DNA from: Macrosoma leucophasiata
Lineage: Eukaryota; Arthropoda; Insecta; Lepidoptera; Hedylidae
NCBI GenBank assembly: GCA_036365455.1
Contig: JAWQUS010000030.1
Location: 18,434,001 to 18,498,000 of the forward strand
DNA length: 64,000 bases
Reading direction: 5' to 3'
In this document: one piece after another, positions 1 through 64,000 of the stretch
How positions within the stretch are numbered: the stretch's first letter is position 1
Layout of the letters: each line of letters starts with the position of its first letter
The notes under the pieces: generated by a model
Seen by the model: only the letters and a program-made list of their open reading frames with translations
Told to the model about the DNA's origin: nothing
Database searches by the model: none
Made by a program: the position numbers and the translations under genes

Positions 1-330
1 ATTATGCATAAGAGATATTTTTAAAAGAGCCGACTGAGTTTTATTTTGGCAGGTTTTTCTCAGATCATATTGGGCTTTGGAACTCTGCCGGTGACAAAGA
101 ATGACTTTTTCTTTACTTTTTACTCTTTGTTATCAGTTTGTAAAGGGGAAATGAGACATTCTACTGATATACTAAAAGTATAATACATTAGTTTAATAAA
201 TTTAGTTATATCTTAGTGATATTCTTGACTATACATATATTTTTTATCTTGTTTGACATGTATATCAATTGTTATTCACTTTAATTTAATTTATTTTCTT
301 TGTTTTTGACGTGTTATAAGAGGTGCAATC
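1..330 (+). repeat. Dispersed retroelement-tail repeat, copy 1
   Basis: This stretch is collinear with 28895-29225: both carry the same run through a glycine-rich 'tttggaactctgccgg' segment, a 'gacaaagaatgac' segment and a terminal 'gacgtgtyataagaggtgc'. At 28.9 kb the repeat continues into an AATAAA-like signal and a GATTCT tail, but here it stops at the tail boundary and is joined to LINE coding sequence. It is probably the 3' untranslated part of a non-LTR element. No gene is seen. Confidence 0.6.
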
Positions 331-1157
331 TTTTGTTTTACCCATTATTGACTATGTAGATGTTTGCTACCCTGACTTATCCCAGGAGCTTTTGAACAAA
401 TTGGATCGCCTCCTTAATAATTGCATTCGCTTCATTTATGGTTTGTGCAAGTTTCAAGTTCAATGACTTCCTATCCGTCAGCGTAGATCTGTCAGGATAC
501 TCTCCTTCCTCTTTAATGTCATTAACGATCCATGTTCACCCGATTATCTCAACATACATAATACTGGGCGACTCTCACAATCTTAATCTTCGCTCTTCGG
601 AAAATCTTACCCTAGCCATTCCTTCTCACAACACTAGCTTTGTTTCCCATTCATTCACTTTTTCGGCAATAAAACTTTGGAACGCGCTTCCCGTGGCTAT
701 CAGAAAAGCAACTTGTAAATTATCTTTCAAACGTAAAGTACGTCAACATTTTTTTAATTTGCTGTCTTAGAAGATTCACATGTCTGTCATTCATCGTGAT
801 TATTGCCAATTCGTATCTTTAATATTTATTTATATTTGTACTTAATATAGATATATAATATATATACATCTTTGTACCTTTCATATTAATATATTTGCAT
901 TATTATATATAATATATATATCTGTATAATATATATAATATTTATTGATATACTTATCTATAATATGTTATAATTATAATCTTCCAAATTTGTTTCATTT
1001 ATTATAATGTCATTCTCTACTTTTAACCAGTGTTGCACCTACATCGTTGATGTCTACACAACTCAATGGTCGACTGGTAGAAAACGCCTAGTGGCGTTAA
1101 GTCCGCCTTATGTATATTTTATGTGCATAAAAGTATTAATAAATAAATAAATAAAAT
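331..1157 (+). pseudogene. Non-LTR retrotransposon reverse transcriptase C-terminus, decayed
   Basis: Plus-strand translation shows the C-terminal region of a LINE reverse transcriptase. SFVLPIIDYVDVCYPDLSQE and then NKLDRLLNNCIRFIYGL lie in one frame (about 333-450), LPIRQRRSVRILSFLFNVIN in a second (about 453-570), and the terminal HSFTFSAIKLWNALPV block in a third (about 580-769, stop at 768-770). The frame changes mean it is dead. After the stop come an AT-rich 3' region and a conserved tail ending in AATAAATAAATA at about 1140-1157. The piece is 5'-truncated, as is usual for LINE copies; the catalytic YADD region is absent. The clade is uncertain (jockey/R1-like). Confidence 0.7.
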
Positions 1158-1690
1158 TTACCATTTCCCTCCCCCCTATCTCCGAAACTACTGAACTTAA
1201 AATTTTGAAAAAAATGTGGAAAATAGTTCTTTGCCTATAGATTACTGGAAAACCTATAAGAAGTTTTTCATTACATTGCTTACTCTGTAAATGCACTAAA
1301 TACGGAACCCTACACATCGCGTGGCCCGACACGCACTTGACCGGTTATTTTATTAATTTAAAAAATGAACACCGTTGCAACACACAACATTTTCACCGCG
1401 CGGTAAAAAGAGAGAGCGATACTTCTTCACCTACGCCGCGCCGGCGGTCTACTCCCCCTCCGTCTTACGAATTTTCGACCAGGTCACGTGTCCTGTCGCG
1501 AGTTAATAATTTTTCACCCATCACAAAAAGTGCACAACGCCGTTAAAGAACTACAAAAATAAAAGAAGAACAACGTGTTTTATTTCCAATATAAATCTTG
1601 CGTTACTTTAGACACTATTTTCTTTAATATTTAATAATCAAATTATTGTATTTGTTGGTCCTAGGCCCAAAGTCATAACCTCATAACCCT
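1158..1690. other. Intergenic, repeat-derived
   Basis: No gene is seen. Part of it (about 1455-1545, 'gtcacgtgtcctgtcgcgag' then 'cccatcacaaaaagtgca') recurs at 46262-46365, so it belongs to a dispersed repeat. The short open frames here have no recognisable protein features. Confidence 0.5.
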
Positions 1691-1692
1691 AC

Positions 1693-1806
1693 GTGCTACG
1701 CTGTGTGCGTGCACGTGTGACACGTCACTGATTGATGTCTGTGTAATAGGTAACCAAAATAAGCGTTTGTATGGAATTTTGGCGGAGTGACCGCGGTGTG
1801 GCATAG
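1693..1806 (-). repeat. CACACCGCGG repeat, copy R1 (fragment)
   Basis: On the minus strand this begins with CCACACCGCGG and continues with the 'atacaaacgctta' and 'acacagacatcaatcagtga' segments seen in the copies at 43496-43701 and 52549-52634/56537-56678. Only the first half is kept. It is non-coding. Confidence 0.7.
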
Positions 1807-2000
1807 GTCAAATGGCGGATACAACTTCATGGGCTCTGCATTTTAATTGGTCTGTCGATTGTAGAATTTATAGATGCCGATTATAAAATACTTAAACAGA
1901 TAAAGGGCATTACAGGAAATCAAACAAATGAGTAATAGACTAAAAGACAAAAAAACATGAAAATTTTATTACAATATACAGTAACACAGAAAAATATATA
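1807..2000. other. No recognised feature
   Basis: AT-rich sequence between a repeat fragment and the left edge of duplication block A. Nothing coding or structural is recognised. Confidence 0.4.
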
Positions 2001-2182
2001 TACAGAAAGTTTATACCCGCGCCAATAGATATTTCACATCAAAAAAAATTTGAAACCTTTGTAGCAATGCACTCTGCCGTTTCATTCGGAGACCTGGATT
2101 TAATCCTTTTTTAACCAGGGGAAAATGCGTTACGCATACACATAATCCTACCCTTGGGGAAAGGTTTGGATTATGTGGGGCT

Positions 2183-3070
2183 TTTTTTATGTCATTAGGT
2201 TGACAGACAAGCAGACGGGCCATCTGATGGAAAGTGGTCACCGTTGCCTATGAACATTTGCAACACCAGGGGAGTTGCCAACGCGCTGCCAGCCCTGAAG
2301 GACTCTTTTGACGCCATTTTTTAAGAACCCCATATTGTAGCACCTTTGGAACACCTCAGAGGGAAGTTCGTTCCACAATTTACACGTTCTGGGCAGGAAC
2401 GAACGTGAAAACCGCACCGTTGAGCACTATCTGGTGTCCAGTCGGTGAGGGTGGAACTTCTCCCTTCGGCGGGTAGTACGGTGTAAGAAAAGAGACGGTG
2501 GCACCATGTCAAACAGTTCAGAAGAGCACTCGCCATTGTAGAGACGGTACAACATGCACACTCTCAATGCTTCTGCGCAGGCTCATATGTTCGAGCCTGT
2601 CAGTAAGTTGTGGATCGTTAACACTACGAACGGCACTTTGTAGCGAGTCAAGTGGACCAAGCTTGGTATTTGGGGGCTTTCGCCCACAAATGAGAGCAGT
2701 ATTCCAGATGGGGCCGCACTTGGGCCTTATAAAGCTGTAGTAGCTGCCCTGAGCTGAAATACTGCCTCGCTTTGTTAAGCACCCCAAACTTTTTGGATGC
2801 CAACTTGGTCTTACACTCAATGTGACTCCCGAATTGCACTTCGTTCGGAATGTCAACGCCTAGGATACCAATACTCTTACCATTGGCTTGTGGAGTGCCC
2901 TGGAACTGTGGTGCCACAATGAATGGGCACTTGGTTGAGTCGACCGCAATCCGAGACCCGCTCCAGAGAGTGTTCGACTTCAGACACAAATCTAGTCCTG
3001 CTTTCTTCGATAAGTGTCTGAGAGGCATTGGCGCGGCTAGTATAGTGTGCATCTCCTGTACTGTCATCGG
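2183..3070 (-). pseudogene. Jockey-like LINE, 5'-truncated RT C-terminus (block A)
   Basis: Minus-strand peptides APQFQGTPQANGKSIGILGV, ECKTKLASKKFGVLNKARQY and LYKAQVRPHLEYCSHLWAKA match the RT C-terminus and 3' region of the better copy at 37758-39545. Frame breaks show it is inactive. The LINE 3' end lies near the T-run at about 2184. The same insertion, with the same left flank, is present in block B (18322-19150), so it predates the segmental duplication. Confidence 0.8.
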
Positions 3071-3586
3071 GGCTCCGGAGAAAACACCCGACTACCCAAT
3101 AAAAAGCCCTGTGTGTTCCGACTCGTCCATCATCAGTGGCGGAGTCACGGGAACGCTATCGCACACATCCCCGATTCCAAAGGCCGGCTGCTCGTTGTCG
3201 AGCCCTTAACCAACGCTAGGGGCGTGCGGAACACCTACACGCCAGGTCATGTAAGTTAACCCCTTTGGATTTGTTTTTGTGGCTATTTCAAGTCAAAGGT
3301 TTATATCAACAAGCTTATATACAACCTTACACGTGCAGTAAAGAAGAAAATTTAGCCAAAATGGTAATGGAAAAGGCAAAATATTATGTATTTGCCATCA
3401 AAGCCTTGCATATCACTTGTCCGATGTGCTGCAATGTGTTCCACACTTACAATAGTTATAGTATCTACTTCTACTTATTTTCTTAGATGTACTTACATTA
3501 AGCAATCAAAAAAAAAAAAGAGTTGGTAACAAAAACGTCTTGCGTTTTTTTCAAGACACAATAATATTAGATATAAGTAGATTTAG
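3071..3586 (-). other. Gene 1 downstream region / 3' flank
   Basis: Sequence from about 3225 onwards matches 19150-19267 and 19817-19990 in block B. The point 3350/3351 (AAAA|TTTAGCC) is the unoccupied site of the 549-bp insertion found in block B. No consensus AATAAA was found close downstream of the gene 1 stop, so the transcript end is not placed. Confidence 0.5.
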
Positions 3587-3748
3587 CTAAAGTCTAACAG
3601 TTTTGTGTTCAATATCGATGTACGCGGAAGCAACTACGTCTTTGGTGGCAGTAATAGTTAAATTAACTTCAATGCGTCCTTTTTCAAACGGGCCGTTCAG
3701 TGGAACTTTATCAGTTGGAAATGTAAAATTACGTACGGTATAGCCGCC
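3587..3748 (-). CDS. Gene 1 exon 4 (C-terminus, stop)
   Basis: A 162-nt exon read on the minus strand after a TTATTTTACAG acceptor. It encodes 53 residues starting [20 protein letters not shown] and ending IEHKTVRL, then TAG at 3589-3587. It aligns end to end with gene 2 exon 4. Confidence 0.88.
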   Translation of the reverse strand, partial: GGYTVRNFTFPTDKVPLNGPFEKGRIEVNLTITATKDVVASAYIDIEHKTVRL

Positions 3749-6700
3749 CTGTAAAATAAATTGTCATCATCAATACATAACATAAGACAAACGAGTATTT
3801 GTACATTCAATTTAATATTTTTCCTAGAAACTGATGGAAGAAAAAGAGTAACAAAAAAAAACATTTTGAAATTTTTGTCCGTCAGTCTGGTACGTTATAA
3901 CTTCGAAAGTACTCAGTGGATTTGAACGCGGTTCACAGGAGGATTACATATAATTAGGAGCGTTGTAAAAACAAGTTGTTTTGTTTTGTTAAAATCGGTT
4001 AAGGGAAACTAAAGTTAGTTCAAAGTTTACTTCAAGCAGTGCTTCAAAATTATTCGCATTTTTTAAGATAATTCATAACATTTTTTAATATCGTTTATTA
4101 AAATTTAACTAAAGTATGTATGTACCATTTTGTTCGATAACCTTTTGCCATCTTGTAGGTAGGGACATGATCCCATTGCTATAAAAATTTTGGGACTTCT
4201 CATCAAAATACCGCGACAAGTGGATTTGGCAGTCCTCTCGTGATGTTAACCTAACATTGCATAAAGAATTCTGAAGAGACCGAAACAGGTGGAAATCTGA
4301 AGGTGCAAGGTCAGGACTATACGGCGGATGCATTAACACCTCCCAGCCAAACTCTCTTAATTTTTGCTGAGTGGCTAAAGATGTGTGAGGTCTAGCGTTA
4401 TCATGATGAAACACCACACCCCTTCTGTTGATCAATTCCGGCCGCTTTCTCGCCTCGCTGAGCGTCACAAGATGTGACAGACGGGACGGGGGTCTCCGCA
4501 ACTTGACGTCCGCGGTTCATTAAATAATTCGCTATTAAAGGTACTTACTGATTTATTGAAATTTTATTACAAAAACTAATAGTAGGTACCTATGGGAGCC
4601 CAAGAGGGGATTTTTTAATTTACTCCAGCGCGTCAGATTATGATATAGGAGATACCATGCACTCCGTTCAGTACCTCCACCAAATCTAAGATTTCCATAA
4701 AAGGCTAAACCCTAAGGACTTCCGCCACGAGCTTGCCTTGCATCCAAATCGTCAGAATTTTGGGTGGGAGCTTTGATTGGGTTCACTTGACATCCTCGCT
4801 GAGTGTCTAAAATTCTTGATTAACATTTGACCTTCATTTTTGAAAAAATCTAATGTTTTTGAAAGGGGCGTTGCATCAACATCATGGGTCAAGAGCGTGT
4901 CAGATATTCTGAGGGAGTGTAAAATGTGCCCAAACAATGCTCCTATCCAAAATTCAGACGATTAGGAAGACGAGTGAGATCGTAGCGATCTTTTTGTATT
5001 TTTAATGGTTACCTGTCGGGCGCCTCTATATACAAACTTTAGATTTAGTGGAGGTAATCTACAGGGTGCAAGGTATCTCCCATATCTTAATCTGACGCTC
5101 TCGAGTAAATACAAAGATAGCATCCTGGGCTCTCCTACTGTAAATAAATATTTTTAATCCCATTAATACATAGAGCAACACCGGTGGGGAGTAGCCATAT
5201 GCAGGCTTTTCCCTCTGTCAAAGTACAAGGCCAAATGGGCCTATACCTGTCGCCTAGAAGTTTAAATGTGTGTGAAATTGTATCTGTATTTTGTTTAAGT
5301 CAAGGTGTGAGCACAGTAAATAGAACAAACAGTATGGAAACTAAGCTCATTCTTTAAAATATTTACCTACACTCCATTGAAGCAATAGGGATGTCACTAT
5401 ATTTTTTAAATAATGGTGTTATTATTTTAGCATTTACTGACCTTTAATCAATCGTATTGGGATATTGACTATTTTTTTATTGGTTACCCTGTATTAGTAT
5501 TGTATAAATAAATACTATTTGTCTTTGAAACATATAGTCGATAAGTACTTAAAAGTTGTTAAGATATAACGATTCAAAATGTTGCGAATAGTGAAATGAC
5601 TCAAAACGGCCTAAGTATATAAAATTACTTGGGTGATTTGTATAGTTCTTACGACAGTACAATCTGTGCAATACTGCAACGAGTTGTCGAGACCGGGCGA
5701 GTTTCTCTTCCCCTTACCCACTCGGATAAGCAGGATAATAAATAGCTGCCCCGACGAACTTCGTATCGCCTTAGAGGTATAAACAAATTAACTGTCCAAA
5801 AAATCGAAATAAAAATTGGGGAGAATCACCTGGGGAGAATTTGGGATATAAAAAAAGACTACAACCGATTCTGATACCTACCAACTATACCGCTCTATAC
5901 TGACCGCTCGTCTCGACGCGACACTCGCTAATGTAGCACCGCGAGAACCCTCTGCTTAGAGGCCTCGTAGATGCGCATGTTTGTGTGAGTGCGCCGTTTC
6001 GAACGCTTTGTACGTAGTTTCTCTACTGTTTACAATCTATTTACGGTGCTGTGAGCTTCGTAGTAATAGACGATTTTTGTAGTGTGCGTGTGTGTCGCAC
6101 GCATTTCCCCCCGCAAAAAATGACAGACTGTTTTGCATCGGTAATACAAGCTATGGCTACTCCCCTCCGGTCCGCCGCGACCGGTGGGGCTCGTTGCTGT
6201 ATGCAATAATATTATAAATGCGAAATTTGTGTGTATGTTGAGTTTAAATGCGAAAGTACGTATACTAAATTATCTAAAACTTTCGATATATATATTTTTA
6301 TTTAATAAAAGTGGCAAAAAAGCGTGCAGTTCACATTGATGTTAAGTGATGACTGCAGCCTATAGACACCCATGCAATGAACAGAGGTCAAAATGCAGAT
6401 GCGCTGCCACTCCTGAGGCATTAGGTATTATGCCTCTGTGCCGGAAATTAGAGGGCCGTACATTACCACCTGACGGGAACACGGTAGTGCTGGACACTAC
6501 CATTAAGCGGCAAGTATATTAGGTAATGCGGTGGTGCCTACGCCCGCGAGCTCCGTCACTAGAGCTACCACCAGTAAATTTATGAAAGAGAAATTTAAAA
6601 TTATCGTAACTTTTTTCTATGTAACTGACTCAGTAGTCTTCTGGGAGCCGGCCATCAGTACTACGCTGGAGTCCAGGGTACGACCCCGGGTTGGGGACTA

Positions 6701-9700
6701 TCAGAAATAAAGGAGTAAAATCCTTATTCTGAATACTGCAGAATTAATTTACCACTCATGTGAACTGTACCTACGCTCATTTGGCCTGTTTAATATTAAA
6801 TGTGCTAAAATGCATAATAATAATGGCAACCTATTATACGTCCCACTGCTGGGCACGAGTCTCTCCCCTTTTTGGGGGGAGGCCTGGAGCTTCCTCCACC
6901 ACGGCTCCAATGCGGATTGTTGGAGATATGGGTTAGTGGCCAACCCGCTGTCGGATGTTTTCAAACCCATAAAGCCTTCGGCAAGGTTTAACGACAGCTA
7001 TCTATCGATAGCAACTGGGACCGATGGCGTAACGTGCCCTCCGAAGCACGGAAACGCGCATTTTAATTTGCCACTAGCGGTTACCCATCACACACCCGAC
7101 TGCGCCTGAATCGCTTAACCGAGTAAATTATCGCTTTCGATCGACATAAGTCGCGGGGCAATGCGCGCTTCAAAAAATGCCTAAATCAGCACTAAAATAA
7201 AAAAATAGCTTACAATGGGTAAAGGGCATAACTTCACGATATGTGGATATACTTCTCTCACGGTTATCTCCCAATATTTTCGGATAATGTCATCAAAGAA
7301 CCATAGTTTATTGTCAGTCATATAGTCACAAAATTTGAAGCTGCTTTGAACAAAATTACGCTTGTAAACATTCGACAGAAATTCGTAGGCATAAAACGAT
7401 ATCTGGAATAAATTGATTTGTTTAATTTAGGTACAACATAATTGTAGCTTTAACGGAAGTAAAAGTTGTAATTTCCAACAGAGGCATAACACCTAATGCC
7501 TCAGGAGTGGCAGCGCATCTGCATTTTGACCTCTGGTCATTGTGTGGGTGTCTATAGGCTGAAGTCATCACTTAACATCAATGTGATCTGCACGCTTGTT
7601 TGCCACTTTTATTACATGAAGAAAAAAAAGTAAGTAAAATATATTTTATTTTTAAAGAAAAATGGAAAGAAAAATTTGATTTCAGGCGAGACTCGAACTC
7701 GCGACCTACTGGGAATCTAGTCCAGCCGCTCTTCCAATTGAGCTACTGAAGCCCTGCCCGATTTGTCAAATCTTTCCTTCACATCTATTGCATTGCTTTA
7801 TGGTAGCAGCAGCGCCATCTATTACCAACTATGCTAGTTAGGCAACCGATATAATAGACTTTTCAGTTTATTGAATATCGTAAAGAAGTCGCTTTTACCC
7901 TTAATAATTGTTTACCCAAAATATATTTCACAAGCATGTGTTAATGCGAAATAATATAAAAACAAGTAAAATATAAAAATGAAATATATCTATATCGACG
8001 GTCGATCAGATCGACCTCTGGATTTTGTATAGGTAGATGTCGTAGCTCAGTCATAAAATTTGCTGATATCATGATAATTATGTTCGATCATTTCCCATGG
8101 TTAAAAGAAAAGTTTAGAACGGCGAGCACACACCGCAGCTAAAACAAAATTTCGAATTTAAAATTTTTAAACCAAAAAGGATTTATCAGTACAGTTTTTC
8201 TCTTGAATATTAGGTAGGTACCTACTCCTTACGCGCAGTTTCCATAACGTCATATTGTCATAGTCAGTAGGTAATATTTCGTAGAATTTTACGCGTGGTC
8301 ACCCTACTCATCTGTCAGAGGCCGCCATTATGACTCAAAAACAACGCGCTTACAGCACCTCTGACGGTAGTTAATGTAACCAATGTACGATATGATCAAA
8401 TTAGTTTGTTGAACATTTCATGAATGCGTGCGTTTAACCGACAGTATCGACGAACCATTTTTTTATCATCTTAGATTAAGTACCTATAGATGTAGCCAGC
8501 GTGTGGCCGCTCATGAGACAGCCATATGAAATCATGAGTGTTGCTAGTAAATAAAGTTTCCCAATTTTCTTCCTAATCATTTACTATATCTCGGCAAATT
8601 TTTATGTTAAACATTCCTAAGCATTTTACTTTTATTCAGATTAGTTGAATTGTAACGAATTGATTGAATGATGAATTAAAACATGTGCATCTACCATTCA
8701 ATTAATTCTATACATTTTGCTGAAATATCAAGAACATATCGATAAAATGTACATAATTTGAAATAGGTAGCCATGAATTAGCATTTACTATGCTGCGAGC
8801 TAGGAATAATCTAGGTTCTAGATTATTCACAGCTCGCACTCTAGAACATCATCTACAGGGTATTATTTCTTTGGCCGCGATATTATCTTGGAAAGAATTA
8901 ATATTTTGTTATGGCTTATTCTCAATGGGGAATCGGACAACTTTAGAGAATGTGTCTAAAATTATTCTATATACGTTTACTTAACCATAAAAAATATTAA
9001 TTTTATTATTTAAATATGTTAAAGCACAAGAAACTACACATTTATTTTATAGTTTCACAAATGCCGCGTAAACGGTGCCAAATGACTCTGAACAATGTGA
9101 CGTCAACTGTTTGCAATCAAAGTGAATCTTTTAATTTCATACGACTAACCAAGTGCAAATTAATTTTGTTGAATTTCGTATAACTTATTTTTCGTGTAAA
9201 TAACGTAGAAAATATCCAAAAAAAGGGCCAATAAATCAATGTATCACTTGTGATAAATATTTGTTGTACAAACGTATGACGTCACGTCCTGTGATTGATG
9301 TATCATTCAACATGAAGCACAGATAAACAATATTAAAATTATTACATTTTATTTTGCAATTTAAAAATATAGATACATTAATATTTCACGAAAATATTAA
9401 ATGAGTCGTCGTATTATTTCACAAACATTCATTCTAATCATAGTTTACATTTATTTTCGATAGCTGTCCGATTGTCTATTCTAACACTGTTAGAACAAAA
9501 ACTTTTATGTCTACGAAATTAGGGAGAATTTATAAGTAAATTTATGGCAACACACCAAAATAAGTATGTGGGATTTCGTTGAAAGAAAATCAAGAATTTC
9601 ATGTGAAATGCGCTTTATTTTGAATTGCTATTCAAGTGTTATATGCTTCAACGTGTATTTTGTTCAATAGACATACATTATTTACTAATATCTGTTTACT

Positions 9701-12700
9701 TACGAATGAAAAGTGATGTCGTTTATAGTCCTCGTTTCTGTACGGTTTATACAGGCTAAAATACTGCAACCTCCTATTTCACTGCACACCGTATACACTA
9801 ATCACTTAACTAATTGAGTATTTTTTTCATAAATACCCAAAAACTTATTAATAATCGCCGATATATATTACGTCGAAATCAATAAATAAATGCTTATACG
9901 ATAGGTTATCTATTACAGCAATTGCGATGACAGCTATTTGTTTGGCTAACTTTGGCTGTCACTTACGAAGTTCGCCAAGCAAAAACCGGCACGCCGTAAG
10001 GGACAAAAGATACGATGCTCTATTTCAATTTTCTTATGTGCTTTGTATATAACTGTCTCACTTCCACAAAGCATATGGCGAACATAGCTACGTCTATAGG
10101 TACTTAGTCTAAGCTTATCATTGATCTGGCTTAGCCTCAAATGTGGACAATGGATAATAAACATTGAAATGCAACAAACCATTTCATGAAATTTTCAATC
10201 ATTTTATAATATGCTCAATTTAACGATATGGGCATTCAATCAATGGCTTAATTGTACAGAACCCTGTGTCCGACTCACGTTTGGCCAGTTTTTGTAACTC
10301 GTACAACCTATAACACCACCAATAAGATAATAATAATATAGTAAGTATATAAATGGATCATAATTGTTTCTAACTCTTCTAAAAAAACTACACTTGCGAG
10401 CTTCAAACTGCAATCAAATAAATGTGCGTTGTTCAAAAATATTTTTTAACAATTTTCATGCAATAATTTTTTCTGTAGGTTTTTTATTGCCTACTTAAGT
10501 TTTTGAAATCAGTACAACAGGTCGATATTTTGAACATCTAAAAAATTTGAATAAAATGAAAAAATATTTAAAAAATTGTTTATATATTTTTTGCTTTTTA
10601 ACACAGGATTTCAGGACATCCCAACTATATTTTGTTTTATTTTAAAAATGACAGTACTCTACAATTAATATTGTACATCGAGCCTGCGATAGAGACGATC
10701 GGCTCGTTTCGACTTGGTAGAGCGTTATCTCTATTGCACACTGCCTACGTAAGCATTGACAGTCCGGTATTGATCAATATTCGATCGAAATGGTCGACAA
10801 ACGACTAATATTACGGTGCGAAAGAGATAACGCTCTAAAGACCTGAAAATAAGCCAAAGTCTCTTCCCTTAGCTCGATGTGCAATATTTATTGTTGAGAC
10901 TTTTGCTTTTACTTTCCGTGTTATAAGCTGAGATGGACTTACTGCTTTACTTTTGTAAAGTTGCTATTTTTTTATCATAGAAAGTTTTAGACAACCCCAG
11001 TTTATGTGATTCCAGTTTAAAGCTTGCAAGTGTAGTTGGTAATTAAAAAATGAAACTTACGGTCACTCTGTTGTCAAATGGTGTTGCGTTTTGAAAAAAT
11101 ACAGAGCAGTGGTGAACGCTGTCCCGTCTTCTGAAGCGCATACAGGATGCGTTTAAATACGCCATATACGACGTGTTGTAAAAAGCTATTACTGGACGTT
11201 CAATATCCCACACTTTGACCTAAGGGAAAAAAATAATTACTAGTATTAAACTAATGCCTTGAGCAGTTTGCCAGCAAACAATCTGTCAATACAGAGGCCA
11301 TTGTAAAATAATAATTCCTGTAATACCTAATAAACGGCCCTGCAACATCCGGCACAGAGGCATAACACCTTAGGCCTCAGGAGGAGAAATATTGAATTGG
11401 TTCGCTGTCTTGCTACACCACGTTAAATCTAGACAGTGCGAGCGATGCCATTCAATTTCGATTCAATGACTATTTATTTACGAGCGTCAAACCCCTCTTG
11501 GTTAATAGAACGCAGAGAGTAAAATGAAGCGGGCATGACCCCGCGGCTGGTGTAGATCGTAAGCGATCTACTCGGTTAAGCAATACGGGCGGAGTCGGGT
11601 GTGTGATGGGTGACCGGGAGTGGCAAATTTAAATGCGCGTTTCCGTGCTTCGGAGGGCACGTTAAGCCGTCGGTCCCGGTTGCTATCGTTAGATAGCAGT
11701 CGTTAAACCTTGGAGGAGGCCTTATGGGCGGTTTGAAAATATCCGACAGCGAGTTGACCACTATCCCGTATCTCCATCAACCCGCGTTCGAGCAGCGTGG
11801 TGGAGTCAGCCCCATGCCTCCCATCAAAATGGGGAGAGACTCGTGCCCGCAACTTTGTTTGCGTGGAATAGTGACTTTGGGCAGCGCTTTTGGATATATA
11901 TTTTGGTTAATTTTGGATCATAAACACTTTTGGGTAGCTAAAAAATCTACTTAGCAGTAATGTTTCTCTGTACACGTATGGCCATCGGGGATAAAAGCAC
12001 CCAGGCTGCTAGAATTGCGAAAAATTGCTAAATTGTTTAAACGCGCATTCATCCTACACTGAATCGTATTTTCGGAAAGGCTATTTTAAATTTGTATGCG
12101 TAATAGGTATTTTTTTATAGAAAACTAGCTGTTGCCCGCGGCTTCGCCCGCGTGGATGTAGTTTTATAATCCTGAATTTTCTTTGCTATAAACCTCACGG
12201 AGCCCGAGACCTTTACAACGAATGCAAAACCGTGGCAATCGGATCGTGCATTCTGGAGTTATAGCGTCAGGAAGGAAAACCCGACTTATTTTTATATAAT
12301 AGATTATTGTACAGTTTTGTAAAGTTTCAATCAATTAGTGCTTCTAACAGAGAATGAAAGATAAAAGACAGATCTATGCATAATATAGGCACTTCGAAAG
12401 AGCCGGCAGAAGAGAAAAATTGAATATTAACGTTGTGCATTTTTACTTTCTTGCTATCACTGTTTATGAGATACAGCCTGGTGACAGACATACGGATGGA
12501 CGGACAGACAGACAGACAGCGGAGGGTTAGTAATAGGGTCCGTTTTTACCTTTTAGATACGGAACCCTAAAAAAGATAGAAGATAGATACAGAATAGTTT
12601 AAAAATATTCGATATGATTCTTTAAATTGTTTTTATTTCTGAACCGATTGACATGAAACAAACACTAAATCATAAGTGAAACTTACCACAATATATTAGT

Positions 12701-14470
12701 GAAAACTGCAAATCGGGTAAGACGTTTCTGAAATTAGCGTGCATGAACACACAGACAAACAAAAATTTTTCCGGGATAATAATTATACTTTAACGTTTGG
12801 CGCACAACACTGGGTACTTTTAATCCCGGAAAAATGGCATATCCGATTTGCAGTTTTCACAAATATTAGGTTGGGGAAAAAGTTTCCTCGCATTTTTTAA
12901 GATAATTCAAAACATTTTTTAATATAGTTTATTTAAAAATTTTGGGACTTCTCATCAAAATACCGTGACAAGTGGATTTGGCAGTCCTCTCGTGATGTTG
13001 ACCTAACATTGCATAAAGAATTCTGAGGAGACCGAAACAGGTGGAAATCTGAAGGTGCAAGGTCAGGACTATACGGCGGATGCATTAACATATGGCTATA
13101 GATGTGTGAGGTCTAGCGTTATCATAATGAAACACCACACCCCTTCTGTTGATCAATTCCGGCCGCTTTCTCTCAACTTCTTGCTTTAATCTCATCACTT
13201 GTTCGCAGTAGAGTTCAGAATCGATAGACCTGCCTGGTGGTAATGGCTCATAATGAATAGTGCCCTTCCAATCCCACTACACACACAACATCACCTTATT
13301 GCGAGTTAACCCGGGTTTCGCCACAGTCTGCGAAGCCTGACCGGCCTTTGACCACGACCTATTTCGCACGTTCTTGTCGTACGTGATCCACTTTTCATCA
13401 CCAGTTATCAGCTTCTTCAAAAATGATTCGGTTTCATTACGTCGTAATGAAGAATCACAAATGAGTACACGGTTCATTAGGTCTCTTTCAGTGAGCTCGT
13501 GAGGTACCCAAATATCGAGCTTTTTTTATACCCAGCTTTTTTCAAATGCCCCAAAACTGTTTTGTGATCAATTCTCAGTTCTTCAGCTACGTCGTAACTA
13601 CTGATATGACGATCTTGCTCCACTTTTTCAAAAATGGCATCCATTTTATCCGTAATACGGCGACCAGAGCGAGGTGCATCTATGACATCAAAATTTCCGG
13701 ATTGAAAACGCTTAAACCAAATTTGTGCTACTCTCACAGACACTGCACTAGGTCCATAAACATCGCAAATTTTTTTCGCGGCATGCGTTGCATTTTTACC
13801 TTTTTTGTAGTAAAATTTTAAAATGTATCGAATTTCTTCATTAGATTCACTCATCTTGACAGTACGAAAAACAAATGAAAATCACACATTTGCATAATTT
13901 GAATTTGGAATTATGTTCTTCAAAATTTTAACTTTCATCATACCAAAACCAGCCAGATACAAATACTACAGCCAAAGAGATTTTATTACAAGTTCATACA
14001 TACTATAATGCGAAAAGACTTTTTCCCCAACCTATTATATTGCGAAAAGACTTTTTCCCCAACCTATTATATTGCGAAAAGACTTTTTCCCCAACCTATT
14101 ATATTGAATAGAATAGAATAGAAACGGTTCAGAAATGAAACTTGGTATAATAATAATTATTCCAAGTTGCCCCTCTGTCAAAGTACAAGACTTGGACAGA
14201 CATTGGTCTTGTACTTTGACAGAGGGGAAAGCCTGCATATGGCTACTCCCCTCCTAGGCCGTAGGCCCGTGTTGCTCTATGATTTTACCTTATCACCATA
14301 CATTGAAACCTTGTTTGTTGCCTTTAAATGTTATAAAGGTACCTACTTTATGCTCCGAAATGGAGGATTAAATAAATGATTTTTACCTTGATAGCGGCCA
14401 CAAATGAAATGATTGAACAAAAAGCTATAAAATTACAGAATATTTTACATTTGGTTACAATCTGCGACAT
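3587..14470 (-). CDS. Gene 1: secreted DUF1091-like protein, four exons
   Basis: A four-exon minus-strand gene spliced 14470-14387, 11219-11061, 7402-7214, 3748-3587 (197 residues plus stop; all introns phase 0, GT..AG). Exon 1 is a signal peptide starting [14 protein letters not shown] and ending ...FVAAIK. Exon 2 has an NAS glycosylation site and one cysteine. Exon 3 carries [13 protein letters not shown] and two cysteines. Exons 3-4 join to read [16 protein letters not shown], the CP..PG.Y.V.N pattern I associate with DUF1091, an insect family of secreted proteins without established function. The protein is probably extracellular and may bind a ligand (inference only). Gene 2 is about 78% identical by my manual count (153/197), with identical exon lengths, which argues strongly that both are real genes. 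The introns are 3168, 3658 and 3465 bp and packed with transposons. No frameshift or stop is seen. Confidence 0.85.
4050..4505 (-). pseudogene. Mariner transposase C-terminal fragment (gene 1 intron 3)
   Basis: The minus strand encodes the mariner C-terminal catalytic part: [40 protein letters not shown] and a terminal [13 protein letters not shown]. The second and third catalytic aspartates (HHDN and APSD) are 34 residues apart, the DD34D spacing of mariners. The N-terminal half is missing and the 3' terminal repeat is eroded (only 'tcgcattttttaagataatt' remains), so it cannot move. Confidence 0.85.
4580..5148. mobile_element. Long-terminal-inverted-repeat DNA element, copy U1
   Basis: The left end (GAGCCCAAGAGGGGATTTTT, then a GTCAGATTA...GGAGATACC...AAATCTAA stretch) reappears inverted at the right end (about 5035-5146), giving arms of roughly 100 bp. 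Related copies are at 21735-21930 (one arm) and 55955-56305 (both arms). The core keeps a peptide-like minus-strand reading (4752-4937) that may be a remnant of a coding parent. Long inverted repeats suggest a MULE or fold-back type element; the superfamily is inference. Confidence 0.6.
5169..6203. mobile_element. CATAGAGC MITE copy K1, split by a nested element
   Basis: The left part (5169-5311) begins CATAGAGCAACACCGG and the right part (6054-6203) ends in the inverted form, GCTACTCCCCTCC...TTGCTGTATG. Complete copies at 17837-18129 and 62380-62686 show the uninterrupted order 'aaggtgtgag' then 'tttcgtagtaatag'. Here that point is opened by the element at 5312-6053. Confidence 0.7.
5312..6053. 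mobile_element. 742-bp DNA transposon nested in MITE K1
   Basis: The left end CACAGTAAATAGAACAAACA and the right end, read in reverse as CACAGCACCGTAAATAGATT, form imperfect inverted repeats of about 30 bp. The flanks repeat GTGAG or AG, depending on where the end is placed. No transposase frame is seen, so it is non-autonomous. Confidence 0.6.
6300..6577 (-). repeat. Abundant BMC1-tail-like SINE (family A), near full length
   Basis: On the minus strand it starts TTTACTGGTGGTAG..., contains the GGCGTAGGCACCACC and CCGGCACAGAGGCATAA blocks and ends ...TTTGCCACTTTTATTA plus an A-rich tail. The layout resembles the 3' end of the Bombyx BMC1 LINE from memory. It lies in gene 1 intron 3 and has no matching copy in block B, so it arrived after the duplication. 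Confidence 0.8.
6620..6735 (+). repeat. tRNA-derived SINE (family V), short copy
   Basis: A degenerate tRNA-like head (CTCAGTAGTC..., then GTACGACCCCGG as a decayed B box) is followed by 'ggggactatcag' and 'taaaatcctt'. The same order occurs at 37563-37757 and 45735-45882. Confidence 0.55.
6817..7173 (-). repeat. 5S-rRNA-derived SINE, copy S1
   Basis: On the minus strand a 5S-like head (GGTTAAGC..., then GATGGGTAACCGC-type block) is followed by a unique body and a tail CCCAGCAGTGGGACGTATAA. Flanks AAAATGCATA (6807-6816) and AAAATGCCTA (7174-7183) form a 10-bp target duplication. Block B keeps the empty site 'gctaaaatgcataaatcag' at about 23220, so this copy inserted after the duplication. 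Confidence 0.8.
7214..7402 (-). CDS. Gene 1 exon 3
   Basis: A 189-nt exon, acceptor TTTATTCCAG, donor GTAAGC, phase 0 at both ends. It encodes 63 residues: [20 protein letters not shown] at the start, FCDYM in the middle and KLCPLPI at the end. Eleven residues differ from gene 2 exon 3 by my count. Confidence 0.9.
7465..7631 (+). repeat. Family A SINE, 5'-truncated, with target duplication
   Basis: The 3' half of the repeat ends in ACATGAAGAAAAAAAA. The flanking AAGTAAAA at 7457-7464 and 7632-7639 is the target duplication. Block B (about 23515) has a single AAGTAAAA at this site and no insertion. Confidence 0.8.
7640..7965 (-). repeat. tRNA-like repeat T1 (gene 1 intron 2)
   Basis: A copy of the roughly 307-bp tRNA-containing repeat, here adjacent to the SINE at 7465. 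The cloverleaf part is 7679-7754 on the minus strand. The left border carries AAGTAAAATAT and the right border AAGTAAAATAT, consistent with a second insertion into the same spot. The gene 2 intron has its tRNA-like repeat at a different position. Confidence 0.7.
7966..8461 (-). other. Gene 1 intron 2, unique sequence
   Basis: Non-coding sequence matching 23517-24450 in block B piecewise, with interruptions only where insertions lie. It serves as an alignment anchor for the duplication. Confidence 0.6.
8470..10113. mobile_element. 1.64-kb non-autonomous DNA transposon in gene 1 intron 2
   Basis: The left end CTTAGATTAAGTACCTATAG and the right end, read in reverse as CTTAGACTAAGTACCTATAG, are inverted repeats with one difference in 20. 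Flanks TTTATCAT (8462-8469) and CTTATCAT (10114-10121) form an 8-bp target duplication with one mismatch. Block B holds the empty site as a single CTTATCAT near 24452. No transposase is recognisable; a hairpin sits at about 8793-8838. An 8-bp duplication suggests the hAT or P superfamily. Confidence 0.75.
10122..10666 (-). other. Gene 1 intron 2, unique sequence
   Basis: Non-coding and collinear with 24460-25150 in block B. No exon-like reading with splice sites was found. Confidence 0.6.
10667..10888. mobile_element. AATATTGTACATCGAGC MITE, shared by both blocks
   Basis: Terminal inverted repeats AATATTG.ACATCGAGC flank about 220 bp. The interior also holds a second inverted pair, GTAGAGCGTTATCTCT versus AGAGATAACGCTCTA. 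The copy at 25151-25365 sits at the same intron position in gene 2, so it predates the duplication. A fragment also occurs in gene 3 intron 3 (about 42286-42350). Confidence 0.75.
11061..11219 (-). CDS. Gene 1 exon 2
   Basis: A 159-nt exon, acceptor TTTCCCTTAG, donor GTAAGT, phase 0. It encodes 53 residues, starting [20 protein letters not shown], with YLNASC and RRD motifs, and ending TPFDNRVT. It joins exon 3 as ...[13 protein letters not shown]. Confidence 0.9.
11333..11387 (+). repeat. Family A SINE fragment
   Basis: Only the CCGGCACAGAGGCATAACAC core block with a few flanking bases remains. Confidence 0.55.
11528..11855 (+). repeat. 5S-rRNA-derived SINE, copy S2 (gene 1 intron 1)
   Basis: The 5S-like head shows GGTTAAGCAATACGGGC and GATGGGTGACCG; the body matches 30021-30375. 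The 3' tail is cut at 'gactcgtgcccgc', so the RTE-like end is lost. Absent from gene 2 intron 1. Confidence 0.75.
12127..12305 (+). repeat. AGCTGTTGCCCGCGGCTTCG dispersed repeat
   Basis: A conserved head, a middle 'ttctggagttatagcgtcag' and the end 'cccgacttatttttatata' are shared with 15262-15458. A widespread lepidopteran repeat type; its class is not settled from this window. Confidence 0.65.
12306..12690. other. Gene 1 intron 1, repeat-like sequence
   Basis: Contains a GACAGACAGACAGACAG-rich stretch and 'gatacggaaccct', both typical of dispersed insect repeats. No coding signal. Confidence 0.4.
12691..12867. repeat. Fold-back inverted repeat next to a mariner end
   Basis: ATTAGTGAAAACTGCAAATC at the left is matched by its inverse, GATTTGCAGTTTTCAC, at the right. 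An inner pair, TTTTTCCGGGATAA and TTAATCCCGGAAAAA, nests inside. It lies immediately before the mariner terminal repeat and is non-coding. Confidence 0.7.
12868..14033 (-). mobile_element. Mariner element, internally deleted
   Basis: Terminal repeats AGGTTGGGGAAAAAGT (left) and ACTTTTTCCCCAACCT (right) bound the element. Minus-strand transposase pieces are 13854-13477 (starting [20 protein letters not shown], with the helix-turn-helix region) and 13477-13277 ([16 protein letters not shown], first catalytic aspartate). Frameshifts and a deletion near 13093 remove part of the C-terminal domain. It is inactive and probably of the cecropia-like subgroup. Confidence 0.85.
14034..14097. repeat. Two extra tandem copies of the mariner terminus
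   Basis: The unit 'attatattgcgaaaagact' plus 'ttttccccaacct' (32 bp) occurs twice directly after the normal mariner end, so three termini stand in a row in one orientation. Confidence 0.85.
14162..14281. mobile_element. CATAGAGC MITE copy K2, internally deleted
   Basis: The right terminus (GGCTACTCCCCTCC...GTTGCTCTATG) is intact. The left part is reduced to a small inverted copy, CCCTCTGTCAAAGTACAAGA against its complement. Block B has the fuller copy 26890-27230 at the same intron 1 position, so the insertion predates the duplication and the deletion is specific to block A. Confidence 0.7.
14387..14470 (-). CDS. Gene 1 exon 1 (start codon, signal peptide)
   Basis: Minus-strand ATG at 14470-14468, then 28 residues: [14 protein letters not shown], a hydrophobic core ([12 protein letters not shown]), then IK and donor GTAAAA. 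The start is chosen because gene 2 has the same codon, length and donor. Predicted cleavage lies near the end of the exon. Confidence 0.88.
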
Positions 14471-14489
14471 TTTGAACACAAAATGATCA

Positions 14490-14524
14490 ACTGATTCGTT
14501 ATCTCAGGTAGTTATGCATATATA
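14490..14524 (-). promoter_or_regulatory. Gene 1 core promoter: TATA box plus TCAGT initiator
   Basis: On the minus strand TATATA (14524-14519) lies about 32 bp upstream of the A in TCAGT (14494-14490), the usual arthropod spacing. Predicted 5' UTR is about 22 nt. The same arrangement is conserved upstream of gene 2. Confidence 0.65.
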
Positions 14525-14717
14525 CTTAGTGAATAAATTAGGTTATGATTGGATTAATTTTATATTATCCTTTCGCATTCGATTTAGGGTTCAACAAAAA
14601 TTAATGTTATTCAAACATACTTTACAAGTTTTTTTATATTTCAATAAGTTTCATTTTCCTGAACCTTCAACTGGATGTTATGAAATTGCTGTGGAATTAT
14701 TTTTGGATGTGATCTAA

Positions 14718-14917
14718 CTGCTTCAAAAAACGTCTAATTATTTGTGGTGATATTCATTGAAAAATATTGTCGTGTGGCGAGTTGCTAACTTCCCTCTAAC
14801 ATACACACAATCTTACTGCTTCAAAAAACGTGTCATTATTGGTAGCGATATTAATTAAAAATCGTTGTCGTGTGGCGAGTTGCTCACTTCCCTCTAAAAT
14901 GGTTAACGACATTGGCA
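14718..14917 (+). repeat. Local tandem duplication, unit about 98 bp
   Basis: 'actgcttcaaaaaacgt' followed by 'gtcgtgtggcgagttgct' occurs twice in a row (starts at 14718 and 14815). Block B has one copy ending at about 27748. Confidence 0.7.
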
Positions 14918-15090
14918 GCCACACGAGTCTTGCTATGGACGTTCACATTAGGCTTCTGATTTGAGTTACTATCAGATCTGTTTTAAATTTAAGTTATATG
15001 TATATGTCATGCCGCTACTAGTAGTTATACAGGGTTAATTTAAATTGCTGCTTCCAAGAGGTGATCACTTGCAGGCAGCCTGCCTACATC
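14918..15090. other. No recognised feature
   Basis: Spacer between blocks, with no coding or structured signal. Confidence 0.35.
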
Positions 15091-15715
15091 GTGTGACGGG
15101 TTGCTCACTTCTCTTCAAAATGATCGAGGAGAACAATGGCTGCCACATGTGCCATACTCGTGAACGGGTGCTGATTGTGGGGATTGGTCTGTTGTGTTTT
15201 GCGGGTGTTATTTTCTATCACGATATTAAGCTGTTAATGGGTATTTGTGTATGTGTTTATATGCAAATACTAGCTGTTGCCCGCGGCTTCCCCGCATGGA
15301 TGTCGTTTTATAAATATTTTTTCCTGAATTTTCTTTGATAAACACCTCAAGGAGCCCGAGACCATTCCAACGAATGCAAAACCGTGGAAATCGGTTCGCG
15401 CGTTCTGGAGTTATAGCGTCAGGAAGGAAAACCCGACTTATTTTTATATTATAGATTTTCCATGGACGTTCACATTATCTATATTCTGTTTTAATTTTAA
15501 TTCTATTCAATATGTAGGTATTCAATCTAAGGCTTGGATAAAAGAGCAACACGCTGAGTTTGTTCGGTAGCGAACTTCTCAGTAGTGCCTGCACTTGGAA
15601 CTCTGCTAAGTGAATGACAATGATTTTGACGAACAATTTTTTTCTTTTTCTTGTATGAAGGAATTGAAAATTTTTGATGATTTACGTATCGGTTTAATGT
15701 AATTATAAAATTGAT
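15091..15715 (+). repeat. Retroelement-tail repeat with a nested insertion
   Basis: The order 'gtgacgggttgctcactt', 'cgtgaacgggtgctgattg', 'gttcacattatct', 'actctgctaagtgaatgac' matches 44379-44740. Here it is opened at 15261/15459 by the AGCTGTTGCCCGCGG repeat; the copy at 44.5 kb shows the join 'atatgc|catggacg'. Confidence 0.7.
15262..15458 (+). repeat. AGCTGTTGCCCGCGGCTTC repeat, nested copy
   Basis: It starts near AAATACTAGCTGTTGCCCGC and ends near TTATATTATAGATTTT. Compared with the unoccupied copy at about 44545, no clear target duplication is present. Confidence 0.65.
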
Positions 15716-15794
15716 ATTCATTAATACCTTTTGAATTATTATTATAAGTCATTCACTAGCTTGCAACCCGACAATGCAAATATGTCTTTGTTTA

Positions 15795-15930
15795 CCAATC
15801 TATATCTATATTCTATATTTATATACATAAAAATCAATTGCTGTTCGTTAGTCTCGCTAAAACTCGAAAACGGCTGGACCGATTTGGCTTATTTTGGTCC
15901 AGGAAAGGTTTAAAAGATAAGAAAATATGA
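15795..15930 (+). repeat. Dispersed repeat fragment
   Basis: The segment 'ctcgaaaacggctggaccga' is a sequence type common to several repeats here (for example 28260-28310). It runs directly into the tRNA-like array. Confidence 0.45.
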
Positions 15931-16400
15931 AGATTCAGTAGCTCAATTGGAAGAGCGGCTGGACTAGATTCCCAGTAGGCCGCGAGTTCGAGTCTCGCCT
16001 GAAGTCAAATTTTTCTTTCCATTTTTCTTTAAAATAAAATATATTTCACAAGCATGTGTTAATGCGAAATAATATAAAACAATTATTAAGGGTAAAAGCG
16101 ACTTCTTTACGATATTCAATAAACTGCAAAGTCTTTTATATCGGTTGCCTAACTAGCATAGTTGGTAATAGATGGCGCTGCTGCTACCATAAAGCAATGC
16201 AATAAATGTGAAGGAAAGATTTGACAAATCGGGCAGGACTTCAGTAGCTCAATTGGAAGAGCGGCTGGACTAGATTCCCAGTAGGTCGCGAGTTCGAGTC
16301 TCGCCTGAAGTCAAATTTTTCTTTCCATTTTTCTTTAAAATAAAATATATTTCACAAGCATGTGTTAATGCGAAATAACTATACGGAGTGTTTGCCGGCT
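15931..16400 (+). repeat. Tandem pair of tRNA-like repeats T2-T3, period about 307 bp
   Basis: Cloverleaf parts lie at 15931-16005 and 16238-16311, separated by the same spacer as in the array at 39960-40490. In T3 the acceptor arms ACTTCAG/CTGAAGT pair perfectly, as do the D stem GCTC/GAGC and T stem GCGAG/CTCGC. Box A (TAGCTCAATTGG) and box B (GTTCGAGTC) are good, but the anticodon loop has nine bases. A TTTTT terminator follows. Confidence 0.8.
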
Positions 16401-16587
16401 CAGCTAGTTTGAAATAAATGATTTGAATTTTTGAATCACAACAAAATTGTTTCTACCACTTTTTAAAAATTGTTTTAAATTTTTAACCCATACAACATTT
16501 TAATTTTGCCTGTAAAACTGCCATTTACCTTGAGCGTAGTTCTGTTGTATTGATTGCCTAGGCAAAACATCAAGCAGCAACCACGTG

Positions 16588-16727
16588 CAGGAAATTACAG
16601 GGTCGTACATTACCACCTGACCGGAACACAATAGTGCTTAACACTACCATTTAGCGGAAAGTATATTAGGTAATGCGGTAGTGCCCACGCCCGCAAGCTC
16701 CGTCACTGGAGCTCTACCACCAGTAGG
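16588..16727 (-). repeat. Family A SINE, 3'-truncated
   Basis: Minus-strand head (TACTGGTGGTAGAGCTCC...) through to the CCTGTAATTTCC block; the second half is missing. Confidence 0.75.
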
Positions 16728-16897
16728 AGTTACCTATTTATCAAGATTTGTAAAAAAGCGTAGAACAAATGTTGTTGGCATTGATGTAAAGAGGCTGCCT
16801 GCAAGAGGTGTTGCGCTAATTTCAATAACGTGGATATTGTTCTTCAAGTAGCTACTTACGAGTTGTAAGTTACCACGTACATACCTAAATTCGACGA

Positions 16898-17140
16898 CTC
16901 GTTTCGTCCAGCGGTGTGAGACGACCGTTTGATTCGAAAGGTCGCGGGTTCGATCTCCGCACCGGGACAAATATTTGTATTGCCTATAGATATTTGTTTC
17001 GGGTCTGGGTGTTTGTGTATGTGTACAACGGTTCCCGCGACACAGGTTTATACCTACTGTGGGGCTGTGAGTGTAACCGTATTTTATTTATTTATATTCC
17101 TTTAACTGAGACAATTTGTACCTAATTGAATCTCACGAAG
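16898..17140 (+). repeat. tRNA-derived SINE (family W)
   Basis: A tRNA-like head (GTCCAGCGGTGTGAGACGAC, B box GGTTCGATCTC) is followed by 'gacaaatatttgta', 'cgggtctgggtgttt' and a TTATTTATTTA-rich region, a common lepidopteran SINE plan. A related head occurs in reverse at 51085-51180. Confidence 0.7.
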
Positions 17141-17159
17141 GTATTTATCCTTATGACAT

Positions 17160-17836
17160 GTAAAATTCGCTGGCATCGGGTCGTGACGACCCCACCACCC
17201 ACTAGCGGAAGAATTTTCTTCTACTGGAAGAGTTTTCAGCCACTAATGCAGGCAATCAACAAGATGACGACGCCCACGGTTATACGGTTGCGCCGTATAA
17301 CCGTGGGCGTCGTCACCTTGGTGGGGACGCCCGCCACCCTTTGTTGTTGCAGCCGAGTGCCGGAAAAGCCCGCTACAAACATCCGGAAAGAGGATGAGAG
17401 AACAGCAGGACCTGGATGCCAATATCATGGTGACATGAGTCCATGGTGCCCACCTCCTCCACCACAGCCCTCAAGGGGGTGCCAAACGCCGCCCTGCAGC
17501 CGCAGGGCAGAAGAAGCTGCAGCAGAGGGGGATGCCCCGGTGCTGCATTCGCGTCGCGCGAATGGTGCGCGCGAAGACCAGTGATGATGCCACTAGTGCA
17601 GGCAGTCAGACGAACACTTTTTACTGACCAGTCAAGTGGTTGTCTTCCCGCGGAACAACATGTTTTTATTGCTGAAGAATAGAAAAATTAGGAGTCTCGG
17701 ATCGCCTGGAAGGTGTGAAACAACAACACAATGGTCGTACAATGATCTGAAACAACGCACCGTATACTCACACATAGACTATATTATCCGCGGCAAGCGG
17801 TGCCACGCCAACGATCCGGTTTATACCCGCGCCAAT
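17160..17836 (+). other. GC-rich repeat-derived region with a hairpin
   Basis: The segment 'gtgacgaccccaccacccac' and following bases match LINE-tail repeats at 43830 and 46705. At 17267-17315 GACGACGCCCACGGTTATAC and its exact inverse form a hairpin. A 152-codon frame (17126-17584) is proline-rich with no family features, and I do not call it a gene. Confidence 0.5.
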
Positions 17837-18129
17837 CATAGAGCAACACCGGAGGGCAGTAGCCATATGCAGGCTTTCCCCTCTGTCAAAGTACAACCCC
17901 AAGTGGGACTATACCTGTCGCCTAGATGTTTAAATGTGTGCGTGATATTGTTTATGTATTTTGTTAAAGTCAAGGTGTGAGTTTCGTTGTAATAGACGAT
18001 TTTTGTAGTGTGCGTGTGTGTCGCACGCATTTCCCCCCGCAAAAAATGACAGACTGTTTTGCATCGGTAATACACGCTATGACTACTCCCCTCCGGTCCG
18101 CCGCGACCGGTGGGCCGCGTTGCTCTATG
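17837..18129. mobile_element. CATAGAGC MITE copy K3, complete
   Basis: Begins CATAGAGCAACACCGG and ends CCGCGTTGCTCTATG (about 293 bp). Both flanks carry 'cacgccaacgatccg' and 'gcgccaat', indicating a local duplication around it. Non-coding. Confidence 0.8.
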
Positions 18130-18321
18130 GCGGCAAGCGTCGCCACGCCAACGATCCGCGCCAATAGATGTTTCACATTAAAAAAAATGAAAACTTTTGT
18201 AGCAATGCACTCTGCCGTTTCATTCGGAGACCTGGATTTAATCCTTTTTTTAACCAGGGGAAAATTCGTTACGCATACACACAATCCTACCCTTGGGGAA
18301 AGTGGTTGGATTATGTGGGGC

Positions 18322-19150
18322 TTTTTTATGTCATTAGGTTGACAGACAAGCAGACGGGCCACCTGACGGAAAGTGGTCACCGTCGCCTATGAACATTTGC
18401 ACCACCAGGGGAGTTGCCAACGCGCTGTCAACCCTGAAGGACTCTTTTGACGCCATTTTATAAGAATCCCATATTGTAGCACTTAGGGAACACCTCAGAG
18501 GGAAGTTCGTTCCACAATTTACACGTTCTGGGCAGGAACGAACGTGAAAACCGCACCGTTGAGCACTACCAGGTATCCAGTCGGTGAGGGTGGAACTTCT
18601 CTCTTCGGCGAGTAGTACGGTGTAGGAAAAGAGACGATGGCACCATGTCAAACAGTTCAGCAGAGCATTCACCATTGTAGAGACGGTACAACATGCACAG
18701 ACTTTCAATGCCTCTGCGCAGGCTTATAATAATATGTTCGAGCCTGTCAGTAAGTTCTGGATCGTTAAGACTACGAACGGCGCATCTTTGTAGGGAGTCA
18801 AGTGGACCAAGCTTGGTATTTGGGGGCTCCCACCCACAAATGAGAGCAGTATTCCAGATGGGCCGCACATGGGCCTTATAAAGCTGTAGTAGCTGTCCTG
18901 ATGTGAAATACTGCATCGCTTTGTTAAGCACTCCTAACTTTTTGGATGCCAACTTGGTCTTACACTCAATGTGTCTCCCGAATTGCACTTCGTTCGGAAT
19001 GTCAACGCCTAGGATACCAATACTCTTACCATTGGGTAGTGGAGTGCCCTGGAACTGTGGTGCCACAATGAATGGGCACTATGTTGAGTCGACCCCAATC
19101 CTAGACCCGCTCCAGAGAGTGCTCGACTTCAGACACAAATGCGGAGCACC
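18322..19150 (-). pseudogene. Jockey-like LINE, RT C-terminus (block B)
   Basis: The partner of 2183-3070, with the same left flank. Minus-strand peptides GKSIGILGVDIPNEVQFG and LYKAHVRPIWNTALIC show frame changes. It is 5'-truncated and inactive. Confidence 0.8.
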
Positions 19151-19267
19151 AACACGCCAGGTCATGTAAGTTAACCCCTTTGGATTTGTTTTTGTGGGGC
19201 TTTTTGAAGTCAAAGGCTTATATCAACAAGCTTATTTACAATCTTACCCGTGCACTAAAGAAGAAAA

Positions 19268-19816
19268 GGAGATGTTGCAAAAATGTATGGACATCCGGCA
19301 CATGTATTGTACACAATATCAATAACAGGCAAAATCAATATAAAAACGTTTTTTGCTGTATATTTTCACTTATTTAGCTTTGTTTGCAGTTACAAAACAT
19401 TATTTGCAGTTAGAATTGTAACTCAAAACCAACATGGCGATTATGGCGGGCGATGTAATTTTGACAAATTTTACTAATAATCGATACCTACTAATTGATT
19501 TCCAATTTAAAGAAATTCATCGGAACTGCTTTGAATTGATCGATTTGATACATTGTTTTTTTTTGTTAATATGTGATGCACTAGTAAGATACAGATAGCA
19601 TTAGTTTTGTTTTATCTACATAGGTACTATCCCAAGCGTAGGCTGTATCTCCGCCATGTTGAACATGATTGAAAATGATAAAATCGTTTGAATTAAAGGT
19701 GGTTATGACTCTAAATAATATTCTGGAATAAATTAATTGTACTTTTTTCGGATTCTTCTTTAATTTACCCATTTTTAAGATAGTGTACGAACCAGGGTCG
19801 AGCTCGCAACATCTCC
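19268..19816. mobile_element. 549-bp Spy-like insertion without target duplication
   Basis: Perfect 11-bp inverted ends GGAGATGTTGC (19268-19278) and GCAACATCTCC (19806-19816). The flanks are AAAA on the left and TTTAGCC on the right. Block A has the unoccupied site AAAATTTAGCC at 3347-3357, so nothing was duplicated. Insertion between AAA and TTT without duplication is the published hallmark of Spy transposons. No transposase inside. Confidence 0.75.
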
Positions 19817-20221
19817 TTTAGCCAAAATGGTAATGGAAAAGGCAAAATATTACGTATTTGCCGTAAAAGCCTTGCATACCACTTGTCCGATGTGCTGCGA
19901 TGTGTTTCACACTTACAATCGTTTTTCTATCTTCTTCTACTTACTTTCTTACATGTACTTTCATTATGCAATAAAAAAAAAGAGTAACAAAAACGTCTTG
20001 CGTTACTTATGAAACACTCTTTAGATTCTTTATTTTAAAATATAATGTTATAATGTGTAGAGAGGTTAATATAAAACGACTGTTCCAGTTGAAGGTTCGA
20101 TTTATTGTCCGTTAATACGAGTATAATTGTTTAACAAACGTTGGTACAATATTAGGAGAGTGTGAGCATGTATGACGTAGTACACACTACAAATGAAATG
20201 ATTAGATAAAAGTAGATTTAG
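19817..20221 (-). other. Gene 2 3' region with possible poly(A) signals
   Basis: Matches 3351-3586 of block A. On the minus strand AATAAA occurs at about 20029-20034 and again near 20100-20105, downstream of the stop. Either could end the gene 2 transcript. Confidence 0.5.
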
Positions 20222-20383
20222 CTAAGGTCTAACACTCTTGCGTTCAATGTCGACGAACCCGGAAGAAATGATGTCTTTGGTGGCAGTAACAGTTACATTA
20301 ATTTCAATGCGTGCTTTTTCAAACGGGGTGTTCAGTGGAACTTTGTTAGTTGGAATTGTAAAATTATGTACGTAATAGCCGCC
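20222..20383 (-). CDS. Gene 2 exon 4 (C-terminus, stop)
   Basis: 162 nt after a TTTCTTTTACAG acceptor; encodes GGYYVHNFTIPTNKVPLNTP to IERKSVRP, then TAG at 20224-20222. Confidence 0.88.
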   Translation of the reverse strand, partial: GGYYVHNFTIPTNKVPLNTPFEKARIEINVTVTATKDIISSGFVDIERKSVRP

Positions 20384-23300
20384 CTGTAAAAGAAATTGTC
20401 ATCATAAATATGTAATGATAATAATAGGTTGCGGAAAAAGTCTTTTCGCATTATAGTATGTATGAACTTGTAATAAAATCTCTTTGGCTGTAGTATTTGT
20501 ATCTGGCTGGTTTTGGTATCATTGAAAGTTAAAATTTTAAAGAACATAATTCCAAATTCAAATTAGGCAAATGTGTGATTTTCATTTGTTTTTCGTACTG
20601 TCAAGATGAGTGAATCTAATGAAGAAATTCGATACATTTTAAAATTTTACTACAAAAAAGGTAAAAACGCAACGCAAGCTGCGAAAAAAATTTACGATGT
20701 TTATGGACCTAGTGGAGTGTCTGTGAGAGTAGCACAAATTTGGTTTAAGCGTTTTCAATCCGGAAATTTTGATGTCAAAGATGCACCTCGCTCTGGTCGC
20801 CCGCCCTATCACGGATAAAATGGATGCCATTTTTGAAAAAGTGGAGCAAGATCGATATATCAGTAGTTACGACGTAGCTGAAGAACTGAGAATTGATCAC
20901 AAAACACTGGCGCATTTGGAAAAAGCTGGGTACAAAAAAAAGCTCGATATTTGGGTACCTCACGAGCTCACTGAAAGACACCTAATGAACCGTGTACTCA
21001 TTTGTGATTCTTTATTACGACGTAATGAAACCGAATCATTTTTGAAGAAGCTGATAATTGGTGATGAAAAGTGGATCACGTACGACAAGAACGTGCGAAA
21101 AGGTCGTGGTCAAAGGCCGGTCAGGCTTCACAGACTGTGGCGAAACCCGGGTTAACTCGCAATAAGGTGATGTTGTGTGTGTGGTGGGATTGGAAGGGCA
21201 TTATTCATTATGAGCTATTACCACCAGGCAGGACTATCGATTCTGAACTCTACTGCGAACAACTGATGAGATTAAAGCAAGAAGTTGAGAGAAGTTCAGA
21301 GAAAGCGGCCGGAATTGATCAACAGAAGGGGTGTGGTGTTTCATCATGATAACGCTAGACCTCACACATCTATAGCCACTCAGCAAAAATTAAGAGAGTT
21401 TGGCTGGGAGGTGTTAATGCATCCGCCGTATAGTCCTGACCTTGCACCTTCAGATTTCCACCTGTTTCGGTCTCTTCAGAATTCTTTATGCAATGTTAGG
21501 TTAACATCACGAGAGGACTGGAGCCAAATCCACTTGTCGCGGTATTTTGATGAGAAGTCCCAAAATTTTTACAGCAATGGGATCATGTCCCTACCTACAA
21601 GTTGGCAAAAGGTTATCGAACAAAATGGTACTTACATACTTTAGTTAAATTTAAATAAACTGTATTAAAAATGTTTTGAATTATCTTAAAAAATGCGAAG
21701 AATCTTTTTCCCCAACTATATAGGTATATAAATAATAAAATTGAGACGATTCGGAAGATGAGTAAGATCGTAGCGACCTATTTGATTTTTTTTAAGGGCT
21801 GCATTTCGAGCGCGCCTCTATATACAAACTTTCGATTTAGTGGAAGTAACCAACAGGGTGCAAAGTATCTCCCATATCTTAATCTGATGCTCTCGAGTAA
21901 ATACAAATATAGCATCCTGGGCTCCCTTTGTCACCTAAGTCGAATTATGTAGTATTCATTTATCACTCATGTGAACTGTACCTACGCTAATTTGGTCTAT
22001 TTTATATTAAACTAGCTGACCCCGCAAACTTCGTATTGCCTCACAATGAAACAATGTGTCAATGGTTTGGATAGATACGGACTAATTTGTATGGAAAAAT
22101 AAAATTGTGGTTTTTAGTATTTCCCTTCAATTTCTTCATATTTTCTTACCTTTTAAACCTTCCCTGGACTTCCAAAAATCATTCAAAACCAAAATTAGCC
22201 AACTCGTCAACATGTAACGGGAATAATGTACACTATCTAACACCTCGATAAGAAAATCAAATTATAATCACAATACATGAACTAAAATTACATGTTTGTG
22301 TATATAATAATTTCTTATTTAAGAAATAAGTTGTCCTCAATTTGCACGAACAGTATGCACACTCTATGCATATTTACCCTACTTCTACCTACGGCCACAC
22401 GTAAAACACGAACCGAAAAAGAGTGATGTAGTGTAACTTGCGTACCCTTATTTAACACTCGCTAGTAATAAGATTAATTTTTTTCCTCTATTTGATTTTT
22501 AAAATATTATTTATAATAATTTAAAAAATCTCAACGAACGTCTCAACGAGTTCTAATGAACTTGTTGAGACTAGCATTCTATTTTGGATAGATGTTAGTC
22601 TCATTTTCGTTTGTATTGACTGTTCACCAAATGGGTGACCATAATTTCCTTAATTTAATACCTTTAAACGAGCAATTCTTGTATATATATATAGAATCAA
22701 GATCTCGGAAACGGCTAAAACGATTTTCTTGAAACTTACAGATTAGGGGTTTTTCGGGTCAAGAAATCGATTTATTTAGGTTCCAATTCCAAGAAAAGCT
22801 CGGTTCCAAGTTAATAATAAATTTTCTTCATAACCGACGACTAACGCCATCTATTGATGAATAGAAGAACCATTAGTCTACGGAGCGAAGCTCGGTCAAC
22901 CGACGACTAACGCCATCTATTGATGAATAGAAGAACCATTAATCTACGGAGCGAAGCTCGGTCAACCAGGTACTCGTAATTAACTTTGGGACAAAATATT
23001 ACCTATATCAAAAATGTCTGAAATCGATTCGGTTATCGATTCTGAACTAACTAGTTTCGGGTTGTTCATTCAATCCTGTTACACGTTGTATATAGACTAG
23101 CGGCCCGCACCGGCTTCGTACGGTTACAATTTAGATAATTACATAATATTGCAACTATAAATTGAGATGTACATCGCGGACAAACACTGTGACACGTAAT
23201 TTATATTTTATGATAAATATGCTAAAATGCATAAATCAGAACTCAAATTAAAAAATAACATACAATGGGTAAAGGGCATATCTTCACGATATTTGGATGT

Positions 23301-26300
23301 ACTTCTCGCACGGTTTTCTCCCAATATTTTCTGATAATGTCACCAAAAAACCATATTTCATTTTTAGTTAGGTAGTCACAAAATTTGAAGCTGGCTTGAA
23401 CAAAATTACGCTTGTAAACATTCGTCAGAAATTCGTAGGCATAAAATGATATCTGGAATAAATTGATTTGTTTAATTTAGGTACAACATAATTGTAGCTT
23501 TCACGGAAGTAAAATATAAAAATGAAATATATCTACATCGACGGTTGATCACATCGACCTCTGAGATGGATTTTGTTTAAAAGGCTATACTGCACGACAC
23601 GGTATTTAGGGTCCGGCAGAAAGGGTGGGCGTGGCCTCGCGCCGGTTTGCCGCTTATTACACTATCCGACGTTGACAGCGCCCTAACTCAATTACAGTAC
23701 AAATACACGGGCCGCTCCGGTTGCCCTAATTAGGGCCCTAACTCCCTAAATGTTATTACACTACCATGACCCTTGCTATCGTACCCTGAATACCGTGCCG
23801 TGTAATAAGTCTTATAGATGTCGTGGTCCAGTCTTAAAATTTCTCTTATCATTATATGTTCGATCATTTCTCATGGTTAAAAGAAAAGTTTAGAATGGTG
23901 AGCACACAACGTAGCTAAAACACAATTTCGAATTTAAAAATTTAAAACCAGTAAGGCCTAATCAGTACAATTTTAATTGTTTTATATTATTTCGCATTAA
24001 CACATGCTTGTGAATGTGCTGCTTGTGCTGCTGCTACCATAAAGCAATGCAATAAATGTGAAGGAAAGATTTGACAAATCGGGCAGGACTTCAGTAGCTC
24101 ATTTGGAAGAGCGGCTGGACTAGATTCCCAGTAGGCCGCGAGTTCGAGTCTCGCCTGAAGTCAAATTTTTCTTTCCATTTTTCTTCAGTACAATTTTTCT
24201 CTTGAATATTAGGTAGCTCCTTACGCGCAGTTTCCATGACGTTATATTGTCATAGTCAGTAGGTAATATTTCGTAGAATTCTACGCGTGGTCACCCTTCT
24301 CATCTGTCAGAGGGCACCATTTTGACTCAAAAACAACGCGCTTACAGCGCATCTGACGGTAGCTAATGCAACCAATTTACGATCTGATCACATTAGTTTG
24401 TTGAACATTTCATGAATGCGTGCGTTTCGCCGACCATATCGACGAACCATTTCTTATCATTGATCTGGCTAAGCCACAAAATGTGGCCAATGGATAATGA
24501 ACATTGAAATGCAACAACTCCACCATTTCATGAAATTTTCAATCATTTTATAATACGCTCAATTTAACGATATGGGCATTCAATCAATGACTTAGTTGTA
24601 CAGAACTCTGTGTCCGACTCACGTTTGGCTAGTTTTTGTAACTCGTACAACCTTTAACACCACCAATAAGATGATAATAATATAGTAAGTATATAAATGG
24701 ATCATTATTGTTTCTAACTCTTCTTAAAAAACTTCACTTGCGAGCTTCAAACTGCAATATAATAAATGTGCTTTAATTGTTTTAAACTTTCACGATTTGT
24801 ATTCATATTTTTATATTGTAAACGTCGAGTGTCGAGGTAAATACTTCGATTAAAATAGTACGCGATTAAGTCCCGTTTACAATATAAAAATATAAATGTG
24901 CTTTGTTCAACCGAATAATTTTTAACAATTTTCAAGCAATTCTTTTTTCTGTAGGTTTTTATTGCCTATTTAAATTTTAGAAATCAGTACAACAGGTCGA
25001 AATTTTGAACATCAAAAAAATTGAATAAAATTAAAAAATATTTTTAAAAAATGATTTAGTTTGTAAAAGCATTTTTTTCCCGTTTCACACGGTTTCAGGA
25101 CATCCAAACTATATTTTGTTTTAATAAAAAAATTACAGTACTCTACAATTAATATTGTACATCGAGCCTGCGATAGAGACGATCGGCTCGTTTCGACTTC
25201 GTAGAGCGTTATCTCTGTTGCACACTGCATAAATAAGCACTGTCAGTCCGGTAGGTCAAAACTCGATCAAAATGGTCGACAAACGTCAAATAGGTACGGT
25301 GCGAAAGAGATAACGCTCTACAGCCGAAATAAGCCGCGGTCTCCTTCATATGCTCGATGTGCAATGACTTTTGCTTTGACGTTCCGTGACATAAGCTGAG
25401 ATAGATTTACCGCCGGAGTTTTGGCGGGAACCTTGAAAGAGGCGTATGGTGCTCTTATTTTATTTCATATTTTTGGTGTATTTTTGAGTTGTTTAACCTG
25501 TGTTAAATAAAGTTGGTGGCACTTTGTTTGATATAGGTTTATTATAGTGCCCGTGTAATAGAATAAAAGTGCGAAAATACGGCCTTTCAGGTTGCCTCCA
25601 AAATTTCATAGTAAACGTTTTGGTAAAGTAGCCATCGCTTTACTCGAATTACTGTGGCTCTGACTGACGGACTGATAAATTGACTGACCGACTCTGACTT
25701 TTTCGCTGCTTATTACGAATACGAAATATCGTTTTACTTGACACTGGCAATATGCGTAATAGCGATGCCATAAAAATTTAAAAAGAATAGACTTACCGCC
25801 TTCTATAGTTTATTATCATTGAAAGTTTTAGACAACCCCAGTTTATGTGATTCCAGTTTAAAGCTTGCAAGTGTAGTTGGTCATTAAAAAATGAAACTTA
25901 CTGTCACTCTGTTGTCAAATGGTATTGCGTTTTGAAAAAATAAAGAGCAGTAGTGAACGCGGTCACGTCTGCTGAAGCGCCCACAGGATGCGTTTAAATA
26001 CGTCATATACGACGTGTTGTAAAAAGTTATTACTGGACGTTCAATATCCCACATTTTGACCTAAGGGGAAAAAATCATTACTTGTATTTTTTTTATGTCT
26101 GACGGTTGACAGACAAGCAAACGGGCCACACGATCGAAAGTGGTCACCGTCGCCTATGAACATTTGCAACACCAGGGGAGTTGCCAACGCGCTGCCAGCC
26201 CTGAAGGCCTCTTTTGACGCCATTTTTGAAGAACCCCATATTGTAGCACCTAGGGAACACCTCAGAGGGAAGTTCGTTCCACAATTTACACGTTCTGGAC

Positions 26301-27420
26301 AGGAATGAACCTGAAAACCGCACCGTTGACCACTGCCAGGTGTCCAGTCGGTGTGGGTGGAACTTCTCTCTTCGGCGGGTGAAAAGGAGGTAGTACGGTG
26401 TAGGAAAAGAGACGGTGGCACCATGTCAGAGCACTCACCATTGTAGAGAGGGTACAACACGCACAGACTCCCAATGTCTCTGCGCAGGCTCAGATGTTCG
26501 AGCATGTCAGTAAGTCCTGGATCGTTAACAATACGAACGGCGCGTTTTTGTAGGGAGTCAAGTGGACCAAGCTGGTATTTGGGAGGCTATTAAACTAATG
26601 CCTTGAGCAGTGCCATCAAGCAATCAGTCAATTTTTTTATGTCATTAAGTTGACGGACAAGCAGACGGGTCACCTGAAGGGAAGTGGAAACATTAAAAAA
26701 CAGAATTAGTTCGCTGTCTTCCTCCCCGCGTTAAATCTAGACAGAGCGAGCGATGCCATTCAATTTCGATTCAATGACTATTTATTTACAAGCATCAAAC
26801 CCCTGTTGGTTAATAAAACGCAGTAAGGTACATTTTTTTATTACTGAGATATTTATTTACATTGTAACCTTCAGTTTTTAGGTGTCGCTCATAGAGCAAC
26901 ATAGGCCCACCGCCGCGGCGGACCGGAGGGGAATAGACATGGCGCTTATTACCGATGCAAAACAGTCTGTCATTTTTTCGGGGGGAAATACGTGTGACAT
27001 TGGTGTGACACATACTCACACTACAAAAATCGTCTTTTACTACGAAACTCACACCTTGACTTTAACTAAATACATAAACAATTACACGCACACATATAAA
27101 GATCTGGGTCTGGGGATCTGGGCGACAGGCGTAGGACCATTTCGTCTTGTACTTTGACAGAGGGGAAAGCCTGCATATGGCTACTCCCCTCCGGTCCGCC
27201 GCGGCGGCTGGTGGCCCGTGTTGCTCTATGATTTTACCTTATCACCATACATTGAAACCTTGTTTGGTACCTGTATATGTTATAAAGGTACCTACTTTAT
27301 GCTCCGAAAATAGAGGAATAAAAAAAAGATTTTTACCCTGATAGCGGCCACAAATGCAATGATTGAACAAAAAGCTATAAAATTACAGCATAATATACAT
27401 TTGGTTACAATATGCGACAT
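20222..27420 (-). CDS. Gene 2: secreted DUF1091-like protein, four exons
   Basis: Paralogue of gene 1, spliced 27420-27337, 26060-25902, 23452-23264, 20383-20222; 197 residues with all introns in phase 0. Exon 1 encodes the signal peptide MSHIVTKCILCCNF...AAIR; exon 2 begins [20 protein letters not shown]; exon 3 begins [20 protein letters not shown]; exons 3-4 join as KICPLPIGGYYVHNFTIP. Conserved cysteines and the NAS site are kept. The open frame, the conserved splice sites and the many conservative replacements against gene 1 suggest both copies have been under protein-level constraint. The last exon is the most diverged (18 of 53 residues). Introns are 1276, 2449 and 2880 bp. The role is unknown; secretion is inferred from the signal peptide. 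Confidence 0.85.
20425..21717 (+). mobile_element. Mariner element, near full length, transposase frameshifted
   Basis: Terminal repeats AGGTTGCGGAAAAAGTCTTT (left) and the inverse AAGAATCTTTTTCCCCAACT (right). The transposase starts at 20606 ([20 protein letters not shown]), continues in a second frame from about 20795 ([17 protein letters not shown]), then a third from about 21075, and finishes with [13 protein letters not shown] at about 21642. All three catalytic aspartates are visible (IGDEKW, HHDN, APSD; last two 34 apart). At least three frame changes, including one near 21285, make it inactive. It lies in gene 2 intron 3. Confidence 0.88.
21735..21930 (+). repeat. Long-inverted-repeat element U2, one arm
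   Basis: Matches the right arm of 4580-5148 ('ctctatatacaaactttcga', 'atctcccatatcttaatctg', 'catcctgggctcc'). The other arm is missing. Confidence 0.65.
22012..22150 (+). repeat. CTAGCTGACCCCGCAAACTTCG repeat
   Basis: Head and following 'gcctcacaatgaaacaatg' match 31555-31700 and, inverted, 28000-28245. Confidence 0.65.
22151..23215 (-). other. Gene 2 intron 3, repeat-derived and unique sequence
   Basis: Contains a 65-bp direct duplication (22840-22904 and 22905-22970, 'cgacgactaacgccatctat' in each) and a second repeat head, CTAGCGGCCCGCACCGGCTT, at about 23098. No exon is seen. Confidence 0.5.
23264..23452 (-). CDS. Gene 2 exon 3
   Basis: 189 nt, acceptor TTTATTCCAG, donor GTATGT, phase 0. 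Encodes [20 protein letters not shown] at the start and VKICPLPI at the end. Confidence 0.9.
23583..23811. mobile_element. 229-bp MITE with TTACACGRCAGGGTATTCAGG-type ends
   Basis: The left end (GCACGACACGGTATTTAGGG) and the inverse of the right end (TTACACGGCACGGTATTCAG) form the terminal repeats. A close copy is at 36781-37001. Block A keeps the site without it ('gattttgtataggtagatgt' near 8030). Confidence 0.75.
23990..24190 (+). repeat. tRNA-like repeat T4 (gene 2 intron 2)
   Basis: Cloverleaf 24088-24161 with perfect acceptor arms ACTTCAG/CTGAAGT. Block A continues 'cagtacagtttttctc' across this site (about 8188) without an insertion, so this copy arrived after the duplication. Confidence 0.75.
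24191..25150 (-). other. Gene 2 intron 2, unique sequence
   Basis: Collinear with block A. An extra segment at about 24775-24893 contains the inverted pair TATTTTTATATTGTAAACG and CGTTTACAATATAAAAATA and is flanked by ATAAATGTGCTTT-type repeats, so it looks like another small insertion. Confidence 0.5.
25151..25365. mobile_element. AATATTGTACATCGAGC MITE (block B copy)
   Basis: Same position and ends as 10667-10888; see that entry. It marks an insertion older than the duplication. Confidence 0.75.
25415..25786. mobile_element. 372-bp insertion with 14-bp target duplication
   Basis: The flanks ATAGATTTACCGCC (25401-25414) and ATAGACTTACCGCC (25787-25800) duplicate the target, and block A lacks the segment. 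The right end is A-rich (TAAAAATTTAAAAAGA), which suggests a retroposed sequence. No coding region is recognised. Confidence 0.65.
25902..26060 (-). CDS. Gene 2 exon 2
   Basis: 159 nt, acceptor TTTCCCCTTAG, donor GTAAGT, phase 0. Encodes [20 protein letters not shown] through IPFDNRVT; nine residues differ from gene 1 exon 2 by my count. Confidence 0.9.
26084..26585 (-). pseudogene. Jockey-like LINE, short 3' fragment (gene 2 intron 1)
   Basis: Its T-run (poly(A) on the minus strand) is at about 26085-26095 and the piece matches the last 500 bp of the 37758-39545 copy. Block A shows the site unoccupied ('actagtattaaactaatgcc' at about 11245). It is 5'-truncated and recent relative to the duplication. 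Confidence 0.8.
26890..27230. mobile_element. CATAGAGC MITE copy K4 (gene 2 intron 1)
   Basis: Both termini present (CATAGAGCAACATAGG...GTTGCTCTATG), about 340 bp. Same intron position as K2 in gene 1. Confidence 0.75.
27337..27420 (-). CDS. Gene 2 exon 1 (start codon, signal peptide)
   Basis: ATG at 27420-27418, 28 codons, hydrophobic core IAFCSIIAFVAA, donor GTAAAA. Exactly the length of gene 1 exon 1. Confidence 0.88.
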
Positions 27421-27439
27421 TTTGAACACAAAATGATTA

Positions 27440-27474
27440 ACTGATTCGTTATCTTAGGTAGTTATACATATATA
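27440..27474 (-). promoter_or_regulatory. Gene 2 core promoter: TATA box plus TCAGT initiator
   Basis: TATATA and TCAGT are spaced as in gene 1 on the minus strand. A few nearby bases differ between the copies, but both motifs are unchanged. Confidence 0.65.
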
Positions 27475-27756
27475 CTTAGTTAGTGAATAAATTAGGTTAT
27501 GATTGGACTAATTTTATATAATCCTTTCGCATTCGATATAGGGTTCAACAAAAACTAATGTTATTCAAACATACTTAACAAGTTTTTTAATATTTTCAAC
27601 TGGATGTTATGAAATTGCTGTGGAATTATTTATGGATGTGATAATCTGCTATAAAAAATAAATAAATAAACGTGTCATTATAGGTGGCGATAGTGGTAAA
27701 AAATCGTTGTCGTGTGGCGAGTTGTTCACTTCCCTCTAAAATGGTTAACGGCATTG

Positions 27757-27876
27757 GCAAGAGAATGATGAAGGTAGATGAGGCACGGGAGGTGTGTCAG
27801 GACCGGAATATCTGGCGCTTCACACTTTCTGCCCATCCGTTAGGGAACTGGCGTGAAGATACATACATCTATACAT
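27757..27876 (+). pseudogene. LINE RT C-terminal tail fragment
   Basis: Plus strand reads KRMMKVDEAREVCQDRNIWR, matching the end of the fragment at 40764-41180 (KRMMKVDKAREVCQNRDVWR). Only the last about 30 residues remain. Confidence 0.65.
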
Positions 27877-27964
27877 ATAATAAAACAGTAAAATCCGCGT
27901 GTCTGTACATTGTATATGTTTACGGAAAACCAATTGGGGGCGATGTTAAATAGTAATAGAACAC

Positions 27965-28437
27965 TTTTCAATGATTTTTAAATTTTTTGTCTGTCTGTTT
28001 GTCTCTTTGTCCAGGCTAATCTCCGAAGATACTGGACGGATTCGAATGAAACTTTTTGTGGTGTATAGATACTAAGCCTGGTCAACATTTAGGCTACTTT
28101 TTACTGCGGGAAAATCACTCGTTCCCACGGGAATCTCTACATTTAATTTAATTTTCCTTTACAAATAGTCCGTATCTATCAAACCTTTGACACATTATTT
28201 CATTGTGAGGCAATACGAAGTTTGCCGGGTCAGCTAGTACATATATAAAATTCTCGTCTCATAATGTTCGTTCCCGTACTCCTCCGATATGGCTGGACCG
28301 ATTCTCATGAAATTTTGTGTGCGTATTGGGTAGGTTTGAAAATCGGCCAACATCTATTTTTCATAACACTTTTGGACTTTTTAAAATATATTTTCTAAGG
28401 CAATACGAAGGTCGTCGGGGCAGCTAGTTTTGAATAT
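27965..28437 (-). repeat. Two adjacent CTAGCTGACCCGGC-type repeats
   Basis: Each ends on the plus strand with a 'caatacgaag...gtc/ggg..cagctagt' terminus (about 28220-28245 and 28405-28435), so two copies lie head to tail in reverse orientation. Confidence 0.6.
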
Positions 28438-28712
28438 AAAACCAGAAACGACTACCAGAGGGGCAAACCGTCTAACTCTATTGCCTTTCGTGATGTACTT
28501 TTCCATATTTAATGATATTCCTAAAAGTGTCTGTAAAGATGTATTCGGAATACAAATATTTTCATTTTAAGCTATTGCATAGCTTCTATCGCGAGCCTTG
28601 AGCGCGGGGACCGAATTCAGAAATTCCGTAACGAAAAAACCGGACGCTCCGGATTACAAATTTTAAACTCATTTAAAGAAAGTCATGTATAATTTCGCCG
28701 TCCGACCTCGTG
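28438..28712. other. No recognised feature
   Basis: AT-rich spacer upstream of the tRNA-like sequence; no coding or repeat signal recognised. Confidence 0.35.
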
Positions 28713-28793
28713 GGTAGCGTGGCCGAGCGGTCTAGGCGCTGGTTTAAGGCACCAGTCTCTTCGGAGGCGTTGGTTCGAATCCCACCGCTGTCA
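28713..28793 (+). tRNA. tRNA-Leu (anticodon AAG), possibly a degraded copy
   Basis: Type II tRNA plan: acceptor GGTAGCG/CGCTGTC, D arm GGCC.., anticodon stem CTGGT/ACCAG with loop TTAAGGC (AAG), variable arm TCTCTTCGGAGGC, T loop TTCGAAT and discriminator A. A TTTTT terminator follows at about 28799. Oddities are a shortened D loop, one mismatch in the T stem (GTTGG opposite CCCAC) and wobble pairs in the acceptor. It could be a working gene or a recent pseudogene. Confidence 0.65.
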
Positions 28794-28894
28794 AGATTGT
28801 TTTTGTTCATTTCTTTTTATTGTTTTAAATGTTGAAAGGAAAAACCTTTCAATTATTATTGTTAATTTAAAGTTTGTTTAAATTATGGAAAATT

Positions 28895-29265
28895 GTAAAA
28901 ATATGCCTAAGAGATATTTTTAAATAGCCGACTGAGTTTTTTCCGGCATGTTTTTCTCAGATCATATTGGCCTTTGGAACTTTGCCGGTGAATGACAAAG
29001 AATGACTCTTTTTCTTTTCTTTTTACTCTTTGTTATCAGTTTGTAAAGGGGAAATGAGACATTCTACTGATAAACTTTTTACATTAGTTTATTACATTTA
29101 GTTTTATCTTAGTGATATTCTTGACTTTACATATATTTTTTATCTTGTTTGACATGTATATCAATTGTTGTTCACTTTAATTTATTTTGTTTGTTTTTGA
29201 CGTGTCATAAGAGGTGCCTGTCACCCTTAATGAATAAATGAGTTTCTGATTCTGATTCTGATTCT
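28895..29265 (+). repeat. Retroelement-tail repeat with GATTCT tail
   Basis: Full version of the repeat at 1-330, ending in AATGAATAAATGAGTTTC and four GATTCT units. The simple tail marks the 3' end of a non-LTR element or SINE. Confidence 0.7.
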
Positions 29266-29496
29266 AATATACTTGCCGCTAAATGGTAGTGTTCAGCACT
29301 ATCGTGTTCCGGTCAGGTGGTATTGTACGGCCCTGTAATTTCCGGCACAGAGGCGTAACACCTTAGGCCTCAGGAGTGGTAACGCATCTGCATTTTGACC
29401 TCTGGTCATTGTGTGGGTGTTTATAGGCTGCAGTCATCACTTAACATCAATGTGAACTGCAAGCTTGTTTGCCACTACCATTACATAAAAAAAAAG
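29266..29496 (+). repeat. Family A SINE, 5'-truncated
   Basis: Starts at AATATACTTGCCGCTAAATG and runs to the A tail after TTTGCCACTACCATTACAT. Confidence 0.75.
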
Positions 29497-29693
29497 AAAA
29501 TGTAGGTCGGGCGCTTCAGTAGGTATGCTCGTCTTGGCGGATCCACAACCGTGCTCAGTGTTCATACAGATAATAATTACCTATGTACATTTGATTTCAG
29601 GCACTGATTATGCTAAAATACTCGTATGTATTTTGCTTTTTAAAGCCAACTAACTGTCCGTATCGGCCAAACGTCCAAAAATTAAGTAGGTAG

Positions 29694-30586
29694 GTAATTG
29701 CTTAGATAAGTATAGGTTAGGTTCATCCAGATATGCTGCAAACCTATTTTTTACCCATATTTATAATCTGGAGAATATAATAATATATCCACTGAGATTG
29801 CCTATCAAAAACTAGCCGCAAGTGTTTTTTTATATTTTTTTTTTGTGCAAGAATTTTTTCAAAAAACAAAAAAAAAACTGCTAAATCACGGCTGCCGTTG
29901 CGCACTTGGCCGCCCATACATATTTTCGTTCCGCCCTGACAACTTTTACATATATTATTTATATATCAAATTAATGCTTAACGTACATATATTTTTTTTC
30001 TCATTATTATTTGTACGGGAAGAAGCGCGCATGGCCCAGCGGCTGGTGTAGATCGTAAGCGATCTGCTCGGTTAAGCACTACGGGCGCGGTCGGGTAGTG
30101 TGATGGGTGACCGCTAGTGGCAAATTAAATGCGCGTTTCCGTGCTTCGGAGGGCACGTTAAGCCGTCGGTCCCGGTTGCTATCGATGGATAGCAGTCGTT
30201 AAACCTTGTCGGAGGCCTAATGGGCGGTTTGAAAACATCCGACAGTGGGTTGGCCACTAACCCACACCCACCTCCACCAATCCGCATTGGAGCAGCGTGG
30301 TGGAGTAAGCTCCAGGCTTCCCCCCAAAAAAGGGGAGAGACTCGTGCCCAGCAGTGGGACGTATAATGGGTTGCCATTATTATTTGTACGGGAGCCAAAT
30401 TTTTTGTTCCAAATTTTTTCAAGGGAGTTGCTGGCCGTTAAATATAAAACAATTAAATTAAAAATACTTTCGGCCAAAGTCTTAATTGGCAACCTAGTGG
30501 ATATATATTCTCTAGATTATAAATATGCATAAAAATAGGTTTGCAGCATATCTGGATAACCTAGTACTTATGTCAATTTACTGGAC
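29694..30586. mobile_element. Element with about 100-bp inverted ends, interrupted by a 5S-SINE
   Basis: 'atccagatatgctgcaaacc' at 29724-29743 and its inverse at about 30536-30556 belong to arms that also share 'ataatctggagaatat' and 'tatatccactgagattgcc'. The arms flank an AT-rich core without a transposase frame. The SINE at 30021-30375 is inside and younger. Confidence 0.65.
30021..30375 (+). repeat. 5S-rRNA-derived SINE, copy S3 with 18-bp target duplication
   Basis: ATTATTATTTGTACGGGA flanks the element on both sides (30003-30020 and 30376-30393). The head carries the 5S internal promoter blocks GGTTAAGCACTACGGGC and GATGGGTGACCGC. The tail, CCCAGCAGTGGGACGTATAA, resembles the end of the RTE LINE here (CCAGCAGTAGACGTCTTTTG at about 45625). 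This suggests RNA polymerase III transcription and RTE-driven copying (inference). Confidence 0.85.
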
Positions 30587-30597
30587 TGTATAATAAA

Positions 30598-30797
30598 AAT
30601 GATGCAAAAAAGTCTGTAATTTTTTGCGCTGGGAAATGCGTGCGACACCCACGCATACTACAAAAATCGTCTATTACTACGAAACTCACACATTGTCTTT
30701 AACACAATACAGGCGACAGGTATAGGCCCATTTGGGCTTGTACTTTGACAGAGGGGAAAGCCTGCATATGGCTACTCCCCTCCGGTGTTGCTCTATG
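30598..30797. mobile_element. CATAGAGC MITE copy K5, one end lost
   Basis: Right terminus intact (GCTACTCCCCTCCGGTGTTG...CTATG), left terminus missing; the inner 'aaaatcgtctattactacga' block is kept. Confidence 0.65.
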
Positions 30798-30845
30798 GTA
30801 GCAGATTAATTTATCAGATAGTCTTTATTGATAAATTAAAAAGAG

Positions 30846-31297
30846 TTTTTTTTTGTTATGAAGTGGCGAACAAGCTAGCAGTTCACATTGATGTTAAGTG
30901 ACGACTGCAGCCTAAAGACACAAAGACCAAGGTCGAAATGCAGATGCGTTACCACTCCTAAGGCCTAAGGTGTTATGCCTCTGTGCCGGAAATTACAGGG
31001 CCGTACATTACCACCTGTCCGGAACACGATAGTGCTGAACACTACCATGAATCCGGCACAATGCTGAGTTGGGGACCCTTTTGGACATTTTATTAATTAA
31101 GATTTGTTTTTGTAAAAGTTCTTTTTTTTGTTTTATGTTTTTTACTTTTTCTGTTTTGTTTTTTACTGTCCAAATTCTCCAAATAAATATATTTTTCTAT
31201 CTTTCTTTCTTTCATTTAGCGGCAAGTATATTAGGTAATGCGGTGGTGCCTACGCCCGCGAGCTCAGCCACTGGAGCTCTACCACCAGTAAAAACTG
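30846..31297 (-). repeat. Family A SINE split by a 164-bp insertion
   Basis: Parts 30846-31048 and 31213-31297 join at the CCAT|TTAGCGG position that is uninterrupted elsewhere. Confidence 0.8.
31049..31212 (+). mobile_element. 164-bp nested insertion with AATAAATA and TTTC tail
   Basis: Bounded by CAT on each side (31046-31048 and 31213-31215). It contains a T-rich body, CAAATAAATATA and ends CTTTCTTTCTTT. The layout suggests a short retroposed transcript, but the source is unknown. Confidence 0.55.
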
Positions 31298-31554
31298 AAC
31301 TGCATTCTTGTTTGCCACCTTCGTTAACAAAAAAGGTTTCGAATGCTGTGATTTTTATGATTCAAGATCATTTAATCATCTGGATATAGGTAATAAATTT
31401 TTCTTGTAGGTCAATTTACAAAAAAAGTGAGTCACAATTGATTACATCAAAATAAAAATTGACAGTAAAATAAACAATCGTCCAAAAATATCATTCCGTA
31501 ATATCATTCATTAAATAAACTGCAATGGGGATGCCCATTGCAGTTTATTTAACA
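31298..31554. other. No recognised feature
   Basis: AT-rich spacer. A small inverted pair, AAACTGCAATGGG/CCCATTGCAGTTT, lies at about 31518-31549. Confidence 0.4.
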
Positions 31555-31700
31555 CTAGCTGACCCGGCAAACTTCGTTTTGCCTCACAATGTATTATTAT
31601 GTCGAAGGTTTGATTGATACGGACTATTTGTATGGAAAAATGAAATTGTGTTTTTTACTATTTTCCTTCAATTCCTTCATATTTTCTTACCTTTGAATTG
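31555..31700 (+). repeat. CTAGCTGACCCGGCAAACTTCG repeat
   Basis: Head and following 'gcctcacaatg' match 22012-22150. Confidence 0.65.
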
Positions 31701-31797
31701 TCTTCATATTGTAGGTATGTATATTATATATGTATATGTATTGATGTTGGTTCACTTAGCTAAATTTGAATATTATGTATATATGTAGTCTAGTATT

Positions 31798-34700
31798 TTG
31801 GCTGTTTATTGTTTACTCGTCGTACAGGCATTGCCTGGCGACTTGAGGTTCGTGATGCCACTAGGACCCACCAGAATATCAGCGCTGCAGCCACTGTTGC
31901 AGCAATCAGCTGAGGTGGGTGCCGTTTTTTTTTGGCTTCCCACAACCAAATATATAATAGTATTTTTACTTGGGGGTGTAAGGGGTCTCAACCACCACCA
32001 TCGAGACCCAAGCCAACCTCACCTGCACGTGGTGCACCCTGCTACACAACAAACGAGGCTCTGGCGACCTGCCAACACGCACTGGACCAGCGTGGCGGGT
32101 TATGGTCTAAACCCCCCCAAGATGAAAATGCAGACGAGGAAAAGGCCCCAAGTGCCCGGCGGCTCCATGAGCAAAACCGGCGTAGACGGGCGCTGGTCGA
32201 GCTCTGGAGCCAGGGGTGCTAAGAATCTCCGGGTGAGTCGCTTCCGTCAAACGACTTCGGCATGCACAACGGAAAACCGACGTAGGTTATCACTGGTAAC
32301 ATACAATACACGCACGTTAAGGACAGACGAGAAAATTGCTGAGCTGGAAGAAGAATTGAACAAGTTGCACTGGGACATCTTAGGTCTATCTGAAGTCCGT
32401 AGAGAGGGAGAGGACACGATAACCCTGAAGTCTGGCAACTTGTTCTACTACCGGGAGGGCGACCAGAAGTCCCAAGGTGGTGTCGGGTTTATCGTCCACA
32501 AGTCTCTCGTTAACAACATTGAATGCATCACGAGTGTGTCGAGTAGGGTCGCGTACCTGATACTCAGAATATCCAAGAGATATTCCTTGAAGGTCATCCA
32601 GGTCTACGCACCGACCTCGGCACACCCGGACGACGAGGTGGAAGCTATGTATGAGGACATAAGTAGGGCCATACATACTTGAAAAACGTATTTCACTGTT
32701 GAAATGGGAGACTTCAACGCAAAGCTGGGCAAGGGATGCGATAATGAGCTGAGAGTGGGGCAATTCGGATGTGGGAATCGGAACCCTAGGGGCCAGAGGC
32801 TGGCCAATTTTCTGGAGAAGGAGGAACTTTTTATGATGAACTCCTTTTTCAAGAAGCCGCCTCATAGGAAATGGACCTGGATGAGCCCAGACGGTTCCAC
32901 AAAAAATGAGATAGACTTCATTAAGACCAACAAGAAACACATATTCAATGATGTCTCCGTGATTCACAGGGTGAAAACCGGAAGTGATCACCGAATGGTT
33001 AGGGGCACATTGAATTTAAACATCAAGATCGAAAGATCTCGTCTAATGAAGTCTACGCTCCGACCTACTATTTCTCACATACAAAACCCCGAGAGCTTTC
33101 AGCTCGAATTGAAAAACCGCTTTGCTTGCCTGGAGGATTGCATCTCAGTGGACGATATGAATGACAGGTTGGTAGAAACTGTCCAGTCGGTGGGGTATAA
33201 ATACTTTAAAACTCGCCGACCAAATAGACCTCAAAAACTAACCGATCAAACCCTCAACCTTATGGCAGAACGACGCTCAATGACACTGCAGACCTCTGAT
33301 GAAGCTGAAAAATACCGGCAACTTAATAGACAGATCCAACAGTCCTTGCGGCACGATATCAGATCCTTCAACACAAAATGTGTTGAGGAAACGATAGAGA
33401 GAAACAAGGGCTCCAAAGTGTTTGCAAGGGATCTGTCTATTGGACAGAGCCGGCTGATGCAGCTGAAGACAGAGGACGGCAGTTTAGCGTCGACTAAGCC
33501 TGAGGTATTGCGGGAGATCGAGAGGTTCTATGGGCAGTTATATACCTCGGTCGCACAACCTGCCTCTGATTTGGTTAGAGACCCAAGAGCCAAATTAACC
33601 CGACACTATACCGAAGATATCCCGGACATCAGCCTGTACGAGATTAGGATGGCCCTCAAACAGCTTAAGAACAACAAGGCGCCTGGAGAGGACGGAATCA
33701 CTACAGAGCTTCTGCAAGCGGGTGGATCACCGTTACTGAAAGTCCTTCAGAAGCTCTTTAATTCCGTCCTATTCGAAGGTACTACGCCAGAAGCATGGAA
33801 CAGAGGCGTGGTGGTGCTTTTCTTCAAAAAAGGTGATAAAGCCCTATTGAAGAACTATAGACCCATCTCGCTTCTGAGCCATGTCTACAAGCTGTTTTCG
33901 AGGGTGATCACGAACCGTCTCGCTCGCAGGTTTGATGACTTCCAGCCTCCCGAACAAGCCGGTTTCCGAAAAGGCTATAGTACCATAGACCACATACACA
34001 CGCTGCGGCAGGTTATACAGAAGTCCGAGGAGTATAACCGGCCATTATGCTTAGCGTTCGTGGACTATGAGAAAGCCTTTGATTCGGTTGAAACATGGGC
34101 TGTGCTGCAGTCTTTACAGCGTTGCCACATTGACTATCGGTATATCGAAGTGTTGAAGTGTCTGTATAAAAACGCCACCATGTCAGTCCGAGTACAGGAC
34201 CAATGCACGAAGGCGATTCCTTTGCAGAGGGGAGTAAGACAGGGAGATGTCATCTCACCTCTGCTCTTCACCAATGCAATGGAAGACGCCTTCAAGCTCC
34301 TGGAATGGCAAGGACTAGGCATCAATATCAACGGCGAATACATCACTCACCTTCGGTTTGCCGACGATATTATAGTCATGGCAGAGTCGCTGGAAGATCT
34401 CAGCACAATGCTCGAAGACCTCAATCGAGTGTCCCAAAGAGTGGGCCTGAAAATGAACATGGATAAGACCAAGGTCATGTTCAATAACCTTGTATCACCC
34501 ACTCCAGTGTCCGTTGGGAACTCGATGCTCGAAGTTGTCGACGACTACGTCTATTTAGGACAAACCATACAACTAGGCAGGTCGAACTTCGAGAAAGAGG
34601 TCATTCGCCGAATCCAACTCGGCTGGGCAGCGTTCGGGAAGTTAAGGAGCGTTTTCTCGTCAAACATCCCGCAGTCCTTGAAGACGAAAGTCTTTAACCA

Positions 34701-35124
34701 GTGCGTTTTACCGGTGATGACCTACGGTGCCGAGACGTGGTCTCTCACTATGGGTCTCGTACGAAAGCTCCAAGTCACTCAGCGGTCAATGGAAAGGGCT
34801 ATGCTCGGCGTTTCCCTACTGGATCGAATCAGAAATGAGGAGATCCGTAGGCGAACGAAAGTCGCTGACATAGCCAAGCAGATTTCCAAGCTGAAGTGGC
34901 AATGGGCAGGGCACATAGCTCGGAGAACCGATAGCCGCTGGGGCAGAAAGGTTCTCGAGTGGAGACCACGTATCGGCAAACGCAGCGTAGGACGTCCACC
35001 TGCAAGATGGACCGACGACCTGATCAAGGCTGCAGGTACCCGCTGGATGCACGTCGCTTCCGATCGGTCGGCATGGAGGTCCTTGGGGGAGGCCTATGTT
35101 CAGCAGTGGACGTCTTATGGCTGA
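31798..35124 (+). pseudogene. RTE-clade LINE endonuclease/reverse transcriptase with one in-frame stop
   Basis: One reading frame runs 31798-35124 with a single TGA at 32680-32682. Either methionine at 32122 or 32128 is a plausible start; the N-terminal stretch before it looks like read-through of the 5' region. Domains: APE-type endonuclease (LVTYNTRTLR at about 32299, LSEVRR catalytic glutamate at about 32389, GDFNAKLG just after the stop at about 32707, SDHRMV at about 32983); reverse transcriptase (KNYRPISLL at about 33852, AFVDYEKAFDS at about 34057, RGVRQGDVISPLLF, catalytic FADD at about 34360); RTE-type C-terminus (LKWQWAGHIARRTDSRWG). The protein ends ...WTSYG, then a short GATGATGATGAT tail (35127-35139). 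The stop splits the endonuclease, so this copy is probably dead but very young. Confidence 0.88.
32704..35124 (+). CDS. RTE LINE, 806-codon open frame after the stop
   Basis: The continuous remainder of the LINE frame: the second half of the endonuclease (GDFNAK..., SDHRMV), the complete reverse transcriptase with FADD at about 34360, and the C-terminal region. Without the N-terminal endonuclease half, a protein started at the methionine at 32704 should lack nicking activity. No further frameshift is seen. Confidence 0.8.
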   Translation: MGDFNAKLGKGCDNELRVGQFGCGNRNPRGQRLANFLEKEELFMMNSFFKKPPHRKWTWMSPDGSTKNEIDFIKTNKKHIFNDVSVIHRVKTGSDHRMVRGTLNLNIKIERSRLMKSTLRPTISHIQNPESFQLELKNRFACLEDCISVDDMNDRLVETVQSVGYKYFKTRRPNRPQKLTDQTLNLMAERRSMTLQTSDEAEKYRQLNRQIQQSLRHDIRSFNTKCVEETIERNKGSKVFARDLSIGQSRLMQLKTEDGSLASTKPEVLREIERFYGQLYTSVAQPASDLVRDPRAKLTRHYTEDIPDISLYEIRMALKQLKNNKAPGEDGITTELLQAGGSPLLKVLQKLFNSVLFEGTTPEAWNRGVVVLFFKKGDKALLKNYRPISLLSHVYKLFSRVITNRLARRFDDFQPPEQAGFRKGYSTIDHIHTLRQVIQKSEEYNRPLCLAFVDYEKAFDSVETWAVLQSLQRCHIDYRYIEVLKCLYKNATMSVRVQDQCTKAIPLQRGVRQGDVISPLLFTNAMEDAFKLLEWQGLGININGEYITHLRFADDIIVMAESLEDLSTMLEDLNRVSQRVGLKMNMDKTKVMFNNLVSPTPVSVGNSMLEVVDDYVYLGQTIQLGRSNFEKEVIRRIQLGWAAFGKLRSVFSSNIPQSLKTKVFNQCVLPVMTYGAETWSLTMGLVRKLQVTQRSMERAMLGVSLLDRIRNEEIRRRTKVADIAKQISKLKWQWAGHIARRTDSRWGRKVLEWRPRIGKRSVGRPPARWTDDLIKAAGTRWMHVASDRSAWRSLGEAYVQQWTSYG

Positions 35125-35144
35125 TATGATGATGATGATTTTTA

Positions 35145-36255
35145 CTTGTTTTTAATTCTTTTTAATTATTGTTGTTGTGTGTGTGCCAAAAAAATAAATA
35201 TTTTTCTTTTTCTCTCTTTCTAAGATAGTCTCTGTATACAAAAGGCTAACAATAAATATTCTTTTTAGCAACACATGGTTTATTTCTTTCATAGAGTAAA
35301 ACAGACTTATATATATATCGGAGAAAGAACGTTAATCTCGACATCATCATTCGTGGTCATGTGTTTAGTGGGCGTCTTGAGGGTTAAATGCAAGCACAAA
35401 ACAATAAGTCACTATTATCGGTCAGATTTAATCACTTTAACAGAATATCACTGCTTAATTTTACACTCAAAACTCTTTGATATAATTACACTTTTAAACT
35501 TTGAAGTACAACGAGCAGCGGGTTCGCGACACCGATCTTACTTCGCCAATCAAATAGTACTCCACTGTCCAACCAAAGAATGATCCACCTCGATCAACAA
35601 CGACACATTTTATAACCTCCGTTAACGGCGATCTGTCAGATGGCGCCTCGACCCCGCTCGAGGCCTACCCTCAACTCGGTAATGTACTTTTATAATACAA
35701 TTACTCTTTAAATGAAATAATGATTTTAAACGATAACATAATCTAACAAATCAAATTAACTTAAAATAATATTTTTAGCAAGGTATTTCTATAGCCTAGT
35801 ACTTTACAGAACCAACAATAAACTTCTTGCTCCGACATATAGATTAAAATACTTCTGATATGTATGACATGTATGTGCCAAGGTTGGTGCCAAGTCCAAT
35901 ATTGTTGGCGTGGAAAACTTAACCCATAAACTTTTCCTCGTATTGGCACTTCATTTAAAATTCACGGGAACAAATTTTACCTACCAGAGAAAACACTGAT
36001 GTAGATCCAAAGTGAATTCAAAAGAGTGATGCTAATGTTTTTATTCATGGTCGCTACGTCGGGACAATATACATTCAACAATGTTCCAAGCACATTGAAA
36101 TTTGATGAAAATTTCCATAGTTAAAAAAAAAATAATAATTTAGTATAGTAGTCGTATACTTGTTTTAATTGTGTGTTTGCAATTTGCAAGAACCTGAATT
36201 TTGAGTTCCATATCGTTTGGAATTCAACTTAAATAAGCACAAGGCATTACAGAAC
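35145..36255. other. Unassigned sequence
   Basis: No repeat family recognised except simple AT runs. A 102-codon frame (35275-35583) has no features. At 36048-35981 (minus) an ATG opens a hydrophobic reading, MNKNISITLLNSLWIYISVF, that ends at a GTAAAA donor, like a signal-peptide exon. No matching downstream exons were found. Confidence 0.4.
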
Positions 36256-36537
36256 CACTTTTACTGGTGGTAGAGCTCCAGTGACGGAGCTCGCGGGCGT
36301 AGGCACCACCGCATTACCTAATTGACTTGCCGCTAAATGGTTGTGTTTTGCACTATCGTGTTCCGGTCAGATGGTAATGTACGGCCCAGTAATTTCCGGC
36401 ACAGAGGCATAACACCTTAGGCCTCGAGTGGTAACCCATATGCATTTTGACCTTAGTCTGAGTGTCTATAGGCTGCAGTCATCACTTAACATCAATGTGA
36501 ACTGCATGCGTTTGCCTCTTCAATTACGTTAAAAAAC
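36256..36537 (+). repeat. Family A SINE, near full length
   Basis: TTTTACTGGTGGTAGAGCTC head through the A tail after TTCAATTACGTT. Two small internal deletions. Confidence 0.8.
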
Positions 36538-36780
36538 ATAGGAAAAAAAAAGAAAATAAACCAAATTAGCAAGCTGCGCAAGTGTCAACTTTGATTAAAC
36601 TTTGATTAAATTTTTCCTAAAATACCGTTTTTTTACAGTCTAATATTTTTTTTCTATGAAATAGAGAGATCACTGCCATCAAAACAGGGCTGTTCCTTGA
36701 AATTTTTTAGAAAAACTTTCCTCGATTATCTCCTAAACTATAAGCTTATCAATTGCCTTATTAGCACTACTCAATAAAAA
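36538..36780. other. No recognised feature
   Basis: AT-rich spacer with no gene signal. Confidence 0.35.
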
Positions 36781-37001
36781 GGCTATTTACACGACAGGGT
36801 ATTCAGGGTCCGGCAGAAAGGGTAACCTCGCGCCGGCTTGCCGCTTATTACACTATCTGGTCGACAGGGCCCTAACTCAATCACAGTACAAATACACGGG
36901 CCGTACCGGTCGCCCTATTTAGGGCCCTAACTCTCTAAATGTTATTACACTACCCTGACCCTTGCTATCGTACCCTGAATACCGTGCCGTGTAATAAGTC
37001 C
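36781..37001. mobile_element. 221-bp MITE, second copy of the family at 23583
   Basis: Ends GGCTATTTACACGACAGGGT and, inverted, GGACTTATTACACGGCACGG. Internal GGGCCCTAACTC repeats occur twice. Confidence 0.75.
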
Positions 37002-37562
37002 TTGAAACACTGTCGAGACAAAATACGCTGTAAGATTTATCTTATCATTCTTTAACACGTTGTTAAATAACGAAGGAAAACCATCACAGCTAAATAGGCT
37101 TTACAAGTTAACGGGTAATAGGCACACGATAAAGTGAAAAAAAAAACTTTATTATATTTATTTTTTTGTCTCTGAAGTTTGGTAGAAAAGCGTATATCTT
37201 TCATAACTTAAAAATCATTTTCTAAACAAAAAAGTGTAAATATATTTATATAAACCTAACAAAGAAACCTTGTTTTTCATGTGACATTCACCAACTTTAA
37301 AAAAAATTTTGGTAAGTTTAATTTAAAAAGTGATTGTAATTTTTCGATTCAATTTATTTACGCACTTTTTGTTTTTGGATCTCTGAGCACATCATGCTGA
37401 ATACATCAAATCAGTGACTCAAACTTCAGCTCGATCGGCCAAGTACCTTTAGAGAAAATCGACTGTGATAGGCGTGATCTTATTTAAATACAGGTTTTGT
37501 TTTTTCCTATTGAGGTACGACACCCTAAAAAGGTATTTAAGGCAATTTCGATACCTTAAACT
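37002..37562. other. No recognised feature
   Basis: AT-rich spacer. The 'cttcagctcgatcggcca' stretch is typical of degraded transposon coding sequence, but no reading frame supports it. Confidence 0.35.
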
Positions 37563-37757
37563 GCCTCAGTAGCGTAGTGGTAGCAGTAGACTACTACTGC
37601 GCTGGAGGTCCAGGGTTCGATTCCCGAGTCGGGGACTATCAGAGATAACGGTTTAAAATTCTTTATCTCTGGTTCTATTGGGATTTTTCCATTTTCTGGA
37701 AGTTGCCCAGTACCTCGAAGTTTGGTAATGTGCCCGGAGATGGCAACAGGTTCGCCA
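37563..37757 (+). repeat. tRNA-derived SINE (family V)
   Basis: tRNA-like head CTCAGTAGCGTAGTGGTAGC with B box GGGTTCGATTCCC, then GGGGACTATCAGAGATAA and a body to 'gttcgccaccg', where a LINE poly(A) end begins. Confidence 0.7.
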
Positions 37758-39545
37758 CCGTTTTTTTTTTTTTTTTTTTTTTTTTATGTCTGCAGGTTGA
37801 AGGACAAGCAAACGGGCCACCTGATGGAAAGTGGTCACCGTCGCCTATGAACATTTGCAACACCAGGGGAGTTGCCAACGCGCTGCCAGCCCTGAAGGAC
37901 TCTTTTGACGCCATTTTTGAAGAACCCCATATTGTAGCACCTAGGGAACACCTCAGAGGGAAGTTCGTTCCACAATTTACACGTTCTGGGCAGGAACGAA
38001 CGTGAAAACCGCACCGTTGAGCACTGCCAGGTGTCCAGTCGGTGTGGGTGGAACTTCTCTCTTCGGCGGGTAGTACGGTGTAGGAAAAGAGACGGTGGCA
38101 CCATGTCAAACAGTTCCGCAGAGCACTCACCATTGTAGAGACGGTACAACACGCACAGACTCCCAATGTCTCTGCGCAGGCTCAGATGTTCGAGCCTGTC
38201 GGTAAGTCCTGGATCGTTAACAATACGAACGGCGCGTTTTTGTAGGGAGTCAAGTGGACCAAGCTGGTATTTGGGGGCTCCCGCCCACAAATGAGAGCAG
38301 TATTCCAGATGGGGCCGCACTTGGGCCTTATAAAGCTGTAGTAGCTGCCCCGATGTGAAATACTGCCTCGCTTTGTTAAGCACCCCCAACTTTTTGGATG
38401 CCAACTTGGTCTTACACTCAATGTGACTCCCGAATTGCACTTCGTTCGATATGTCAACGCCCAGGATACCGATACTCTTATCAACGGCGAGCGGAATGCC
38501 CTGGAACTGTGGTGCTACAATGAATGGGGTTTTTTTTGCGGTGAACGCGCAGACTTGTGTCTTCGAGGGGTTAAACTGTACTAAATTAAGTCGACCCCAA
38601 TCCGAGACCCGCTCCAGAGAGTGCTCGATTTCAGACACAAGTCTAGTCCTGCTTTCCTCGATAAGTGTCCGAGAGGCATTTGCACGGCTAGTGTAGTATG
38701 CATCTCCCGTACTATCATCGGCATAGCAATGAAAATTGGAGTGTTGCTCCAATATTTCATTGATATGCAGAAGAAAAAGCGTGGGAGATAACACAGAGCC
38801 TTGCGGCACACCAGCGTTGATAGGTAGTCTGTCTGAGCGCTGACCGTCAACTAAGACTTGTATATAACGCTCAGACAGAAAGCTGGCTGTCCAGTTGCAT
38901 AGCCTCTCGGGAAGACCGTAGGATGGAAGTTTCGCGAGGAGTGCCCTGTGCCGGACCCGGTCAAAGGCCTTAGCAATGTCCAGGCTTACAGCCAATGCCT
39001 CCCCACTCTTGTCCAAGGCGTGGGACCAATGGTGCGTGAGATATACTAGAAGATCACCAGCAGATCTACCATGACGAAATCCATATTGGCGGTCACTGAT
39101 CAGCTGATGATCCTCTAGATACTGCAGCAGTTGCGTATTGATCACACGCTCCATGACTTTACAGAGTAGGGAGGTTATTGCTATGGGCCTATAATTGGCC
39201 GGGTCTATCCACGCGTGCCCACAATAGCGACAGGTCCTTGTCTTCAAAATGGTCAAGACGGCGACAACAGACATCCTCTCGGACATACAGACATACCCCG
39301 GCGCGGCGAACGAAAGTGTTCTCCAGAGTATAGCCGGGGTAAGTAAGGTACGATGTGTCAAGTGGAGAGGATATTTGTGTCTCCGTCAGAAAGAGTAGGG
39401 CTGGCTTAGCCGTTTCAAGGTGGTGGTGAACGGCGTTAAGGTTGGTATGTAAACCCCTGATGTTGCACATGTCCACAGTAAATGTGGGAGGGGCGTCCGC
39501 TGCGTTTCTACTTTTTTTCTTTTTTTTGACCATTTTTTTATATTT
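37758..39545 (-). mobile_element. Jockey-like LINE with large internal deletion
   Basis: Best copy of the family. The poly(A) tail is the T-run at 37759-37785. The minus-strand frame from about 39190 to 37835 holds the reverse transcriptase: DPANYRPIAITSLLCKVMER, SLDIAKAFDRVRHRALLAKL, NAGVPQGSVLSPTLFLLHIN, catalytic YADD at about 38715, and a C-terminal region ending ...SPGVANVHRRR. Upstream, a different frame (39533-39205) has the endonuclease start (VDMCNIRGLHTNLNAVHHHL, LLFLTETQI). The two are joined at about 39205 with the endonuclease core, linker and first RT motifs deleted. It is therefore non-autonomous. The family is placed in the jockey/CR1 group from motif style; the exact clade is uncertain. 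Confidence 0.85.
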
Positions 39546-39960
39546 AACTTCCTAACAGCGTCGGATAAGGGAAAGAATGATGTGCACCGTATCCGTTCCG
39601 TTCCGGCGTAAACGTAACCGGCGAATCGTGGGTGTTTGCATGTATGCTTGAATGCATGCATATACCTCTGCCTACCCCTTCGGGGATTGCAGGTGTGAAG
39701 TTACGTTTTCGATACCTTCAAAAGGTATCAAATTTCGTGGGTTGAAACATCTTTACACAACACTACTAATGGACTTTAATTTGTAAAGATTCAAATGATT
39801 GAGGTCACTTAGAATAATATACGGAAGGCAGAAATCAATGACCTGGCATTCAGTTATAAATACGAAAATTACTGTTGATATAACAAACAATATTTTTTTT
39901 ATATTATTTCGCATTAACACATGCTTGTGAAATATATTTTATTTTTAAAGAAAAATGGAA
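39546..39960. other. No recognised gene
   Basis: Contains 'gcctaccccttcggggattg', a stretch often seen in lepidopteran repeats. Otherwise AT-rich and unassigned. Confidence 0.35.
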
Positions 39961-40490
39961 AGAAAAAATTCTATTATATCGGTTGCCTAACTAGCATAGT
40001 TGGTAATAGATGGCGCTACTGCTACCATAAAGCAATGCAATAGATGTGAAGGAAAGATTTGACAAATCGGGCAGGGCTTCAGTAGCTCAATTGGAAGAGC
40101 GGCTGGACTAGATTCCCAGTAGGTCGCGAGTTCGAGTCTCGCCTGAAGTCAAATTTTTTTTTCCATTTTTCTTTAAAAATAAAATATATTTCACAAGCAT
40201 GTGTTAATGCGAAATAATATAAAACAATTATTAAGGGTAAAAGCGACTTCTTTACGATATTCAATAAACTGAAAAGTCTATTATATCGGTTGCCTAAGTA
40301 GCATAGTTGGTAATAGATGGCGCTACTGCTACCATAAAGCAATGCAATAGATGTGAAGGAAAGATTTGACAAATCGGGCAGGGCTTCAGTAGCTCAATTG
40401 GAAGAGCGGCTGGACTAGATTCCCAGTAGGTCTCGAGTTCGAGTCTCGCCTGCAGTCAAATTTTTCTTTCCATTTTTCTCTAAAAATAAA
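39890..40490 (+). repeat. Tandem pair of tRNA-like repeats T5-T6, period about 307 bp
   Basis: Cloverleaf parts 40076-40149 and 40383-40456. The inter-unit spacer, including 'acaagcatgtgttaatgcga' and 'gcgacttctttacgatattc', is the same as in T2-T3. Confidence 0.8.
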
Positions 40491-40763
40491 ACAATAATTT
40501 AATGTTTAAAACATCAAGTTGTAGACATCAAGTTTCACAACAGTTTAACATCGCCCAAACAAAGGTAATCTCGGGAAAGTGGTCGAAGAGTCGGGGGATG
40601 TCACACAAAGTTTTATTGTGTTTGGTTGTAACCGCAAGTTGGACGATAGATTGGGGCCGTTGGGAACGAAGATTGAGGGCTACTTGGGTAAAGTGGTTTT
40701 TTGTTTGGTGATAGTTCATTTTGTTTCACTAAACAACTTTGATACGTTGGCTTATATGTATCT

Positions 40764-41180
40764 TCACGCCAGGTCCCTAACGGGGTAGGCAGAAAGTGTA
40801 GAGCGCCAGACATCCCGGTTCTGACAAACCTCTCGTGCCTTGTCTACCTTCATCATTCTCTTCATACATGCACGCCGATTCCTAAGACTTTTGACCCCAC
40901 CATCAGACAGAACTCGACCTATTTGGTCATGGTAGGTCAGCCTTGGTCTTCCTGGGCCTCTGCAACCATCCACATTCGCATTGTATATCTGTTTAGTCAT
41001 TCGCTCATTCGACATTCTTTCTATATGCCCGAACCATCGGAGCATGCCTTTTTTCATTTTTACACCGATACTATCATTCACACAAAGTCTCTTTCTTACA
41101 TCTTCATTACGAACGCGATCGTAACATTGGCTTATATGAGCGTTGTAAAGGTCGCTTGCGATATATACGATTGTCGTCAT
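40764..41180 (-). pseudogene. LINE RT C-terminal domain fragment
   Basis: An open minus-strand stretch of about 138 codons reads NEDVRKRLCVNDSIGVKMKK, LRWFGHIERMSNERMTKQIY, GCRGPGRPRLTYHDQIGRVL and ends KAREVCQNRDVWRSTLSAYP. This is the C-terminal tail typical of LINEs related to RTE; RT motifs are missing. Pieces of the same family are at 27757, 48392 and 62290-62826. Confidence 0.75.
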
Positions 41181-41896
41181 ATACGATTCTTGAATCGATT
41201 GATTTCGGAAAGAATCACGTTTCTCAATATTGTGAGCGGGTGATGAGGGGTGGTGTCTATCTCTAGTGATTAGGTATCAGGGACTTGTTCAAATCGTTCT
41301 AACCTTGTAACTTTAAGAATGCAGGACATTCCAAGGCGCTTTTTCAATGCGAGATACTACGAAACAACTTTGATACGGTAATTTTGTTTTAGAGGATATA
41401 CCTAGTTAATCGGAAAAAAGATTGATTTATTACCACCATTAAACGACGGAGAGAGTATGAGAAGAAACGGTTTAAGGATTTAGGGTTTAAGATCGGAACC
41501 AGCCTATCTTACTGGTGGTAGGATAACCTAATCTATCTGTCGCCAAATGGTAATGTTCAGCATGTCCTCATGGCGTGCTGAGGACCATGGACGCCTTCGA
41601 CCTAGTCAGGGTTGGTCGAAGGGTGAAGCAAGCGTTTAGCGTGTTAGGTGTTTTTTGCTGACAGTTAAAGTTTTACCCCAACCCACCACCAGTTTTATCC
41701 CAAGAACTTACCGCTGATGTACAATGTTTTGTCAAACAGATGAGAAAAAATTCTCACTAGTGAGACGATCGAACTGATGAATCGAACTAATGGGAATAAA
41801 GATTTAATAGTACAGGTTTGTGGGTGAAAAATAGATAAACTAAGTTTTTTTTTTTAATTTATTTGTAATGCAGTTGAATTTGTACTGATACTTATT
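41181..41896. other. Gene 3 downstream region
   Basis: Non-coding apart from a family A SINE head fragment at 41511-41566. It includes the likely end of gene 3, since AATAAA overlaps the gene 3 stop codon (minus strand, about 41902-41895). Confidence 0.45.
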
Positions 41897-42055
41897 TTAT
41901 TGCTTATATTGTTTTAATTCCATGTCAGCATACATATGCACTATATTACCATAGATGGGGTGAGTGATGTTACAAACGATTCTTCCCTTTGTGATAGGAA
42001 AATTGGCAGGAATGTTAGCGACAGGAATCGTCATGTTGGCCACGTAGTAAAGGCC
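41897..42055 (-). CDS. Gene 3 exon 4 (C-terminus, stop)
   Basis: 159 nt after a TTTTTTTTTTTCAG acceptor; encodes GLYYVANMTIPVANIPANFP to ELKQYKQ, then TAA at 41899-41897. An AATAAA signal overlaps the stop. Confidence 0.87.
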   Translation of the reverse strand, partial: GLYYVANMTIPVANIPANFPITKGRIVCNITHPIYGNIVHMYADMELKQYKQ

Positions 42056-45000
42056 CTGAAAAAAAAAAATGAAGTTCTAAATTAGTTGTCGTAAGCGTTG
42101 GTGGTGTTGGTAGCTTTGGTGACGTTGGTGATATTGGTGATGTTGGTGGCGTTAATGGCGTTGGTGGCGTTATTAGCGTTGGTGACGTTGGTGGCGTTAA
42201 TGGCTTTGGTGGCGTTGGTAGGGTTCGTAGTGTTGGTGATGTTGTAGGTGGTGGAGGAATAGCGCTAATTCAATGTATTCAGTGTTCAGCAGGGATAACG
42301 CTCTACGAAGTCGAAACTAGCCGATTGTCTCTTTCGTAGGTTCGAACGTAACAACAAAGTCTCAGGGGTCGCAACGTATCTGTATTTTGACCTCTGGTCT
42401 TTATGTAGGTGTTTATAGCCTGCAATTATCACTTAATATCAATACACTCGCTAAACCGCGGACGGACAGACAGACGGACATGGCGGAACTATAAAGGTTG
42501 TTTACTATGGCACCCTAAGCGCTCCTGCACACGGTGCCGCCAACGCGCCGCCGCCGCGCACTTACCCCTCCCTGTCTGTTTGATGTAGCTGTTCCATTGC
42601 CGACCGCGTATGAAGGTGCAAGTGCGTAACTTTTTAACTTCTAACTTTCGTACGCAGCCGGTAATGGAACAGCTACATCAAACAATTGTCTGTTGTTGTA
42701 ATGTAACTGTTTTTTTTTTTGTTTTTTTTTTTAGTTTGGCTTTATGTAGTCGGCCTGTCTCGAGACGGCACTAGTCTACTTCACCGGGCAATCGGCGAGC
42801 GCAGAGGGCGCTCCAGCCTAAATAAAAAGTTAGCGCAACTGTCTAAGGGTGACCCATTCGGGTCCGTGCCGCGGCTTATTGGCGGTGCAACTTTCGCTCT
42901 ACTCCATTCGGTTGGCACATGTAGCTGTTCCATTACCGGCTTCGTTTATAGGAGGGACAAGTGAGCGGCGGCGGCGCGGCGACGGGCTTTGCGCGGCCCG
43001 GTGGCGGCGCAAAGCCCGTCGCCGGGCCGCGCAAAGCGTGTGCAGGAGCGCTAAAAAGTAGCCTCAGTCATACTGGAACAATGGGACATCTTGCGTCTTT
43101 CATCGGCCGTTGTTCTATTGGTATTCTGTAGAAGGCATCACGGAGTACTGGGCCGAAGAATATCACATTTTCCTCGAGAAGTTCACATAAACTCCAGTGC
43201 AATTCAACAAAACTCCGCTTGTACATGTTACTTAGAAATTCGTAGAAGAAGAATTCGATCTGAAACAATAATTTTCTTTTTCAACAATTGTTTTACCTTT
43301 TTTTTATGTAATATAAGTGGCAAACAAGCACGTAGTTCACGTTGATATTAAGTGATGACTGTAGCCTATAGACACTTACACAATGACCAGAGGTCAAAAT
43401 GCAGATGCGTTGCTACTCCTGAGGCTTAAGGTGTTATGCGTCTGTGCCGGAAATTACAGGGCCGTACATTACCTCCTGACCGGAACACGATAGTGCCACA
43501 CCGCGGACACTCGGCCAAACTTGCATACAAACGCTTAATTTGGTTTCTATTACACAGACATCAATCAGTGACGTGTATTTACACGTGCACCTGTGTGCGA
43601 CCAACCGTCGCCCATAAGAGGCGAAGGGGTTGAGTGATGCGAGCAAATCGAGCGGGACGTCGAAGTGTCCATTCTATACGTAGTATTATTACATATTCTC
43701 TGATAGTGCTGAACACTGCCATTTAGCGGCAAGTAGGTATATTAGGTAATGCGGTGGTGCCTACGCCCGCGAGCTCCGTCACTGGAGTTTACCACCAGTA
43801 AAAACCTTTACCTGTCCAACTGCTCGGGTCGGGATGTGACGACCCTACCTACGAAGAGAATTCTTCCACTACTACAGTCAGTCAACCGAACAGTACTCGT
43901 AGTAAGTGCAATAACGCAAGATGGGCAGCAGCGTCCTGCGATAAATCTACCGTCACTGCGATCGCCAATTTTTATGCCAAGCTTGGCGATTATGGCATAT
44001 CCCCCATATTTGGTCAAGCAATAAACATTTTTCGGCTAATATGATGATGATGATTTTAATATATACAGGATGTTCCAGAAATCAACAATAAACCGAAAAC
44101 GGGTGTTATGAAAAGTCATGACAGTTATTATAAAAATGTGAAAAAAAATATTTGTCATGAATTTTTAATTTTATTAGGATATTAAAATTAAGGACTTTAA
44201 ATTATTTTAAAAAACATCGGAAAAACTGACATCCTGTGATGATCTTTCAAGTCCTAAGACTACAAATATAACTTTTTTGTAAAATATTTTTTCCTGTATT
44301 GTGGTCATGTCTAACCCTTCTGTAAATTACAGTTTCTTTAAATCCTTATCTCTTTAATGTCTTTGCCTTCGGCGGCGTCGTGTGACGGGTTGCTCACTTC
44401 CCTTCAAAATGGTCGAGGAGAGCAATGGCTGCCACATGCGTCATACTCGTGAACGGGTGCTGATTGTGGGGAGGTCTGTTAAGATTTGCGGTTGTTATAA
44501 CACGATATTAAACTATTGATGGGTATCTGTGTATGTGTTAATATGCCATGGACGTTCACATTATCTTTATTCTATTTTAATTCTTTTTAATAATATTTGT
44601 ATTAAATCTAAGGTTTTGATAAAAGAGCAACACGCGTTTGTTGGGTAGCGGAGTTCTTCTCAGTAGTGCCTGCACTTGGAACTCTGCTAAGTGAATGACT
44701 ATGATTATGACGAACAGATTTTTCTTTTTCTTCAATGAAGAATATATACTTTTATATACTTTTTACTGGTGGTAGAGCTCCAGTGACGGAGCTCGCGGGC
44801 GTAGGCACCACCGCATTACCTAATATACTTGCCGTTAAATGGTAGTGTTCAGCACTATCGTGTTCCGGTCAGGTGGTAATGTACGGCTCTGTAATTTCCG
44901 GCACAGAGGCATAACACCTAATGCCTCAGGAGTGGCAGCGCATTTGCATTTTGACCTCTGGTCATTGTGTGGATGTCTATAGGCTGCAGTCATCACTTAA

Positions 45001-46492
45001 CATCAATGTGAACTGCACGCTTGTTTGCAACTTTTATAACATAAAAAAATAAATAAAAAAAAATACATATCTTCGGTTTAGCTGCCTGGAGTAAGGCAAC
45101 TAATACTAGTTACTAGATTTCAGGAGTTACTAATACAAACCTTGCATTTGCGATCGATTGGAACAACGAATTGGATTGCTATATTGAGGTAATGAATAGG
45201 GTCTCTCCGACTGTACTGAACACATGACACATTCATATAAGATATAGCTCTCTTGTCATAGTACACCAAGTTTGGTCTCTCAGTACTTATATATGATACC
45301 TGTAAAAAAAGAACCATGTTAATAACTGGTGGTAGAGCTGGCGTGAGGAGATCAGAAATGAGGCGATCAGCATGAGAACAGTAACCGACATAGCCCACCG
45401 AATAGCGAAACTCAAGTGGTAGTGGGCAGGGCACATAGCTCGCAGAACTGGCGGCCGTCGGGCTAGAAGAGTTCTGGAGTGGGACCGCGTACCGTAAGAC
45501 GAAGCGTAGGCAGGGGAGGCCTGCGACGAGGTGGATTGACGACCCGGTGAAGGCCGCGGGCAATCGTTGGATGAGGGCGGCCCAGGACCGTTCGTTGTGG
45601 TAATCTTTGGGGGAGGCCCTTGTCCAGCAGTAGACGTCTTTTGGCTGAAATAATGATTATGAGAACTGGCGTAATATGCTTGGCACTTATAAAGCTTTTC
45701 AATGGGGAGAGGTGATTCAAGGATTTCGAAATCTATATAAAAACTACCTAGTGGTAGGTCACTACTACTACTATGCTGGGGTCCCGCGTTCGATTCCCGG
45801 ATGGGGGGCTATCAGAGATAACAGTGTGAAATCTTTTCTTCTCTGGTTCTATCGGGATTTTTCAATTTACTTTACTCTTTTTCACTGGTGGTAGAACTCC
45901 AGTAACGGAGTTCGCGGGCGTAGACACCACCGCATTACCTAATATACTTGTCGCTAAATGGTAGTGTTCAGCACTATCGTGTTCCGGTCGTGTACGGCCC
46001 TGTAATTTTCGGCACAGAGGCATAAAACCTTAGGCCTCAGAAGTGGTAACGCATCTGCATTTTGACCTCTGGTCTTTGTGTAGGTGTCTATAGGCTGTAG
46101 TCATCACTTAACATCAATGCGAACTGCAAGCTTGTTTGCCACTTTCATAACATTAAAAAAAAACTGGAAGTTTCCCACTACCTCGGAGTTTGATATCCCC
46201 GGAGATGTCAACAAGCTCGCCAACTGTTACATAGGCAAAAACTTAACCGGCGAATCACGGACGCAATTCTGGTCGCGTGTCTGTCTTACGCAATTTCCAT
46301 CAGGGTCACGTGTCCTGACGCGAGTTTAACATTTTTTACCCATCACAAAAAGTGCAAGGCAGCGCTAAAAAGTTTTCCCTTCCATAATATTTTAGCTACA
46401 ACATTTACCTTTTTTGCTGTTACATAGTTGACAATACAGACGGACAAAAAGCAGACACATATACAATAAAATAGTTTCAAGGTTACACACAT
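41897..46492 (-). CDS. Gene 3: secreted DUF1091-like protein, four exons
   Basis: Third, more distant member, spliced 46492-46409, 45299-45141, 43259-43074, 42055-41897; 195 residues, all introns phase 0. Exon 1: signal peptide MCVTLKLFYCICVC...VTAKK. Exon 2: VSYISTERPNLVYYDKRAIS, with MNVSC and RRD as in genes 1-2. Exon 3: IEFFFYEFLSNMYKRSFVEL, SLCELLEENVIFFGPVLRDA and ARCPIVP. Exon 4: GLYYVANMTIPVANIPANFP, ending ELKQYKQ. The join reads ARCPIVPGLYYVANMTIP, again CP..PG.Y.V.N, and FFGPVL after the cysteine is closer to typical DUF1091 proteins. Exons 1-2 match the lengths of genes 1-2 exactly. Introns are 1109, 1881 and 1018 bp. The likely role is extracellular; the function is not known. 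Confidence 0.85.
42090..42256. repeat. GTTGGTGGC minisatellite in gene 3 intron 3
   Basis: About 18 imperfect 9-bp units of the GTTGGTGRY type. On the minus strand it lies about 40 bp upstream of the exon 4 acceptor. Confidence 0.85.
42286..42446. repeat. Fragments of two older repeats
   Basis: 42286-42350 matches the inner part of the ACATCGAGC MITE ('gggataacgctctacgaagt'). 42363-42446 is an eroded 3' piece of a family A SINE. Confidence 0.55.
42520..43052. mobile_element. PIF/Harbinger-like non-autonomous element with GC-rich hairpin
   Basis: Inverted ends GCGCTCCTGCACACG and CGTGTGCAGGAGCGC, flanked by TAA on each side. An inner inverted pair, AGCTGTTCCATTACCGG-type, and a compound hairpin at 42965-43040 (GGCGACGGGCTTTGCGCGGC against its inverse) make it strongly self-complementary. 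A 3-bp TAA duplication with such ends suggests PIF/Harbinger (inference). It ends only about 20 bp from the exon 3 donor of gene 3. Confidence 0.7.
43074..43259 (-). CDS. Gene 3 exon 3
   Basis: 186 nt, acceptor ATTGTTTCAG, donor GTATGA, phase 0. Encodes IEFFFYEFLSNMYKRSFVEL to ARCPIVP. The GTATGA donor is weaker than GTAAGT but keeps the GT and the phase. Confidence 0.87.
43306..43804 (-). repeat. Family A SINE split by repeat R2
   Basis: Parts 43306-43495 and 43702-43804; the join point (CACGATAGTG|CTGAACAC) is intact in other copies. Lies in gene 3 intron 2. Confidence 0.8.
43496..43701 (+). mobile_element. CACACCGCGG repeat R2, complete, with 7-bp target duplication
   Basis: Bounded by GATAGTG at 43489-43495 and 43702-43708. 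Starts CCACACCGCGGACAC and ends ATTACATATTCTCT. This copy gives the uninterrupted order needed to reconstruct R3 at 52549/56537. Class unknown. Confidence 0.8.
43822..44058 (+). repeat. LINE 3' tail fragment with ATGATGATG end
   Basis: 'gggatgtgacgaccctacct', 'gcgatcgccaatttttatgc' and a terminal TAATATGATGATGATG. The same body is at 62985-63325 and partly at 46640-46815 and 59540-59640. The tail fits RTE-type elements. Confidence 0.6.
44379..44740 (+). repeat. Retroelement-tail repeat, uninterrupted copy
   Basis: Partner of 15091-15715; carries the unoccupied junction 'atatgccatggacgttcac'. Located in gene 3 intron 2. Confidence 0.7.
44759..45061 (+). repeat. Family A SINE, full length
   Basis: TTTTACTGGTGGTAGAGCTC head, all internal blocks, tail AAAAAAATAAATAAAAAAAA. 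One of the best copies for a family consensus. Confidence 0.85.
45141..45299 (-). CDS. Gene 3 exon 2
   Basis: 159 nt, acceptor TTTTTTTACAG, donor GTTTGT, phase 0. Encodes VSYISTERPNLVYYDKRAIS to VVPIDRKCK. Confidence 0.87.
45335..45662 (+). pseudogene. RTE LINE 3'-end fragment (gene 3 intron 1)
   Basis: Reads RNEA..MRTVTDIAHRIAKLKW and then WAGHIARRT-type sequence, followed by 'ccagcagtagacgtcttttg' and 'gaaataatgattatga'. It is 5'-truncated and opposite in strand to gene 3. Confidence 0.75.
45735..46240 (+). repeat. tRNA-derived SINE (family V) split by a family A SINE
   Basis: 45735-45882 holds the head ('gttcgattcccgg', 'ctatcagagataac'), and 46164-46240 the rest ('ctggaagtttcccactacct'). 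The copy at 37563-37757 shows the uninterrupted join. Confidence 0.65.
45883..46163 (+). repeat. Family A SINE, full length, nested
   Basis: TTCACTGGTGGTAGAACTCC head to A tail; inserted into the family V SINE, hence younger. Confidence 0.8.
46409..46492 (-). CDS. Gene 3 exon 1 (start codon, signal peptide)
   Basis: ATG at 46492-46490 (context AGACCATG). 28 residues, MCVTLKLFYCICVCFLSVCI then VNYVTAKK, donor GTAAAT. Length identical to exon 1 of genes 1-2. No clear TATA/initiator pair was found upstream. Confidence 0.85.
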
Positions 46493-46820
46493 GGTCTTAT
46501 GGAGTCGGAAGAGTGAATGTTTATTTCGAAATTTAATCGAAATTGTGAGGTTCATTTATCTCAATTGTACTTGTATTATGCTTCGCAAGAACGCTAATTT
46601 ATTTTTAGAATTAATAATGTATTAGAGTTCCGTAGTCAAATGCATGACGGGACGGGACTGGATAGGACGAGATGAGTCGGGGCGGATTGGGACGGGACGG
46701 CGTTGAGACGTGACGACCCCACCGTCCACTACTGGAAGTTTTTCTTCTACTGGAAGATAATTCTTCCACTAGTACAGTCAGTCGACCGAACAATGGCGGT
46801 CAAACCATTCCAACGGGTAG

Positions 46821-47110
46821 TTTTTTTTTATGTAATAAAAGTGGCAAGCAAGCGTGCAGTTCACATTGATTTTAAGTGATGACTGCAGCCTATAGACACC
46901 CACACAATGACCAGAGTTCAAAATGCAGATGCGCTGCCACTCCTGAGGCATTAGGTGTTATGCCTCTGTGCCGGAAATTACAGGGCCGTACATTTACACC
47001 TGACTGGAACACGATAGTGCTGAACACTACCATTTAGCGGCAAGTATATTAGGTAATGCGGTGGTGCCTACGCCCGCGAGCTCCGCCACTGGAGCTTTAC
47101 CACCAGTAAA
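46821..47110 (-). repeat. Family A SINE, full length
   Basis: Minus-strand head at 47110, A tail as a T-run at about 46821. Complete block order. Confidence 0.82.
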
Positions 47111-47127
47111 GTGAGTAAATGTAAAAA

Positions 47128-47232
47128 TGCGAGGGGTTGCAACGAATCTTCATTTCGACTTCTGGTTTTTGTGTAGATGTCTACAGGCTGTAGTCATCAC
47201 TTTTGTAGTCTTCGTCACATTAAAAAAACAAA
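47128..47232 (+). repeat. Family A SINE, old 3' fragment
   Basis: Diverged 3' end ('cttcatttcgacttctggtt', 'caggctgtagtcatcac') with an A tail. Confidence 0.6.
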
Positions 47233-47330
47233 GAAAATTATTAATATTAAATTAAGTAAATTAGATAATGCCACCAGTCTAAAGGGTAGAAAATGATAAG
47301 AAAAAGGTCGATGGTTTAATTCCGAAAACA

Positions 47331-47624
47331 ATTTTTTTTTTTTTTATGTAGTGGAAGTGGTAAACAAGCATGCAGTTCACATTGATGTTAAGTGATGACT
47401 GCAGCCTATAGACACCCACACAAAGACCAAGGTCAAAATGCAGATGCGTTACCACTCCTGAGGCCTAAGGTCTTATGCCTCTGTGCCGGAAATTACAGGG
47501 CCGTACATTACCACCTGACCGGAACACGATAGTGTTGAACACTACCATTTAGCGGCAAGTATATTAGGTAATGCGGTGGTGCCTACGCCCGCGAGCTCCG
47601 TCACTGGAGCTCTACCACCAGTAA
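47331..47624 (-). repeat. Family A SINE, full length
   Basis: Complete minus-strand copy with a T-run of 13 at its 3' end. Confidence 0.82.
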
Positions 47625-47748
47625 GTACCAGTCTGTCTTTATTATTTTTAAAATTTCTAAATTCACTCGCATGTGTGATTCCAAAAATAAAAATATGACA
47701 GATGGTAACATCTTTCTTAGACTGACTAAGGTTTTACAACTGTAAACC

Positions 47749-48154
47749 ACAATGGGTACGTTCCACTAAACGCCCGCAACGCCATCGGCCACGACCGCTG
47801 AAATTGCCATTCCACTAGCGTAAAAAGGCCGCGGGCTTTGGAGAGAATTTTATAAGTGGAACGCAAATCTGGAGCGTAGGTAATATGCTCGCAATATGGC
47901 GGAATCGAGAATTCGTTCTTTTTCGAATTTCTGCTACGTTTTGGTGAAAGCCCACTCCGACCCATCCCACCAATATTTTGTTTTCGATGTAAGCGCGATG
48001 AGGTCGCGAACAGTGACGTCATCTATGACGTCGAACGATCACTCGCGATGACTACATATTGGGTGCGTTCTACTAAATGGCCGTTCTATAGTGGAACGAT
48101 ATAGAGGGCGTAACAATCGTTGCGGCCATTTAGTAGAACGCACCCAATATGTAT
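47749..48154. mobile_element. MITE region with 30-bp terminal palindrome
   Basis: At 48053-48154 ATTGGGTGCGTTCTACTAAA and its exact inverse bound a 100-bp element. The sequence 'gggtacgttccactaaacg' at 47756 is a related end, so a larger sister element may lie to the left. Confidence 0.65.
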
Positions 48155-48391
48155 TGTACGGAATTAAGTAATTATTAGCAACTCACTCTTTCTTGTTCGC
48201 AATCACATTTTTCAATTTCCGCTTTTTTGAGTAGATAGATATAATTAGTAACAATAATTCTTTGTGAATTATCATTCTATTATTTGTTCCAAATTACATA
48301 TCTGTGTCTATATACTTACATGATTATTATAAAATAATGTCAAATGAGCTAATATAAAATAACTAAACAAATATTATATACAATGCGAATA
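48155..48391. other. No recognised feature
   Basis: AT-rich spacer. Confidence 0.3.
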
Positions 48392-48592
48392 TGGATGGTT
48401 GCAGAGGCCCAGGAAGACCAAGACTAACCTACCATGATCAAATAGGTCGAGTATCTATTTTCTGACAGTGGGGTCATAATTAATAGGAATCGGCGCGCAT
48501 GTATGAAGAGAAAGGAGGTGTAAGGATCGGGATATCTGGCGCTTTACACTCTTTGCCTACCCCGTTAGGGACCTGGTGTGAAGATATATTGT
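48392..48592 (+). pseudogene. LINE RT C-terminal tail fragment
   Basis: 'ggttgcagaggcccaggaag' reads GCRGPGRPRLTYHDQIG, as in 41180-40764; later residues are shifted. Inactive. Confidence 0.65.
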
Positions 48593-50740
48593 ATATGTAA
48601 AGGATAGAATCAATAGGCGTCGTGTTTCCATGATAAAAATAAGTAAAGTTAGTGAAGCTTGTAATTACCAATGGAGGTCGCCACGGGTAGGATGCAGAGG
48701 TAGATTAAATTCAATATAACTTGTTAGGTTCTCATAGTAGACGTGTAATATTTGAACACAATGATAAGAAAGTTGTTATCAAGCGATTGCCATATGAAAT
48801 ATTAGATTTGGGAGTGTAGGTATTTTCGTTTGGTCGAGAGGGTCGTCCACGGAGAGGTGGCCGACAGAGCACCTGATCCGCCGGCGGGGGCGGGGGTGAA
48901 GTGCGGGGAAGCGACGCGGAGGAAGCGTAAATACGCGGCGCACTTTTTTAGAGCTCATTCAGTGGCGGAGCTCGGCGTAGTAATGACTGATTATGCATAT
49001 TCACGACCAACCCCACGCATGGCATAGGCATATGAGTAGTTATCGGCTGGCAAAGCTCGCTTCAATATGCGTTACTATGAGATGGAGTATTCAAAGGAAA
49101 ATGTAAATTAGGTATTTTGTTACATACTTATCACACACACGCTGGCCTGAGGGTGTGCACGGGTTCACGACAGTGTACCGCGCGTAGAAAGTTAAGAAAA
49201 TTAAGAAATTGTAACACAACTTGTATGGAGTATTCCGATTAGAAATCTCAATTTGTATGTAGGTAGTTTCGATTTATTTGTTCACAGCTGATGTTGAATA
49301 CGATGTTTTGTATGGAGAGTGAGGTGAAAGTCGCTGTATTTTCGTAAATAAGAAAGATACCAAGCTGAAAGTTATGTACGAGATGTATTTTTGTTGCCCC
49401 CTCAGGGAAGTATATTTGTAAAACGTGTAAGTTGACTCATAATAAGGAAAACACGAATGTACATAATATTGCTTGATAAACAAAATTGTCTTTCACTCGA
49501 AAAGTAAAAGGGATAGGCAGATGCCGTTTTCGGCTTTAAGTTGGTTTTAGGTTTGGCTAGCGATAATCAATCGTGTCATAGGTGATAAGGCATGACGGAG
49601 CCCCTAAAAAATTATGTATTTCTAACAAGTAGATATTTTAGTAATGTATAGAATTAGCATTAAGATCGAATAAGTTTTGTATAAGAAATTTTGATAAATA
49701 AAGAAATATTGCGTATGAATTGTAGCAAGGCAAAGGCGGGTCGGCAGAGATGTATGACGGTTGTGGTAATTTAGACCGTATAGGCAGTCTTTTAGAGTCC
49801 TATCTCTGTTGACCCAGACCTTCGGGACTTTCCGTGTTTGGGGCGTGTCACGGGATTTCTGTATGGAGGGAGACGGTTTGGAAGCATATAAAATTCGGCA
49901 CATTTCGGTGCAAAATTGTCCTCGTTCGATTCTCAGCAAGAAAAGTGCTTCCAGACCGTGTATTGCCAGTCAAGTGAAAGTATAGAGTAGTACCAGACCC
50001 CCTGGTTCGCTAGTTAGTTATAGTACGTAGTGAAATAAGCCAGTGAATAAGTTTAGAATAGAAAGAACCATTGCAGAATTTGAAAAGTATACAGTCCGCT
50101 TTAATACGTCGATGCAGACTTGTGTTTCACTTTGGTGCAAACCAATTTGTCCTCCACAATATATATAAAATAAAGTCCTCCAACGCTTCTGTCTGTCTGT
50201 TCGAGATCAAAGGCTACTGCATGGATTTTCATGCGGATTTCAACAATTTTATTTGGAAATATATTTCAACTACAAGGAGTTGAAAATCTCTCTTTTGTCT
50301 CTCTCTATATTACGAAATAGACAATGCTACTGGAAAAACATACATAGCTAAACGAATCGTACTTTAAGAAGGCTTAAACTTAATTTTTAATTAATTTATA
50401 AATTGAATCAACAAATTGACATTATAATGATTTCCATTCTTTACGCCACTATAGTGAACTAACTTTATTATTTGAACGCAAAACTTAATTACGACGAGCG
50501 CCGCGTGCGAAAATTAGTGTGCTATAAAAAGGATTTGCGTCGCTTCCTGACTAACTTTTAGGAGCTCTTCGCACTGTTGGTTAATATATTTCAAATGTTT
50601 ATTATTATTTTTTTCAATTCTAACAGAGACTAAAGATCTGTAGGCGTATTATGTAACTCCGTGGCCATCAATTTATAAACACACTTACACTTTTTGAATT
50701 TGTGTCGTGGGTGCCGTTGTGCCCACACAACACATATATT
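48593..50740. other. Long region without a recognised gene
   Basis: 2.1 kb with no repeat family clearly matched, except 50165-50290, which resembles other dispersed repeats ('tctgtctgtctgttcgagat'). A GC-rich patch lies at 48840-48960. GCATATAAAATTCGGCACAT near 49885 looks like a TATA region, and the following 150 bp could be a 5' leader or LTR. I could not find a partner LTR or coding sequence. Confidence 0.35.
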
Positions 50741-50747
50741 ATACAAA

Positions 50748-50791
50748 CACCCGACCCGAAATATCTGTGGGCTATTTCGGGTCGGGTGTGT
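50748..50791. repeat. Hairpin ACACCCGACCCGAAATA
   Basis: A 17-bp stem on each side of a short loop at about 50750-50790, next to a family A SINE. Part of a decayed tRNA-derived SINE body. Confidence 0.6.
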
Positions 50792-50793
50792 CG

Positions 50794-51080
50794 TTTACTG
50801 GTGGAAGAGCTCCAGTGACGGAGCTCGCGGGCGTAGGCACCACCGCATTACCTAATTTACTTGCCGCTAAATGGTAGTGTTCAGCACTATCGTGTTCCGG
50901 TTAGGTGGTAATGTACGGTCCTGTAATTTCCGGCACAGAGGCATACCACCTTAGGCCTCAGGAGTAGTAACGCATCTGCATTTTTACCTTGGTCTTTGTG
51001 TGGGTGTCTATAGGCTGCAGTCATCAGTTAACATCAATGTGAACTGCATGCTTGTTTGCCACTTCGATTACATAAAAAAA
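50794..51080 (+). repeat. Family A SINE, full length
   Basis: Complete order from TTTACTGGTGGAAGAGCTCC to CATAAAAAAA. Confidence 0.82.
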
Positions 51081-51195
51081 GGCCATACAAATATTTGTAT
51101 TGCGGGGATCGAAACCGCGACCCTTCGTATCAAACGGTCGTCTCACACCGCTGTACTAAATGGGTCGTCACTTTATTCGCGTGTATTTGAAAATC
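51081..51195 (-). repeat. tRNA-derived SINE (family W) head, reverse
   Basis: Inverse of CAGCGGTGTGAGACGACCGT and of a B box GGTTTCGATCCCC. Matches 16910-16980. Confidence 0.65.
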
Positions 51196-51338
51196 CCTTA
51201 AGAAACCTCTGAACGGGACAAAATGGTTCCCTTGTTTTACAGCCATATATACTTACTTTACTTGTGTAAAAAATTTCATCGAAATCCGTCCAGTCGCTTT
51301 AACGTGATTTAGCAACAAACAGACAAACTGTTACATTA

Positions 51339-51690
51339 ATAATGGCAACCCATTATACGTCCCACTGCTGGGCATGAGTCTCTCCCCTTTTTGCGGGGAG
51401 GCCTGGAGCTTACTCCACCACGCTGCTCCAATGCGGATTGGTGGAGGTGGGTGGGTTAGTGGCCAACCCACTGTCGGATGTTTTCAAACCCATAAGGCCT
51501 CCGACAAGGTTTAACGACTACTATCTATCGATAGCAACCGGGACCGACGGCTTAACGTGTCCTCCGAAGCACGGAAACGCGCATTTAATTTGCCACCAGC
51601 GGTCACCCATCACACTACCCGACCGCGCCCGTAGTGCTTAACCGAGCAGATCGCTTACGATCTACACCAGCCGCTGGGCCATGCGCACTT
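51339..51690 (-). repeat. 5S-rRNA-derived SINE, copy S4 with 13-bp target duplication
   Basis: Flanked by AACTGTTACATTA (51326-51338 and 51691-51703). On the minus strand the head starts ATGGCCCAGCGGCTGGTG, carries GGTTAAGCACTACGGGC and GATGGGTGACCGC, and the tail ends in the AGCAGTGGGACGTATAAT block. Confidence 0.85.
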
Positions 51691-51726
51691 AACTGTTACA
51701 TTAGAATAGTAGTAAGATAAGATTTT

Positions 51727-52232
51727 TACTAGTGGTAGAGTAGAGTTCCAGTGTTGGAGCTCAAGGGCGCAGGCGCCATAGCATTACCTAATTTATCTGC
51801 CGCCGAATGTTAGTGTTCAGCACTATCGTGTTCCGGTTAGATGGTAATGTATGGCCCCGTAATAACTATCACTGAGACATAATAACTAAGGTCTCACGAT
51901 GGCAACGCATCTGCATTTTAACATCTGGTCTTTGTGTGGGTGTCAATAGACTGCAATCGTCACATAACATCAATGTGTACTTTATTTTTAAAGAAAAATG
52001 GAAAGAAAAATTTGACTTCAGGCGAGACTCGAACTCGCGACCTACTGGGAATCTAGTCCAGCCGCTCTTCCAATTGAGCTACTGAAGCCCTGCCCGATTT
52101 GTCAAATCTTTCCTTCACATCTATTGCATTGCTTTATGGTAGCAGCAGCGCCATCTATTACCAACTATGCTAGTTAGTCAATGTGTACTGCATGCTTGTT
52201 TGCCGCCATCATTAAATATAAAAAATAGATAT
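51727..52232 (+). repeat. Older family A variant SINE split by a tRNA-like repeat
   Basis: Parts 51727-51981 and 52190-52232. Carries variant blocks (GGAGCTCAAGGGCGCAGG, CCGTAATAACTATCAC) shared with 57096-57172 and 58592-58884, so an older subfamily. Confidence 0.75.
51982..52177 (-). mobile_element. tRNA-like repeat T7 with 12-bp target duplication
   Basis: Flanked by TCAATGTGTACT (51970-51981 and 52178-52189). In sense orientation it starts CTAACTAGCATAGTTGG, has an 89-bp leader, the cloverleaf (52088-52015), TTTTT and an A-rich end AAAAATAA. The target duplication shows it moved as a 196-bp unit. Confidence 0.85.
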
Positions 52233-52799
52233 AATCGAACTTAAATCTACCATTACAGGTTTTGCCCAATGCGATAGACAAGCAATTACGAGATTACAGA
52301 CAAATAAAAAAAAACATTCACATAACCTACTTTACAAAATTAAAATAAAAGTGGAATGAAATTCATACATCTTAAAAAGTACAAATAATTTAAAAATCTG
52401 TCATCAATAATAATCTATCATAAATATTTTTTATTTATTTATTTAACTATGTATATCACATACAAGGCAACTTTTGTGAATTCACACACAGAACAAAAGA
52501 ATGTATCCGGCCTTTCAGCTACCTCATATAAGGTTTTTAGCGCCGTAGCACACCGCGGACACTCCAACAAAATTCTATACAAACGCTTAATTTGGTCTCT
52601 ATTACACAGACATCAATCAGTGACGTGTATTTATTAGGGGTCGCAATACCGAGCCATTAAGGCAATACCGGTATTTTCGGTATTCACTTTCGAAAAATCC
52701 CGGTATCCCGGTATTTTCGGTATTTTCGGGATTTGAATAGAGTTCCTAATATTTACTCCATTTTCTTACATATAAGTAAGAAGCGCAAGAATATTCTTA

Positions 52800-55700
52800 T
52801 ATTTATTACCCCTCCCACATTTACTGTGGACATGTGCAACATCAGGGGTTTACATATCAACCTTAGCGCCGTCCATCATCACCTTAAAACGGCTAAGTCA
52901 ACCCTACTCCTTCTGACGGAGAGACAAATATTCTCTCCTCTTGACACTTCGTACCTTACTTACTCTAGCTATACTCTGGAGAACACTTTCATACGCTGCG
53001 CCGGGGTATATCTGTACGTCCGAAAGGATGTCTGCTGTCGCCGTCTTGACCATTTTGAAGACAAGGACCTGTCGTTATTGTTAGCGCGCGTAGATTACGG
53101 TGATACCAACCGAATTTGCGCGTGCTTGTACAGATCCTACAGCGGAGACGAGGAGACAGCTTGTCCGAGCACATCCAACAGATGCTTGAACAGTTAGGCT
53201 CCCGAATCGCTGACTTCGCTAGAAGGACTGCATATGACTTTGCGCTGGCTAACGGACTCACACAAGTAGTATCCAGGTGTACCCAGATACCAGATGTCGA
53301 AGGCCACACCGCATTTTTGCTGGATCTTCTGCTGTCTTCACATCCTGCCAATTATCAGGTCGTGGTTGAAGCTCCTTTAGGATCCTCAGATCACTGCCTG
53401 GTACACACGAAAACTCCCTTGTCGGTTCGGGCGCCTCTGCAGCCCTCTTCCACCCGGCAAGTGTGGCATTACAGGTCAACAGATTGTGATGGACTGATGC
53501 AGTTTTTGTCGTCCTACCCATGGAGGCAGCTTTGTTTCTCATCGGAAGATCCAAGCACGTGCGCCGAAGCTGTAACCGACGTGATTCACCAGGGAATGGA
53601 ATGTTTCATCCCGCACTCTGTGGTATCCATTGGTGGACGGTATCAGCCCTGGTTAAGATAAGTCTTGTCCTGTGGCTTCTAGCCATAAGCAAGAGACTTA
53701 GAGAACCTGGACTATGGCTCACTCTTGCAAGAATCCCATTGCCTCCGACCTTAAGATGGTACTTAACGCTGCCTCCAGATCCGCGAAGCTACGGATAGCC
53801 AAAATAAAGTGCAAGCATGTCGGTAGAGTTGGCAAGAATCTAATGAGGCAGTTTGAGGCGTGCCTATTGGTCTCTTGTCAAAGCTACCGAAGATAGGAAT
53901 TCTATTGGTATATTTTTATTTTTAAAGAAAATGAAAGAAAAATTTGACTTCAGGCGAGGCTCGAACTCGCGACCTACTGGGAATCTAGTCCAGCCGCTCT
54001 TCCAATTGAGCTACTGAAGCCCTGCCCGATTTGTCGAATTTTTCCTTCACATCTATTGCATTGGTTTATGGTACCAGTAGCGCCATCTATTACCAACTAT
54101 GCTAGTTAGATGGCGCTACTGGTACCATAAACCAATGCAATAGATGTGAAGGAAAAATTCGACAAATCGGGCAGGGCTTCAGTAGCTCAATTGGAAGAGC
54201 GGCTGGACTAGATTCCCAGTAGGTCGCGAGTTCGAGCCTCGCCTGAAGTCAAATTTTTCTTTCATTTTCTTTAAAAATAAAAATATATTTCACAAGCATG
54301 TGTTAATGCGAAATAATATAAAACAATTCTATTGGTATCTTGTCAAAGCTACCGAAGAGAATTTCCGTCGGTCATCTTTCTCACCACTGCGGAAAATTGA
54401 TGATAGCCTAGCCCACACGGCATAAAAGAAAGCCGATCTCCTGGGCTATCTCTTTGCCTTTAACTCGACTCTTTATGACATGGGTCATCAAGCACACAGC
54501 ATGTTACACATCGTCTGCCATCCCGCGCTGTGAAAGCTCTTTGCCTGACGTCATCAATTCACTCAGGAGAACGTCAGGCGAGCGCTGTTTTCCCTTGACA
54601 TCAAAAAGTCGAGTGGAACCTACGATCTTGGAAAGGTACCGTCCGCGTGGAAGCCAGACCTCGTGCACTCGATACCCAAAAAGGGGATCGCAGTCACCCG
54701 GCCAAATACAGGCACATAACAATAACCTCCCTACTCTGCAAAGTCATGGCGCGTGTGATCACTATACAACTGATGCAGTATCTAGAGGATCATCAGCTGA
54801 TCAGTGACCGCCAGTATGGCTTTCTTCATGGCAGATCTGCTTGTGATCTTCTAGTATATCTGACGCACCGTGGGTCTCACACCTTGGACAAGAGGCATTG
54901 GCTGTAAGCCAGGATATTGCTAAGGCTTTTGAACGGGTCTGGCACAGGGCACTTCTCGCGAAACTTCCATCTTACTGTCTTCCCGAGGGGCTTTGCAACT
55001 GGACAACCAGCTTTCTGGCTGAGCGTTTTATACAGGTCTTAGTTGACGGTCAGCGCTCACACAGACTACCTATCAATACTGGTGTGCCGCTAGGCTCTGT
55101 GCCATCTCCAACGCTTTTTCGTCTGCACATCAATGAAATGTTGGAGCAGAACTCTAATTTTCATTGCTTTGCGGATGACAGCACGGGAGATGCACAGTAC
55201 ACTAGCCGTGCAAATGCCTCTCGGACACATATCGAGTAAAGCAGGATAAGACTTCTCTGGAGCGGGTCTCGGAATGGGGTCGACTCAATTTAGTGCAGTT
55301 CAACCCCACGAAGACACAAGTTTGCGTGTTCACTGCTAAAAAAAAACCCATTCATTGTAGCACCGCAGTTCCAGGGCACTCCGCTCGCCGTTGGTAAGAG
55401 TATTTCTATGCTGGGCGGTGACATATCGAACGAAGTGCAATTCGTGAGACACATTGAGTGTAAGACCAAGTTGGCATCCAAAAAGCTAGGGATGCTTATC
55501 AAAGCGAGGCAGTATTTCACATCGGGGCGGCTACCACAGCTTTATAAGGCCCAAGTGTGGCCTCATCTGGAATACTGCTCTCATTTGAGGGCAGGAAGCC
55601 CCCAAATGGCAGCTTGATCCACTTGACTCCCCACAAAAACACGCTGTTCGTATTATTAACGATCCAGGACTTACTGACTGGCTCGAACATCTGAGCCTGC

Positions 55701-55857
55701 GCAGGGACATTGGGAGTCTCTACTAAAGTGAGTGCTCTGCTGAACTATTCGACATGGTGCCATCGTCTCTTTTCCTACACCGCACTACCCGCTGAAGAGA
55801 GAAGTGCCACTCTTACCGGCTGGACGGACACCTGGCAGTGCTCAACGGTGAGGATTT
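52800..55857 (+). pseudogene. Jockey-like LINE, longer but decayed copy inside the hAT element
   Basis: Plus-strand pieces follow the protein order. Endonuclease N-terminus (VDMCNIRGLHINLSAVHHHL, LLTERQIF, about 52830-53140); endonuclease C-terminus with GSSDHCLV at about 53380; linker to about 53890; RT from about 54700 (ITSLLCKVMARVITIQLMQY), then DIAKAFERVWHRALLAKLPS, catalytic FADD at about 55171, and the C-terminal KTKLASKKLGMLIKARQYFT. Several stops and frameshifts. It stops at about 55857 without a 3' UTR or poly(A). It is interrupted at 53913-54325. Confidence 0.8.
53913..54325. mobile_element. Palindromic pair of tRNA-like repeats T8/T9 inside the LINE
   Basis: Two inverted copies (cloverleaves 54020-53947 minus and 54176-54249 plus) meet at ACTATGCTAGTTAGATGGCG. 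Both arms carry the same private changes (GAGGCTCGAAC/GTTCGAGCCTC, GTCGAATTTTTCC/GGAAAAATTCGAC, GGTACCAGTAG/CTACTGGTACC). The flanks repeat AATTCTATTGGTAT on each side. Confidence 0.85.
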
Positions 55858-55954
55858 AAGCCGCAGCACGCTATTCGCTCGCTCGCTAGGTTGGCTTAAC
55901 GCGGCTATCGCCGTACAAGGTCGGGAATTACGGGGGTAGATACTCTCTCGACTC

Positions 55955-56305
55955 GACTCTACTAGAGCACGTCAGATTAAGATATGGGAGATACCTTGAA
56001 CCTTGTTGGTTACCTCCACTAAATCTAAGGTTTGTATATAGAGCCGCACCCAAAGGGTAGCCATTAAAAAAATTCAAAATGTCACTACGATCTTGCTCAT
56101 CTTCCGAATTGTCTATCCAATCAAAGCTCCCATCCAAAATTCTGACGATTTCGATGCGGGGCAAGCTCGTGGCGGAAGCCCTAAGAGTTCGGCCCTTTAA
56201 GGGAATCTTAGATTTGGTGGATGTACTGAACAGAGTGCAAGGTATCTCCTTTATCTTAATCTTACACACTGGAGTAAATTGAAAAATCCCCTCTTGGGCT
56301 CGGCT
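55955..56305. mobile_element. Long-inverted-repeat element U3 inside the hAT element
   Basis: Left arm 'cgtcagattaagatatggga' and right arm 'tctcctttatcttaatctta' with 'aaaaatcccctcttgggctc' at the end. The interior preserves a minus-strand reading, LPRIEIVRILDGSFDWIDNS, FFNGYPLGAALYTNLRFSGG, also recognisable in U1 and U2, suggesting descent from a coding sequence of unknown identity. Confidence 0.6.
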
Positions 56306-56678
56306 ACTAATAGTACGTGCCCCGATGCAAAATCATTGTATCTCTCACGGAAGCTTGAATTGAATTGCGCGCAACTTTGTTTTGTTTTCATTAATGCTTA
56401 TTTTACTGAATACCGAAAATACCGAAAATTCCGGTTTTTAGTGAAATTAAAACCGGTATTTGAAAAAGCTAAATTTGGGCCGGTATCCCGGTATTTTCGG
56501 TATCCGGGATCCCGGTTTGCGACCCCTAGTATTTATACGTGCACCTGTGTGCGTAGCACGTAGAAAATACCAACCGTCGCCCGCCCCTAAGTGGGGGGGG
56601 GGAGGTTGGGTGAGGCGGGGAAATCGGGCGAGACGTCGAAGTGTCCATTCTATACGTAGTATAATTACATATTCTCTG

Positions 56679-57095
56679 GCGTAAGGGGAGCCTCTTTCCA
56701 CTTCTCTTTCTTTTATGCATCCTGCAGTGCGATCGTGAGCTGTGATCCCGCTTTTTATCCATCCGCTTTTATTTTACTACGAGTTTTATTTAAATCCATA
56801 ATTTAAATGCAGATGAGGAGGTTCGGGTATGTCGGCATAGCGCGAACGGTATTAGGGTAATTCTTGCATAAATTGCTACAAACATTTTCAACGGTCCGGT
56901 TTGATGTTATTTGAATCGTTTGTCAAACAGTACACATATGCGATAATGGTACTTTGGTCAAATTTTTCTTTCAGTTTTTTCTTTAATTACTAAAGTTTAC
57001 TCGCATGTGTTATTGCTAAAAATAAATAGTACAATTTAATATTTTTTAAACGAAGTTCCTCGGGGACAGCTATTTTTATTTCTATTTTTTTTAAG
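56679..57095. other. No recognised gene
   Basis: Unassigned AT-rich DNA; a fragment near 56958-57010 ('ttactcgcatgtgttattgc') resembles the tRNA-like repeat spacer. Confidence 0.35.
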
Positions 57096-57631
57096 TGCGT
57101 AGGAACCACGGCGTTACGTAATCTATCTGCTGCCAAATGATAGTGTTCAACGCTATAGTGTGCCGGTTAGATTTCACTGGTCGTAGAGCTCCAGTGACGG
57201 ATCTCGCGGGCGAAGGCACCGCATTACCTAATATACTTGCCGCTAGTGTTCAGCACTATTGTGTTCCGGTCAGGTGGTGGTGGTGGTGACGGCCCTGTAG
57301 TTTCCGGCACAGAGGCAAAACACCTTAGGCTTCAGGAGTGGTAACGCATCTGCATTTTGACCTAAGTCTGTGTGGGTGTCTATAGGCTGCAGTCATCACT
57401 TAATATCAATGTGAAATGCATGCTTGTTTGCCACTTCCATTACATAAAAAAAACATAGTAATGCATGGCCCCGTAATAAGTATCACTATACCATAACAAC
57501 TAAGGTTTCAGGGGTGGCAACGCATCTGCATTTTGACCTCTGGTCTTTGTGTGGGCTTTAGGCTGCAGGCATCACTTAACATCAATATAATTGCATGCTT
57601 ATTTGCCACTTACATTACATAAAAAAAACTG
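57096..57631 (+). repeat. SINE within SINE: old family A variant split by a young copy
   Basis: Outer variant 57096-57172 and 57455-57631 (CCCCGTAATAAGTATCAC type); inner standard copy 57173-57454 from TTCACTGGTCGTAGAGCTCC to its A tail. Confidence 0.78.
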
Positions 57632-57765
57632 TAAAATCGAATGCCCGTGTAAAAGAAGGTTTAATAATATTATAGTCGGCAATAGATTAAATAATTCCAT
57701 TAAGACCACGCCTGTATCTCCACTATTATCATTTATACAGGACCTAACTAGTTAAATTGTTCTTT

Positions 57766-58044
57766 TTTTATGTTATGGAAGTGGCAAACAAGCATGCAGT
57801 TCACAATGATGTTAAGTGATGACTGCAGCCTTTAGACACCCACACAAAGACCCAGGTCAAAATGCAGATGCGTTACCACTCCTGAGGCCTAAGGTGTTAT
57901 GCCTCTGTGCCGGAAATTATATGGCTGTCCATTACCACCTGACCGGAACACGATAGTGTTGAACACTAGCATTTAGCGGCAAGTATATTAGGTAATGCAG
58001 TGATGCCCAGAGCTCCGTCACTGGAGCTCTACCACCAGTAAAAA
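57766..58044 (-). repeat. Family A SINE, full length
   Basis: Complete minus-strand copy; small deletion in the GGCGTAGGCACCACC block. Confidence 0.8.
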
Positions 58045-58437
58045 TTTTATTCGATGAACGTTGTTATGGTAATAATGTTAAGTAAATAGGTACGCAAGTG
58101 AAATGCAATTTTAAAACTTCCAGTCACCTTCACCTACTAATATTAGATCCTAGCTAACAATGAGTTGCGGCGCGGCCTTTGTCTAGCAAGTCTAGGTCTC
58201 GGCTATACCTAGCTGCGATACGTACTCATTATTTGAAGCCAGCGTACCATGAATCGCGCTTGCATTGACGGCGATGCCAACCATTTATTTTGTTTATATT
58301 ATTTTGTATGCCTACGTTTTATTCAGTATAAATATTAAATCAATTTTGCATGAACGAACATTCACATTTTTGTGTGTAAAACAATGTAAATTTTAAAAGG
58401 AAGCAATTTTATTTTACGTATCTTCACGCCTTTAAAC
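58045..58437. other. No recognised feature
   Basis: Apparently low-copy within this window. No reading frame of interest. Confidence 0.35.
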
Positions 58438-58560
58438 CAGGAGTGGCAACGTATCTCCATTTTGACCTCTGGTTTTTATGTGGATATCTATAGGCTGCAG
58501 TCATCACTTGACATCTATGTTAACTGAAAGCTTGTTTGCCACCTTCGTTAGATAAATAAT
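58438..58560 (+). repeat. Family A SINE, 3' fragment
   Basis: 'aggagtggcaacgtatctcc' to TTCGTTAGATAAATAA. Confidence 0.65.
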
Positions 58561-58591
58561 CTATATTTAGATACGTAAAATCATAATTTTA

Positions 58592-58884
58592 GTGGTGGTA
58601 GAGTGCCACAGTTCCAGTGTAGGAGCTCGAGGGCGTAGGCACCACCGCATTACCTAATCTATTTTCCGCCAAATGGTAGTGTTCAGGACTATCGTGTTCC
58701 AGTTACATGGTAATATACGAGTATGACCCCGTAATAACTATCACACACACATAACAACTAAGGTCTTAGGGGTGGCAACACGTCATTTTGACCTCTGGTC
58801 TTTGTGCGGGTATCTATAGTTTTTAGTCACCACTTGTCATCAATGTGAACTGCAACTTATTAGCCACCTTCATTGCATAAAACA
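58592..58884 (+). repeat. Family A variant SINE, diverged full-length copy
   Basis: Head AGTGGTGGTAGAGTGCC, CCGTAATAACTATCAC variant block and A-rich tail. Confidence 0.72.
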
Positions 58885-59188
58885 AAATTGATGAACAAAT
58901 ACAACATGTACAATAACTGCAAGTTGAAATGTCACCAAGATAAGTTTGAAGATACAATACCGGCATTACCCAGTAACAACTAACTGTATACGAACTTAAT
59001 CTAAGTTAGAAACATCCAACTGAGGCAACTAAGCTATGATTGTTCCATTTAAACAAAGCCCTTTCATATCCGATCACATTTTAGTATGTTGGATTAAAGG
59101 ATCAAGACTTCGGGTTTCTCTGAGGCTAAAACTCCTTTTGTAATGCGATGTATTTATTTATTATTCATCTTAATCAATTGTTTAGACT
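58885..59188. other. No recognised feature
   Basis: AT-rich spacer. Confidence 0.3.
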
Positions 59189-59467
59189 TTTTTGTGTAGT
59201 GAAAGTGGCAAACAAGCATGCAGTTCTCATTGATGTTAAGTGATGACTGCAGCCTATAGACACCTATACAAAGACCTGAGGTCTAAATGCAGATGCCTTA
59301 CCACTCCTGAGGCTTAAGGTGTTATGCCTCTGTGCCGGAAATTACAGAACCGTATTACCACCTGACCGGAACACGATAGTGCTTGACCACTATCATTTAC
59401 CGCCAAGTATATTAGGTAATGCGGTGGTGCCTACGCCCGCGAGCTACTTCACTGGAGCTCTACCAAA
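59189..59467 (-). repeat. Family A SINE, full length
   Basis: Complete minus-strand copy, tail at about 59189; the head has one altered block (TTTTGGTAGAGC). Confidence 0.78.
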
Positions 59468-59539
59468 AGTTTTATCACGCGACGCTGCTGCCCAACCTCC
59501 ATTTATGTCCAGTCGCTTATTGAAATGGTTTTGACTACT

Positions 59540-59640
59540 TTTGAGCGTCATTGTTCGGTTGATTGACTACAGCAGCGGAAGAATCGTATGGAGGGGACTC
59601 CATTAGTGGTGGTAGAGCCGTCATGTCCCGACACCAGATT
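59540..59640 (-). repeat. LINE 3' tail fragment
   Basis: Inverse of the 'cagtcaaccgaacaat' and 'tcttcc' segments found at 46750-46800 and 43870-43900. Confidence 0.5.
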
Positions 59641-60347
59641 ACGATACTTATATGTGTAAGGTATTTTTTAAGAGTCAAAATCGAATGAAAGTTGTAAAGA
59701 GAACGACAAAACAGAGATAACCACGTATCAGACGATCCGATCACAAGAAATGACCCTGTCTGTGGGGAACCCAAGAAACGTCCTAGCTTCTGAACTTCTA
59801 GTACTACACGCAATTCCTATCCATCTAACTTGTCCCTATAACTCAGAAAATAAAGTTCATGTTCCTATAATCGACCGTACATTAATGTTTGTATACAGCC
59901 GAAGAATATACAACAACTTATCATAGGCGGCGTCCGCAATAAATCGGATTTTGTCAGCAGCACCATCTGTCGCTAAGTCTTTGTTTTGTGATATTTGTTT
60001 ATAGCGCAATAAATTACGGTATCTGACTTGTCTTTTGAAGCCTGCGTTGGATGTAAAATCATAACTACTATTTAAGATTTCTTAGGTCGTCCCCTCCCGG
60101 CGCTGTGATGCTTGCATCTATACTGGATAGACTGACTAAGGTCATCAAAGGCACGGGGCTGCATTTGGAGGCCCCTAGGCCTCTGTCCAGTAGGGGTTAC
60201 AAACATTGACACCAAAAAAGTCTACCCTCTCTGTTTCCGCGTTGTCCATTTCGTAACATTATGTATGACAAAAATGCTCGGGCCCTTCTGGTTCAGTCGA
60301 CAGTCAACCTGCGGACTGTCCCTGCCGCTCTCTTCTCTTAATCCGAC
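59641..60347. other. No recognised feature
   Basis: About 700 bp with no repeat match or exon-like pattern that I can support. Confidence 0.35.
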
Positions 60348-60815
60348 ACTGTCTCTCATCATTTCAGCCAAAAGACGTTCACCGCTGGGAAAAGGCCTAC
60401 CCCAAAGATTGCCACAACGAACGGTCCTGGGCCGCCCTCATCCAGCGATTGCCCACGACCTTCACCAGGTTGTCGGTTCACCTCGTGGCCTGGCTACGCT
60501 TCGTCTTCCGGTACAAGGTCGCCACTCTAGAAATCTTCTGCCCCAACGGCTGTCAGTTCTGTGAGCTATGTGCCCTGCCCACTGCCACTTGAGTTTCGCT
60601 ATTCGGTGGGCTATGTCGGTTACTTGGGTTCTCATGCGGATCTCTTCATTTATGATTCGATGTCGCAGAGAAACTCCGAGCATCCTCCATTGCTCTCTGA
60701 GTGACCTTGAGCCTTCTGATGATGACATATGGAACCGAAACGTGGTCGCTCACCATGGGCCTCATACCCACGGTGAGCGACCACGTTTCGGTTCCGTATG
60801 TCATCACTAACCTGC
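60348..60815 (-). pseudogene. RTE LINE 3'-end fragment with an internal inverted duplication
   Basis: Minus strand reads VMTYGTETWSLTVG, then RRLKVTQRAMEDA, HRIAKLKWQWAGHIAHRTDS and the 3' tail. Between TWSLT and RRLKV about 40 bp of the same sequence recurs inverted (60724-60807), forming a long hairpin. Several frame changes. Confidence 0.78.
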
Positions 60816-61134
60816 CACTGTCTCTATCATAGTAAAATTGAAGACAGCTCAGTAGAACCACTATAAATTCAAATTCTCGATGAAAAGGTAACTTTAAATT
60901 ACGAAACGATCCTTTGGAGTAGAAATATCTTGGAATGTAAATGAGCAAAGAATACAAGGTATGGGTGGGGTCGATTTACGCGGGGTCAAATGTATTCCAG
61001 TCAGCGCTACGCCCATTGTCGTTCAGGAGTAAATGTCAACGAGGTCTTGGGGTAAATTGGACAAATTCTTTGAGTTTACTCTTGTTCGTCATTTTTGTGT
61101 TATTTTTTAAACACATAGATTTTTTAGTATTTAT
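60816..61134. other. No recognised gene
   Basis: Unique-looking sequence beside the 5' truncation point of the RTE fragment. A minus-strand open stretch (60957-60820) ends at a possible GTTAGT donor but matches nothing known to me. Confidence 0.35.
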
Positions 61135-61425
61135 TTTAAAGAAAAATGGAAAGAAAAATTTGACTTCAGGCGAGACTTGAACTCGCGGCCACTGGGAATC
61201 TAGTCCAGCCGCTCTTCCAACTGAGCTACCGAAGTCCTGCCCGACTTGTCAAATCTTTCCTTCACATTTATTGCATTGCCTTATGGTGGCAGCAGCGCCA
61301 TCTAATGCCAAACTAGTTAGGCAACCGATCTATTAAACTTTGCAGTTTATTGAATATCGTAAAGAAGTCGCTTTTACCCTTAATAATTGTTTTATATTGT
61401 TTCGCATTAACACATGCTTGTGATT
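61135..61425 (-). repeat. tRNA-like repeat T10, diverged
   Basis: Cloverleaf 61235-61163 on the minus strand, with the standard leader and the 'ttcgcattaacacatgcttg' spacer. More mutations than the other copies. Confidence 0.72.
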
Positions 61426-61467
61426 TTTAGTACTGAATCTATCGAATGGATTTTATCTCACATGTAA

Positions 61468-61893
61468 GCTCTATTCAGACCTGCGCGTTATTCGCTACCG
61501 ACGTGGGGAGAGGAATTACGGAGCGGGTTTCGCTCGGGTATTTTGTATAATAATATAGTTCCGCGACTAGAGCGGAACATAGTCGGTACAGCGGTGCTGT
61601 AGGGGTAAGCGATATTGTTTCGCTTGTTCGATGAAATAAGTTACACCTGTTCTACGAAACGAGTTCCGCTAGACTATAGTAAAATAAGAATAGTAAGTAG
61701 TTGAAATAAAATGAGTAAAATAAAATAAAAATAGTAGTTAAAATAAATCCAAGAAGTTTCGCTAGCGAAGCGGAATGTTTCGCTACCGGTTGCGAAACTT
61801 TCCCCTTAGGAAACAGTAATATTGCCATGTCCCCACCCGATTTTGCTACTGTAGGCGGTAGCAAATAACGTGCAGGTCTGAATAGGACTTTAT
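61468..61893. mobile_element. MITE with CTATTCAGACCTGCRCGTTA ends
   Basis: Left CTATTCAGACCTGCGCGTTA and right, inverted, CTATTCAGACCTGCACGTTA; about 420 bp, no coding region. Inner TTTCGCT repeats and a T-rich tract. Confidence 0.72.
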
Positions 61894-62289
61894 TTTTTTA
61901 GATTTGCACCAATGGCAAAATTCAATCTCATTATCTACATTTCTACATATGAGCTTTAATTTGTTTTATTTGTAAGTGATGTATTGATTGCTTATTTGAA
62001 CGAAAATGCAATGAATAGGTCATCATCGGCTCATATGTGACTACCCTCACCTCGGCATGAATATTTCATTGCACCGCACAATACAGCTCGTTTGCTGGGT
62101 TTTCCGAACAATTACCCTCTGCTACCCGGAATCGAATGTTCAAATGTTTATTCACAATTTGTAGGTAAGTACATAATTTTCTTATGTTTGTTTATTCAAA
62201 AGAAAACACACAAAATAGGAGATGTGTTTTTTTTACCCGGGATACAACATTCAAATGTTTCAAGATTATTTTTTTTTTTAAAACACCTA
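61894..62289. other. No recognised gene
   Basis: AT-rich spacer containing two similar segments ('ggaatcgaatgttcaaatgttt' at about 62130 and 'gggatacaacattcaaatgttt' at about 62240). Confidence 0.35.
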
Positions 62290-62826
62290 ATATGTTGGTG
62301 ATTACAGAAGTCCAGGAAGACCAAGACTGATCTACCTTGACTATAAAGGACGAGTACTGTCTGACGGTGAAGTCAAGAGCATAGAGCAACACCGGAGGGG
62401 AGTAGCCATATGCAGGCTTTCTCCTCTGTCAAAGAACAAGCCCAAATGGGCCTATACCTGTCGCCTAGATGTTTAAATGTATGCGTGATATTGTTTCCGT
62501 ATTTTGTTAAAGTTATAGCAAGTTAAGCAACGTGTGAGTTTCGTAGTAATACACGATTTTTGTAGTGTGCGTGTGTGTCTCACGCATTTCCCCCCGCAAA
62601 AAATGACAGACTGTTTTGTATCGGTAATAAACGCTATGGCTACTCCCCTCCAGTCCACCGCGACAGGTGGCCCGTGTTGCTCTATGGGTCAAAAATCTTA
62701 GGAATTTGCGTGCTTGTATGAAGAGAATGATGAATGTAGAAGAAGCACGGTAGGTGTGCCAGGACCGATATTTGGCGCTCCACACTCTCTGTCTACCCCG
62801 TTACTAAGTGAGACACCCGTAACTTA
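62290..62826 (+). pseudogene. LINE RT C-terminal tail split by a MITE
   Basis: 62290-62379 and 62687-62826 match 40764-41180 (GRPRLIYLDYKGRVLSDGEV then a shifted KRMMNVEEAR). The CATAGAGC MITE K6 lies between. Confidence 0.7.
62380..62686. mobile_element. CATAGAGC MITE copy K6, complete
   Basis: CATAGAGCAACACCGGAGGG to CCCGTGTTGCTCTATG, about 307 bp. Flanks GTCAAGAG and GGTCAAAA suggest a short target duplication, now diverged. Confidence 0.8.
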
Positions 62827-62905
62827 ACACCCACGACAGTGTTGTGCGTTGTTCGAGGAGGTAATGCCATAATCGCCACGCCTCTCAGGCAGATTGGCGA
62901 TATCT

Positions 62906-62977
62906 GTGGGTGCAGTCATCACTTAACATCAATGTGAACTGCATGCTTGTTTGCCACTTTCATAACATAAAAAAAAT
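62906..62977 (+). repeat. Family A SINE, 3' fragment
   Basis: TGCAGTCATCACTTAACATC to an A tail. Confidence 0.65.
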
Positions 62978-62984
62978 GAAAGAA

Positions 62985-63325
62985 TTCTTCTCCAGTAGAA
63001 GAAAATTCCTCTAGTGGGCGGTGGGGTCGTCACGTCCCGATGCCAGATCACCTTCTCTTTTTGAATTTTCTTCCACTGGAGAAGATTTCTTTCATTAGTG
63101 TGTCATCATTCTTTCATTAATCAACTGAACAATGGCTGTCAAATCATTCCAATGGGAAGGTAGTATATGCAATAACACAAAAAAGGCAGCAAAGTCCTGC
63201 GATAAAACTTCCATCACTGCGATCATCAATCCCCATGCCAAGCGTGGCGATTATGGCTTATCCCCATTATGGGAAGGTTTTGGACCAGTAGTAGATATTT
63301 TTCGGCAGATATATGATGATAGGCT
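62985..63325 (+). repeat. LINE 3' tail fragment
   Basis: Contains 'ctgcgataaaacttccatca', 'gcgatcatcaatccccatgc' and ends 'agatatatgatgatagg', like 43822-44058 but longer and rearranged at its start. Confidence 0.6.
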
Positions 63326-63384
63326 AACCGGAACAATAAAGCGCTAAATACTTCCATTTAGTGGCAAGTGGATAAAGTGAATGT

Positions 63385-63790
63385 ACCTTAACTACATGTC
63401 AGCACCAAGCTGCTCAGTCTCGAACATAGGCGCAAAGTGGCGTGTCTATCTATCTTTTATAGGATCCATTTTGGAGAATGTGCGATCGATTTACACAACC
63501 TAATACCCTCTTAACCATTTTACAACAGGACATCAAGAAGAACGGCACCATATAATCCGTACACAGTAGATGTTCCTTGAAACGTTTCGGCTCTACGTTT
63601 ATAATGCGAACAGCTAAGGAATGGAACACTCTGCCGGCTTTTTTGTTTCCGAAAAATTATAACCTGGGAATTTTCAAGTCTATAGTGAATAGGTACCTTC
63701 TAGACAAGCGTGCTTCATTTTCGGCTACATCTTCAGATTCCATCAGGTGAGAAGGTGGTCAAACGTCTTATCTATAAAAACGTTGAAAAA
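63385..63790 (+). pseudogene. Non-LTR RT C-terminus, heavily decayed
   Basis: In shifting frames it reads SLEHRRK, FYRIHFGEC, then GMEHSAGF/RTAKEWNTLPA and a short tail, the usual end of jockey/CR1-type reverse transcriptases. No catalytic motifs. A family different from the copy at 37758. Confidence 0.6.
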
Positions 63791-64000
63791 ATATTAATAA
63801 TAATGTGGTGGCAAACAATAGATGTTACCAAGTCCTGCAATTTAGGAGAGCAAGGGGTTAAACACAGCTTAAGATGTGCCACCGGGCCAAACACATTGGA
63901 ACTGTAGCAGGGAAACTTCGTAGGTACATTTGAACATTATAACTTTCTAGACGTGTATACAAGTTTTCGCCTAAACTATTTCAACTACTGCACTAGTATC
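63791..64000. other. No recognised feature
   Basis: Window end; nothing coding recognised. Confidence 0.3.

Follow-up and report, generated by a model that had tools for sequence, protein, structure and literature searches.

Three genes for predicted secreted proteins in repeat-rich DNA

The window analysed here is a 64,000-nt stretch of contig C30 (C30:18434001-18498000), taken from a genome of 616 Mb assembled in 61 contigs. An independent scan for exons, based on length and signals, recovered twelve minus-strand exons that were then joined into three genes, A, B and C. Gene A consists of exon 1 (14387..14470; 84 nt, with the start codon and a predicted signal peptide), exon 2 (11061..11219; 159 nt), exon 3 (7214..7402; 189 nt) and exon 4 (3587..3748; 162 nt including the stop codon); its third exon holds a characteristic stretch of 10 residues and most of the match to the DUF1091 domain. 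Gene B has the same exon lengths, with exon 1 (start codon and predicted signal peptide) at 27337..27420, exon 2 at 25902..26060, exon 3 at 23264..23452 and exon 4, with the stop, at 20222..20383. In gene C, the four exons lie at 46409..46492 (84 nt, again with the start codon and a predicted signal peptide), 45141..45299 (159 nt), 43074..43259 (186 nt) and 41897..42055 (159 nt including the stop). Exon 3 of genes B and C was picked up by the DUF1091 profile as well as by the scan.

Spliced, the three genes measure 594, 594 and 588 nt and encode 197, 197 and 195 residues, each with a single stop. All nine introns are GT..AG and in phase 0, range from 1018 to 3658 nt and have splice acceptors that look good by eye. 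These exon lengths, the strand, the splice sites, the phase and the protein sizes agree to the base with those listed in an earlier note on this DNA, which had also remarked that no exon exceeds 63 codons (the longest measures exactly that). Genes built of four short exons and kilobase introns are easily overlooked by frame scanning. The three products share a hydrophobic N-terminus and three N-glycosylation sequons, features in line with the secretion proposed in the earlier note.

Signals flanking the coding regions differ among the genes. Genes A and B both carry TATATA at -54 and TCAGT at -24 from the ATG, and these motifs are absent before the ATG of gene C. A polyadenylation signal, AATAAA, occurs 115 nt past exon 4 of gene B and 33 nt past exon 4 of gene C; the 700 nt downstream of the gene A stop contain neither AATAAA nor ATTAAA.

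Residue identity between A or B and C is only 35-37%, yet the exon boundaries fall on identical alignment columns, a coincidence that makes a chance origin unlikely. For exons 2, 3 and 4, profiles made from A, B and C score 109-138 bits on their own exons, against best scores of 12.8, 15.7 and 11.1 bits, respectively, in 60 first-order Markov shuffles of the window; since the profiles contain the very exons that they score, the difference shows only that these exons stand apart. Gene status is settled by homologs in other species (see below), which were first found with a profile made from A, B and C alone. On this sequence evidence all three genes are genuine and protein-coding, and the homologs point to a lepidopteran as their source.

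A larger locus with an inverted layout

The surroundings were surveyed by searches with genes C and B and, over 134 kb, with the A/B/C exon profiles. Three more intact four-exon genes, with their GT..AG sites preserved, were found to the left of the window on the plus strand: gene E (C30:18413297-18416528; exons of 84/159/189/162 nt), gene F (C30:18419696-18422724; 84/159/189/156 nt) and gene G (C30:18426536-18432157; 84/159/189/162 nt). The locus therefore holds six intact genes. Those on the plus strand (E, F and G) come first and those on the minus strand (A, B and C) after them, so that the two groups face each other tail to tail. The cluster described in the earlier note is thus present in the window, but it is larger than three genes and is not confined to a single orientation.

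Incomplete copies were also observed. An orphan exon 4, D, with its acceptor and stop intact, lies at C30:18407359-18407517; exons 1-3 were unrecognisable in the 23 kb examined upstream of it, and it is read as the remnant of a seventh copy. A partial second exon 4 of gene G (C30:18432272-18432391), alike at 119 of 120 bases and adjoining a TA-rich repeat, is read as a very recent partial duplication. Within the window, a possible remnant of an exon 2 was noted on the minus strand at 19247-19318 (19 residues, 17.5 bits, E 3e-4); its score is above the best of the 60 shuffles for the exon-2 profile (12.8 bits), and blastn gave no match to the other exons 2. Two frames encoding MADF (Myb/SANT-like) DNA-binding domains left of the cluster, at L024:1548-1925 (minus) and L024:6250-6657 (plus), are possible landmark neighbours for synteny.

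The A/B/C exon profiles gave no more than 11.9 bits between C30 positions 18384001 and 18407358 and from the right of gene C to 18518000, and tblastn with the six proteins returned, outside C30 18413000-18481000, only orphan exon D and one match at E 0.25. An isolated, divergent relative was detected on contig C1 (about 2656266-2657687), where stretches resembling exons 2, 3 and 4 score 38.0, 37.9 and 19.7 bits with a profile made without proteins P0014, P0016 and P0018; this relative is also the genome's best match to protein P0017 of Cydia strobilella (E 9.7e-8). Elsewhere in the genome, the best candidates scored gave matches at E > 1 only. Because only best candidates are scored in such a search, the count of relatives in the genome is a lower bound.

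Family membership and lepidopteran homologs

DUF1091 (Pfam PF06477, InterPro IPR010512) has a curated cut-off of 25 bits. Genes A (25.7 bits), B (30.6), E (32.4), F (35.2) and G (32.7) all score above it, with a match that covers exon 3 and runs into the beginning of exon 4. Gene C, at 20.8 bits (E = 5.2e-4), falls under the cut-off; it is still homologous to A and B and to other lepidopteran proteins. The assignment to DUF1091 suggested in the earlier note consequently stands when checked against the PF06477 profile, with A and B above the cut-off and C below it.

Protein profile searches at E <= 0.001 yielded three proteins first and then 18. Of these homologs, 17 come from ten named species, every one a moth or butterfly (Scirpophaga incertulas, Dendrolimus kikuchii, Pararge aegeria, Maniola jurtina, Anticarsia gemmatalis, Bicyclus anynana, Spodoptera frugiperda, Euphydryas editha, Plodia interpunctella and Cydia strobilella); the remaining one is a JGI protein. 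The profile was needed for their detection: in a single-sequence search with gene B, none of six candidates reached E <= 0.1. The best homolog outside the six-row query profile is P0004 of Maniola (E 4.2e-64). In the viral_contigs and genome_contigs collections, no relative was confirmed.

The homologs carry annotations such as "hypothetical", "uncharacterized" or "unnamed" (examples are K1T71_009959/009961 of Dendrolimus kikuchii, LOC123877116/LOC123877117 of Maniola jurtina and LOC126910710 of Spodoptera frugiperda). They resemble the cluster proteins over most of their length, with an identity to gene B of only 27-38%. DUF1091 is recognised at E <= 1 in 16 of the 18; of three scored singly, one is above the cut-off and two are under it. 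The stretch L.N.YKRSFV is invariant in the 18 aligned homologs, whereas A, B, E and F have YKRNF instead. Gene names that are consecutive or nearly so suggest that Maniola and Dendrolimus also possess gene clusters, and the apparent presence of three homologs on one contig suggests the same for Euphydryas.

In one survey, DUF1091 ranks first among the conserved domains of Drosophila genes that otherwise lack characterisation, with 91 genes (PMC8664486). Our literature search found no paper on lepidopteran DUF1091, and the available portions of the papers that name the domain report no function put to test. The cluster genes are likewise multigene and form a lepidopteran branch of the family; they are new members of a known insect family, not a new kind of thing.

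Lineage-specific expansion

A tree was built from the six genes and 14 of the 18 homologs (P0014, P0015, P0016 and P0018 were omitted as partial). Genes A, B, E, F and G form one clade with support of 100/99, arranged inside as (A,B) and (E,(F,G)), and none of the five has a one-to-one counterpart among the 14 homologs. The tree did not resolve the root or the position of C among the other lineages, and the Cydia branch is very long. Because this clade is separate from the homologs sampled, a lineage-specific expansion is supported for its five members, a statement that holds relative to those proteins only. What the earlier note had tentatively called a lineage-specific tandem expansion thus applies to A and B, and to E, F and G outside the window, but does not extend to C, which lies outside the clade. 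An upstream block of about 90 nt aligns in the same five genes, with a gap at the TATATA of A and B.

Predicted fold

AlphaFold2 models were available for two homologs, 31-34% identical to gene B; the models are thus of relatives, not of the window proteins themselves. Both display the two-sheet beta-sandwich of the ML superfamily, and the best structural matches found with Foldseek are GM2-activator and NPC2, including yeast NPC2 with ergosterol. TM-scores of the matches at E <= 0.001 are moderate (0.34-0.56), and among weaker matches MD-1/MD-2 are mixed with Asf1 and other sandwiches. GM2-activator and yeast NPC2 are 10-17% identical to the homolog models over the aligned part, without a significant sequence match. 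Searches of solved structures by sequence, with gene B or with the A/B/C profile, gave chance-level matches only (E 0.43 or more), and the Pfam ML profile PF02221 was absent from the matches at E <= 1 of all six cluster genes and appeared for one of the 18 homologs at E 0.26. From the GM2-activator and NPC2 matches, the products of the cluster are likely, if the models hold for them, to be extracellular lipid-binding beta-sandwiches. The earlier note had called DUF1091 a family without known function; the family is indeed so described, and the description can now be narrowed to an ML/GM2-activator-like fold predicted on homologs.

Functional interpretation

The earlier note was right in nearly every particular. 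What is added here is the real extent of the cluster with its inverted layout, and a predicted fold that provides a testable biochemical idea. In our favoured reading, to which we assign a probability of roughly 78%, A, B and C are genuine secreted DUF1091 glycoproteins of ML-type fold, probably lipid carriers, encoded at a locus that grew by local duplication. Each gene would be transcribed on the minus strand and its four phase-0 exons joined; the product would be a small glycoprotein destined for secretion, with exon 1 supplying the signal peptide and exons 2-4 the mature protein. The predicted fold would group DUF1091 proteins with GM2-activator, NPC2 and MD-2 (ML) proteins; the cup of the beta-sandwich could hold a lipid or another hydrophobic ligand outside the cell, and the bound ligand might then be carried or presented to a membrane or receptor. 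Repeated local duplication would have produced the six intact genes, and the copies diverge rapidly in amino acid sequence while a core is conserved.

A narrower form of this explanation draws on analogy with CheB. CheB proteins carry DUF1091, and a DEG/ENaC gene adjoins CheB42a. The cluster could be the moth equivalent of CheB and encode chemosensory accessory proteins that the support cells of sensilla secrete. By binding lipids or hydrocarbons of the cuticle, such proteins would serve taste or the detection of contact pheromones; both this role and the tissue are guesses by analogy, conceivable but short of probable. The predicted fold is in the same broad class as that proposed for CheB; by its title, work by Starostina in 2009 is said to place CheB in that class. 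Fast evolution and local duplication would also fit a role in recognition. As described in the CheB42a study, the Drosophila protein is secretable, expressed at male foreleg sensilla, encoded by a multigene family of 12 CheB genes and a proposed relative of GM2-activator, although the study's own data did not support the GM2-activator idea (PMC2827562). The moth genes are similarly multigene and predicted to be secreted. CheB proteins are annotated in heteropteran bugs, too (PMC9801554). Against the analogy stand the numbers given in the two Drosophila sources: a single class of unnamed genes alone contains 91 with DUF1091, as against 12 CheB genes. DUF1091 is thus far larger than CheB, so that there is no need for most of its members to resemble CheB. 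Another published idea about DUF1091 paralogs of Drosophila is a predicted binding to Piwi (PMC12014135).

Equally tentative is a role as ML-type lipid-binding proteins in digestion, immunity or reproduction. The proteins might, for instance, sense lipids in the manner of MD-2 or take up sterols like NPC2, and the site of expression would be the gut, the fat body or the accessory gland. The structural matches to ergosterol-bound yeast NPC2 and to MD-1/MD-2 agree with it, as do the predicted secretion signals and the fast evolution; nothing in the present data indicates a particular tissue or ligand. A more speculative proposal, which we consider improbable, is that the locus is a fast-diversifying lipid-binding repertoire private to this moth lineage. 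Its five recent copies, with an upstream block in common, would keep the ML core while other sites change freely, and would serve to tell apart the cuticular lipids of mates or host plants. The compact cluster, the shared upstream block, the isolated relative and the predicted lipid-binding fold make a tractable set for finding ligand and tissue.

Rates of change and constraint

Pairwise omega values among A, B, E, F and G range from 0.43 to 0.78 for all pairs except A-B, and are below 1 (2dlnL > 3.84) in six of the ten pairs. A single omega for the five genes is 0.72; a two-class model, in which omega is 0.16 for 37% of codons and 1 for all others, performs better (2dlnL 15.8). Read plainly, these sequence comparisons suggest a conserved core with a loosely held remainder. 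Site models (M1a vs M2a, run on the five genes with our own script rather than a published program, and leaving gene conversion aside) gave no significant sign of positive selection (p 0.067). With this value, and with an A-B omega of 1.5 that is not different from 1 (2dlnL 1.4), positive selection on the cluster is not claimed.

The A-B pair calls for separate consideration. Coding differences between the two genes (61 of 594 bases, 10.3%) are as frequent as those in collinear noncoding sequence (221 of 2434, 9.1%; Fisher p 0.39), the latter set comprising the 11 of 27 aligned blocks judged collinear, with the remainder being repeats or out of order. Since the two levels are alike, recent constraint on this pair is weak. 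The changes are distributed 31/17/13 over the three codon positions, with third positions the fewest (chi-square p 0.012; third vs rest p 0.056). Exon 4 compared with noncoding sequence gives p 0.025, uncorrected for exon 4 having been picked.

Gene A, and perhaps B, could therefore be decaying or relaxed copies with little function, a reading suggested by the A-B omega and the even divergence just described, by the longer branch of A (0.20 vs 0.058) and by the lack of a canonical polyadenylation signal within 700 nt of this gene; in simulations, moreover, 61 neutral changes spare the reading frame, start codon and stop codon of both genes in 5.9% of cases. The indels speak against decay: 22 occur in the 2434 aligned noncoding bases and none in the 594 coding bases, where 5.4 are expected (P = 0.005). 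All splice sites, four sequons, the cysteines of the mature part and the TATA/TCAGT motifs are retained in A and B as well. On balance, we consider decay unlikely. Chance assembly of open frames without any gene, for which one could invoke the shortness of the exons and the 9-20 random exon-like stretches that the scan lists per length and kind on each strand, is refuted by the homology among paralogs and to ten species, the matching exon borders and the shuffle scores.

Repeats around the genes

The window is rich in repeats. A LINE at 31789-35124 (plus) has an endonuclease frame of 297 aa and a reverse transcriptase frame of 813 aa; both are in the same frame, with one stop codon between them. 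A repeat resembling it starts at 45351, 51 nt upstream of exon 2 of gene C, leaving just those 51 nt of intron before the exon-2 acceptor. A second type of LINE is represented by reverse transcriptase frames at 37835-39385 (minus) and 54847-55239 (plus), and pieces related to these lie near 2.7-3.0 kb and 18.9-19.1 kb. Fragments of a mariner/Mos1-like transposase at 4109-4516 and 13477-13881 (minus) and at 20733-21644 (plus) sit in introns 3 and 1 of gene A and intron 3 of gene B, respectively; they match HTH_48 and DDE_3, the latter under the Pfam cut-off in the three frames scanned.

A tRNA-Leu(AAG) match at 28713-28793 (plus) is single in the window. Ten tRNA-Ser(AGA)-like matches were recorded, at 7677-7753, 15932-16006, 16237-16313, 24087-24163, 40075-40151, 40382-40458, 52013-52089, 53945-54021, 54175-54251 and 61161-61236. 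Each of them lies within one copy of a dispersed repeat, 204-210 nt long, that is probably a tRNA-derived SINE.
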